A stretch of 64,000 nucleotides of DNA from Antedon mediterranea (lineage: Eukaryota > Echinodermata > Crinoidea > Comatulida > Antedonidae), in NCBI RefSeq assembly GCF_964355755.1, contig NC_092678.1, positions 7,908,922 to 7,972,921 of the forward strand. The letters are read 5' to 3'. The notes below the pieces were generated by a model. That model ran no database searches, was not told the DNA's origin, and worked only from the letters and a program-made list of their open reading frames with translations. Shown here one piece after another: positions 1 through 64,000 of the stretch (position 1 is its first letter; each line of letters begins with the position of its first letter). The translations under genes and the position numbers were made by a program.

Positions 1-919
1 TGTGTTTTGTCTGCTTGTGAAATGTTACTTTTCTTTGTTTTCAATGGGATTACACTGCAGTGATGTCGACAACATTATACATCGAAATTCAGTTATTTTT
101 GTAAACACACATATCTCCCCCCTCCCCACTTTTTTTTGGTGGACTGGGGGAAGGGGGATCCTGATGTCACAGCTGCAGTTCAGCCTGCAACTCAATACAT
201 GAAACAGGTACTGAATGATGTTTCATTTTATGAAAACCGCATAAAATAATCACGATTATTGAAACAAAATTAGACATTGGTATAAGTAATGAATTAAAAA
301 AGTAGAAATAAAAGAAGCGCCAAATTTGAATAAATATGTAAGTCATGTTTAGGTAAGTTTTAATTTATAAAGAATAGGTTTAAGCAATTAAGAAATATAT
401 GTTTGTCAATTAACTTTAATTTGACATTTGATGAATGTTTTGTTCACATTCATATTCAATATCTAAGGTATAAAAATAGAAATTTTGTTCTCATAGCCCA
501 CCGTTTAAACTAAATTATGTTATAATAACCGTAGGTTGTAAATTATATTTTATTTGTATTACCAAATGAATGGATCTTTTTAAAGGATACATTATTAAAT
601 TAGGTTTATTGTAGGCATATTTGTATAGGCATGTTGCATGTCATGGCAAAATATCTTCTATTTTTTTAAATCAAACTGTAGCGATAGTAGGCCTAGTGTC
701 ACTTAACCCTGAATGGAATGAAAATAATTAAATGGCAAAGATTATACATATGTGTTACCAAAATTGCATGGCATTTATGCATTGATTTTTGCATTACATA
801 TATTGAACTAATGAATTATTAATCAAAAGAAAAAAAGAAAAGTAACTATAAAAAAATACCTGTATTCAGTGAATTGCCCGACGTGCAATATCCTTCAAAG
901 AAAGAGAAATACAAAGTAA
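1..919. other. AT-rich intronic or intergenic DNA, no gene seen
   Basis: No credible coding region on either strand; the only ORFs are under 70 codons and have no recognisable motif. A minus-strand segment near 860-893 is bounded by AG and GT and could be a 33-nt exon, but this is too weak to call. Confidence 0.5.
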
Positions 920-1986
920 TTGTTATTATAAAAAAATTTATTTATATTTTGATAATTCAAAACAAAATAACTACATAAACAAAATGTAGTAAATGTCACT
1001 TAAATGATATTTAAATTGTAAAATATTATTTTACAACTGAACATTTATTTTGATTTATTATATTATTTTACGAAAAATAAAAACAATTCATAGTGAATTC
1101 ATTAAAAAGAAGTTGTTTATTTTTGGGGTTGGGCGTGGGGAGTGGTTTAAACTTATAATCACATAATAATATAATTATATATTAATTATTTTGTTATAGT
1201 TGTCCAACAATGTAAAATACAATTTCTAATTTAACTTTTTTATTAAAACTAAATTGTAGTACAGTAAATACATTATACTTTATGTAATCCATATATTGTA
1301 TGCTTTAGTAGGTCAAAAATAATATGTTAAATAATAAAGATTTTGTAAATATATTTTAATAACTTATTTTCTTAAAACAAAATGTTTACACCAAATTCAA
1401 ATCATTAGCAACAATAATAAATGTATTATCTAATATGTAATACAGATTCACTTTCAATTGTTAGATTTTACAAAAATAAATAGTTCAATCATGGTGGATA
1501 AATTAAAAAAATGTTGATTTTAAAATTTGTTTTACTGTAAATAATCATGAAATCATAAGGTACATATTATTAGTCCATTATTACAATTGAACCTACAACA
1601 ATACATGCACTGTATTGTCTCAACATTTTAATGTCAAAATATATATTTTTATTTTAATAATTTTTATTATCATAAAACAAAATCACTACATAAACAAATA
1701 CTAATTATTTATTAACATTTGTTATAATGATATTTATATTGTGACAGTTACAATAACAATTTATTTTGAATTATTATAATATTATTCAAAAAAATAAAAT
1801 TCGTTCATGTTGGATGAGCAAAAAGCTATTGATTTTTAAGATATTTTTTACAAGATCACAAATTGTGAAATTATGTAATAATATTAATCCATTATCATTG
1901 TTTAACCAACAATGTAAAATAATTTGTAATTTAATTTCTAAATTTAAACCAAATTGATAAAAGTAAGCAAACATAAGCACACTTAC

Positions 1987-2058
1987 AGTGTTTCCAATGC
2001 TGTCAAACCAGCAAATGCATTGGCTGGTAATGTACTTATTTGGTTCCTGTACAAAGAC
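1987..2058 (-). CDS. Single 72-nt leucine-rich-repeat exon
   Basis: On the minus strand a pyrimidine-rich acceptor (TTTTACTTTTAAG) precedes 72 nt that end at a consensus donor, GTAAGT. Read in phase 2 the exon encodes one complete 24-residue LRR, SL then YRNQISTLPANAFAGL then TALETL. It matches the LxxNxIxxLPxxAFxGLxxLxxL pattern of typical extracellular LRRs. Symmetric phase-2 exons of 72 nt holding one repeat are known from genes such as LGR receptors and Slit. It is too short for ORF callers. It probably belongs to the same minus-strand gene as the SRCR and signal-peptide exons at higher coordinates, but linkage to them is inferred from strand and order only. Confidence 0.8.
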
Positions 2059-3346
2059 CTTAAAAGTAAAAAGAATGCACAGTATAAGTAAATCACAATA
2101 TCCAAGCTGTTTTTAAATTATTTTAGTTTTTCTGTCACCTCAAATGTTGAAATGTCTACATTCCTGTACATTATACAGTAGTTATACTGCATGTACTCTA
2201 TTGTATGTACTTTAGTTATGTACAAAATATACTATGTTAAAATAAAAATGTGGTAAATATATTTAAATGACTTATTTTCACAAAAGAAAATTTTACACCA
2301 AATTCAAATGGCTTGTTAGCAACCATACAATAAATGTATTATCTAATATGTAATACATATTTAGTATCTTACACAAATAAATAGTTCAATTATGGTGGAT
2401 ACATTTTAAAATTGTTGCTTTTTAAATTGGTTTTACTGTAAATAATCATTGAATCATAAAGTACATATTAGTCCATTATTACAATTGAACTTACAATACA
2501 TGCACTGTATTGTATCAACATTTTAATGTCAAAATATAAAATATATATTTAATAATTTTTATTCTCATAAAACAAAATCACTACATAAACAAATAGTAAT
2601 TATTATAATGATATTTATATAGTGATTGATTTTGAATTATTATGTATTACACAAAAATAAAATACATTCATGTTGAATGAACTAAAAACTAGTGATTTTT
2701 TATAAGATGATCACAATATATATTTATATTTCAATAATTTTTTTCTTATAAGACAAACTTACAACATAAACAAATATTAATTATTTAGTAACATTTGTTA
2801 TAACGGATATTTATATTGTGATATTTACAATAACAATTATTTTGAATTATATATTATAAAAAGTTCATTCATGTTGGATGAGCAAAAAACTAGTGATTTT
2901 TAAGATATGTTTTACAAGATCACAAATTGTGAAATTATATAATAATATTAATGCAAGCACTGTTTGTATCAATATTTTAATAATGTCAAAATATATAATA
3001 TGTATTTATATTTTGATGATTTTTTTCTCATAAGACAAAATTACAACATAAAGAAATACTAATTATTTAGTATAACAATCATTATAATGATATTTATATT
3101 GTGAAATTTTACAATTAATATTATTTTAAATTATTATGTATTACACAAAAATAAAGTTCATTCATGGTGGATGAACTAAAAACTAGTGATTTATAAAGAT
3201 ATTTTTTATAAGGTCACAAATTGTGAAATTATATAATAATATTATCCATTATCATTGTTTAACCAACAATTTAAAATAATTTGTAATTTAATTTCTAAAT
3301 TAAAACAAAATAGGTAAAAGTAAGGAAACATAAGCAATACACTTAC

Positions 3347-3409
3347 AGTATTTTCAATGCTGTCAAACCAACAAATGCATTGGCTGGTAATGTACTTATT
3401 TGGTTACCG
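3347..3409 (-). pseudogene. Damaged duplicate of the LRR exon
   Basis: Homologous to the exon at 1987-2058, with the same GTAAGT donor and an open NQISTLPANAFVGLTAL stretch. About 18 bases that include the splice acceptor and the first codons of the repeat are missing, so the exon probably cannot be spliced in correctly. It arose with the surrounding intron duplication. It could still be used if a cryptic acceptor exists upstream; transcripts would settle this. Confidence 0.65.
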
Positions 3410-4179
3410 TAAAAGTAAAAAGAATGCACAGTATAAGTAAATCACAATATCCAAGCTGTTTTTAAATTATTTTAGTTTTTCTGTCACCTCAAATGTTGAA
3501 ATGTCTACATTCCTGTACATTATACAGTAGTTATACTGCATGTACTCTATTGTATGTACTTTAGTGATGTCAAAATATACTATGTTAAAATAAAAATGTT
3601 GTAAATATATTTTAATAACTTATTTTATTAAAATAAAATATCTACAACAAATTCAAATTGTTTATAATATATATATAATAAATGTATTATCTAAAAAGTA
3701 ATACAGATTCAGTTTATTTAAATTGTTATATCTTACAAAAATAAATAGTTCAATCATGGTTGATAAATTAGAGGGAAAATGTAGCTTTTAAAATTCGTTT
3801 TACTGTATAATCACATTATGAAATTATTGAAGTACATAGTAGTCCATTATTACAATTGAAGTACATATTAGTATATTATTACAATTGAACCTACAATACA
3901 TGCATTGTATTATAAACATTTGAATGATGTCAAAATATAAAATTAATTAAAGTAAATATTCTTCTCAAAACGTATGAATGTATAGTTCTACGTGATATTG
4001 TTCACTATAGGTTTAATTATGTTACTCTGCACCTTATATCCTAATTTGGGTTTTATTTAGAGTGATCCCTTTGTTCTTATAACTATGGCATGTGATGCCA
4101 CTGCCTCTTTTTACCACTCAAACAAATAAAAACTTGGTTATACTGATCGGTGTAATAAATGTTTATTTATTGAAGTTCA

Positions 4180-4360
4180 TGACAGTTGTTGAATTTGAAT
4201 TTAATTATCAAGAAAGAAAGAAAAAATTACTACATAAACAAATACTAGTTATTTAGTAACAATGATTATGATATTATTATGATATTTATATTATGAAATT
4301 ATCAATCAAATTATTATATCCTCCAAAAAAAAAGTTTACTCATGAACAAGAAAGTGAATT
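4180..4360. repeat. Partial copy of the LRR-intron unit
   Basis: Contains the 'actacataaacaaatact' and 'agttatttagtaacaatg' segments of the units at 1640-3960. It lies immediately before the LINE insertion; the sequence resumes with a related copy at about 10960, so the LINE and the element inside it appear to have inserted into this repeat. Confidence 0.55.
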
Positions 4361-4434
4361 GTTTTTATATGTCATTTTCTTCCCAAATGAACCCCTGTAC
4401 CGAAACATTTCCTAACCAAGATGGATTAAATAAT

Positions 4435-5925
4435 TAAATCTTCAACCCATACGCAGACTATGATAAACATGTTCATGACTTTGACCCTGATACCAATTTC
4501 TTCTCTTCCTCTATCCAGCCCAATTGTAAGTACTATCAACCTGACCAACTAACCAACTTAATTGGAGAGCTCAGTAACGTGAAACACTTTTCTTCCTTGC
4601 ATATTAATTCTAGAAGTTTACTTCATAACATTGATTCTTTCAAATTATTTTTAACCAATGTAAAATATGATTTCGATATAATTGCAGTCTCGGAAACCTG
4701 GTTGAAAGATGATAATCCATTAACCAATATCTCCAGTTATTCTTTCATTTCAAAAAACAGACTAGGGCGGGCTGGTGGAGGTGTAGGGCTGTATGTTCGA
4801 AATAACAATGTGTTCAAAGAGAGAACTGATCTTTTCTTAGACCCCTCCCTATGCGACTCCCTTTTTATTGAACTTGAACTTGAATCCAATCAAAACATTA
4901 TTGTTGGTGTAATCTATAGGGCACCATCTCTTGATACGAATGCTTTTATTGACGCTTTTGATCTCCTGTTAAATAATCTAGCAAAAACCAACAGAAAAAT
5001 TTACTTATTAGGTGATTTTAACATTGACCTACTTAAACATCAGTCCGATAATCAATCCAACAATTTTGTTAACTCTGTCTTTAGTAATTTCCTTTTACCC
5101 TTAATCAATAGACCAACTCGTATTACCCGAACGTCAGCAACATTAATTGACAACATATTATCTAATCAAATTGAATCATCAAGTCTATCTGGACTTTTCT
5201 ATAGTGACATTAGTGATCATTTGCCCATTTTTAACATTACACCCTTATCAAATATACCAAACCGTCCCAAAAACTATGTAAGCCCTAATCATACCTACAG
5301 AAAATTTAACGAAACAAATATTTCAAACATAAACAACGATTTGTCTAACATGAATTGGACTGGTGTTTATGGTACGGATGATCCTAATATTGCTTTACTT
5401 TCATTTGAAACTGAATTCAAACGACTGTATGATAAACATTTTCCAATTCAAGAGCAGTCTGCAGGGAAAAAAAAAATAAAGACCTGGATGACGGATGAAC
5501 TCTTAAATTCAATAAAGCATAAACAAAAACTGTATTCCAAATCCCTCCGCTATCCGAATGACAAAAACATAAATGAATATAAGCAATTCCGTAACTCCCT
5601 TAACTCTTTAATAAAATTAACAAAACGCGATTATTATGAAAAAAAGTTTAAGCAGCAGAAAGATAATATCAAAGGAACATGGACAATTATAAATAGTCTC
5701 ATAAAAACGAATGAAAGTAAGCATTTCGAAGAGTCCACTATAAATTGCGAAGGAAACTTAACGGATGATCCCAACATAATTTCAAATCATTTAAATAATT
5801 TTTTTGTTAATATTGGACCTACTCTCGCCAAAAATATAGACACATCTAATGCAAATTTTAAGGATTACCTCCCTCCGCCATTCATAAATTCTTTATTTCT
5901 CAATCTTGTGACTGCTTTTGAGATA
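4435..5925 (+). pseudogene. LINE endonuclease (EEP fold) and linker
   Basis: An apurinic-type endonuclease would nick the target DNA for target-primed reverse transcription. Visible motifs are the N-terminal HINSRSLLHN, then VSETWL, YRAPS, GDFNIDL and the C-terminal SDHLPIF box. The reading frame is already open upstream of the first start-like codon, from 4435, where an in-frame TAA separates it from a possible ATG at 4387. Near 5915-5930 the frame slips relative to the RT, so EN and RT are not joined in this copy. The linker before the RT (about 5450-5900) is lysine-rich and typical of these elements. Confidence 0.8.
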
Positions 5926-7422
5926 TTGTTATGCGCCTCAAAAATAGTAAAGCACCTGGCATTGATGATATTAACCCGTCTATTATTAAACAACTTATCC
6001 CTTTTCTTTCCAAACCCCTCTGCTACATTTTCAATCTTTGTTTTGTAAATGGCACCTTTCCTGACACCCTTAAACTAGCTAAAGTAACTCCTATTTTTAA
6101 AACTGGTGACAAATCTGATTCCAGTAATTACCGTCCTATATCAGTGCTACCGATCTTTTCCAAAATACTTGAACGCCTTATTTATGATCGAACATACAAT
6201 TATCTTAAAAAAAATAGTATACTTTACAATAAACAATTTGGCTGTCGTAAGAACTATAATACATCCACCGCACTTCTTCAATTAACAAATGAAATTGTTG
6301 GGGCTTTCGAGAGGGGTGAATTTGCCATTGGTATTTTCATTGACCTCTCGAAGGCCTTTGATACAATTGATCACGATATTTTATTATATAAGTTACATAC
6401 TTATGGAATCCGTGGCCCTGTATATAATTTATTCAAAAGCTACCTTTCAAACCGCAAGCAATGCACCAAATTTAAACACACCCTTTCTGATTTTCTTCCT
6501 ATTATTTGTGGAGTCCCTCAAGGTTCCTTGCTTGGGCCTCTATTATTTTTATTATACATAAATGATATCCATAATGCCTCAAATATGTTTTCTTTTCTGT
6601 TGTATGCTGATGACACAACCCTTATTTACACTGATAAAAATATAGATTCCCTTTTTAAAATATCAACCGAAAATCTACCCAAAATTTTAACATACTTTTC
6701 TGCAAACAAACTTTCTGTTAATCTAAAGAAGTGCTGTTGTATGGTGTTCAAAAATTCACAAATACCACTAAATACTAGTACTTTTAAACTAAAAATTAAA
6801 GATCAATTAATACCTATTGTTGAGAAAACTAAATTTCTTGGTGTTTATCTGGACTGTAAGCTAAATTGGAAACATCAGATTAATCAAGTCGAAAACAAAA
6901 TATCCAAAAGTTCTGGTATCATATATAGATTATCATCTTTCATCCCTCAAAACATACTCCGGATTCTTTACTGTTCACTAATCCTCCCTTACCTCACTTA
7001 CTGTAATATTATTTGGGGTAATACATACCCGTCCTACTTAAACAAACTGTTATTGATCCAAAAGAAAACCGTAAGATACATAGCAAATGCTCCTCCTTTA
7101 TCCCATTCCAATCCTTTATTTTCTTCATTTGGTCTTCTTAAAATTCAGGATATTAACCATCTTCAACAAAGTGTTTTCCTCTATTCATGGCTAAACTCGA
7201 TCCTGCCATCACACTTTGATGATTTATTTAGTTTCAATCTTAATTTTCATAACCACAGTACTCGGAGCGCAAATCAAATACGTATTCCTTTTTTAAAAAC
7301 TACTTCATTAAGTTCACTGGTCCTAAACTTTGGATAACGTACCAGTTAATATAAAAAGTGCTTTGTCTAAGAAGAGTTTTTCTTTTAAATTGAAACGGCA
7401 CCTCTTATCTAGTTATGTTTAA
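5926..7422 (+). pseudogene. LINE reverse transcriptase
   Basis: Non-LTR reverse transcriptase. Motifs in order are KAPGIDDI, NYRPISVLPIFSKILE, FIDLSKAFDTIDHDIL, GVPQGSLLGPLLFLLYIND and the catalytic YADD (about 6604), followed by the C-terminal FLGVYLD and LPYLTYCNIIWG segments. The frame is open from about 5926 to 7337. It then slips near 7315-7337, and the usual C-terminal tail is readable in another frame to a stop at 7422. With the EN/RT slip this makes at least two frameshifts, so the copy is presumably dead. Confidence 0.85.
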
Positions 7423-7558
7423 TTATCCTTTCACTCATTGTAGTTTTGATATTTAGTCTTTTCGGTACCCTGAATCTAAAAGTCTTCATTACTGTTTTTG
7501 TCCTGTTTCCGGTTCCCGTGTTGTCCTGTTTTTTTTCCATTTTCTATGGGCTGCCTTA

Positions 7559-10500
7559 TAGGCTAGTCAATCTAGCATTTTGAGTGAAACAAATTGCAAA
7601 CACAGATTTTTTTTTTCTAAATAGTTACATATGATAAGGTGATTATTTTTTGAGCATCACACCTCTGACACTCATCCCGAAGGTATGCAAATTAGCTTAA
7701 ATATGCAAATTAGAGTGAAATTACAGTGTTACCATATCTTAAAAACTACTAATCGTAGACAGTTCATTTTTGCACAGTCTGGTTCAGAATATATATATTT
7801 ATATTTGCTCTTATGAGACATTTTACATAAAAATGTCCGGAAGTACCAAATTTTGACCCTTGACCCCATTTCTCAACATTTACATAAATATGTGATTAAA
7901 ATGTCTGTAGAGACTTTATTTTTGACCCAATGACTTGGATATTGTTTTTCAATACCCACCATAGAACTGTATTATAATTCCTAAAATCACAACTTCGTCA
8001 CGCACCTCGAAAGTATGCAAATTAGTAGTACAAGTAATATTAAATATGCAAATTAGGGAGTGAAATTACAGCGTTGCCATATCTTGAGAACCGCTAATGC
8101 TAGAGTGTTGATTTTGTCACTAAAATATTTAAAATGTATATATTTATATTTGCTGTAATGAGACATTTTACAAAAAAATCCCCGGAACTACGACATTTGA
8201 CCCTCGACCCCATTTCTCAATATTGCATATATAATGAAATCTAAAATGTCTGTAGAGACTTTGTTTTGCCCTCAAATGACTCGGATACAGGTTTCTAATA
8301 GCTAACATAGGAATGTTTAGTAAATCTCAAAATCACATCTGTATCACTCACCTTCAAAGTATGCAAATTATTAGTACAAGTTACATGAAATATGCAAATT
8401 AGGGGGTGAAATTACAGGTTCCTATATGTATCGAAAACCGCTAAGGTAGAGAGTTGATTTTTTCAAAAACTTGTTCAGAATGTACATATTTATATTTGCT
8501 CTAATGAAATATTTTACGAAAAAAATGACCGGAAATACAACAATTGACCCTTGACCCTATTTATCAATGTTTGCATACTTAATGCGACTAAAATGTCTGT
8601 AGATAATTTTTTTGGACTCAAATGACTCGGATACAGTTTTCCTATGGTCAGCATAGGACCTCTTTGTAATTCCCAAAATCACATCTTTGTCACATACCTT
8701 GAAAGTATGCAAATTAAATTACAGTCTTCCCATATCTCGAAAACCATTAATGCTAGAGAGTTGATTTGAATTCAGAGTTGATTCAGAATGTACATATTTA
8801 TATTCGCTGTAATGAAACATTTTACGCAAAAATTGTCTTGATTGAATTATGACATTTGACCCTTAACCCTATTTCTCAATATTTTCATATAATTCAACTA
8901 AAATATCTGTACAGACTGTTTTGGCCTCAAATGACTCAGATACAGGTTTTCTATAGCCAGCATAGAACTGTTAGTAATTCTCAAAATCACACCATTTGTT
9001 ACTTCCCTAGAAAATATGCAACTTAGTAGTACAAGAGGTGAAAGTTGCCATATCTCTATCGGTCATTAGCGTTTTTCGAGATACATAAGGCTGTAATTTG
9101 CATATTTCATATAACTTGTACTAATAATTTGCATACTTTCGAGTTGCTTGACTTTTGGAATTACTAAACGATCCTATACTGGCTATATAAAACCTGTATT
9201 CAAGTCATTTGAGGCCAAAACAAAGTCTGTACATACATTTTAGTTGCATTATATGCAAATATTGAGAAATAGGTTCGAGGGTCAAATGTCATACTTTCGA
9301 TAATTTTTTTTTTCAATAATGACCCAGATACAGGTTTTCTATAGCCAGCATAGAACTGTTTAGTAATTCTCAAAATCACACCTCGGTTACTTCGCTTGAA
9401 AGTATGTAAATCAGTAGTAAAAGAAAGTTGCCATATCTCTCTCTCTCGGTCATTAGCGTTTTCGAGATACATAAGGCAATTCACTGTAATTTGCATATTT
9501 CATATAGCTTGTACTACTAATTTGCATACTTTTGAGGTGCTTGACTTATACTGGCTATATAAAACCTGTATCCGAGTCATTTGAGGCCAAAACAAAGTCT
9601 GTACATACATTTTAGTTGCATTATATGCAAATATTGAAAAATAATAATAATAATATCCTGAATTTATATAGCGCCTAATGTTGTGAAACCTCTAAGCGCT
9701 GTACATAAACTAATACGAAAAAAGGGAATTCCAACCATGCCAAAACGAAGGCGTGATTTTGGGAATTACAAAGCGGTCCTATGCTGACTATAGGAAACAT
9801 GTATCCGAGTTATTTGAGTCCAAAACAAAGTCTCTACAGACATTTTAGTCGCATTATGTATGCAAACATTGATAAATGGGGTCGAGGGTCAATTGTTGTA
9901 TTTCCGGTCATTTTTTCGTAAAATGTTTCATTAAAGTAAATATAAATATGTACATTCTGAACAAGTTATTGAAAAAATCAACTCTCTAGCCTTAGTGGTT
10001 TTCGATATATAGGAACCTTTAATTTCACCCTCTAATTTGCATATTTCATGTAACTTGTACTAATAATTTGCATACTTTGGAGGTGAGTGATACAGGTGTG
10101 ATTTTGAGATCTACTAAACAGTCTCTACAGACATTTTAGTTTCATTTATATATGCAATATTGAGAAATGGGGTCGAGGGTCAAATGTCATACTTCCGGTC
10201 AATTTTTTGTAAAATGTTTCATTGGAGCAAATAGAAATATGTATATTCTGAATACGGCTGTAAAAAATCAGCTCTCTAGCATTAGTGGTTTTCGAGATAC
10301 AGGACAACTGTAATTTTGTCCCCTTATTTGCATATTTTATTTAAATTGTACTACTAATTTGCATACTTTCGAGGTGTGTGACAAATGTGTGATTTTGGGA
10401 ATTACAAAGTGATCCTATGCTGGCTATTAGGAACCTATGTCTGGGTCATTTGAGGGCAAAATAAAGTCTCTACAGACATTTTAGTCACATTGTATATGCA

Positions 10501-10832
10501 AACATTGAGAAATGGGGTCGAAGGTCAAATGTTGTACTTCCGGTCATTTTTTCGTAAAATATTTCATAAGAGTAAATATAAATATATACATTTTGGATAG
10601 ATCAGTGAAAAAATCAACTCTCTCGGACTAGTAGTTTTTGAGATATGGTAACCCTGTAATTTCACCCTAATTTGCATATTTAAGCTAATTTGCATATCAT
10701 CGGGATGAGTGACAGATGTGTGATGCTCAAATTTTGATCTCCTCATCATATATGACCATTTAAAAAAGAAAAATCTCTGTTTGCAATTTGTTTCACTTTG
10801 GCCTGTTTTTTTTTGCTAGATTGACTAGCCTA
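7559..10832. mobile_element. 3.3-kb foldback element with long inverted repeats
   Basis: The ends are inverted copies, TAGGCTAGTCAATCTAGCA on the left and its complement on the right, flanked by TTA at 7556-7558 and 10833-10835. The LINE 3' UTR reads through once the element and one TTA are removed. Inversion continues inward across almost the whole length. Each arm is made of about 340-bp units, plus-oriented from about 7680 to 9050 and inverted from about 9060 to 10730. A unit holds ATGCAAATTA boxes, 'tatatttatatttgctct', 'gaccggaaat', 'tttgacccttgaccc' and 'aaaatgtctgtagagact'. There is no transposase ORF, so it must be non-autonomous. A 3-bp TTA duplication fits PIF/Harbinger-type insertion. 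The centre (8930-9640) shows a further internal inversion/duplication. Confidence 0.8.
9640..9765. repeat. Short dispersed repeat, (AAT)n plus TATATAGCGCC
   Basis: Starts with (AAT)n, then 'tttatatagcgcctaatg' and 'aagcgctgtacataaac'. It interrupts one unit of the inverted-repeat element. A longer copy of the same family lies at 55031-55345. It resembles a short interspersed element, but no Pol III promoter boxes are evident here. Confidence 0.5.
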
Positions 10833-10959
10833 TTATACAAGCTTTGCTTTTTAGGAATGTTGCCCCTCTTATTTTAATAATTTTTACTGTTAATTTTTAT
10901 TTTCTATGAAAGACAAGAGAAATAAATGTTACTTTGATTGATTGATTGATTGATAGAGT

Positions 10960-11330
10960 TATTTTTATAAATATAAATTTAATAACTTTATGTCATAATA
11001 TTAATCCATTAATATCAATGTAAAATAATGTGTAATTGTATTTTAAATTAAAACCAAACTGGTTAAAATAATCAAACATGTAAAGCTGCCCTTGTTCCAC
11101 ACACAATAGAATCACAAAAAAACTGGTCAAAAGGAGACTTTTCGATGATAAAAATATAAAAATCGCAAAAAAAAAACAATATAGTATAAACTAGCAAATG
11201 TGAAAAATTAAAACATTAAAAATAATACAGAACACTCCACTCTCATTATACAGTAGTTATACTGCATTTACTCTATTGTATGTACTTTAGTGATATCACA
11301 ATATACTATGTTAAAGCTCAGGTACAGGCA
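10960..11330. repeat. Partial LRR-intron unit lacking the exon
   Basis: Left part matches 'taatattaatccattatca' and 'aaaccaaattgataaaa'. Right part matches 'ttatacagtagttatactg' and 'tgtactttagtgatatca' of the units at 1640-3960. The stretch where the LRR exon should be (about 11065-11235) is replaced by unrelated AT-rich sequence. Confidence 0.55.
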
Positions 11331-12214
11331 TGAATTTTAAATACAATATCTGGTTAATTGTACATAAATCAAATATTAGTAACAGAAATCAATACGAAAA
11401 AACATGAATTTCCCTTAATATGGCCAAATACAAAATTTTGCAAAATTCTGCCATAAAAACCAGGAAGACTTTTTTTCAGTAGTTAGGTAGTTTAACCTAA
11501 TGTAATAACATGTCTGGTGACTCCCTAGAAGGTGAAAAAAGATGGTGGATATACGGTGGATAATTTTTGCTATAGCATGAATATAAAAATCTGAAGTTGA
11601 TTAAAAATACCAGGAATGTAAAATTCAAGTTATATTACCTATATTTAGTCATCTGATAACATTTTTTACCACACCGTTTATTTTTCATAGCTTTTCAAAA
11701 TGCCTCTCTTTTTACAAAATTTGTGTACAAAAGAATAGAGATTTTACTGTATAATTTGAACTATCCCCCCACTGATAAGAAAGTGCTTATTTTCAACAAG
11801 CTCGTGTAACACAAATAAAATCGCAAAAATTATGAAACATAGGGGAAACTATAGATCGATAATTATTGGAATGTATGATCAATAGAAATTTTTTGCCCGC
11901 ACCTGGCCTTTAAAACAAAAATGTTATTTTAGTCTACTATCACATTCTTACGTAAAATGTCGTATACGGAAATTGACCAGATTACTGATGAGCCCGTAAA
12001 CTGATTGAAAGGACCTAAATATACTGTAGACCGCCACAAGACCAGTAGTTCCACATTAACAAAATCCACCCACTCCCCATCTGTTCAATATTATGATCCT
12101 GCTGTTTAAATAGCATTGACCTATTATCAAAGAAATATAAATTGTACATTTTGCTCACAGTATGACGTAAATTTAGTTAAATTTCAAAATATCGATAAAA
12201 AAAGTTATACTTAC
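11331..12214. other. Intronic DNA, nothing recognised
   Basis: AT-rich sequence between the last partial LRR unit and the cysteine-rich exon. I find no ORF with a known motif, no clear exon and no repeat family shared with the rest of the window. Confidence 0.4.
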
Positions 12215-12358
12215 AATCTTTGTTATTGGATAATACACATTGTACTTAACAAGCTCTGTATGTATATTTGCATTCCATCGAGTACATCTAGTGTTATTAA
12301 CACATAAACCATCTGAGTAACACGTCCAGACATTACATGCAATATGTTGGGCATTCGA
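12215..12358 (-). pseudogene. Cysteine-rich exon, probably a broken LRR N-terminal cap
   Basis: Minus-strand acceptor ...ATCATTATAG at 12359 and consensus donor GTAAGT below 12215 bound 144 nt. In the phase that continues the SRCR exon (phase 1) it reads ECPTYCM and then stops. In the next frame the rest is fully open and rich in Cys (CNVWTCYSDGLC). LRR N-terminal caps begin C-P-x-x-C-x-C, and the two frames overlap exactly where a CxC would lie. The simplest reading is a cap exon with a small frameshift. Alternatively the exon is real in phase 0 and another exon lies between it and the SRCR domain. It sits between the SRCR exon and the LRR exons, as expected for such a protein. Confidence 0.5.
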
Positions 12359-12825
12359 CTATAATGATTTTGTAAAAATAAACACAAGCAGTAAATAATA
12401 TAATTCAGTAATTCATGTAAAACAACAACATTATCTAGTACTTATTTCTATATTACAATTACATAGTAGAACACTACGATAATGATGATTACTGGTGGTG
12501 TGATAACAATTAGTATTTTAAAGATGAACATACATTCTTATAATTCGATACAGGTGAAATAAAAACATATTATATTTAAGCCTCAATATTACACTGTTTA
12601 ATTTAATGGTATTGTTCATTTCGTCGTGTTAAACAATGGAATATTATATAAGGAGAATAAATGATGCCAAATGTAGCTTTAACCTCTTTTTTCTCTAAAT
12701 GAGTAAAAATATTGAAAATAGAACTTATTTTTATATAATTTATAAACACTCCCTCTTAGTCAATAGTGTATTGTAATATCGTCTGTTAGTACTGAAGTTT
12801 GTATTTAGTGTCAAATTTTCCTTAC

Positions 12826-13083
12826 ATTGACAAATAACACTAGCATCCTCAGAATGTCCACAAATGTGTACCCTCATTCCATTATTAGGACAGTCTGTGA
12901 TAGCTGTCTCAATTCCTGAACATTGAACATCATCAAGCATAATCGGACCAGTCCCTTGACCAAAATAAGCTTGTCTTAGTCCTAGTCTTAGTTGTCGAAA
13001 TACAACTTGAGCGTCGTTGATGTCCCAGCCATTATCACATATTGTACCCCATTCTGTGCCATTGTAAACTTCAACTCGTCCCT
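12826..13083 (-). pseudogene. SRCR domain exon, 3' part (split by BEL-1)
   Basis: Encodes most of a scavenger receptor cysteine-rich domain: GRVEVYNGTEWGTICDNGW, then FGQGTGPIMLDDVQC, TDCPNNG and HSEDASVIC. It ends ...TGTCAAT followed by donor GTAAGG, a phase-1 boundary usual for SRCR exons. Cysteine spacing is of the group A type, but the second conserved Cys is Phe (VVFRQL, codon TTT where TGT is expected), which would lose one disulphide. The exon is cut at 13083 by BEL-1; the missing 5' piece is at 38086-38123. Joined, with one copy of the 5-bp duplication, the exon is 291 nt, phase 1-1 and fully open. SRCR domains bind ligands outside the cell. Confidence 0.9.
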
Positions 13084-13931
13084 TGTTTGGTCCCAAACTA
13101 GTTTATATTTAGAGAGGGCACATTATTAAGAAAATGACGTCATTTTAGGACCATGTGAGGAGAGGTATCTTGCATTAGAGAGGAGAGGATGTATGATCAC
13201 AGCTAGTGACTTTAATTACAGGATATTGACATATATTGTTTAATTTTTGATATTTACCTGAATTGTTTATGTACTGCAGATAGCGGGTGACTTTGCTATT
13301 TTCGGTAAGCTGCATTCCGCTACATTTATTGATCAATAACTCATACAGATTTAATGTTATTAGGCCAAGTTCTATTGAGACGCCATTAATTTAATAATTA
13401 AATGTTACCTAGCTAGGCCTAGGCCTATATATATTGATGAGATATGGCTTTGACCTGTTGTACCTTAATTTAATCATTTACTAAGTATTAGTATTAATAA
13501 GTCATTGTTAAAGTTACTGCATTGCATTAAGCACCTGGATACTATAGTTATGATAATCTTCGCAAAACTTTATAGTTCATGTGATCATTTTAATTGATTT
13601 ACGTATACAATGTCAATGGCATGTAGGTGTCGCGTCGTTGTAGGAGGAGTTAACCGCAATGATTTTGTTATCCGTTGCTATGACGACACGGTTTTGCATT
13701 TTTAATTAGTTTAAGGGATCGTCTTTTATATTGTTTTAACTTAAATACAAAACTTGTCAGTTTGACGCTTAAGGAGCCACATACTGTATATTGCTAGACA
13801 TGCATTTATAGGTCATTGTTATGTTTTGTTTTAGTAATCTGGTTCACATTCAAGAAACAGGAATAAAGGAGCACCTTGGGTGTTGAACTTGAATAACGAA
13901 TATCACTCGCATTATTTTTAGGGCAGTTACA
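13084..13931 (+). repeat. BEL-1 5' LTR
   Basis: 848 bp, TGTTTGG...TTACA. By eye it differs from the 3' LTR by roughly 15 substitutions plus several small indels, including a block near 13160 absent from the 3' copy. No standard primer binding site starting TGG follows it. Confidence 0.92.
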
Positions 13932-13971
13932 TTATTACGAAAATAACATAAGGTAGGAGATTTCTATTACT

Positions 13972-15481
13972 ATGTCAACAACATCATCAAGACTCACGTC
14001 TAAATCAAGTAGAGGGTCAACTACTTCACTCAGATTGAATGCAGCAGAGGCAAGGGCCGATGCTGCTGTGGCCAAGGCAAAGGAGGAGTTTAGGATTAAG
14101 AAAGCTCTTGCTGCCAAGGCTAAACTTGAGGCAGAGGCAGAGTTAGAACTGCTTAATATCAGAGAAGAAGCAGCGACATCCCTAGCAAGAGCAAGTGCTC
14201 TGGATAAAGAAATAGATAAAATAGAGGAACGAGACGAAGAATTAAGTGTCAATTTACCAGTTGAATCAGCCCAAGACCGGATGAGACCATTCATTGTGGA
14301 CAATAGGATCGAAGAAGATTTAGAATTACACGATAACGTACTTGAAAATCAATGCAATGAAGATGGGCAAACCAATGAAATAAAACCAGTTAAGCCTTGT
14401 GCCCCAACCGATGATGCGATGAACATGCTGATCCGTCAACAAATAGAGATGGCAAAGGCAATTGTTACAAGTCAGCAGAAGGCCCAGCTGCCACGACGGA
14501 AAATTAAACCATACAATGGTGAGGCAACAGAGTACAATGCATTCATAAAGGCATTCGAGCACGAAGTCGATAGCAAGACAGAGAGCAATAGTGAAAGACT
14601 GTATTACTTGGAACAGTTTACCATTGGAGATGTGAATAAATTAGTAAGGAGTTACATGCACACAGAAGGTGACAGAGGTTACGAGGAGGCAAGAAAGGCG
14701 ATTGGCAAAAGGTTTGGAAACAAGTACAAAATGACAGAAGCATACATGGAAAAGGCCCAATCAATAGACGAGATTCGTTCGGAAGATGCAAGTGCGTTAA
14801 GTAATTTTTCTTTGTTTCTATTAGAGTGTCGAAATGCAATGGAAGATTTGAATTATCTGTCTGAACTTAACCACACAAAAAACATCCAGATTTTAGTGGC
14901 AAAGTTACCGTATAGGCTAAGAGGGAAATGGCGCACTACAACAGACTACATACAAGAGGAACAATGAGAACCGTTACATTCGATGACTTTGTTGAATTTG
15001 TAGAGAAGCAGAGTAGGATTGCCAATAATCCTGTATATGGTTCGTTAAACTCAGAAAGGGCAAGCAAACCCCAACGTGAGAAGACTCAAAAGCCACCCAG
15101 CAAGGGAAGCTTCTCCACAACAAAGGAAGATGCCATTTGCCTTTATTGCAAGGAAACCCACAACCTTGAAAACTGCATCATGTTTGATGGGCTGTCTAGA
15201 GAAACCAAAATTGAATTTCTGAAGCAATCAAGAGGATGCTTTGGCTGTCTCCGTATAGGACACCGTAGCAAGGAATGCAGGCAACGGCTCGAATGTAAAA
15301 CTTGCAAGGGAGCTCACCCGACATCCCTACACAGAGATCCAAATGCTAACCAGCCGCCGAATGTTGGATCAGCCTGTTCTACAAGAGGCGAATGTACTCT
15401 CGCGATCGTACCAGTACAGGTTACAGCGAGAAACGGGAGTCAGCCGATCAAGACATACGCATTCTTTGATCCGGGAAGCAG
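13972..15481 (+). pseudogene. BEL-1 Gag and start of protease
   Basis: The first ORF (13972-14967) begins with an alanine/glutamate-rich coiled coil (about residues 20-90). It continues into the DUF1759-like Gag core (PYNGEATEYNAFIKAFEHEV and RLYYLEQF). After a slip near 14957 the second frame carries zinc knuckles CLYCKETHNLENC and CFGCLRIGHRSKEC, a third Cys/His cluster, and the start of an aspartic protease (AFFDPGSS). The coding sequence is cut at 15481 by the Gypsy element and resumes at 33309 in the protease. Gag packages element RNA in particles; the protease would mature it. BEL-2 in this window has the same architecture. Confidence 0.88.
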
Positions 15482-15606
15482 TGTTACGGGCTCGCTCGTT
15501 AGGCTGAAACCAACAAAAAGAACATAACAAAACACGTTGTAGTTGTCGTCCATCTTTTTTCATCTCTTCACTTTACTCTAGAGGGCTCACTTCCATGTGA
15601 CAAACA
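15482..15606 (-). repeat. Gypsy 3' LTR (left copy)
   Basis: 125 bp, TGTTACGGGC...GACAAACA on the plus strand. Only about two substitutions separate it from 33178-33300, counted by eye. Confidence 0.88.
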
Positions 15607-15871
15607 TAAACCCCCACTTAAAGACAGTTTGATATGATTAAACTTATAACTGTTTACTATAACATCTTAAATCTTTTCTTATACAGTAGTTATTTTAACA
15701 GGTCGTTGATATGAATTTACTTCAACTGCTTCTTTAAAATTTCACTAGTTCTAATTACTTTAAATCCGTGTATGCCATTAATGCATCACTCTATCACAAC
15801 TAACATATTATAATTAAATAAACACTTTTTAAATCAACAAAACTTTTAAAATCATTTCATGCATGTTTTAT
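15607..15871 (-). other. Gypsy 3' untranslated region
   Basis: Between the RNase H stop codon and the polypurine tract next to the LTR. AT-rich, no ORF. Confidence 0.7.
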
Positions 15872-16743
15872 CTAAACTCTTGACAAAGCGTCAGCTACAA
15901 CATTGTCTTTTCCTCTGATATGATGAATTTCCAGATTCATTTCTTGAACTGCTAAACTCCATCTCAACAAGCGTTGATTTTTGTCCTTCAGTCTTGCCAA
16001 GAACGTTAATGGGTTGTGGTCAGTCCAAACTACAATTGGAAACGGAGTAGATCCAAGATACACTTCAAAGTGCTTTAACGCTGACATCAAAGCTAATGTC
16101 TCCTTCTCAACAGTAGAATAACGCTTCTTATGCTGGTTGAATTTTCTCGTGTAGAAACACACAGGCTTGTCAACACCATTCTCGTCTGTTTGCGCCAACA
16201 CAGCACCAGAACCAACATCACTGGCATCAATCATTAACGAGAACTGTTTATCAAATTGTGGAGCCATCAACACCGGTTCGTTTGATAACATCGCTTTAAC
16301 TTTAATGAACGCATTATTGCATTCCTCCAACCACACAAAGCTCGCATTCTTTTTCAGCAGATTCGTTAATGGAGCTACAAGCGTTGAGAAACTTCTGCAA
16401 AAACGTCGATAAAACCCAGCCATTCCCAGGAACCGCATTAACTCCCGCTTACTCTTTGGAACTGGGAAATCACAGACTGCCTTAATCTTAGCACTTACTG
16501 GTTTTACTTTTCCGCAACCAACTTTATGACCTAAGAACACAATTTCTGGACATGAAAACTCGCTTTTCACCAAATTTACTGTCAACTTTGCAGCTGTCAA
16601 CCTGTCAAACAATGCCTTAATTCTCTGCACATGGACATCCCATGTATCACTATAAACAACCAAATCGTCTATATAAGCTTCACAGCCCTCCAACCCTGAA
16701 ATTATACCATTAACCAATTTCTGAAACGTGGCTGGTGCGTTTT
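15872..16743 (-). pseudogene. Gypsy RT C-terminal half and RNase H
   Basis: Continues the RT of the adjacent ORF after a one-base slip near 16755, in the conserved MPFGLKNAPATF region. It has the catalytic YIDD, FLGHKV, the connection segment, then RNase H (LMIDASDVGSGAVLAQ, the glutamate in VEKETLA, WTDHNPL) and ends DALSRV. Ending in RNase H with no integrase behind it is what sets this element apart from ordinary Gypsy elements. RT/RNase H copies element RNA into DNA. Confidence 0.9.
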
Positions 16744-19700
16744 TTAAACCGAAGGCATGACCTTATACTGATAAAGACCCATAGGAGTTACAAAAGCTGA
16801 CACTTCTTTCGCACGCACTGTTAAAGGAATTTGCCAGTAACCCTTTAGAAGATCAAATTTACTGACAAACTTAGCACTACCCACACGATCAATACAGTCA
16901 TCTATCCTCGGTATGGGATATGAATCTGTAGTAGATTTAGCATTAACCTTCCGATAATCAGTACAAAAACGATACGATTTATCTGGCTTCGGAACTAATA
17001 TACATGGAGAACTCCAAGCACTGCAACTAGGCTCGATTATATCATTCTTAATCATGTAATCAATCTCATTTTGTAATATCTTCATCTTGTCGAACGGATT
17101 TGCTCTATATGGATGTTGTTTTATTGGTGAACAATCAGCTGTCTTAACGTCATGCTCCACTAAGTTCGTTAGACCTGGAACATCCGGAAAGAACTGCAGA
17201 TTTCCAAATATCAAACTAACAATTTCAACCTTACGATCACGAGATAAATGACCAACTTTCTCTTCAATGTTTGAAAGGACATCTGAATTACTGAACTTAA
17301 CACATGTATCAGGATCCCCAAACTCTTCAGAATTCTCTTCAACAACACACGTAACTGGTGTTGACGTACAGGTATCAGTATTATTTCTCGCTGTGTATGG
17401 TTTCAACATGTTTATATGACACAGTCGCTTCTTCTTACGCCTATCTGGAGTATCTAACACATAGTCAACTTCTCCTATTCTTTCTAATACTTTGTAAGGA
17501 TCAGCAAATCTTGCAGATAATGGTTGACTGGGAAGAGGCAACATAACTAACACTTCATCACCTGAAGTAAAGCTTCTCTTTTCTGATTTCCTATCAAACA
17601 ATCTCTTCATTTTACCCTGAGCCTTCACAAGATTCTTTCTAGCCATCTCACGAGCACGATTTAATCGATCACGAAATTCAGACACATAATCTAGTATCGA
17701 TACAGACTCTTCTGCATTCCCTAACAGCCTTTCTTTGACTATTTTAAGAGGGCTGGGGGCCGAATGACCATACACCAACTCAAATGGGCTAAACCCTAAG
17801 GACTCTTGCACTGTTTCACGAACAGCAAATAACAATAAGGGAACTCCCTCATCCCATTCCTTTTCACATTGAAAACAATAGGTTTTAATCATATTCTTAA
17901 GTGTTTGATGAAATCTCTCAAGTGCCCCTTGAAACTGTGGATGGTAAGCACTTGAACTTATATGGGCAACACCTAACTGCTCTAAGACTTGTTTAAATAT
18001 CTTTGACATGAAGTTTGATCCTTGATCGGACTGAACAGCTTTAGGCAATCCTACCCATGTAAAGAATTTTACTAATGCTTTAACAACATTCTTAGCTGTA
18101 ATACGCCTAAGAGGAATCGCTTCTGGAAACCTACTTGATGCACACATTATTGTTAATAGATACTCATTTCCATTTTTAGTACGTGGTAATGGTCCCACAC
18201 AATCAACAATAACCCTTGAAAATGGTTCACCGAATGCAGGAATAGGCTTAAGTGGGGCTACTGGAACCTTTTGATTAGGCTTCCCCACTACCTGACACGC
18301 ATGACAGGATTTACAATAATTAGACACATCTTTTCTATGACCTGGCCAAAAGAAATGCCTGATAATTTTGTCTACCGTTTTATTGACACCTAAATGACCT
18401 GAAAAAGGATCATCATGCGCAATACCAATAATATCTTGACGGTATCCACTAGGAATAACTATCTGGTGAATCTCATTCCAAACATCACTACTTGGAATAT
18501 CTGGTGGCCTCCACTTACGCATAAGTATGCCATCCTTTATATAATAACAAACAGGAACAATAGACATTTCCTCTACAGAAAGAGCTTGCTGACCAAATGA
18601 CACCAAACCAGGATCTTTACTCTGCTCTTCCACTAACCTTGACCGATTGAGAACTGTCGGACCGAAATCACACACTTTTGGGTGCTGTTGTTCAGCCTGG
18701 GCAGTGTGTGACTCGGGACCTGAGCAGACAGCCTCTTGGGAAACGCGATCCGTAATGTCTCCGTAAAAACTATCGCATAAGTCAATACTCTCATCCTCAT
18801 CTATGGTTTTATTTGCCATAGATCGCGTCACCGCACATGATGGAAACACATGTGATAATTCTTTCTCTAAACACACCGTGCTTTCGTCTTCAACAGGACT
18901 CTTGCACACAACCGGTTCTACTGTCACTCTGTCTCCGGCCAAATCATTCCCTAAAAGGAGTGTGACACCCCATACTGGAAGACTCGGAACGACACCGACA
19001 ACAAAATCTCCGCTAACAATATCTGTTTCAATCCGAATTACATGAAGTGGGACTTCCTTATAACCCCCTTCAACACCTTGAATGAGCACACTTGCTCCAG
19101 CAGAAGACTCGTTTGAAAATGACAATGCCGATTCTATTATCAGGGATTGTGACGCCCCTGTGTCTCTTAAGACACGAACTTTACTCAGATTCACATCGTT
19201 GATCAATGCTACAGAACCATTAGAGAGGAAAGGCTTAAATAGCTTTCGCACTTTTTCCGGACCTGAAGATTGGATCAACTTCTCACTTTCATCAACGTCA
19301 TGACTCTCTGTCACTTTCAACGGGACTGTATTTACTAACGTGTTTGGAAGTGATTGGGGTTTCTTATTATCCCTTTCTTTGCTTTGAAACAGCCAGCAAT
19401 CTGCCTTTATATGACCCTTTTTCTTGCAGTAAAAACAAGTTCTGACAAATTTACTACTACTATTAACTGTAGTTTTCTGACTTTGGACCTTAGAATCATC
19501 AACAGATTTGGAAACCGATTTGGTATTCACCACCTTGTGCGTGAGCACATAATTATCGGCAACAGAAGCCGCTTTCATTAAATTATCCACTTTCTGCTCC
19601 TCTAGATGTGTACGAACTTCAGTAGGGGAACAAGATTTAAACTCCTCAACTAACATAAGCTCACGAAGCTTTCCAAATTCACTGTTTACTCCTTCCGAAC

Positions 19701-19801
19701 TACAAAAAGAATCTGCTTCTTACGTGCAAATTCTGTAAACGTTTGATCATAAGGTTTACCTAAGTTCCTAAATTTCTGACGATACGCCTCTGGAACTAAC
19801 T
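16744..19801 (-). pseudogene. Gypsy Gag C-terminus, protease, integrase, RT N-terminal half
   Basis: A 970-codon open frame (16744-19656) starts within Gag. CCHC knuckle CFYCKKKGHIKADC lies at about residues 74-87 and the protease RDTGASQS near 165. The integrase zinc-binding HHCC (HLGVNKT... CKSCHAC) lies in the middle, followed by its catalytic core with QSDQGSNF and the glutamate in ALERFHQT. RT blocks 1-3 follow (IEPSCSAWSSPCILVPK, FCTDYRKVNAKT-like, FDLLKGYWQIPL). Upstream to 19801 the SCAN-like Gag segment (LVPEAYRQKFRNLGKPYDQT) is readable in another frame, so there is a slip near 19680. Gag then breaks at the BEL-2 insertion and resumes at 32230. Confidence 0.9.
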
Positions 19802-20616
19802 TGTTAACAGGTGTACAGGATAAGTCAGGCAGATAACAACAATCACGATGCTCAGTAATAAATCTGTCAAAGTATCTTTATTCTTTTCTCTTTCTTTCTT
19901 TAATTTGAGTATGGTCGAGGATTGAGAGGTTTCTAAACAATGATAAAAACAATAACAAACGTAATTAGCCTAAACTGAGGAATCGAGCTGATCCCTGTTG
20001 TCATGGCAACCGTAACTAGCTGAACAGCGTGTGCTCCATGCATCCATGCACCGAGTGGTGGCTAGGCTAAATTGACCAACGTCAACTATATAGGCCTACT
20101 ATAATACAATATTATGATCGCTGACGGTAGCTTATGCTACTCGGCCTATAAACGTTAACAATATAAAGATTTAACAAACAATAATATGTCGGCATAACGC
20201 CATCAACAAGTTATATAATGAGATCATTCTCAATTTCAATACTGAAGAACAGAGAGACGACAAGCCGTCGCCATGATGAACCGCTAGTCGTTAATTAAAG
20301 TGAAATTAACACAGGCCTAGTGATCAATATTACAATCAGAAAAAACGTACCGAAACTTCTGAACCTTCCTAGTACACTTGAAATCTTCCTTTATCTATTA
20401 ACAATATTATCTTAAAGTATCTATCTAGTTTCCCTATGAAACTATACTTTAAACTACACTTTGGATGTTTAGTTCCCCTATAGAACTACGAAACCATCTT
20501 TAACACATGGTTTTTTTTTGCCATCCTCCTCCGATCATGTCGAAGGTTATCGCTAGAGGGCTAATCTAAAATAATTATCTAGCGCCCTCATCTATATGTA
20601 TCTTATGAACTTTACA
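19802..20616 (-). repeat. BEL-2 3' LTR
   Basis: 815 bp, about ten differences by eye from 31414-32229, so the pair is younger-looking than the BEL-1 pair, as nesting requires. Confidence 0.9.
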
Positions 20617-20767
20617 CCGGCCCTCCTAATGCGAATAACATAAAATGAGCATTAGCAAACTGCAAAAACAATTAGTAATCTTAATAATTAGCCTCGTTTA
20701 AAAATTTGTATCATCGTTAACTAAATAGCGTAAGATTTACTTGTTAGCTATATTATGACATAAATAA

Positions 20768-21961
20768 TTATGGAGAATCTGCTTCGAACAACACCACCAA
20801 CTTAGTAATTGGTCTCTTCAGTTCAGATGTGCTTGTCTTGAGCTTCACTGCTCTAACATAACCTTTCTCATCAGGGTATACCTCCACCACTCTGCCCATT
20901 GGCCATTGTCCTCTTGGTGAGTTGTTGTCGCATATCAACACAATTTCTCCTACATTCACATTTTTTCTCTGGTGAAACCATCTCTGTCGTTCCTGAAGTG
21001 TTACCAAATATTCCTTGGACCAACATCTCCAGAAGAGATTTGTTAAATACTGAATTTGTCTCCATCCCTTTACTAGTTCCTTTCTTTCGAACACGCCTGG
21101 TTCCATGGATGTTTGCTTGTTTCCCACAAGAAAGTGGTTAGGTGTTAATGGATCTTTATCTAATGGACTGTCTGATATAATCGTCAACGGTCTGCTATTG
21201 ACAATTCCTTCAACTTCACAAAATACTGTTGGAAGTCCTTCGTCATCTAGCTCCATTGGTTGCTCCTTCAGAACACTATATAAGACCTTCCGAACAGAAC
21301 GAATCATTCTCTCCCATGTGCCACCGTAGTATGAAGCGGAAGGCGGATTAAATTTCCAGTCTATATTTTGTCGAAGCATATTACTCTGGATTTCCCTTGG
21401 GTCGAGCTCCTTAATTGCCTTTTTCAGCTCATTCTTGGCACCAATGAGGTTTGTTCCATTGTCTCACATTATCATGCGTATTGGGCCTCTCCTTGCGGTA
21501 AAACGTCGAAGAGCATTGAGGCAACTAGTGGTCGTCAATGAGTGAGATACTTCCAAGTGAATTGCTCTAGTTTTCAAACAGGTAAATATTACTCCATATC
21601 TCTTATGTATAGTTCTTCCCCTTTTTATATCGAAGGGTCCAAAGTAATCCATTCCAGTATGTGAGAATGGGTTTTCACCAACAGTTACTCTACAACTCGG
21701 CAGGTCGGCCGTTTTCTGGTTTTCCGCTCTTCTGTGGTACCTTCTACATAGTACGCATTTGCTGATTAATTTCCTGGTAGCAGAGACCACTTGAGGTATC
21801 CAGTATTTTTTCCTCAGGTGCGTTATGATTTGGTTTCTACCACAATGGCCAAGATTTCTGTGCATCTCTCGTATTAGTAACTGGGAAACATGAGAGTTCT
21901 TAGGCAGGATCATTTGGTGTTTAGACGAACCCAACTCTGCTCTTCTCAAAGCGACCTCCTA
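20768..21961 (-). pseudogene. BEL-2 integrase
   Basis: Zinc-binding HHCC (HRNLGHCGRNQIITHLR ... CVLCRR), then the catalytic core with MDYFGPFDIKRG and RAIHLEVS. A TGA at about 21464-21466 interrupts the core just before DNGTNL, where the second catalytic Asp lies. The frame reopens with WKFNPPSASYYGGTWERMIR and the BEL-specific C-terminal domain ending RPITKLVVLFEADS. The stop inside the catalytic core should abolish integration by this copy. Confidence 0.88.
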
Positions 21962-21964
21962 CCA

Positions 21965-23538
21965 TTAGGACGCCATTTTCCAAAACGGATCAAGTTTTAC
22001 TAATGGACTTGATTTCTTGATTTGATTACCAGCTTCCAATGATTTAATCTCTTCTATGTAACTCCTTCTTTGAACATTTCTTACGAGAGACACTTCAGCT
22101 GCTTTTAGTTCGGATACCGTCAGATATTTTCTATCTACATCCTTCTTGCGAAGAACCTGTTTTAACTTTATCATCCAGGCGGTGGCTCTACGTAGGCGAC
22201 TCCAAGATGAATAGTGTTTCGCCAAGGTTTGTAATGTATCAGCATAAGGCAAGACTGGGCATGCAACCTTCTTGACTTCAGGATCATCTATCTTCAAATT
22301 ATGGCTACCTTGAATTTGTTGAGGCCACTGGTTTGTTTCCTGCCAGAGGAATTCCGGCCCTCGAAACCACATTTTCTCATTTTCGATTTTTCCTAGTTTC
22401 AGTCTTCTTGAGGCGATGTCAGCAGGGTTATCTTTAGTACCAACATGTCTCCATTGACTCGTAGTAGATCCTTCTTGTATTACATTTAGTCGATTAGCAA
22501 CAAAGGTACTGAATCTTGTACTCACATTGTTAATATAGTTGATCACCAACATGCTATCAGTCCAGAAAAGGATATCGTCAAAGTTGTAATCTATTTCAGA
22601 TTGGATTAAGCTTGCACTCTTAACCGCCAATGTCGCTGCTGTAAGCTCAAGTTGTGGTATTGTCATTCGCTTGAGTGGTGAAACTCTTGAACGGCTATAC
22701 AGATTGTTGCAGGTAATGGCTCCATCTACTACACATCGTACGAAGGCGACTATTCCGTAACCCCTTTCACTAGCGTCTGCGAACATATGGAGTTGACATG
22801 GTCTCTTTGCACAATTAAAGTTAACGCATCTTGGTATCTTGATGTTAGAAATAAGTTTTAATTCTTCCAACCAGGTCTGCCAGCGTTTTTTTATTTTCCC
22901 GTCAATGGGTTCATCCCAGCCTTTGTTATCTCGCATTACTTCTTGAAGTAATATCTTCGCCGGTAGGATAACTGGTGCTATTAAGCCCATTGGGTCAAAA
23001 ACAGAACTGATTGTAGATAAGATTCCTCTCCTTGTGACAGGTTGCTCTCTGGTTGGAGCTTCGAAATATAAATAATCTTTTTCTGGATGCCATTTAATGC
23101 CTAATGCTCTTTCACATGGTATGGTTTCTTCATGTAGATTTAATTGACTGAAGTTCCTTTGACCGTTCAGATTCTGGTATAGTGTTTATTACTTTCTTTG
23201 AATTGCTGGTCCATTTTGTCAAACGAAATCCTCCATCTTGGCATAGTATTCTCAGCTGCTTAATAAGTTCCACTCCTGTCTCCGGATTCTCAACACTCTT
23301 TAACAGATCATCTACGTAGAAGTTACGTAACAATGTTTTCTTGGTGTTTTCTTGGATTTCTGAAATAGAACAGTCGGCTGCTGTCTGTTGTAGTGCCTTA
23401 TTTGCACATGAGGGTGACGAGGTTGATCCGAATAGGTGCACGGTCATTCTATATTCTACGGGAGTAGCATAAATGTTTCCATTTGGGAACCATAGAAATC
23501 TGAGGAAGTTTCTATCACTTTCCGGTACTTTTACTTGG
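21965..23538 (-). pseudogene. BEL-2 RT C-terminal half and RNase H
   Basis: Begins at QVKVP immediately after the LINE A junction and continues through RMTVHLFGSTSSP to catalytic NFYVDDLL (about 23325). After a slip near 23130-22990 comes GLIAPVILPAKIL (the A17-type linker) and RNase H with HMFADASERGYG, LELTAA and WTDSM. The frame ends at 21965 with a slip before the integrase. Confidence 0.88.
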
Positions 23539-24077
23539 TTTTTTTTTTAAATTTATTTATTTATTACGGTATATATAAAATTACAAAAACAATAGCACAT
23601 AGCTAATAACGTTTGTATTACAATAAAAAATATTGAAATGAAATCTATAAAAACTACAATAATAAATTCGGAATATACAATTACAAAATTTCACAATTAT
23701 TCACTAAAATTTAAAATATTAAGAATCTTAAAATATATACAAAATTTTGGAAAATACAATTGCACTTTTATTTTTAAAAAAACCGAAAAAATTTACATTA
23801 TAATATACTAAAACCTATCTGCACTGTTCTTTATTTTATTATTATTATTATCTTTTAGTATAGGTGGCAACATTGCACAATTATTCACTAAAATATTCAC
23901 AACATTAAAAATCTACAAAAATATATTAAATTTCGGAAAATAAAAGTTTACAGTATATATTAATATTAAACGTTGTCTGCAGTGCTCAAAATTTGATTAA
24001 TTTAGGCGGTAATATTGCACAATCATTTATTATATATTTTCTAAAATTTAATTTTTCACAGGAGGAATTTAATTTGT
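23539..24077 (-). other. LINE A 3' UTR
   Basis: Very AT-rich, no ORF, ending in the poly(A)-like tail at 23539-23570. Confidence 0.6.
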
Positions 24078-24611
24078 TTATAATATAAAGGGAATCGTTG
24101 AATTTTTATATCGGTTAGTTTTTATTTTAGGTAATGTAAATCTATTGGGGTTACGTAATCTAGATATATTAGGTCTTTCAGCAGGCTGCATATTACGATG
24201 TCTCTCTGACTTAAGGATACCTTCTCCAAATTTTAATGTTAATTTTTCTCTACGTTCAGCAAGGCTGGTAATTTTAAGTTGAGTAAGGGCCGTATCATAG
24301 CTCTCATAGTCCTGGCCAAGTATAATTTTGCATGCTCGCTTTTGCAACCTCTCAATTTAATTGGTCTGATGTTTTGTAATGCTAGAGTGCCAAACAACAC
24401 ATGCATACTCAGTCAGCGGCCGAATATAGAGTTGATAAATACTTAACATGTCACCAATAGGTGCACTATATCCTCTCAATGCATAAAGAAGAAACATTCT
24501 TCTACTTGCTCTAGAGATAATACTTTTGATTTGGATATCCCAACCTAAATTGTCTTGTAGCTCAAGACCTAATAATTTCATATTATGTACAGTATCAATT
24601 TTTTCACCACT
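24078..24611 (-). pseudogene. LINE A RT C-terminal part
   Basis: KLLGLELQDNLGWDIQIK, RPLTEYACVVWH, then after a slip near 24350 LQKRACKIILG and LTKF-type sequence ending IPFIL. These are the thumb and C-terminal segments of a CR1/jockey RT. It is continuous with the RT at 27492-28822 once LINE B is removed. Confidence 0.82.
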
Positions 24612-27491
24612 TTTTTTTTTTCTCTTTTGTGGCGCAAACACCACTTTTATTCACATTCATATTATCTCATATTACATAAAATCGTATTATTTAACTTGTA
24701 AATGTCGTTACAGTTCATAAGTAACATTTTTACATATATGAATTCTGTATTACTCCCTTTTTCATTAATTTTCGTATATTTTGTTATACACTTGACAGGA
24801 TCATCATTATCATCTATCCCGTTTTAAAATAGTTCACACATTTTCATTTGTTTGTTTTCATTTTACAACCCGGATTATACAATATATTTATATACATGAT
24901 AAAAAAAAACCAATAATAGCTCAGTACCACCAGTAACCCGTATCACTGTAATTCTTTTTCGGTTAATCGTATCCAATTAAAAATTATATTATCATAATCT
25001 TATTTCTTAAAGCTACCCATTTTTCTATACTTGTTTCTTTATTGTTATATGTTTCACATTCAATGTTATATAACATATTGATTTTAAATGAATTCCATAA
25101 AGATTTACCCACTGGCTTATTTAGTGCAGATAACATTTTTATTCTATAAATAGTAAATGCTGCAAAAGTGTAAATATAATCTATTAGCTTATCTCCCGTT
25201 CCTAGTATTAATTGTTTAAATGATATATTATTGTGATTTAAACTTACAAAGATACTAAGCATTTTCCTCCAATATTTCTGAATAAATCTACAACTAAAAA
25301 ACAAATGATTTTCATTTTCAATTTCTCCACATTTGTCACACGTTTGTGTTTCCTTAACTTTCCACTGATACAGCCGTTTGTTGGTAGGCAGTATTCTATG
25401 TAACATCTTATAATTGAATTGTGCTAGTTTCTTATCTTTCATTTTACATACTTTCCGTAACCAAGAAGTTTTCCAATCAATGTTGTTATCATTGAAGTAC
25501 TCTTCCCATTTTAGTTGTGACATTGGAATAATGAAATATTCTTTCACAAACCATGAGTATATTAGTTTGGTAGTATTAATCTCATACTTGGTCCCAACTA
25601 ATTCATCATTATCATCACAATTGAAAATATCTACCTCCTTAATAATACGTTTCCATTGAATTGGTATTGCCTTAATAAAGCACAAATACTCATTTAACCA
25701 GTTTGTTTTACATTGTAGTTTCACCAGTATTTCGTTTGATGTTAAAAAAGTGTTCTTATTAACAATGTCTTTAATACTGATAATGCCACTGTCAATCCAA
25801 TGCTTGTAGAAAAGCGATTTTTTTTTTAGTTTAACGTAGTGGTTTCCCCACAGTTGCTCATTCATTATATCGTTATAAGTTTCAGGTTTTTTTTTAGAGA
25901 TTCTGTTATAATTTATGTAGGCTTTTATCATATTTTTGTAAAACAGTGGAATTTTATCAGAATTAACATCAATAATGTTATAACATGACATATTAAGTAA
26001 AACATTAACATCACATATTTTTTTAATATAATACATTGGAATATTTTTCCATTTAGCACCATCATCATTCATAATTCTTTTTAACCAGCCACACATGAGT
26101 GCGTTAACATGAAGAGTAAAATCAGGCATTTTAATGCCTCCCATCTCAACATCACCAATTAGAGTTTTTCTTTTTATCTTTTTCCTTTTATTGTTCCAAA
26201 TAAAATTATATATTAGATTTGTAACTTGTGTATATACATATTTTGGAACATCAGTGATACTTGCAGCATATGTTAATTTAGATAGTGCAAGAATTTTCAG
26301 GATTATTATTCTACCAAAAATTGAGAGATTTCTAGCATTCCATTGTTTTAAAGTCTTTTCTAGCTCTATTAATTTAACATCCCAGTTTTTTCTGGTACAT
26401 TCTTCTGTATTATACCCTACATATATGCCTAAAATTTTGATCGGGTGTTTTACCCAATTTAATTCTAAAGGTCTATCTATTCTGTTCTTCCATTTACCAA
26501 TCCAAAAAGCATTGTTTTTTTTTTATTTAGTGTCATTCCAGATACTTCACAAAAACGTTCAATTACACTGACTGCTGACTTAATACTTTTGTCATTACCA
26601 ACATACAAAACAGTATCCTCGGCTAATTGGCTTATTCTAGCTTCTATGTTATTTTCATTATTTGGAAGTTTAATACCCTTATAGTCATCTTTGTTTCTTA
26701 TTCTAGATGCCATTACTTCAACCACTAAAATGAATAACAGAGCAGATAGAGGACAACCTTGTCTAATACCTCTTTCCATTTTAAAATTGTTTGAAACCCA
26801 ACCATTGTTAACTGTGACACATTCAACGTTATTGTATAATACTTTTACCCAGTTACAAAAGAACATTCCAAAGTTAAACTTTTCTAGAACATTGAACATA
26901 AAATCTCTACTAATAGAGTCAAAAGCCTTCTTAAAATCTACGGTAATTATTGCCCCTTCGATATCATTACACTCTGTATAATAAAGCAGGTCTTCTATTA
27001 ACCGAATGTTTTCACCAGCGAAACGGCCTTTTATATAACCTTTTTGGTCTGAACTTACTATTGATTTAATAACCATTTTAAGTATGTTACTTAATACATG
27101 TGCAAGAATTTTGTAATCGGTGTTTAAGAGGGTAATGGGACGCCAATTATTCAAATTTTCTCTTTCTCCATCCTTGAACAAAAGGGTGATTACACCTCGT
27201 TTTTGCGAAAAGGATAATTCTTGAGAATTATAACTTTCATTTAACGCATCGCAAATTAAATGTTTAATATTATTCCAAAAGAACACATAAAATTCAACAC
27301 TTAGACCATCCGATCCAGGTGTTTTATTTTTTTCCATCATTGAAATGGCCTTTTTACATTCATCAATAGTGACGTAACCTTCACAATTTTCTTTTTCTAT
27401 TTCTGAAAGCTTGTTTATAATAGAATTACAAAGGTATTTATTAATTTTTCCAGGGTTTATAACATTTTTTGCGTATAAACCTTCGAAATGT
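24612..27491 (-). mobile_element. LINE B, Tx1/L1-like, 5'-truncated, inside LINE A
   Basis: Flanked by a 15-bp target duplication, AGTGGTGAAAAAATT on the minus strand (24597-24611 and 27492-27506). A poly(A) tail adjoins the left copy. It is 2,880 bp, truncated just upstream of the RT. This is the innermost and therefore youngest layer of the nest, and its coding frame is the best preserved of the LINEs here. Confidence 0.9.
24984..27491 (-). pseudogene. LINE B reverse transcriptase and C-terminal zinc finger
   Basis: RT motifs NKTPGSDGLSVEFY, NWRPITLLNTDYKILA, ITVDFKKAFDSI and GIRQGCPLSALLFILVVE, then the catalytic box, which reads LAEDTVLY where L1/Tx1 proteins have ADD. A slip in an A-run near 26515 shifts the frame. 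The rest is open to 24984, including GGIKMPDF and the zf-RVT finger CDKCGEIENENHLFFSC. The frameshift and the Asp-to-Glu change in the active site both argue that it is inactive. L1-group assignment rests on GIRQGCPLS and the C-terminal finger. Confidence 0.85.
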
Positions 27492-28822
27492 AATTTTTTC
27501 ACCACTTATAGTAAATTGGGGGTAGTTTATTTGGGATTTCATAAAATTTATATTAATAACATGGCACTTCGAAGGCTTGGGTAGCATGTCATTTTGTTTA
27601 CACCAACAACTCAAGGAATCTAAATGGGATTGAAGTTCTGATGATGTACTATTATTTTTTATATTAATTATTTCTCCCAGTGTTAGATCATCCACAAATT
27701 TCCAACGATTATCAGTGGTGTTACCCGCATCATTCACCATAACGGTAAATATGCTGGGTCCCAGTTTGGTACCCTGGGGGACCCCACACGTTATAGTTCT
27801 TAGTCCAGAACAATGTCCCTTAAATTTCACACACTGGGTGCGATTCATCAGAAAACTGCTAATCGTTGGAATTATCGATGGTCTAACACCAGATTCTATC
27901 ATCTTTGAAATAGCAACATTATGGTTTATCCTATCAAACGCAGTTGTGAAATCAACTGTACATAATGTGGCGTAGGCCCCTGGCACATCAATATTGGATA
28001 TAACCGTATTCAACATATCTACTAAGTAGTGTGTTGTACTAGTTCCTCTCACGTTACCATACTATTTACAATCCAATACTGGTTCGAAATCCGTTTTTAA
28101 CCATCCCGCTAGGAATGATTCAAATACTCTACCCAATATTTTAGTTAGTGAAATAGGTCGTAATTGGCCAACCATTGTCGGTTTTTTAACTTTAGGTACT
28201 GGTACAATTGATGCCGTCTTCTACACAGTTGGAAACACCCCTTCGTTTAGACAGTTATTAAAGATTAAAAACAGGGGTTGTGCTATTTCAAAAGAAAACA
28301 GCTTAATGAGTTTCACCGGAATATCATCTGGGTGGCCAGATTTATTGGAGTTTAATTTGTTTAAACTCTTCCAAATTTCTCCATGGTATATTTTGGGGGG
28401 TGGTTTTGTAGGCAAGTACGAAGGAAGTGTTTCCAATCTGAGTGGTGGAAGCTGGCAACATACTCTTGAGAAATGTTCATTAATTTGTTCAGCCTGTTCT
28501 TCAACAGATTCACCATAATTATTTAATTTAACATTGTCTGACTTATTGTTATATCCTGTAATGTTTTTAATTGTTTTATTCCATTTACCGGGTTGTGCAT
28601 TTTTTAGTCCTTCTATATTATCCTTATAATGTTTCTCTTTAGCTTTGTTAATTTCATACTTTACTTTGTTTCTTAGGCTTCGCCATAAATTTATATTATT
28701 AGATCTATATGCCTTTTGTCGCTCATCAATCAATTTATGTATGCGATAGTTCATCCACGGCTTTTCATTATTTCGTCGTCGAATTACTTTTTGCGGAAAA
28801 TGTTCTTCGTATTTTTGTTTTA
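27492..28822 (-). pseudogene. LINE A RT N-terminal and central part
   Basis: The first portion (28822-28221) holds KPWMNYRIHKLIDERQKAYR and the pre-RT linker to NKSGHPDDIPVKLIK. After slips near 28220 and 28060 the core reads TVDFTTAFDRINHNVA, GVPQGTKLGPSIFTVMVND and a catalytic FVDD (about 27688). It breaks at ...TISGEKI where LINE B entered. FVDD in place of YADD is within the range seen in CR1-like RTs. Confidence 0.82.
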
Positions 28823-31398
28823 GAACATCTTTTCCACATCAGCAATTATGGCAACTTCTTCTTCCCTGAAACGGAGTAGCACCCCCAATAGGTTGCTAGT
28901 CAGGTTTGGTCCGGGTAACAAAACATCATTAAGAGCTACTCCCTGATATCTTGCTCCACAGACGAAAACCACTCTTAATTTCCCAGGTTTCTGGGGATTG
29001 TAAACGCCATGGTGAGGGATATACCATTTGTGTCCATCTTGTATAATTTCGTCAGGTGGTACTCTCTCTGCATATCCCTTGGTTAGCAATTCATCCATGT
29101 AGTTGATGTATTCCATTGCATATGGTTTATCTGCCTTCAGACGACGACATAATGACTCTAGTCGTTTGACTGCTTGTAGTCTGTTGTCAGGCATGACCAC
29201 TTCATTGCGTCTAAAGGGAAGGCTAATTGTAAAGTGATTGTCGGGTCCCTTCACTATGCTTTCGTTTAATTTCCTGAGGAATAATTTATCTTCAACAGAA
29301 TGGTTTTGTGTAAGATCCAAACCACTTTCTGGGAAGTCAATCTCGGTGCTCCTTTTTACTAACTTCTCCAACGTGTCGTAAGTAGACTTTTCTACATTTC
29401 TTCCAACGATGTTTGCTGGGTATGGGTGACTACTTTCGTGGTTACCAATCAAGTTCCAAACGATCCACCTCAGGTTAGTTCTGGTTGCATGGGGAGCGTC
29501 GATAGGTCCTGTTTTTACTTCCAGAGGTGTATAAGCACTTGCTACACCCATGCCTATCAGTAGACCCACTTCTTTACCCTTATCTATCTGGGGTATTTGT
29601 ACGCCTTGTAAATGTGGCCACTTGTCGATGTCCGATTGTTTAGGAAAGTGTGCCTTCTGAATAGGTAAGTTGCTCTTAGTATATGCAGTGTGTATAACAG
29701 TTTCCATATTTCTGTTGTCTAGGGAAGTTACCTTTAGTCCCTTTACCGCCTTTGTTGTTAATCGGTACGTAGACCCCATCGTGTCAATGGTGATACATTC
29801 ATTCCTTCCACCAACGCCAAGTTGTTTTACGAGTGCCTCTGAGCAAAACGAAATGGTGCTCCCTGGATCTAGAAAGGCGTATGTTTCTACTTGGTGTGAG
29901 CATCCAACGCTTACGCGAACTGGGATCACCGCCAAGGCACATTCTCCTTGATTTATCTTGGCACACGCAGCTTGCAGTTGGTTAGGCTGCTTATCGTTAT
30001 TCTTGTTTGTCGTTTCAGTGTTGACAACTGGGTCTTGGTGGAGCGTGGTTGGGTGCCTCCTCTTACATTTGGTGCACGTGTGGCGACTGTTGCAATGTTT
30101 AGCCAAGTGACCAGTAGTTAAGCAGCCGTAGCATAATCTGTGTTCTTTAATGTAGGTTAGTTTCTCTGGTCTTTGCAGGTTGTCGAATTTCCTACATTCT
30201 TCTATTCTGTGTGCGCCTTTACTGCAGTAAAGACAGTCTCTTTGTACTTCAACTGCAGCATAAGCTCCCTTTGGTCTATGTGGTGGTTTGCGCTGAGATA
30301 CCTTTTCGTCTTTAATGTTCCCAAACGTAGGATTACTAAGAATCCTGGACTGTTTTTCTACGAATAGTACAAAGTCGTCAAATTGTACCCTTCTGGTTTC
30401 TTGAATAAGGTCTGTTTTGGTCCTCCATTTGTCTCTCATGCGGTAAGGCAGTTTCAACGTGAGGGTCTGTATGCTACTTGTATGATTTAATTCTTGTAAA
30501 TGATCGAGACTGGAAATGGAGTTCTTACATTCGATAAGTAGTAATGAGTATCTGGACAAAGAATCTTTATCCTCTGCCTTTATCTCAGGAAAGTCCTTTA
30601 ATGATGTAATATAGGCATCCGCCAATCTGAATGGATTACCGTATTTATCTATTAGCGCCTGCTTCGCTTGTCTAAAGCCTTTTCCAGGATCCATAGCTAA
30701 ATAGCTCTTGACCAGATTATTCACCTCACCAGTTGTATATTGTTCTAAGTAGTACAGTTTGTCTCTCTCGCTGCGAACCTTGCCTTCCACCTCGTGCTCA
30801 AAGGCTCTCTTAAATCGTCCATAATCCATTGGGTTGCCGTCGAATTTTGTAAGTCCCCTTTTAGGTAGACTTGTTTGTATCAACCATTGGGACAGTACTT
30901 CTCCCTGTTTTTCAATCAAATTCTGTAGTAGTATATTATGGTCTGTTCAACGGCTGGAGTAGGTGTAATCGGGTAAGGTGCAGAGCTTATTTCGGGTTTA
31001 GGTGTAACTGTGGTCTGATCTGTAGTTGGGTTTGCCCTTGGAAACCATGGTGTTGCATTAGGTGATAGTGTAGGTGGTACTGGTTCTAAGACAGGCTGTA
31101 CCGCTTCGTTTAATGAGTCAAGGTATTGACTAACCTTATCGACCGCATCAGTATTTGGTACCTGAGGTGTATCGTCAGCCGTAATGGAGAATCGTTCTAG
31201 CTCTTTGTCCAAGGAATCTGAGCGGGCTTGTGCTACGGCTAACTTACCCTCTTCTTCTATTTGTTCAAGTTCTAATCTTTTCTGTAAGGTCTTCTTATTA
31301 TATTGAGCTCTCACCTTAGCAACCGCCAATTCAGCTCTTGCTTCTGCTGCTGATATCTCTAATTGGCTACTTCTAGTCGAACTCTGTGTGCTTGACAT
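28823..31398 (-). pseudogene. BEL-2 Gag, protease and RT N-terminal half
   Basis: The Gag ATG (31396-31398) is only 15 nt inside the 5' LTR. A coiled-coil N-terminus (AEARAELAVAKVRAQY) runs to about 30920, where the frame slips. The 699-codon frame below carries the DUF1759-like core (FDGNPMDYGRFKRAFEHEVE), knuckles CLYCSKGAHRIEEC and CYGCLTTGHLAKHC, and a third cluster. The BEL protease (YAFLDPGSTISFCSEALV) follows, then the RT start (KWYIPHHGVYNPQKPGKLRV and ADVEKMF). It ends at the LINE A junction. BEL-1 has the same order and about the same length. Confidence 0.9.
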
Positions 31399-31413
31399 TG
31401 TCAAGTTTCGAAA

Positions 31414-32229
31414 TGTTAACAGGTGTACAGGATAAGTCAGGCAGATAACAACAATCACGATGCTCAGTAATAAATCTATCAAAGTATCTTTATTCTTTTT
31501 TCTTTCTTTCTTTAATTTGAGTATGGTCGAGGATTGAGAGGTTTCTAAACAATGATAAAAACAATGACAAACGTAATTAGCCTAAACTGAGGAATCGAGC
31601 TGATCCCTGTTGTCATGGCAACCGTAACTAGCTGAACAGCGTGTGCTCCATGCATCCATGCACCGAGTGGTGGCTAGGCTAAATTGACCAACGTCAACTA
31701 TATAGGCCTACTATAATACAATATTATGATCGCTGACGGTAGCTTATGCTACTCAGCCTATAAACGTTAACAATATAAAGATTTAACAAACAATAATATG
31801 TCGGCATAACGCCATCAACAAGTTATATAATGAGATCATTCTCAATTTCAATACTGAAGAACAGAGAGACGACAAGCCGTCACCATGATGAACCGCTAGT
31901 CGTTAATTAAAGTTAAATTAACACAGGCCTAGTGATCAATTATTACAATCAGAAAAAACGTACCGAAACTTCTGAATCTTCCTAGTACACTTGAAATCTT
32001 CCTTTATCTATTAACAATATTATCTTAAAGTATCTATCTAGTTTCCCTATGAAACTATACTTTAAACTACACTTTGGATGTTTAGTTCCCCTATAGAACT
32101 ACGAAACCATCTTTAACACATGGGTTTTTTTTGCCATCCTCCTCCGATCATTTCGAAGATTATCGCTAGAGGGCTAATCTAAAATAATTATCTAGCGCCC
32201 TCATCTATATGTATCTTATGAACTTTACA
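31414..32229 (-). repeat. BEL-2 5' LTR
   Basis: 816 bp, partner of 19802-20616. Element-orientation ends are TGTAAAG...TTAACA. Confidence 0.9.
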
Positions 32230-32819
32230 TAACTCATAAGCTGACAAAACAGCATTTTTAACCGCATCATAGCTTTCAAATTGATCATCAGCCAAAGCAG
32301 AAAATACCTCTTGGGCTTTACCCACAAGAGCAGTTTGTAACAACACAGTCCAGTGTCTAGCAGGCCACTTTAATCTATTAGCAATTTTCTCAAAAGCTAA
32401 AAAATATGTCTCTACCTCGTCCTCATTAAACTTGGGAACCCATTTAATATTCTGAGTAATCTCTGAATCATTAGGTGTAGAAACCCGTGTGGTGTGACCC
32501 ATTTGGTTAGCTAATTCTAATTTCCTTAACTCAAATTCATGTTTTTCTTTTTCCATTTCTCTTTGAGTTTGCATCTCTAGAATCTCTATTTTTCTTCTTT
32601 CAAAACCTCGACCTCATTCCCTGCAGTTTTTACTGATTCATGAGTAATTAAACCAACATGACTTCCAATCACATTTATCAAGTCATATTTATTCATGGAA
32701 TCATTTATAGATGCTCCAACCCTAGTACCTAGGAGTCGCAAACGCTCCTCTGATAGCTGAGCTACCACCTCAATGGACATGCTATCCAAAAATTCCTCGT
32801 CAAAATCACTTTCTGACAT
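32230..32819 (-). pseudogene. Gypsy Gag N-terminal half
   Basis: Starts MSESDFDEEFLDS (ATG 32817-32819). A slip near 32580 leads into a glutamate/lysine-rich helix (EMEKEKHEFELRKLELA) and the Gag core KWVPKFNEDEVETYFLAFEK, ending AVLSAYEL at the BEL-2 junction. The Gag resumes at 19801 with VPEAYRQ. Gag of this SCAN-like type is usual for Gypsy elements of animals. Confidence 0.85.
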
Positions 32820-33177
32820 AGTTTCTATTTGAAACAAACAAACAAAAACACAGGTTAAAATAATAACCAATATGACGATAATTAAGGCACCAGTAATAAA
32901 TTACCTGCCAAGCCCACACAGTATTAACCCTACCGTGCGCCGTGGTCTCAATAACTAGACCCCTAAAATCAAAGCCAAACCGACGTCTAGTATCACAGGC
33001 AAGCCTACACAAGCCTAAAACAACAACATAGTGTACTGGCTCGACGACCGCCAAACCCCGTTCGTTATAAAACGCCTCTAAACCTAAAACGACCAGCTTA
33101 GAATAAACAACTAAAATTACCATCAGTTCGATCTACAACTACAATTCCGTACTTTGTTCTCGGATGACCCCCCAATT
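32820..33177 (-). other. Gypsy 5' untranslated leader
   Basis: Between the 5' LTR and the Gag ATG. Immediately inside the LTR, reading on the minus strand, AATTGGGGGGTCATCCGAG contains TGG and is the likely primer binding site; I cannot name the tRNA. The ORFs here carry no motif. Confidence 0.6.
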
Positions 33178-33308
33178 TGTTACGGGCTCGCTCGTTAGGC
33201 TGAAACCAACAATAAGAACATATCAAAACACGTTGTAGTTGTCGTCCATCTTTTTTCATCTCTTCACTTTACTCTAGAGGGCTCACTTCCATGTGACAAA
33301 CCCATCAC
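33178..33308 (-). repeat. Gypsy 5' LTR (right copy)
   Basis: Matches 15482-15606 except for about two substitutions and the last 7-8 bases at the outer tip, followed by the AGCAG target duplication. Confidence 0.85.
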
Positions 33309-34557
33309 AGCAGCATATCATTTATATCAGATGAGCTACTTCACAAAACAGGAGCAGAGGGAAAACGGGCCAAACTAAGTATTGACACAATGGGAAATAA
33401 ACATACTATGACCACACAAATCATAAAAGGATTGATGATCAGCAGACTAGATGGTCAAGGGAAGGTGGAGTTACCAGTTGCCTATACTAAAAACAGACTT
33501 CCGATTTCTAGCAGACATATCCCAACCAATGAAGATATCGCAAAATGGCCACACCTAAAAAACACAACAGCAACGAATATTGACACTGGAATTGGCCTTT
33601 TAATTGGAAACACCGTAGCTGAAGCGTATTGCCCACTAGCAACCATTACTGGACCACCTAATGCACCACATGCTACTGTACTAGAACTAGGTTGGGCTGG
33701 TTTATATGGAATTTGGTTAGAGAAGGCAATGACACAGGCCAGAGTCAACCAGCCAACAGAATTGACGTTATCAGTATTACACAATTAGAAGAAAACCAAC
33801 GTTTAGAGAAACTAGTGAGAACGGCCACTGAACTAGATTTTCCTGAAAGAGGACTCGTTCATGCAAAACAACCGTCGAGAGAGGATAAGTTGTTCGTTTC
33901 AAAGGTCAACAATAGCATCCGTCTCATTAATGGACACTACCACATCGATCTGCCATTTAGAGAAGAAACGCCAATACTTCCTAATAATAGGTTTATGGCA
34001 GTTAAGAGACTGGAATGCTTGAAAAACAAACTGCGTCGAAACCAGGAGTTCCAACACGACTACCAAGAGTTTATGAGAGAACTTATACAGAAAGGATTTG
34101 CTGAGAAGGTAGACAATATCGAACCGACGATAGGAAAGACCTGGTACATACCACATCATGGAGTATATAACCCACACAAACCAGGGAAGATACGTGTTGT
34201 CTTCGATTGTGCAGCCAAATTTCAGGGAACATCTCTCAACAATCTATTACTCCCAGGATCTAATATGACAAACAGTTTAGTAGGAGTCTTACTGAGGTTT
34301 CGAGAAGACCCAGTCGCTATAATGGCCGACATTGAGGCCATGTTTCACCAAGTGAAGGTGCCAGTGAAAGATAGAGACTATATGAGATTTTTCTGGTGGC
34401 CAGAAGGAGATGTCAACCAGCAGCCAGTGGAGTGTAGAATGACAGCACATTTGTTTGGAGCAGCGTCTTCTCCTGCTCGCGCCAATATGGCTTTAAGACA
34501 AACAGCTTTAGACAATAGACCAAGTACAGAAGACGAAGTCACGCAACTTCTATATTG
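33309..34557 (+). pseudogene. BEL-1 protease end and RT N-terminal half
   Basis: Continues the protease cut at 15481 (SISFISDELL and SIDTMGNKHTMT). A slip near 33690-33780 leads to the BEL spacer (LDFPERGL, REDKLFVSKVNN) and the RT: WYIPHHGVYNPHKPGKIRVV, LNNLLLPGSNMT, ADIEAMFHQVKVP, RMTAHLFGAASSP. A slip just before 34555 separates this from the YIDD active site, so no functional RT can be made from one frame. Confidence 0.88.
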
Positions 34558-36137
34558 ATGACTGCTTGAAGTCAGTTGGATCAACATCTGATGGTATAAA
34601 TATGGTAAAAAACCTTAAGGAACTCTGTGCAAAAGGCGGGTTTAATCTAGCTAAATGGACCAGTAACAGACGAGACGTCATCAACTCTGTTCCAGTAGAG
34701 AACAGATCAAAGGAACTACAAGCCCTAGCATTTAAGGAAGAAGGAATTCCAAGCGAAAGGGCACTTGGAGTGCAATGGGACCCAAGTAGTGACTGTCTAT
34801 GTTATCAGCTTTTGAGTATTACAGAGCAGCCATGTACCCGAAGGGGCATATTATCTACAATAAGCTCGGTGTTTGATCCTATGGGACTGGCATCGCCCGT
34901 GATGTTAACACCTAAGATTCTTCTTCAAGAACTAATCAAGAAAGGCAGGAATTGGGATAATTCAGTTGAGGGAAATGAATTACGTAGGTGGAAACGCTGG
35001 CTAGAGAGCTTACCTCTAGTTGAGGAATTGCGTGTGCCCAGGTTTGTTACATGTAAACTTAGAACCGACCAAGAACTTCACGTGTTTGCGGACGCAAGCG
35101 AAAATGGTTATGGAGTTGCTATATATGTGCGGTCGCAGGTAGGAGAAACGATCGACAGTAACATACTTTATGGACGATCAAGAGTGGCACCTCTTAAGAA
35201 GATGACGATTCCCAGACTAGAATTAACCGCTGCAACTCTAGCAGTTAAATGTGCAAGTCTAGTTCAAGAAGAAGTTGACACCACATTCAAAAGAGTAATA
35301 TTCTGGACCGATAGCATGCTAGTTCTAAACTACATAAGAAACAACAAAACAAGATTTAGCACCTTTGTAGCAAATAGGTTATCAATCATTCACGAAGGAA
35401 GTGAGTGCGAGCAGTGGAGACACGTGGATACTGCAAATAATCCTGCAGACATAGCTTCACGAGGTATGCACTTAAGCAAGAAGGTGGAGGTTGAAATGTG
35501 GCTAAAGGGGCCGGTGTTCTTAAGAAACAAAGAAGACAAGTGGCCAAAGGGAAACCTAGGAATGGCTTTGCTGTCAATAAGTGACCCAGACGTAAAATAT
35601 GCAGCAGCAGCAACAGTTAATTCATGTGATTATATTGAATCATTGTTTGGAAGATTTTCTAGTTGGAGCCGGTTAAAGGTGTTTGTCGCTTGGATGCTTA
35701 GAGTCAAGGGTAATTTAATGCAACGTTGCAAAACCCGTACACCACCAAAGGGAAGAGTAAGAAGGATTGAGCCAATAACAAGCTCAGAGCTTGATGTCGC
35801 TGAGACAGAAATAATAAGATATCTGCAGTCGGAAGCTTCAAAACAACCTATGGGCAATGACACATCTAAGTTGGACCCCTTTAAGGATGAAAAGGGAATC
35901 ATCAGAGTCGGTGGAAGAATAGCAGGAGCATCTATACCATTAGAAGCTAAACACCCAATATTGCTTTCAAAAACATCCATAGTTGCTGGTATAATAATCA
36001 ATGATATTCACCAACGCATCGGTCATGTAGGAAGGAATGCCGCACTAGCAAGATTCAGAGAGAAGTATTGGGTGACAAGAGCACTTAAGTTGACAAAGAG
36101 TATTCTCTCAAGGTGTGTTACTTGTCACCCAGTATAA
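34530..36137 (+). pseudogene. BEL-1 RT C-terminal half, RNase H, integrase zinc domain
   Basis: FYIDDCLKSVG opens the frame. Next are SSVFDPMGLASPVMLTPKIL (Peptidase_A17/BEL linker), RNase H with HVFADASENGYG, LELTAATLA and WTDSMLVLNY, and then the integrase HHCC (IHQRIGHVGRNAALARFREK, CVTC). The frame ends at 36137 with a slip. A long spacer between RNase H and integrase (about 35480-35960) is normal for this family. Confidence 0.88.
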
Positions 36138-37144
36138 AGATAAAACAAAAACAAACAAACTTGTCGTAGGTATAATTAATGGACGTTTGGAGACCCAGAA
36201 AATGTCTGAATTACCAAAGCAAAGATTAATGAGCGGAGAGAAGCCGTTTACCAGATCTGGAGTTGACTACTTTGGTCCAATAGAAATCAAAAGAGGAAGG
36301 GCAGTCTTAAAACGGTACGGAGTTGTGTTCACATGCTTCAATACACGAGCGATTCATCTAGAAATGGCTGATTCGCTAGATACGGACTCCTGCATAAATG
36401 CTGTAAGGCGATTTATTGCCAGACGAGGTGCTGTAAGATATGCTGTCGGACAACGGAACCAATTTAGTAGGAGCCGACAAGGAGCTAAGAAAGGGAATGA
36501 AGGAATGGAACAACACACAGATTCACACAGTATTAAGACGAGACGGAATAGATTGGAGATTTAATCCTCCAGCTGCCTCCCACCAAGGGGGAGTCTGGGA
36601 AAGAATGATCAGATCAATAAGAAAGGTGTTATATGGATTGTTAAGGGAGCAGACAATAAAACTAAATGATGAAGGTCTGAGGACATTGTTTTGTGAGGTG
36701 GAGGCGATTGTTAACGGACGGCCATTGACAATGCTGTCTGATGATCCTAAGGAAGATCGCCCACTTACGCCGAATCACCTGTTACTGGCACAAGCAGATT
36801 ATATACCTGCTCCATGTATATTCAGTGAGGCAGATGTATATCGTAAGAGATGGAGACAGGCGCAATACCTGGTTAATGTATTCTGGGCAAGATGGAGGAA
36901 GGAGTATTTGGCGACATTGATGGAGCGTCAGAAATGGTTTAAAGAGCGTAGAACTGTGGATGTAGGAGACATTGTTATAATTGCGGAGAATTCCCCAAGA
37001 GGACAGTGGCGAATGGCAAGAGTGTTGGAAGTTTATAAGGATGCAAGAGGACTGGTGAGATCCGTTAAGCTGAGAACTGCAAGCGCTGAACTGGTACGGC
37101 CCATCACGAAGTTGGTTGTGATTCTGGAGGCAGAGAGTCAGTAG
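36115..37144 (+). pseudogene. BEL-1 integrase core and C-terminus
   Basis: VDYFGPIEIKRGRAVLKRYG and RAIHLEMADSLDTDSC give the first catalytic Asp region. A one-base slip near 36440 leads to LSDNGTNLVGADKEL (second Asp) and GVWERMIRSIRKV (Glu). The BEL C-terminal domain follows, ending ELVRPITKLVVILEAESQ, with the stop at 37144. About 110 bp of 3' UTR and the polypurine tract follow before the LTR. Confidence 0.88.
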
Positions 37145-37258
37145 TTCAGATGCTGTTTAATAGATTGTTAAATTGTTGTTACATTAATTTATTTATTGTT
37201 AAATTGTTAACTATGTTTGCTAATGCCTTAAATCAGTATAGCATTAGAGGGGCCTGGA

Positions 37259-38085
37259 TGTTTGGTCCCAAACTAGTTTATATTTAGAAAGGGCGCATTA
37301 TTAAGAAAATGACGTCATTTTAGGACCATGTGAGGAGAGGATGTATGATCACAGCTAGTGACTTTAATTATAGGATATTGACATATATTGTTTAATTTTT
37401 GACATTTACCTGAATTGTTTATGTACTGCAGATAGCGGGTGACTTTGCTATTTTCGGTAAGCTGCATTCCGCTACATTTATTGATCAATAACTCATACAG
37501 ATTTAATGTTATAAGGCCAAGTTCTATTGAGACGCCATTAATTTCGGTTATGTTACCTAGCTAGGCCTAGGCCTATATATATTGATGAGATATGGCTTTG
37601 GCCTGTTGTACCTTAATTTAATCATTTACTAAGTATTAGTATTAATAATTCATTGTTAAAGTTACTGCATTGCATTAAGCACCTGGATACTATAGTTATG
37701 ATAATAATCTTCGCAAAACTTTATAGTTCATGTGATCATTTTAATTGATTTACGTATACAATGTCAATGGCATTTAGGTGTCGCGTCGTTGTAGGAGGAG
37801 TTAACCGCAAGGATTTGTTATTCGTTGCTATGACGACACGGTTTTGCATTTTTAATTAGTTTAAGGGATCGTCTTTTATATTGTTTGTTTTAACTTAAAT
37901 ACAAAACTTTTCAGTTTGACGCTTAAGGAGCCACATACTGTATATTGCTAGACATGCATTTATAGGTCATTGTTATGTTTTGTTTTAGTAATCTGGTTCA
38001 CATTCAAGAAACAGGAATAAAGGAGCACCTTGGGTGTTGGACTTGAATAACGAATATCACTCGATTTATTTTTAGGGCAGTTACA
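37259..38085 (+). repeat. BEL-1 3' LTR
   Basis: 827 bp, partner of 13084-13931, followed directly by the TCCCT target duplication. Confidence 0.92.
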
Positions 38086-38123
38086 TCCCTCAAAGATATT
38101 GCTGCCATCCACAAGTCTAATGT
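38086..38123 (-). pseudogene. SRCR domain exon, 5' part
   Basis: On the minus strand, acceptor ...GTTATGCAG precedes AC ATT AGA CTT GTG, reading IRLVDGSNIFEG. This is the usual first strand of an SRCR domain. It joins in frame to GRVEVYNGTEW at 13083 if BEL-1 and one TCCCT are removed. The exon opens in phase 1, which fits the phase-1 donor of the signal-peptide exon at 42425. Confidence 0.88.
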
Positions 38124-38379
38124 CTGCATAACAACAATTACAACATAAGTTTAAAACATATCTTTACATGTATACTGCTATTAATCCTACTTGAATGTTA
38201 GTAATAGTAGTAGTGATAATATTATTCTGCCCTATACAAATAAGTAAATAAATAGTTTGCGGAAAATGTTTACTGAAGCTTAAAAATAAATTATTATTAT
38301 TACTTAATTACTGCTTATCATCTTTAAATTATCAAGTGCGACAATTAGATAAAATAATAATCGTATATGATACTGTGCA
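38124..38379. other. Intron next to the SRCR exon
   Basis: AT-rich, no feature seen apart from the splice acceptor at its left edge. Confidence 0.5.
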
Positions 38380-41026
38380 ACGAAAATGGAAGGGATATAC
38401 GGCGATCAAAACCAGTCAAATCTTATAAAGTGTGACGTAACAATCGTATGTGATAATACGCAACGAAAAATGGAAGTGATATCCGGCGATGAAAACAGTC
38501 GAATCTTATAAAGTGTGACGTAACAATCGTATGTGATAATACACATACAAAATGGAAGCGATGTCCGGCGATCAAAACCAGTCAAATCTTATAAAGTGGG
38601 ACGTAACAATCGTATGTGATAATACGCAACAAAAATGGAAGTGATATCCGGTGATGAAAACCTGCCGAATCTTATAAATTGTGACGTAACAATCGTATGT
38701 GATACTATGCATACAGAATGGAAGCGATGTCCGGCGATTACAATCAGTCAAATCTTATAAAGTGTGACGTAACAATCGTATGTGATAATACTCATACAAA
38801 ATGGAAGCGATGTCTGGCGATCAAAACCAGTCAAATATTATAAAGTGCGACGTAACAATCGTGTGTGATAATACGCATACAAAATGGAAGCGATGTCCGG
38901 CGATCAAAACCAGTCAAATCTTATAAAGTGGGACGTAACAATCGTATGTTATAATACGCAACAAAAATGGAAGTGATATCCGGCGATGGAAACCTGCCGA
39001 ATCTTATAAATTGTGACGTAACAATCGTATGTGATACTATGCATACAGAATGGAAGCGATGTCCGGCGATTACAATCAGTCAAATCTTATAAAGTGTGAC
39101 GTAACAATCGTATGTGATAATACTCATACAAAATGGAAGTGATGTCTGGCGATCAAAACCAGTCAAATATTATAAAGTGCGACGTAACAATCGTATGTTA
39201 TAATACGCAACAAAAATGGAAGTGATATCCGGCGATGGAAACCTGCCGAATCTTATAAATTGTGACGTAACAATCGTATGTGATACTATGCATACAGAAT
39301 GGAAGCGATGTCCGGCGATTACAATCAGTCAAATCTTATAAAGTGTGACGTAACAATCGTATGTGATAATACTCATACAAAATGGAAGCGATGTCCGGCG
39401 ATCAAAACCAGTCAAATCTTATAAAGTGGGACGTAACAATCGTATGTTATAATACGCAACAAAAATGGAAGTGATATCCGGCGATGGAAACCTGCCGAAT
39501 CTTATAAATTGTGACGTAAAAATCGTATGTGATACTATGCATACAGAATGGAAGCGATGTCCGGCGATTACAATCAGTCAAATCTTATAAAGTGCGACGT
39601 AACAATCGTATGTGATAATACTCATACAAAATGGAAGCGATGTCTGGCGATCAAAACCAGTCAAATCTAATAAAGTGCGACGTAACAATCGTATGTGATA
39701 ATACTCATACAAAATGGAAGCGATGTCTGGCGATCAAAACCAGTCAAATTTTATAAAGTGCGACGTAACAATCGTAGGTGATAATACGCAACGAAAATGG
39801 AAGTGATGTCCGGCGATCAAAACCAGTCAAATCTTATAAAGTGTGACGTAACAATCGTATGTGATAATACGCAACGAAAATGGAAGTAATGTCCGGTGAT
39901 CAAAACCAGTCAAATCTTATAAAATGTGACGTAGCAATCGTATGCGATAATACGCAACGAAAATAGAAGCGATGTCCGTCGATCAAAACTAGTCAAATCT
40001 TATAATGTTTGACGTAACAATCTTATGTGATAATACGCAACAAAAATGGAAGCGATGTCCGTGATCAAAACCAGCCGAATCTTATAAAGTGTGACGTAAC
40101 AATCGTATGTGATAATACGCAACGAAAATGGAAGCGATGTCTGGCGATCAATACCAGTCAAATCTTATAAAGTGCGACGTAACAATCGTATGTGATAATA
40201 CGCAACGAAAATGGAAGCGATGTCCGGCGATCAAAAACAGCCAAATCTTATAAAGTGTGACGTAACAATTGTATGTGATAATACGCAACGAAAAATGGAA
40301 GTGATGTCTGGCGATCAAAACCAGTCAAATATTATAAAGTGCGACGTAACAATCGTATGTGATAATACGCATACAAAATGGAAGCGATGTCCGGCGATCA
40401 AAACCAGTCAAATCTTATAAAGTGGGACGTAACAATCGTATGTTATAATACGCAACAAAAATGGATGTGATATCCGGCGATGGAAACCTGCCGAATCTTA
40501 TAAATTGTGACGTAACAATCGTATGTGATACTATGCATACAGAATGGAAGCGATGTCCGGCGATTACAATCAGTCAAATCTTATAAAGTGCGACGTAACA
40601 ATCGTATGTGATAATACTCATACAAAATGGAAGCGATGTCTGGCGATCAAAACCAGTCAAATCTTATAAAGTGTGACGTAACAATCGTATGTGATAATAC
40701 GCATACAAAATGGAAGCGATGTCTGGCGATCAAAACCAGTCAAATCTTATAAAGTGCGACGTAACAATCGTATGTGATTAATACTCATACAAAATGGAAG
40801 CGATGTCTGGCGATCAAAACCAGTCAAATCTTATAAAGTGCGACGTAACAATCGTAGGTGATAATACGCAACGAAAATGGAAGTGATGTCCGGCGATCAA
40901 AACCAGTCAAATCTTATAAAGTGTGACGTAACAATCGTATGTGATAATACGCAACAAAAATGGAAGTAATGTCCGGCGATCAAAACCAGTAAAATCTTAT
41001 AAAATGTGACGTAGCAATCGTATAAT
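38380..41026. repeat. 83-bp satellite array, about 32 copies
   Basis: Unit: TGTGACGTAACAATCG, then 'tatgtgataatacgcaac', 'aaaatggaagtgatgtccgg', 'cgatcaaaaccagtcaaatc' and 'ttataaag'. Variants distinguished by CATACAAAAT or CAACGAAAAT, and by GAAACCTGCCGAATC, recur as blocks of three or four units (about 250 and 332 bp). That is a higher-order structure. Every unit keeps a TGACGTAA box (CRE/ATF-like). It lies in the first intron of the inferred host gene. ORFs here are by-products of the repeat. Confidence 0.92.
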
Positions 41027-41029
41027 TGA

Positions 41030-41200
41030 ATGTTTTGGATAAAATGTTTTGAATGAAATGTTTTAAAATGAATGTTTTGAATGTAGTGTTTTAAATGAAA
41101 TGTTTTGAATTAAATGTTTTGAACGAAATGTTTTGAACGGAATGGTTTGAATGAAATGTTTTGAATGAAATGTTTTGAATGAAATGTTTGAATTGAATTG
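41030..41200. repeat. 14-bp minisatellite (GAATGAAATGTTTT)n
   Basis: About twelve imperfect copies directly abutting the 83-bp satellite. Confidence 0.85.
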
Positions 41201-42424
41201 AAAAGTCAAACCTTTGGCGGCGCATGTCATTCTTACTCGCGACTTTTTTTCTCAATTTCATATCATTATATATGCCAAGTTGTTTGGAATGGCGTGCGTT
41301 TCTTGGCAGCTATTAGGATAAATTACGTTTATTTGCATATTTCCAAATCCATGTCTGTTTGGATTCTCTGTAAAGGATCCATATTGATGACAGCGTGGAA
41401 AGGAGATGACTAATGACAAATTTACTATTTTAGGTAATCAATAATTTGTATGTGAAATTAAAATTGAAACCTTATCTTTAAAAGTTTCTTGATAAAACAA
41501 ATCTTATCGTCTTAAATGTAAGTCCGTTCCAATACTATTATATACCTTTAAATTATTAAGAAAATGTACCGAGGAAAATTATCTACATTATGGAAATGTG
41601 GAAGCATGGAGGACATATCTCACTTTATATTCAGTTGAGATGCATTGCAATGTATAAGAGAAGAACAAATAAAAACACAAGATTTAATTTAGAATAATGA
41701 GTTAGATGTATAGGAAATATTCTGCACCAATAACAATAATGTTAAAATGTTATATATTCTGGGAACTACAATAATACCTTAAGGTGTTTTGACAAATTTA
41801 TAAAATGATTTAAAACTGCACAGCTCACAGACAGCTTATAAATGCAATATATAGGCCTAGTTTATGTTTTTCTTTTCAGTTGCTGCTCCCCAACATGAGC
41901 AACTTTTTCAAGCTCAGCGCGAATCGTTTCGGTTTGACGCTTGGCGCGCGTGTAAAGTGCTCAGTGTGAACCGGCCTTAAGTGTGTGGATGCATGGAAAG
42001 GTGAACAAAATAGTGCAAAATATTAGTTTATGAACAAATAGGAACAACTCTTGCAATTCAAATTTCACTATTTTTTCTTTAAAAGAAAAACTATTGACAA
42101 CATTAACTAGAGAATTTTATTACACTATAATTAAGATAAAGCTAAAATGCATATTCGAATAATGAAAGTTCATATAAATTGATGTTCATAAAAATGTAAA
42201 ATGTATTTAAATGAACTTACATCACACAATTCAACATATTATTTCTAAAATGTATAGTTCGAAACATTATTCATTTCAATAAAACTAGAATAATAAATGT
42301 TGTAAAATAGGGATGGTTAGACCTTATAACCACAAATTCTGAAAAGATCCATGATTAATATAATGCCCTACAATATTATAATATCTATTAAAAATGATAA
42401 ATATTAAGAGATAAGTAATCATAC
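41201..42424. other. Intron, nothing recognised
   Basis: AT-rich. A 71-codon plus-strand ORF at 41198-41413 has no motif. 'ttggcgcgcgtgtaaagtgctcagtgtgaacc' marks a GC-richer patch near 41940, but I cannot assign it. Confidence 0.4.
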
Positions 42425-42500
42425 CGGAATTTGAACCAACATCAGCACAACTAGAAATCGATAACTCCACCAATAATATTACCACTTTAAAGACAAACAT
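42425..42500 (-). CDS. Signal-peptide exon of the SRCR/LRR host gene
   Basis: Encodes MFVFKVVILLVELSISSC then ADVGSNS: a positively charged start, a hydrophobic core and a small-residue cleavage region, as in secretory signal peptides. It ends TCC G|GTATGA, a phase-1 donor. The next minus-strand exon found (38123) opens in phase 1, and the junction codon would be GAC, followed by IRLVDGS of the SRCR domain. The frame is open further upstream to another ATG at 42570-42572. I prefer the internal Met because it places the hydrophobic stretch at the N-terminus. No promoter elements could be identified. Confidence 0.65.
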
Positions 42501-42975
42501 CTTCTTACGCAATTCAGTACCGTGATGTGCGTAGTAAACTTTATCTCCCAAAGTCATTTCAACGTTTGACATAATAGTGTTTCTTTTAGTATTGTTGCAA
42601 AGAGTTTTAAATAATTAAGATAAATCAGTTCACCAGCTGTATTACTTTGCTTAGTGGTTGATATTAATATTTAATTGTTTTTGTTAAGTAATTACATATA
42701 TAGATTGAAGATAAACAGTAATGAATGTGAATTTACTATTTGTACTATTGATTATTATCTAAGAAAGTGTATAGAAAGGTTTTTTAGAACAAAGGATAAA
42801 TGCAATTATAGGTAACGTAATTGTTTAAGAATGTTTGCAAGAATTTAACATTCTAAATGAGAAAATGAATATAATGGGAATATAACAGGAGTATTAGTTA
42901 GACACTGGTAGTGTGCTAACCCTTATTTACTTATGTATTTTATGCATATAATGCATAATATATGCATATGTATGC

Positions 42976-43020
42976 ACTTGCACTGATGAAGGGCTAGTGT
43001 TGCCCGAAAGCTCTGCTAAC
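42976..43020 (+). ncRNA. Hammerhead-ribozyme-like motif
   Basis: CTGATGA (42983-42989), a GGGC/GCCC stem with a 7-nt loop, GAAA (43006-43009), then GC-TCT-GC that can close a short stem III, followed by TA. This is the order of the hammerhead core. Stem I does not pair locally, so cleavage in cis is doubtful. Such motifs occur in the terminal repeats of Penelope-like elements. No Penelope RT is present here. Confidence 0.4.
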
Positions 43021-43122
43021 TTTTCTGGCTGTTTACTTTATCGTTTTGATTTAGCTTTTCGCTTTTTATTTTTGTATCTCCATTGAGATCCAGCCACTGA
43101 TACCCACAACATTGTCATTTTT

Positions 43123-43939
43123 AGTCGCGTGGAAGCGACTCTATAGTTCACTATGTCGGTCGGTCGGTCTGTCTGTCTGTCTGTCTGTCGCTCTGTCTGT
43201 CGGTCTGTCTGTCGGTCTGTCTGTCGGTCTGTCTGTCTGTCTGTCTGTCGGTCCGGTATCACTATGCGTTTTATCGCTTTCTGACCTTATCTTGATATCA
43301 GTTTAATCTAGCTAGATCAATTTTTCACAGTATATTCCTTATGGCCAGGAATCAATGTGGTTATGTTTTCACGGTGCGCAATAAAAAATTACGCGGTCTA
43401 CGCACGATTTAACGAAATCACGTTTGTAATCATATCTTCACAACCATGAATCACAATTAAATAAAATTTGGTACTCATAAATTTCAGGGCATAAATCATC
43501 ATATGGCAATACAATTACGTGCGTAGCGCATGTAACGCATGCGTACGCGCGCTTAACATTTTCAAAATTTATTTTCGATGAAATAAGAGTACATTTCAGG
43601 CAATTTTAAGCGTTTACAAAATTGCCATGAGTGCGCATATTTTTGCGCGCGCATTGCGCGTTAAATGTTATTGCGCACTCTTTTTGCCCGATTTCTGTTT
43701 TCTTGACTTACTTTTCAACTCGAAATTACGTTATACGAGCACGTCGAAAGTGACAGGCTACGCACGTGTAAATTTAAAAAAAATAAATGTTTTTAAACAT
43801 TTCAACATTTTTAAACATGTTCAGTAATTTCGGTCAGTATAGTTCACTATGTCGGTCGGTCGGTCTCTCTGTCTGTCTGTCTGTCGGTCTGTCGGTCTGT
43901 CTGTCGGTCCGGTATCACTATGCATTGTAGCACGCGACT
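43123..43939. mobile_element. Possible non-autonomous element with (TCTG/TCGG)n at both ends
   Basis: AGTCGCGTG at 43123 is inverted at the right end (CACGCGACT, 43931-43939). Inside each end is 'tatagttcactatgtcggtc', a tetranucleotide array (43153-43252 and 43851-43909) and 'ggtccggtatcactatgc'. The repeats inside are direct while the tips are inverted. The interior is CG-rich for this window (ACGCATGCGTACGCGCGC). No coding capacity. Confidence 0.45.
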
Positions 43940-45185
43940 TAATGGCTGTTGGCCTTGTTTTCAGTAATTTGCCTTTGGATTTATATATATATATATGTAT
44001 ATGAAGAGAGGCACACACCAAACCAAAGAGAGAAAAATGTTTTATTTAGTTTATACTTAATTAATGGGAAACAAGTTGATGAATGTAAGGTCTAGGTTAT
44101 AGACGGAGTTTTACTGAATATTAATAAAAGGATATATCTTTTGGCACATATGGCGTTTCATACGTATACTACTTGACTTGAAACTATTTCAGACAAACAT
44201 CGAAAGAGCCAACTGGTGGACTTACATAAAAAGACAGACTTGGGGCAAGTCTAGTTACACACTTACTATTGACAAAGATCTTATGCCAGATAATAAATTG
44301 TACACAATTTTACTTAAATGCTAATTTTGACATCGTAACTTTCATTAGCCTATAATAACCAGACATGACTTTTGGGAAAAAAAAGCCTGATTCGGAGTCA
44401 TCTCATTCATAAAGAAAAACACAGTTGTTGTTCAGTGTAGAGTAAAAAGGTAATAATTCAATATATAATGCGTTATCATGATCTTTTAGAGTCAAAGTAA
44501 CTAGTTATGTCAACAAATAACAGGGTCGAAATTTGGTCATTTTTCGAAAATGTCCGTGTAGGCCTGTTATAGTAGCCTACAGGGATTTTTTTCAAAAAAA
44601 GCGACTTTTTAAAATTCAATTATATGCAATAATATTGCCATATATGCCCATATATTGCATTATCATCATCTTATAGAGTCATAGTAACTAGTTATGTCAA
44701 CAAATAAAAGGGTCTGAATTTGGTAATTTTTCGAAAACAGAGATTTTTTTAAAAATGGCCAAAATATTGACTATTTAAAATTCAATTATTATGCAATAAT
44801 ATTGCCATATATGCAAATATAGGCCTATTGCGTTATCATCATCTTATAGAGTCATAGTAACTAGTTATGTCATAAAATAAAAGGGTCGAAATTTGGTCAT
44901 TTTTCGAACACTTTCCTGTACTATTATAGTACAGGGATTTATAACTAGTTACTATGATTATAAAGATGATGATAACGCAATATATGTGCATATATGGCAA
45001 CATTATGGCATAATAATTAAATTTTAAAGCAATATATGTGCATATATGGCAATATTATGGCATAATAATTTAATTTTAAAGCAATATATGGGCATATATA
45101 GCGATAATAACGCATAATTATTGAATTTCAAAAAGTCGAAATTTTGGCTTTTTTTAAAAAAATTCAATAATTATGCGATAATATC

Positions 45186-45591
45186 TTTATTTTGTTTTTT
45201 ATTTTTATTTTATTTAATCGAAACCAACAGCGATAATTACCGCCACTAACAGGTTTGATACAAACAAAGCCAGGACTGTTTAAAGCACCTTGATTGGTCC
45301 TAACATTGATCAAGGGCTTCTCTCGTCCAGTGCCCACCTTGACCAGAGGTCTGAGGCAGATACTAGATGCAGGGGCTGCCATAAGAGTCAGCAGTGCTGA
45401 TTTCAAATGCCTAACGGGACCCCAGCTCCGTATACAGCACCCGTTATTCCCAGATGGTCTCTCATCCAAGCTCTAACCAGGCCCAACGTCGCTTAACTTC
45501 GGTGATCTGACGAGAACCGGTTTTTCAACGTGGTAAAGCCGTATATTCAACGTGGTAAAGCCGTATATCAACGTAGTAAAGCCGTATATAT
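45186..45591 (-). mobile_element. 5S rRNA-derived SINE
   Basis: Head: a 5S-like sequence (45428-45543). Body: about 210 bp (CTGGGGTCCCGTTAGGC ... TTGGTTTCGATT). Tail: A-rich (AAATAAAATAAAAATAAA) at 45186-45217. Flanked by ATATC on both sides within a palindrome unit. The first about 21 bases of the 5S head are present three times in tandem. A 5S head with an internal Pol III promoter defines SINE3-type elements; the body may be a Deu-type domain, which I could not confirm. Confidence 0.8.
45428..45543 (-). pseudogene. 5S rRNA-like sequence
   Basis: Minus strand reads TACGGCTTTACCACGTTGAA, ACCGGTTCTCGTCAGATCAC, AAGTTAAGCGACGTTGGGCC (box A and intermediate element) and TGGATGAGAGACCATCTGGG (box C). 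The match to animal 5S rRNA is clear along about 116 nt, with scattered substitutions. It is part of the SINE, not a working rRNA gene. Confidence 0.88.
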
Positions 45592-46945
45592 ATATCGCTA
45601 TATATGCGCATATATTGCTTTGCAACAACGTATAGAGCCATAATACACACTTTTGTCGAAAAATAAAAGGGCCAAAATTTTGCCATTTTCGGAAAAATTC
45701 CTTATATTGCTTTGCAACAACTTATAGATCCAAAATACACACTTTTTGAAAAATAAAAGGGTCGAAATTTGGCAATTTTCGGAAAAATTCGTTTACTATA
45801 GTACAGGGATTTTTTTTTCGAAAAATGCCCAAAATATCTACTTTTTAAAATTCAATAATTATGAAATAATATTGCTATATATGCGCATATATTGCTTTGC
45901 AACAACTTATAGAGCCATAATACCCACTTTTGTCGAAAAATAAAAGGGTCGAAATTTTGCCATTTTCTGAAAAAGGCCGAAAATATCGACTTTTTAAAAT
46001 TCAATAATTATGCGATAATATCGCTATATATGCGCATATATTGCTTTGCAACAACTTATAGAGCCATAATACACACTTTTTTTTGAAAAATAAAAGGGTC
46101 GAAATTTTGCCATTTTCTGAAAAAATGCCCAAAATATTGACTTTTTAAAATTCAATATTTATGCGATAATATCGCTATATATGCGCATATATTGCTTTGC
46201 AACAACGTATAGATCCATAATACACACTTTTGTCGATAAATAAAAGGGTCGAAATTTTGCAATTTTCTGACAAAATCCCTGTATTATATAGTACAGGGAT
46301 TTTTTTGAAAATTGGCCAAAATATCGACTTTTTAAAATTCAATAATTATGCGATAATATCGCTATATATGCGCATATATTGCTTTGCAACAACTTATAGA
46401 GCCATAATACACACTTTTGTTGAAAAATAAAAGGGTCGAAATTTTGCAATTTTCTGTACTGTACTATAGTACAGTGACTTTTTCGAAAATTGCCCAAAAT
46501 ATCGACTTTTTTAAATTTAATAATTATGCGATAATATCGCTATATTTGCGAATATATTGCTTTGCAACAACTTATAGACCCATAATACACATATTTGTCG
46601 AAAAATAAAAGGGTCGACATTTTGCCATTTTCTTAAAAAATCCCTGTACTATAATAGTACAGGGATTTTTTCAGAAAATGGCAAAATGTCGACTATTTAA
46701 AATTCAATTATTATGCAATGATATTGCCATATTATGCACATTATATTGCGTTATCATCATTATAGTCATAGTAACTAGTTATGTCAAAAAATAAAAGCGT
46801 CGAAATTTTGTCATTTTTCGAAAATTTCCGTGTACTATAGTACAGGAATTTTTTCAAAAATGGCCAAAATATCGACTTTTTAAAATTTAATTATTATGCA
46901 ATAATATTGCTATATATGCGCATATATTGTGTTATCATCATCTTA

Positions 46946-47148
46946 AGCCTGTTTTCCTGTCGACGTTATTCGACGCTATCGTCGTTGATCATTAAAGTTC
47001 AACGACGATCGTTTGAAAACGATCAAGTTGAAATGATAATGATAGCGAGTACCTTTTCCTGTAAATCGTTAACATTTCAATGTTTACGCAGAAGATCGCC
47101 GATTATTGTTAACGATAGCATCAAACAACGTCGACAGGAAAACAGGCT
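46946..47148. mobile_element. 203-bp PIF/Harbinger-type MITE
   Basis: Terminal inverted repeats AGCCTGTTTTCCTGTCGACG and its complement, with TTA target duplications (46943-46945 and 47149-47151). Neighbouring array units show the empty site 'atcatcttatagagtcat'. Confidence 0.88.
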
Positions 47149-47649
47149 TTATAGAGTCATGGTAACCAGTTAATTAAAATAAATAAAAGCGTCGAAATTT
47201 GGTCATTTTTTTTTTGTTTTTTTTGGAGATTTTTTTCAAAAATAGCCAAAATATCGACTCTTTAAAATTCAATAATTATGCAATAATGTTACTATATATG
47301 CGCATACGTTGCGTTATTATCATCTTATAGAGTCATAGTAACCAAAAAAATCACCCAAAATATGACGTTTTTTAATTTCATTTAATATGCTCTAATATTG
47401 CTATATATGCATGTATATTTCCATACTTTCCAGACTTTTTCTCAAAAACAGAAAAAGGTCGAAATCGTATACAATTCTGCGCATGTCACTGCAATGTCAA
47501 AATGAGTCGACAATTTTTCGCATGTCAATTTTCGAAAATTTATATACTATAGTAGATGGAATTTTTAAAATTATAATATATAAGACGCATATTACGACAT
47601 TATTATGACATAATTTAATTTTTTAAGTTTAACCTTTTTGTTTTTTTTT

Positions 47650-48057
47650 TGACATAATTGCTTAATATGACTCCATAAGACAATGATACCATAATATTAT
47701 GTGCATATAGTACTATTATATTACCGCTTTTTTTCTTCCAAAGAGGCCTACAAAAGGTCAAACAAAATGTAATATTCGTTACAAAAATCGGACAATAACA
47801 ATATAAGGCTTATACAGTTGAACCTCCCGTAAGCGACCACCCTCGGGACCGGGAAAACTGGCCGCGTACGGGAGGTGACCGCTTACGGGTTATCCGATTA
47901 TAACTTCGATATAGCTTTGATAGGTCTCACGGCAATATCCGATATAATTACAAGTCAATCTGTAAGATTGTATTTAACTCTGATTGAGAAAAGAGTAAGT
48001 GAATATTACAGTTGTCGCAATACATATTGCGCACTTTAATGTAAATTATGTTAAACA
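47650..48057. other. Unassigned DNA with a GC-rich hairpin
   Basis: CCCGTAAGCG at about 47828 is inverted at 47879-47888 (CGCTTACGGG), and ACGGGAGG also pairs with the left arm. The start 'cagttgaacctcccgtaag' resembles the tip of a DNA transposon; a second tip-like sequence is at 50663. No coding region. Confidence 0.4.
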
Positions 48058-49404
48058 CTAGATGGTACGCTCGCTTCGCTCGCGTACCATCTAGGTCGTG
48101 CCCACAGGTGGTTCTCGAATACACAGTAATTTCAGCGTAGCAAAACTGGCGATTTCAAATGTACGTACCGCAGGACTATAATACATTGTCGTTTACAGAA
48201 ACGAATAAATAGACACGATGATTTATGTAGTCAACTAAAATTAGCACCCTGGGAATTACTTCCGAAGGAGAAACTTATCAAAATGAGTCCAAATAAAAAA
48301 TTTGGACTCATTTAAAGAAACCCAATTTGTGTTTTGTATGTAACATTAGGGTTGAGGGATGGCAAAGCGGATAGGTACAAAGAGGAACACTTTTTAAATA
48401 TATTCTGTATCCACTCAGTAACGAAATATTTTTTTCATGTTTTATAGGCCTATAAATACTATACCTGTAAATACAGTAAAACATTTGCGATTTAATAAAT
48501 AATACTTTGTTAAAACTGTCACTGTCATAATCGATTGAAATATTAAAGTACGTGTCACGATACACCACTACGACGTTTATATTTTTGGTAATTATTAATT
48601 AATACAAACGTTGAGAAGGAACTGTCAGTATAAAGTTTATTTGTATATAATAACGTGTTTATATATCTAACAGTAGAGCCTATTCACAATCTCAGTAATA
48701 AAGTTTATTTGTATATATTTTTATATTAAATCTAACAGTACGAACATTCACAGTAAGAAATGTTCGCCCGAATGTTCGATTCAAATGAGGACCAACAATA
48801 GTTAATAGGTATTTACAGTATTGTCAAAGTATTGCAAGTTTATTCTCAAAGGGCCCATATATTTACCTACCGCTTGTGTTAAACCAAGGGCTCATAAATT
48901 TACCTACTTGTGTTAAACCAAACTCTGGCAGACTGAGAGATTGGGATGTTCCATTCATCTCAAATCAATACATTTGTATAAACGTATATTAAATCTATCA
49001 AAATAGTATTTTTAAAGAAAATCGGCCTGTCTTCAACATTATGATGCTGTACTCTAGCTGTTCAACCGGTTTTCAGCCATTAAAAACAATTATCGTAGGA
49101 GGAGATAGGAAAATGCGAAGCCTCCTCGCATTTTTGTGGCGGGTATTTTTCAAGATGGACATCCATTAGATAGTGTATACCACGATCGGAAAACACCCCT
49201 ATTTGGGGCAAATCGTTGAACCTAAATTCGTTTTAATCGTCAATAACTAATTATCTAACTTAATTTAATTAGTAAACAGGGTTACATCAGGTGGTTAAAA
49301 TCAATACCGAAAGTACGAACCAACTTTATATACCATCGAGTACAAATTCTAAAAGTAAGGCGCGATTTACCGAATTTTGCCCTTACGTAAATTTATATAT
49401 AGAT
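48058..49404 (-). mobile_element. Non-autonomous Helitron, copy 1
   Basis: On the minus strand it starts TCTATATATAAATTTACG and ends in a 12-bp-stem hairpin (TAGATGGTACGC) whose last bases are the terminal CTAG. It lies between A and T. The empty site 'gttaaacatacttgtatgcc' exists in the neighbouring 86-bp tandem repeats. 1,347 bp, no Rep or helicase. Inverted relative to copy 2. Confidence 0.85.
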
Positions 49405-49655
49405 ACTTGTATGCCCAATGAGTATGCCACTGCCAAGGCTCTGTTTACACACGGTCACCAATCAGAGGCATAAATAAATTATGCTAAACAAACTTGTATG
49501 CCCAATGAGTATGCCACTGCCAAGGCTCTGTTTACACACGGTCACCAATCACAGGCATAAATAAATTATGTTAAACATACTTGTATGCCCAATGAGTATG
49601 CCACTGCCAAGGCTCTGTTTACACACGGTCACCAATCACAGGCATAAATAAATTC
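49405..49655. repeat. 86-bp tandem repeat, three copies
   Basis: Unit 'acttgtatgcccaatgag' ... 'acacggtcaccaatcaca' 'ggcataaataaatt', starting at 49406, 49492 and 49579. Helitron copy 1 sits at the left edge, in what was a further copy. Each unit has a CCAAT box followed 10-15 bp later by a TATA-like CATAAATAAAT. Confidence 0.88.
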
Positions 49656-49779
49656 CCTGTTCACACGCACAAAATTACTAACGTCATTTTAACCCTGATT
49701 TGTAATACATACTAGGGCTGATCAAAATCGGTTTTGAATCATAATAACCAGATTCTGATTAGTGGAATATTGAGGCGCA

Positions 49780-50059
49780 CAGCAAGCAGGTTAACCAATG
49801 ACAAGCGACAGTTATTCATCGCTTGTGATTGGTCAAATCACTTAGGTTGCGTTACGTCCTTGTGTTTCGTTTTGGGAACCAGGTATGAAAATTGAGATCG
49901 CCCTATCAGATCGATAATTTCTTACACAGACTGACACGATTGGTTAGCTCCCGATAACAACTCTCTAGTGTGAACCATGATTCCATACAAATTTCTAGCG
50001 TGAACCAGGTCTATAAAAACACCTCTGCTCAATTTTCTTATTCAGATAAATCAGTAGCC
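49780..50059 (+). promoter_or_regulatory. Promoter-like region with CCAAT boxes and TATA box
   Basis: TTAACCAATGAC (about 49792), GTGATTGGTCAA (about 49827) and GATTGGTTAG (about 49940) are CCAAT boxes in both orientations. TATAAAA at 50012-50018 is followed 42 nt later by GCCATGT. This arrangement is that of a compact Pol II promoter such as those of histone genes. No known gene follows. Confidence 0.45.
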
Positions 50060-50140
50060 ATGTCTACAAAAAATGAAGGCGTAACAACCACGTTTGAACA
50101 TATAGTCTATTGTATAAGTGGTACACATACTTGTATATAA
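50060..50140 (+). CDS. Short ORF (26 codons) after the TATA box, unknown
   Basis: Starts MSTKNEGVTTTFEHIVYC and stops after 26 codons. Not recognised. It could be the truncated first exon of a gene or chance. The only support is the promoter-like sequence upstream and the good start context. Confidence 0.2.
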   Translation: MSTKNEGVTTTFEHIVYCISGTHTCI

Positions 50141-51215
50141 ACACGGAAAGAGTTCAACATAGCATGCAATACTATTATACTAAACATGTTTATAGTCTTA
50201 GTACAGTAATATTATACATTTATAATTATATATTATTATAATAAACAAAAACATATAATAACAAAAATAAAAATATAGGACCGAAGGAAAAATTGATAAT
50301 TTTCTTTATATATAAGTTTCATAAACAAATAATTGTTTGTAACCTGTCTATTGCTCGCTACAAAAAACTGTTAATTAATATACAATTATGACTCAGTTAC
50401 TGAATTTACTAATTAATATAGGTCACTTGGGGTCATATTGAGCACATGTGGGCAGTATTGCAGGTGGCAAAGTATTTGGTTCATGTTTTAAATACAATGG
50501 CAGCAATTAAAAAGCAAGAAATATGAAGAATCAGAAATAAATCAAATAAAGATTTTCGGAATTACTTAAAAAAAATGTGTTTATACTATGACCATAACAA
50601 AAAAAAACAACTGTATGAGACACGTTGGCTATTCCTTATATGATTTAATGTATATACATAAAGTTGAACCCCATCCTTTGGGACACCCCTATGTAGGGGA
50701 CACACCCATTTAAAGGGACAATTTCTTGGGTCCTATGGTTCTCCCTTTAATATTGTAACTATACTATTTCATTTGTTATGAAATATAAATTTATCAAATG
50801 TATGTATCTCTTTAATTTTAATTTCATTTTAATATGAAAAACAAATTAATTAAATAAATGCATTTATGTTTTAGTTTTACTCTTTCATTTATTATGAAAT
50901 ACATATTTATTACATGTATTCATATTTCCATTTCACAATGTATCGTGTTAGCATCATAGTATAAACACACGGATAATTTGTTGATCTAAACCAACATTGT
51001 ATATAACAAAATTATATAATATCTCCAGATAAAAAATATAAACTCACTTTCTACAGAATTACTAGCATGATCGACAACAAGAGGATTTCTCTCAGATATT
51101 TAAACAACTCAATTACAATTTTAATTGTTTACATTAAATTAATTGTAACTCTATCCATATAAAATTATTTAATATATGTTGTTTCAAGATATATTTCCTC
51201 CCCTGAAAATGTGTC
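50141..51215. other. AT-rich intergenic DNA
   Basis: No gene. At about 50663-50745 a small inverted-repeat-like fragment (TTGAACCCCATCCTTTGGGA ... CCCTATGTAGGGG) looks like a DNA-transposon remnant. Confidence 0.4.
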
Positions 51216-51849
51216 ATAGTATAGGACCTGGGTCAGATTTGTATGCATTTAATTTAGGAGAGAATATCTCAACTGTTATAGGATAATTTGACCCCAACGA
51301 ACAACATGGAATGTGTGCCAAATTCGCTATCCCGGACGAACATGCCCAAAATCGGGGTCAAAGGTTAAAAATGTGTGGTTCTTATATCTCGACAACCACT
51401 TGCTTTTGGTGTCAAATTGGTCCAAAATATACATATTTATATTCGGTTTAACACAACTTTTAGCAAAAAAATGACCGGAAATGCTTTTACTGACCTTTGA
51501 CCCAAAAATGACCAAAAAACACATTTTCAGGTTAAATTATTCTTTAAAATGTCAATGGACAAACTGTATGGTATCAAATGAAAGCATACACAATATGCTA
51601 CCCATTGCTACCCAACTTGTATTGAAAATTTTTAATTATGAAGCTAATTGTATGGAAAATGTGCATATTTTGATTATTTTTATACAAAAAATTAATATTT
51701 GGTAGCGTAATTGTTATGTTTATTTATATAATATTTTTGATTATTTTTATACAAAAAATGAATATTTGGTAGCGTAATTGTTATGTTTATTTATATAATA
51801 TTAATAATTTAAGTGTTTGAAAAAACTATTTGGTATCAAATGAAAGTTA

Positions 51850-52571
51850 CTGTTATGCCTTGTGTACAGACCCCAGACTCAACTGTTTCTTATTGGGATC
51901 AATTTGAATTTGCACTAGCTAGCCAAGAACATTCATTCCATAAATATGAAACGGTTGTCGTTTTGGGCGACTTTAATATCAATTGGCCAAATGCACCACA
52001 TAAATTCTTCGACGTGTTAAACATGTATGGTTTCGATCAATTAGTAAACCAAAATACTCGACCTTCCACAAACGCTAATGATGGCTCACAGATAGATCTC
52101 GTGTTCTCAAACACGGGATCCTCAGTAAGAAATATAAGCGTCGTTGACAATCCAGTCGAGAGCGACCGCCATGCAATTGAATTTGATATCGATTGTCGTC
52201 TCTGTTTACCAACTACATCCACAATACGCTCATTTATTAAGTGGAACAGCGGTGACTTCCATCATCTAAATAATCGCTTGCATTTGGCACCTTCGAGTAT
52301 GTTCCTTAACGAAAATGACGTAAACGCATCATGGAGTGGCTTCATGGACATTATTGATGCCGCAGTTCGCGATAGTTTCCCGAGGGTCAAACGCAGAGCA
52401 CGTAAACAGAGCAGTCCATGGATAACTAAGGATATTAAACGTATGATTCAGAAGAAAAAGAAATTTTTAAAAAATCTAGACGCTCTGGCATACAAGAACA
52501 CTGGGATGCTCACAAGCAATGGCGAAACAAAGTTCACTATGCCATCAGGAAATCATATAAGGATTACGTAA
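51850..52571 (+). pseudogene. LINE C endonuclease, C-terminal part
   Basis: LGDFNINWPNAPHKFF, then QIDLVFSNT and ESDRHAIEFDI mark the second half of the EEP endonuclease. The N-terminal catalytic part is absent because of 5' truncation. The linker SSPWITKDIKRMIQKKKKF leads to a frameshift near 52500-52570. Confidence 0.78.
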
Positions 52572-52619
52572 ACAATCTATTCAGATCCGCTGACAATAAA
52601 AAACGTTTTTTTTGCGTTT

Positions 52620-54335
52620 GTGAAAGAAAAACGTTCATCTTCTTTACCCAGTAAATTTATTAATCCAACGAATAACTCTCATTACTCCAACATTGAAGAC
52701 ATTGTAAACGGTTTTAATCGTTATTTTACTTCTATTTTTAATGATGTTAACGTTCATTTTAATTTTAACGAACCTCCCCCCTGTTCTCTTAAATTCCCTG
52801 TACTTGCTGATATTTCATTTAGTCCGAATAATATAATTAACACCATATCTACATTTCGGTCTAATTCCGCTCCTGAACCAGACTTAATATCAGTCAAATT
52901 ACTCAAGCCGATATCGCATTCAATTGCCTATCCCCTTTGGTTGCAGTATCGTACTTCCCTTAATACTGGTACTGTGCCCAATGATTGGAAATGTGTAAAT
53001 ACTATTCGAGTTCATAAATCTGGCGATAAGGCAGCGATAACTAATTATAGACCAGTGGCCCTTTCCTCATTGGTGTGTAAAATTTTAGAGAAGATTATCG
53101 TAAATAACATTAATAACTTTACGTATGACAACGGTTTACTTAACCCTAATCAACATGGTTTTGTCAAACATAAATCTTGCGTAACTCAACTCAATAATGT
53201 TACCTATCACTGGTCAAAAATTCTTGACAAACGTGAGCCAGCAATTATTGATACTCTGTTTTTAGACATGAGCAAAGCATTTGATAAAATGCCCTTCGAC
53301 ATCTTATTAACAACAATTGCTGTAAATTTTAATATTCAAGGTAATATCTGGAAATGGATATCTTCATACTTGACTAACAGGAATCAGAAAGTTTGTTTCA
53401 GGGGAGCTACTTCTTCCGTACTTCCAGTCACATCGGGTATACCTCAGGGCAGTTGTCTTGGTCCAATTTTATTCAATATGTTTGTGAACGATGTTAATCA
53501 TAATGTTTCTTCTGAATGTTTTCTTTTTGCAGATGATATAATACTCTATAGACACAGATAAAATGCCAACGATATTGTTAATTTGCAAAATGATATAAAT
53601 ATTTTATCTAATTGGGCTGATAAGAATCAAATGAAATTCAATTTCAACAAAACTAAATTAATGCATATCACCATAAAGCGTAACTTTGTTAAGCCGTTGT
53701 ACTTTCTTAATGGTGAGACAATTGCGGTGGTTGATAGCCATAGACATTTAGGAGTACATATCGATTCTAAACTGAATTGGAATGTTCAAATTGATAATCT
53801 TATATCTAAAGCTAATCGAATGTTAGGCTGTATTTTTTCTGTAGCCGGAAATTGTTCTCCAGACGCGATTTCGTGTCTGTACAAAACTTTGGTGCTACCT
53901 ATTCTAGAGTATGGTTTTCCGGCGTGGGGCCCCAGAAATGGAGGACACATAAAACGCCTCGAACAGGTTCAGCGACGGGCCTCTAGACGTATTCTGGGAC
54001 CCCACTGCGGACCTATATCATACGATGAACGTTTAATAACTTTGGGTTGGTTATCTTTACGTGATAGACGTTTAATGATTTTAATTTCCTTTATATTTCG
54101 TTGTTTTTATAATGTAACTTGTTGTAGTACTGTAAATAATAATATCCATATCAATCAACGCCATCCTGAATTACTCACATTTGTCCACCCTTTTGCACGT
54201 ACCGATACTTTAAAATATTCGTCTATCAACAACTTTCCTGTTATAATGGTCATCACTACCCTCCATAATCAAAGATCAAGCAGTTACTCTTCCTTTGAAA
54301 AATTTCCTGTCGAAATTGAAAAAATATCTGCTTGA
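52620..54335 (+). pseudogene. LINE C reverse transcriptase
   Basis: NYRPVALSSLVCKILEKII, DTLFLDMSKAFDKMPFDIL, GIPQGSCLGPILFNMFVND and catalytic FADDIILY. An in-frame stop at 53559-53561 follows almost at once. The frame resumes at 53583 with LSNWADKNQMKFNFNKTKLM, HLGVHIDSKLNWN and LPILEYGFPAWGP, then the C-terminal tail to 54335. At least one frameshift (52571-52620) and one stop make it inactive. Confidence 0.82.
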
Positions 54336-55030
54336 TCAACGCTAAATTTATTTTAATTGTGATAGGTGTATTTTAAATTGTGTAACACAGTAATACAAAT
54401 TAATTAAATTTTTTATATATTCTGTATATTTTATATTCATTTTTAACTTGTATTAAGTTGTATGTTACAGGGGTTGCGGACACAAATGTGTTATGGCGCT
54501 CTGTTGCTGTCGCAACCCCTGGACCGCTTGTTGTCGAATAAAGAAATGAAAATGAAAAGCCCATAAAATATTCTATCCATTGCTACCCAACTTGTATTAA
54601 AAATCTGTAATTATGATGCTAATTTTGTTAAAAATGTGCATATTTTATTATTTTTTGACTAAAATGAGTATATTAAATAGTGTAAAGTTATTTTGGTTTA
54701 TTTATAATATTAAATAATTCAAGAGTTCTTTTGGTGTCAAATTGTTTAGAATATACATATTTATATTTGGTCTAACACAACTTTTAGCAAAAAAATGACC
54801 GGAAATGCTTTTACTAACCTTTGACCCAAAAACGACCAAAAAACACATTTTCAGGTTAAATTATTCTTTAAAATGCCAATGGACAAACTGTATGGTATCA
54901 AATGAAAGCATACACAATATGCTACCCATTGCTACCAAACTTGTATTGAAAATTTTTAATTATGAAGCTAATTGTATGGAAAATGTGCATATTTTGATTA
55001 TTTTTATACAAAAAATGAATATTTGGTAGT

Positions 55031-55345
55031 GTAATTGTTATAATAATAATAATAATAATACCACATTTATATAGCGCCCTTTTCATGAGTAATCATGCTC
55101 AAAGGCGCTTTACAAGCATTATTACCCCAGTATTTTTTGGGATCAAACACGTATGGAAACATACTCCCATAATGCAGCCAGTAACCAGCGCAAAGTTGTG
55201 TCTAGATCTAACTGGGTACCCATTTATACACCTGGGTGGAGAGAGGCAACGTAAGTAAAGTATCTTGCCTACGGATACAAGCAATGCGGCGAGAGTAGTC
55301 CAACGTCCAACACACTGCGCCAGATTCAACACACTGCGCCAGTTA
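55031..55345. repeat. Short dispersed repeat (TATATAGCGCC family)
   Basis: (AAT)n, ACCACATTTATATAGCGCCC, GGCGCTTTACAAGC, then CATTTATACACCTGGGTGGA and a 22-bp ending given twice (CAACACACTGCGCCAG). TTAT(AATG) on both sides suggests a target duplication. Same family as 9640-9765. Confidence 0.65.
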
Positions 55346-55466
55346 TAATGTTTATTTATATAATATTAAATAATTAAAGTGTTTGAAAAAACTATTTGGT
55401 ATCAAATGAAAGCCCATAAAATATTCTATCCATTGTTACCCAACTTGTATTAAAAATCTGTAATTA

Positions 55467-57166
55467 TCTATATATAAATTTACGTAAGGGCAAAATTCGG
55501 TAATTCGCGCCTTACTTCTAGAATTTTTACTCGATGGTATATAAAGTTGGTTCGTACTTTCGGTACTGATTCTAACCACCTGATGTAACCCTGTTTACTA
55601 ATTAAATTAAGTTAGATAATTAGTTATTGACGATTAAAACGAATTTAGGTTCAACGATTTGCCCCAAATAGGGGTGTTTTCCGACCGTGGTATACACTGT
55701 CTAATGGATGTCCATCTTGAAAAATACCCGCCACAAAAATGCGAGAAGGCTTCGCATTTTCCTATCTCCTCCTACGATAATTGTTTTTGATAGCTGAAAA
55801 CTGGTTGAACAGCTAGAGTACAGCATCATAATGTTGAAGACAGGCCGATTTTCTTAAAAAAATACTATTTTGATAGATTTAATATACGATTATACAAATG
55901 TATTGATTTGCGAGGAATGGAACATTCCAATCTCTGTTTCACAAGTGTCTATTCCCTCAGGCGTCGTAAAGGCAAGTACAGTACTGTATACTCGAAATTC
56001 GATCCATTTTTGTTTTCAATCTGTGCTGCAGATGTTGGATATAATTTTTTTTTAAACGGATAATGAGCTAGCGTTTTCACTCGCCGTATATTATGTACAA
56101 ATCTTTATTATTGCAGTTAAACCACCCACATCATCACCTTTCCCTCACTGGCATGAGTAGCGTTGTAAAACCAGTAGAGACCACTAAACCATAGATGTAG
56201 ACACCACATTTGTCTTTTTAAACCCAGGAGTTGAGGAGTTATGAGCCATCAAATGCCACAAAAAGGTCACTGACCTTTGACCCTCAATATCTCACTAACG
56301 CAGCAACTAGAACGCTGCAAAAATGTTTTGGTATTTATTCACACCTAAAGCTACAAGAAATTACCAAAAGACCTTTTATTAGAATTTTTTCAAGGTTACA
56401 TAGGATAAATGTCACATATAGCCTGTACTAAGAATAGGCCTACGGTACATCACATGCCCTAAACGCAGAACAACTTTGGTGGGTAGGGTAGGAACCAACT
56501 TAAGTATGAATTGGCTCAAGAAACAATTGAAAACCATTAGGCCTACTAATTAAGTTGAGTTAGATAATTTAATATTTATTGACGATTAAATCGAATTTAT
56601 GATTTTCCCCGAATAGAGGTGGTTTTCACAAATTGTTTTACATTATATTATAAACATATACACGTCGTAGTGATGTATCGTTACATGTGCTGTACTATTT
56701 CAATCGACTAGGACGGTGATAGTTTCAACAAAGTATTACATCGCAATGTTTTACTGTGTTTAGTGGTATATTATTTGTAAAACATGAAAGCAATTAATAT
56801 TTCGTTACTAAATGGATAAAGAATATATTTTAACATTGTTCCTCTTTGCACCCATCCTCTTCCCCATCCCTCAACCCTAATGTTACATACAAAACACAAA
56901 TTAAGTTTGTTTAAATTTTACTTAAACAATTGGTCTTATTTTGTGACAAGTTTCTCTTTCGGAAGTAATAGGGTGCTAATTTTAGTTGAGTACATAAATC
57001 ACAGTGTCTATTTATTCGTTCCTGTAAACGACATGTATTATTGTCCTGCGGTAGCCTACGTACATTTGAAATCGCCAGTTTTTTAACGCTGAAATTATTA
57101 TGTATTCGAGAACCATCTGTGGGCACGACCTAGATGGTACGCGAGCGAAGCGAGCGTACCATCTAG
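55467..57166 (+). mobile_element. Non-autonomous Helitron, copy 2
   Basis: Starts TCTATATATAAATTTACG and ends in the TAGATGGTACGC hairpin and CTAG, between A and T. The paralogous empty site 'aaaatctgtaattatgatgc' is intact at about 54600. 1,700 bp. The interior matches copy 1 in inverted orientation and contains AAAGGTCACTGACCTTTGAC near 56263. No protein of a Helitron is encoded. Confidence 0.9.
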
Positions 57167-60100
57167 TGATGCTAATTTTGTTAAAAATGTGCATATTTTA
57201 TTATTTTTTTACTAAAATGAGTATATTAAATAGTGTAAAGTTATTTTGGTTTATTTATAATATTAAATAATTCAAGAGTTCTTTTGGTGTCAAATTGTTT
57301 AGAATATAAATATTTATATTTGGTCTAACACAACTTTTATCGAAAAAAATGACCGGAAATGCTTTTACTGACCTTTGACGCAAAAATGACCAAAAAACAC
57401 ATTTTCGGGTTAAACTATTCTTTAAAATGCCAATGGACAAACTGTATGATATCAAATGAAAGCATACACAATATGCTACCCATTGCTATCCAACTTGTAT
57501 TGAAAATTTTTAATTATGAATCTAATTGTATGGAAAATGTGCATAATTTGATTATTTTTATACAAAAAATGAATATTTGGTAGCGTAATTATGTTTATTT
57601 ATATAATATTAAATAATTTAAGTGTTTGGAAAAACTATTTGGTATCAAATGAAAGAACCACACATTTTTAACCTTTGACCCCGATTTTGGGCATGTTCGT
57701 CCCGGATAGCGAATTTGGCACACATTTCATGTTGTTTGTTGGGGTCAAATTATCCTATAACAGTTGAGATATTCTCTCCTAAATTAAATGCATACAAATC
57801 TGACCCAGGCCCTAGACTATCAGGAAAACAATGATTTTGGGTGACAATTACAATTTTTATAATTCATTGGTAACAAATATTATTAATTAAAAACCAGTTT
57901 GCTACATCCTGTAAATTATGATATTTCTGATATTTTTAATGTCGCTAGGATTAAATATTTTTATATTTTCTTCTTTTTCAGATGAATATGTTTAGTTTAG
58001 CTAGAGTACAGCATCATAATGTTGAAGACAGGCCGATTTTCTTAAAAAAATACTATTTTGATAGATTTAATATACGATTATACAAATGTATTGATTTGCG
58101 AGGAATGGAACATTCCAATCTCTGTTTCACAAGTGTCTATTCCCTCAGGCGTCGTAAAGGCAAGTACAGTACTGTATACTCGAAATTCGATCCATTTTTG
58201 TTTTCAATCTGTGCTGCAGATGTTGGATATAATTTTTTTTTAAACGGATAATGAGCTAGCGTTTTCACTCGCCGTATATTATGTACAAATCTTTATTATT
58301 GCAGTTAAACCACCCACATCATCACCTTTCCCTCACTGGCATGAGTAGCGTTGTAAAACCAGTAGAGACCACTAAACCATAGATGTAGACACCACATTTG
58401 TCTTTTTAAACCCAGGAGTTGAGGAGTTATGAGCCATCAAATGCCACAAAAAGGTCACTGACCTTTGACCCTCAATATCTCACTAACGCAGCAACTAGAA
58501 CGCTGCAAAAATGTTTTGGTATTTATTCACACCTAAAGCTACAAGAAATTACCAAAAGACCTTTTATTAGAATTTTTTCAAGGTTACATAGGATAAATGT
58601 CACATATAGCCTGTACTAAGAATAGGCCTACGGTACATCACATGCCCTAAACGCAGAACAACTTTGGTGGGTAGGGTAGGAACCAACTTAAGTATGAATT
58701 GGCTCAAGAAACAATTGAAAACCATTAGGCCTACTAATTAAGTTGAGTTAGATAATTTAATATTTATTGACGATTAAATCGAATTTATGATTTTCCCCGA
58801 ATAGAGGTGGTTTTCACAAATTGTTTTACATTATATTATAAACATATACACGTCGTAGTGATGTATCGTTACATGTGCTGTACTATTTCAATCGACTAGG
58901 ACGGTGATAGTTTCAACAAAGTATTACATCGCAATGTTTTACTGTGTTTAGTGGTATATTATTTGTAAAACATGAAAGCAATTAATATTTCGTTACTAAA
59001 TGGATAAAGAATATATTTTAACATTGTTCCTCTTTGCACCCATCCTCTTCCCCATCCCTCAACCCTAATGTTACATACAAAACACAAATTAAGTTTGTTT
59101 AAATTTTACTTAAACAATTGGTCTTATTTTGTGACAAGTTTCTCTTTCGGAAGTAATAGGGTGCTAATTTTAGTTGAGTACATAAATCACAGTGTCTATT
59201 TATTCGTTCCTGTAAACGACATGTATTATTGTCCTGCGGTAGCCTACGTACATTTGAAATCGCCAGTTTTTTAACGCTGAAATTATTATGTATTCGAGAA
59301 CCATCTGTGGGCACGACCTAGATGGTACGCGAGCGAAGCGAGCGTACCATCTAGTGATGCTAATTTTGTTAAAAATGTGCATATTTTATTATTTTTTTAC
59401 TAAAATGAGTATATTAAATAGTGTAAAGTTATTTTGGTTTATTTATAATATTAAATAATTCAAGAGTTCTTTTGGTGTCAAATTGTTTAGAATATAAATA
59501 TTTATATTTGGTCTAACACAACTTTTATCGAAAAAAATGACCGGAAATGCTTTTACTGACCTTTGACGCAAAAATGACCAAAAAACACATTTTCGGGTTA
59601 AACTATTCTTTAAAATGCCAATGGACAAACTGTATGATATCAAATGAAAGCATACACAATATGCTACCCATTGCTATCCAACTTGTATTGAAAATTTTTA
59701 ATTATGAATCTAATTGTATGGAAAATGTGCATAATTTGATTATTTTTATACAAAAAATGAATATTTGGTAGCGTAATTGTTATGTTTATTTATATAATAT
59801 TAAATAATTTAAGTGTTTGGAAAAACTATTTGGTATCAAATGAAAGAACCACACATTTTTAACCTTTGACCCCGATTTTGGGCATGTTCGTCCCGGATAG
59901 CGAATTTGGCACACATTTCATGTTGTTTGTTGGGGTCAAATTATCCTATAACAGTTGAGATATTCTCTCCTAAATTAAATGCATACAAATCTGACCCAGG
60001 CCCTAGACTATCAGGAAAACAATGATTTTGGGTGACAATTACAATTTTTATAATTCATTGGTAACAAATATTATTAATTAAAAACCAGTTTGCTACATCC

Positions 60101-60186
60101 TGTAAATTATGATATTTCTGATATTTTTAATGTCGCTAGGATTAAATATTTTTATATTTTCTTCTTTTTCAGATGAATATGTTTAG
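55811..60186 (+). repeat. 2,188-bp direct tandem duplication
   Basis: 55811-57998 and 57999-60186 are almost identical. The duplicated block starts inside Helitron copy 2 and runs past the right end of the inverted-repeat element. The junction is 'tttagttt|agctagagtac'. The only difference I noticed is near 57588 versus 59776, where the first copy lacks four bases (GTAATTATG against GTAATTGTTATG). Confidence 0.92.
57999..59354 (+). mobile_element. 5'-truncated Helitron copy created by the duplication
   Basis: Carries the Helitron interior and 3' terminus (hairpin and CTAG at 59354) but not the TC end, because the duplication breakpoint lies inside copy 2. Confidence 0.88.
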
Positions 60187-60394
60187 TTCTTAAAAGAGCT
60201 AACTTGTGTATATATATATCTTTATTTGTCACAGTTAGCTTCACAGACTTCCCTGCAAATATAAAAAAGTATAGTAGAAATAAATTTCTTTCTCACTTTA
60301 TCAAAATTGATTCAAACATTTATAAAAATAAAGGCATCTACAGCATATAATAATTGGTAAATAATTTTCAATTTTAATAAAAAACTTTGAATTT
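60187..60394. other. AT-rich spacer
   Basis: No gene or repeat identified apart from (TA)n near 60210. Confidence 0.4.
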
Positions 60395-60735
60395 GTGGCA
60401 CATACTGGACTGTGGCGCTTACTGGACTGTGGCGCTTATTGGACGGGTGGCAATTTGTGGACTGTGGAGCTTTTACTAGACTGTGGCACTTACTTGTGTG
60501 GTGCGTACTGGACTGTAGAGCTTACTAGACTGTGGTGTTTACTGGAATGTGGCGCTTACTGGACTGTGGCGCTTACTGGACTGTGGCGCTTACTGGACTG
60601 CGGCGCTTACTGGACTGTGGCGCTTACTGGATGGACTGTGGCGCTTACTGGACTGCGGCGCTTACTGGACTGCGGCGCTTACTGGACTGCGGCGCTTACT
60701 AGACGGTGGCGCTTATTAGACTGTGGCGTTTTAAA
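60395..60735. repeat. 17-bp minisatellite
   Basis: About twenty copies of TGGCGCTTACTGGACTG, with a (T/C)GG variant. It stays open in one frame, giving a repetitive WRLLDCGAYWTVAL peptide, which is a by-product. Confidence 0.88.
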
Positions 60736-60868
60736 TCGTTATTTTTCATATTTTTCAGGGACAACACATCTTTAAATACAGTAAAAAAATTGTAGCCTAA
60801 ATTGCATTTTACATTTACACAAGTCAGTTGGTAAAAATAAGAATTATAATAATATAAATATTGTTTAA

Positions 60869-60900
60869 TTAGGTGATCATTTAGAATAAAATGATCACCT
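60869..60900. repeat. Perfect-stem palindrome
   Basis: AGGTGATCATTT and AAATGATCACCT separated by a few bases. The right arm 'aaaatgatcacctat' recurs at about 63869-63884. Confidence 0.7.
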
Positions 60901-60924
60901 ATTGTTATTGTATTAAATCTTTAT

Positions 60925-60976
60925 TATTCTTCTTCTTCCTTCTTCTTCTTCTTCTTCTTCTTCTTCTTCTTCTTCT
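60925..60976. repeat. (TTC)n microsatellite
   Basis: About fifteen TTC units. Confidence 0.9.
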
Positions 60977-63860
60977 TTCTGTACACTTTTTGTGTAACAA
61001 ATATCTCAAAAAGTTAAATATCAATGATTACCAAAATTTCACAATGTCTTTCAAATACTGTAACTTAGTCCTAATAAGCTTTTCAGCCTGATCACTCATC
61101 CGTGACAACACGTATACGCCATTTTGTGAAATCACATTATCAATCATATCTCCATAATTCATTATCACATATTAATGAAATTCACTACATGTAAACTTCA
61201 GGTCAAGGTAAAAAATATTAGCAAATAAAAACCTGCGCGTTTCAAGGTCTTCCGCGTGAAATTGCGCGTTAAAATTTTAAAAAGCTCAAAATTAGGTTTT
61301 GATCAATTTAGAGCATGAATTAGGCCATTTGCGTGTTTCAAAAAATTACTGCGCAAAAACACGTTTTTGCGCACGCGATTCGTAAAAAGCGTAAAAAATA
61401 AAATTTGATGTATAAATCACATTCTACTCACAATCCTTAGTACATTCACCAAATTTGAGTCCATTTCGACTTAAAATAGTGCTCTACGAGCACATTAAAA
61501 ATGACAAAATGCACATTAATTGTACAAAAGTGCTAAAAATGGTAAAAAATAAGGCCTTTTTAAAATGAATATAACTCTTCAGAATGGAAGGTGACCCCCA
61601 ATTTTTTTAACTTATTATGGAAGCCAATTAGTTGTACATATAAATGTATTAGCAATTATACCCGCCCCAGGGCGGGTTTCAAAATTAGTTTAAAGCCTTC
61701 TCAACACCCGACGCCAGTATATGTCTATACTCACCAATCTCCACCCTTCTTCAATACCACCCCATACTCTTTTTAAAAACAAATTCTTCCCAGTGATGGA
61801 CAAATTCAATTCAACGTAACCTTCAAATTGAGAGGAGTATACATAGCTATGATGGGTCTAATAATGGTTGAAGTACGTTGTAAATTGTGTAAATGAATAG
61901 GTGTCATATTGGCTGATAATTAAAATATCTAATTTAGATACTGCGGGCCCCCAGCCTTCTTTCTCCTCTCACCACCCCAGCCACAATCAACAAACCTTAA
62001 CTCCTCCCCTAGACAGTTGAAATATAGTAACTTTTCCTAGTACAATTCCAAGCATATAGGCTACTTCATTACGCCAATATTTTCGCTCTTCCACCTCCCC
62101 CTACAAACACACCCCAGATACACTGGGTGATGTGTTGAAGACGGTTCCAGTACAAATTATGTTATTATCACTCCCAACCAATAATCCCTCAGTGGCAGTT
62201 TTTAAATGTAGTTTAAAACATTCCAAATACAGTTTCGGTCATGGTGATAGGCCTACATCCCCACCCCAAACTCCCAGCCGCTTCCCAGGAATAATTAAAT
62301 ACTTTAACATTTTTCAAACACAATTCTGGTCTAAGCAAAACCCCCACTATCCCCTGAACCACAACTCCCAACCCCACTCTCCCACAATGGACGTTTTTTC
62401 CTTGGAGGCATCGTTATGTAGTTGAACACAGTAACGGTAAACAGCGTGTGTATGTTCACACAGGAATGAATGTCTGTAATGAGAAAATCCAAGAGACCGA
62501 TACATAGCTGGATATGGTTAAAGTACTTTGCTAAATGTGTAATTGAATAGGTGTCATATTGGTTAATGAATAAAATATGTATATCTATATACGCCTTGCT
62601 GAGGATAATTAAAATACTGTAAAACTGTTGTAGTATAATTTTACAATTCGATAGCCTACAACCCCGAGCCCTAGCAAAAAATGACATCACAAACCACCAC
62701 ACCACCCCCCGCCCCCACCCCTCCCACAAAAACCCCAGGAGTCGGGGGAATTTTTTTAAATGTAGTTTAAAACCTTCCGGGTACAATTGCCATCCGGGTA
62801 CAATTGCCATCATTTTGATACCCCATACGTATGGTTACGTGCAGAAACAGAAATTTGTATAACGAACAAACATCGAAAGTGGGGGTTTTGACCACATTTT
62901 GGTCCCTAACATGGATCCTAGGTGGCGGATGATGTTGAATTATAGCTTAGAACATTCCCGGTACAATTGCGGTCATTTTGATACCCCATATGTAAGATTA
63001 CGTGCAGTAACAAAAATTTGTATAACGAACAAACAAACAAACAAACAGACAGACAGACAAACTCTCTCACTTATAATATAGATATACACATTAGATGTAC
63101 AAAATGGTATGACGTCATCATTTGGCCACATGAATTTTTAAAATAGGGTTTTTTCCACTTTTGTCATAGACCACTATATTCAACAAAGTGCAACTCGCTT
63201 ATCTGTGATCGATTTTCTTTTAATTTGTAATATATTCTACCTCAACCAATTATGTTACTTATGAGTTACCAAGATTTTCATTTGGATGACGTTATCACGT
63301 CTTAAAATTTAAATAACGGTGGTTACGTAATTTCACCTACAAGATAAATTTGAATACATTACAGCTCTTCTGAATTAAAGTTGACCTTGATGTTTATAAC
63401 TTATTATGAGAGCTGGTGAAATGTAGATATTAATTCATATAAAAATTAAGCCTACCGGATGTTGTGACGTTATCATATGGTCAGTTGAAGTTAAAAAGTA
63501 GTATTTTCATCGCTTTCGTAAAAGTTATACAATTTTTATATAGCGCGCACCGCCGTTCTACGTGCCAAATTTTCTTCCAATTGTTATATTTTATTACTCA
63601 ATTCAATATCTTTCGATATTGTTATCTTCAAGTTTATTTTGACAACGTCATCATACCAAAAAATAAGAACATGATTTGGGTCCCGTAATTTCACCTATGC
63701 TACACTGTATATAGATATACACAGTACAGTATTGTACATATTGTATATGGCATATAATAGGCACAACTCAGCACTATAAGCGTATAATAGGATGGCATAC
63801 ATCCAAATTTTCCGATTGTATGTTAACATACGTGCATGTTTAAAAAATATGAATGTCAAT
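60977..63860. repeat. Diverged short repeats, no gene
   Basis: 'gtagtttaaaaccttcc' with 'gtacaattgc' and 'cattttgataccccat' occurs at about 62765-62825 and 62940-62990. 'aataggtgtcatattgg' occurs at 61898 and 62545. (AAAC)n(AGAC)n at 63030-63060 ends in CTCTCTCACTTATAATATAG. CCCGCCCCAGGGCGGG at about 61662 is a hairpin. ORFs are short, proline-rich or low-complexity by-products. Confidence 0.5.
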
Positions 63861-63884
63861 AAAATGATAAAAATGATCACCTAT

Positions 63885-63914
63885 AATTCGTCAAAGTGAC
63901 GAATTAAATTCTAG
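63885..63914 (+). repeat. Possible Helitron 3' terminus
   Basis: Hairpin AATTCGTC-aaagt-GACGAATT, then AAATT and CTAG followed by T. This is the layout of a Helitron 3' end (hairpin, short spacer, CTRR, T). The matching TC end was not located; it may be the ATCACCTATTG at about 60893. Confidence 0.45.
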
Positions 63915-64000
63915 TTTAGTTTTGTTATTGGTATTGACAAACTTTTCTTAATCGTTAATTCTCAACAGAGTTTATTCAATAACGAACGAAGGCTTTTGAA

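Follow-up and report, generated by a model that had tools for sequence, protein, structure and literature searches.

A probably disabled, retrotransposon-split copy of an apparently undescribed SRCR-LRR-GPCR family in the crinoid Antedon mediterranea

LGRs combine an extracellular LRR array and a class A 7TM in one protein, with a CC hinge just before TM1, and are mainly known as hormone receptors present in few copies. Type C LGRs, in which LDLa is expected, include RXFP1/2, Drosophila LGR3/LGR4, and the orphan GRL101. In the VLRs of lamprey and hagfish, LRR cassettes are assembled somatically, expression is in lymphocytes, and a stalk provides the anchor. Sea urchins and other invertebrates have multi-SRCR scavenger receptors, a third relevant group, with phase 1-1 SRCR exon arrays. 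For ambulacrarians, a crinoid among them, a survey by Veenstra (PMC8286064) reports three LDLa-bearing type C receptors, each with a single orthologue; SRCR is mentioned neither by that survey nor by a starfish study (PMC11863921).

Here, we analyse a 64,000-nt stretch of contig C9 of Antedon mediterranea (the window). The original prediction placed in it a hidden minus-strand gene for an SRCR-LRR receptor, with signal-peptide (SP), SRCR, cysteine-rich LRRNT-like, and LRR exons in this order. All of these exons are present, in the predicted order and on the predicted strand. The features are as follows (a slash marks an exon-intron boundary):

42425..42572, minus strand, SP exon, with 10 further copies that are 94-98% identical
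38355..41023, no strand assigned, 83-bp minisatellite (32 copies), located in the intron that separates the SP exon from the SRCR fragment
38086..38123, minus strand, 5' fragment of the SRCR exon, cag/AC ATT AGA CTT GTG GAT GGC AGC AAT ATC TTT GAG GGA
13084..38085, plus strand, BEL/Pao-type LTR retrotransposon inside the SRCR exon, LTRs 13084-13931 and 37259-38085
15482-33301, insertions nested in the BEL/Pao element: Gypsy-type (minus strand), second BEL/Pao (minus strand), non-LTR RT (minus strand)
12826..13083, minus strand, 3' fragment of the SRCR exon, donor CAA T/gtaagg, phase 1
12215..12358, minus strand, LRRNT exon, frame broken relative to intact paralogues
3347..3408 (about), minus strand, decayed LRR cassette, ~12 nt gone, splice acceptor included
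1987..2058, minus strand, single-LRR exon of 72 nt, intact (SLYRNQISTLPANAFAGLTALET), of phase 2-2

The exons of the predicted gene are thus real, but this copy of it is broken, by a retrotransposon in SRCR and by frameshifts in LRRNT, and it extends past the left edge of the window. SP, SRCR, LRRNT, and LRR exons do belong to one gene type, as ten loci and a clean frame on C7 attest; the real type, however, is an LRR-containing GPCR whose 7TM exon lies outside the window. The window very probably contains the 5' half of a paralogue, now disabled, from a family of SRCR-LRR-7TM receptors. The gene models are predictions based on splice signals and paralogy.

The SP exon reads MSNVEM...KKMFVFKVVILLVELSISSCADVGSNS/G, with an inner Met at 42500, and ends in ...TCC G/gtatga, a phase 1 donor. 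This donor matches the phase 1 acceptor of the SRCR exon (cag/AC ATT), so the predicted 1-1 phase of the junction is borne out. The genome surveyed (354 Mb, 18 contigs) contains 11 copies each of the SP and LRRNT exons, those of the window included. The 10 further copies of each have 83-98% DNA identity and are mostly paired at the same loci; therefore, it is reasoned that the window exons are beyond chance. Loci on the opposite strand were excluded from the alignments (three for the SP exon; for LRRNT the fourth row, which was uninformative). One SP exon copy lies at C9:8074648-8074866, and no matching LRRNT or 7TM exon was found near it.

At ten loci on three contigs, the exons follow the arrangement SP-(SRCR)-LRRNT-LRR-7TM, in one order and on one strand each:

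C9, 7.95 Mb (window) and 8.02 Mb
C7, 4.04, 4.16, 4.26, 4.42, 3.20, and 3.15 Mb
C5, 16.32 and 16.24 Mb

At five of the ten, namely the window and the four C7 loci at 4.0-4.4 Mb, the interval from SP to LRRNT includes SRCR exons; the C7 loci carry 3, 3, ~17, and 3 of them by match coordinates and splice sites. None were found in this interval at the other five. The number of SRCR modules would be changeable without loss of frame, because the SP, SRCR, and LRRNT exons meet at phase-1 introns. When C7:4418238-4479967 is spliced in silico, 29 exons with canonical sites give a 1296-aa frame with no internal stop, which contains 3 SRCR, LRRNT, 23 LRR, and 7TM; the model picks fitting exons, and two more LRR-like stretches were omitted because their splice sites did not fit. 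In a Pfam scan of this model, the three SRCR domains (306.9 bits) lie above the cut-off, and LRR_8 and 7tm_1 are found too. Across the genome, at least 150 SRCR exons were scored. In a comparison with the PDB, its tektin matches chain 8snb, a sea-urchin entry, better than the human one (174.7 vs 136.2 bits), in weak agreement with an echinoderm origin. A tblastx comparison of C5 with C9 gave output dominated by repeats.

The coding part of the 7TM exon of the window locus lies at C9:7900756-7901778, on the same strand and ~7 kb past the left edge of the window, with additional LRR exons in between. It is part of a 354-aa open frame, and its phase-2 acceptor fits the LRR donors. The exon opens with YNSEYSSLCCLVG, which is the CC hinge before TM1, and continues as a class A GPCR (Pfam 7tm_1, 1e-28). 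The LGR arrangement of an extracellular LRR array followed by a class A 7TM is found in one protein in the C7 model; the window locus has the same order in a broken frame. The best PDB match of the 7TM exon is RXFP1 (8e-45, 156.7 bits), followed by the glycoprotein-hormone receptors LHCGR (103 bits) and TSHR (93 bits), and by LGR4 (~50 bits). By these bit scores, in a set of matches from which GRL101 and insect LGRs were absent, the 7TM is closest to relaxin receptors, as expected of type C.

The family shares with type C LGRs its single-repeat LRR exons, its CC hinge, and a class A 7TM nearest RXFP1. It differs from them in having 0 to ~17 SRCR where LDLa is expected, and in its tens of 7TM copies in the genome, some of which contain stops. 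No LDLa was found in the C7 model by Pfam scan. A six-frame pattern scan of the window, of 50 kb on its downstream side, and of the 5' intervals on C7 and C5 found none either. Since the LDLa of type C was not found, the family is not filed as RXFP or GRL101; it is an SRCR-LRR-GPCR family, LGR-like, with SRCR in place of LDLa. It shares phase 1-1 SRCR exon arrays with multi-SRCR scavenger receptors, but combines SRCR with LRR and 7TM. Such a family is apparently undescribed: a literature search found no description of the SRCR-LRR-7TM architecture in the portions of the literature available to it, subscription papers and preprints lying outside its scope. A locus at C3:7037501-7047000 is a second SRCR-bearing LRR-GPCR form. 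There, SRCR exons likewise come before an LRRNT-like exon, an LRR exon, and a 7TM that is ~44% identical, but the locus, known from unspliced exons, also has a Kringle domain (2.8e-18), and its 7TM is more distant. RXFP-like 7TM exons with 67-87% identity to that of the window locus are clustered at C7 5.49-5.78 Mb, C1 24.25-24.46 Mb, and C8 24.38-24.49 Mb, which points to a large GPCR family that has expanded.

One lesion of the window copy is the split SRCR exon. The retrotransposon within it is ~25 kb in size, begins with TG and ends with CA, and has a perfect 5-bp TSD, TCCCT, on either side; on the minus strand, the 3' flank of the insertion reads AGGGA CGA GTT GAA GTT... The element is assigned to the BEL/Pao type because it encodes DUF1759, Pao peptidase, integrase zinc-binding, and DUF5641 domains. 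When the empty site is rebuilt, a single SRCR frame of 291 nt and phase 1-1 is recovered, with a Pfam SRCR match above the cut-off (2e-25, 89.5 bits). An SRCR ORF read straight from 13102 was rejected; it suggested a phase-2 acceptor, at odds with the SP exon, and the LTR pair accounts for this misfit. The LTRs of the outer element differ by a K2P of 0.024, and those of the inner pair by 1.2% (the LTRs of the nested second BEL/Pao lie at 19802-20616 and 31414-32229). The outer element is not new, as indicated by its LTR divergence of ~2.4% and the later insertions nested in it. The window thereby captures gene turnover in the act, a retrotransposon-split paralogue whose empty site can still be read.

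Other lesions were found as well. The cysteine-rich exon at 12358-12215 is LRRNT-like, as originally claimed: in the two intact C7 paralogues it reads CPTYCTCNVQ...ITR in a single frame, phase 1 in and 2 out, and compared with these the exon in the window has lost 2 bp and gained 3 bp and 1 bp at separate points, the frame being broken by the 2-bp deletion and the 1-bp insertion. One of the two LRR cassettes in the window is without a splice acceptor, and the other (2058-1987) has the acceptor aag/ and the donor gtaagt. In the 3' fragment of the SRCR exon, Phe replaces a Cys of the C7 paralogues (QVVFRQL vs QVVCRQL). The reading frame of the 7TM exon is still open. Its private codons, ten in number, are 8 nonsynonymous to 2 synonymous; two paralogues have 3:12 and 3:6, or 6 to 18 when pooled (Fisher p 0.006). 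In addition, C197Y removes a cysteine kept in five of five paralogues compared. Judging by its position, this is presumably the cysteine of the second extracellular loop whose partner in class A receptors is in TM3. The uninterrupted coding exons of a functional gene are not found in this copy. It is the split SRCR, the LRRNT frameshifts, the loss of the LRR acceptor, the change of Cys to Phe in SRCR, and the 7TM replacement excess together that mark it as disabled, and a working receptor is very unlikely.

Other readings of the locus were weighed. The long, repeat-filled introns would allow the SP, SRCR, and LRR exons to come from different neighbouring genes that are accidentally collinear, yet the same order and strand recur at ten loci and the C7 frame is continuous over 1296 aa, leaving this reading almost no probability. 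An innate-immune SRCR-LRR receptor that lacks a 7TM and is functional, either secreted or in the membrane, would agree with the ordered SP, SRCR, LRRNT, and LRR exons and their fitting phases. It is largely refuted and retains very little probability, given that a 25-kb element splits the SRCR exon, the LRRNT exon is frameshifted, the paralogous loci run on into a 7TM exon, and no LRRCT-like exon was noticed downstream in pattern and ORF scans.

The two remaining readings accept the family but dispute the fate of this copy. It might be expressed in an altered form, in which the split SRCR is skipped, SP is joined in frame to LRRNT, and the open 7TM exon is used; phase-1 junctions would permit the skip, and loci on C5, C7, and C9 have no SRCR. 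The frameshifts fall within the LRRNT exon itself, however, and the 7TM carries the replacement excess and lacks its loop cysteine, so that we regard such expression as highly improbable. The lesions and the insertion were read from one assembly, and the insertion could be polymorphic. The insertion and indels may then be private to the sequenced chromosome, with intact alleles of the locus segregating in the species, and the rapid turnover of the family, evident in near-identical copies, would agree with this. Several separate lesions at the locus and the age of the element speak against it, and we consider it unlikely, though with an appreciable chance of being correct. The reading of the window copy as a disabled paralogue is retained.

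The LRR exons of the family are uneven in their variation. Six loci were sampled, which gave 42 type-1 cassettes, 32 of them distinct as exons; thirty more cassette loci lay outside the sample. In the xLxxN motif of these cassettes, codon 1 encodes Y, D, S, N, E, F, or G, codon 3 encodes Y, S, R, D, or E, and codon 4 encodes S, G, Y, N, D, R, W, or E, whereas most remaining codons are base-for-base invariant. The mean nucleotide difference is 0.43 at the x codons, 0.07 and 0.17 in the flanking introns, and 0.026 in the scaffold, where variation is lowered because the exon filter itself demanded part of the scaffold pattern. Among 22 distinct exons, the x codons show a nonsynonymous difference of 0.505 against a synonymous difference of 0.053, as pairwise counts that are phylogenetically non-independent. 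Because the presumed binding face has changed more than the intron background, diversifying selection would be the plain reading of these sequences; a targeted process could also lie behind the diversity.

This pattern resembles that of VLRs, in which a near-identical LRR scaffold likewise varies at the exposed strand positions of LxxLxLxxN. Unlike VLRs, the family consists of germline GPCR exons; its 7TM anchor argues against VLR membership, and the germline DNA holds no sign of somatic assembly. We tentatively suggest, at somewhat less than even chances, that the expanded GPCR family serves in recognition, whether of microbes, of self/non-self, or of gametes. It would combine a VLR-like LRR surface with SRCR, and its near-identical LRR cassettes would have been diversified at concave-face codons by selection or a targeted process. 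An immune function is a conjecture based on domain content. If the suggestion is true, variable, antibody-like recognition would be coupled directly to G-protein signalling, and multiplied LGRs with SRCR arrays and a diversified LRR surface would represent a way, so far unreported, in which hormone receptors gave rise to recognition receptors.

By sequence, intact members start with a signal peptide and 0 to ~17 SRCR, continue with a cysteine-rich LRRNT cap and arrayed single-LRR exons, and end in a CC hinge followed by a class A 7TM similar to that of RXFP. The ectodomain would bind ligand mainly via the concave face of the LRRs, SRCR modules may supply further ligand contacts, and the hinge, by analogy with LGRs, would relay binding to G-protein signalling. 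The window copy could presumably no longer work in this manner once the BEL/Pao element had split its SRCR exon and other lesions had accumulated.

Elsewhere in the window, a 2.19-kb tandem duplication occupies 55811-60188 (copies 55811-57997 and 57999-60188). With zero substitutions between its copies, it is either very recent or an assembly artefact.
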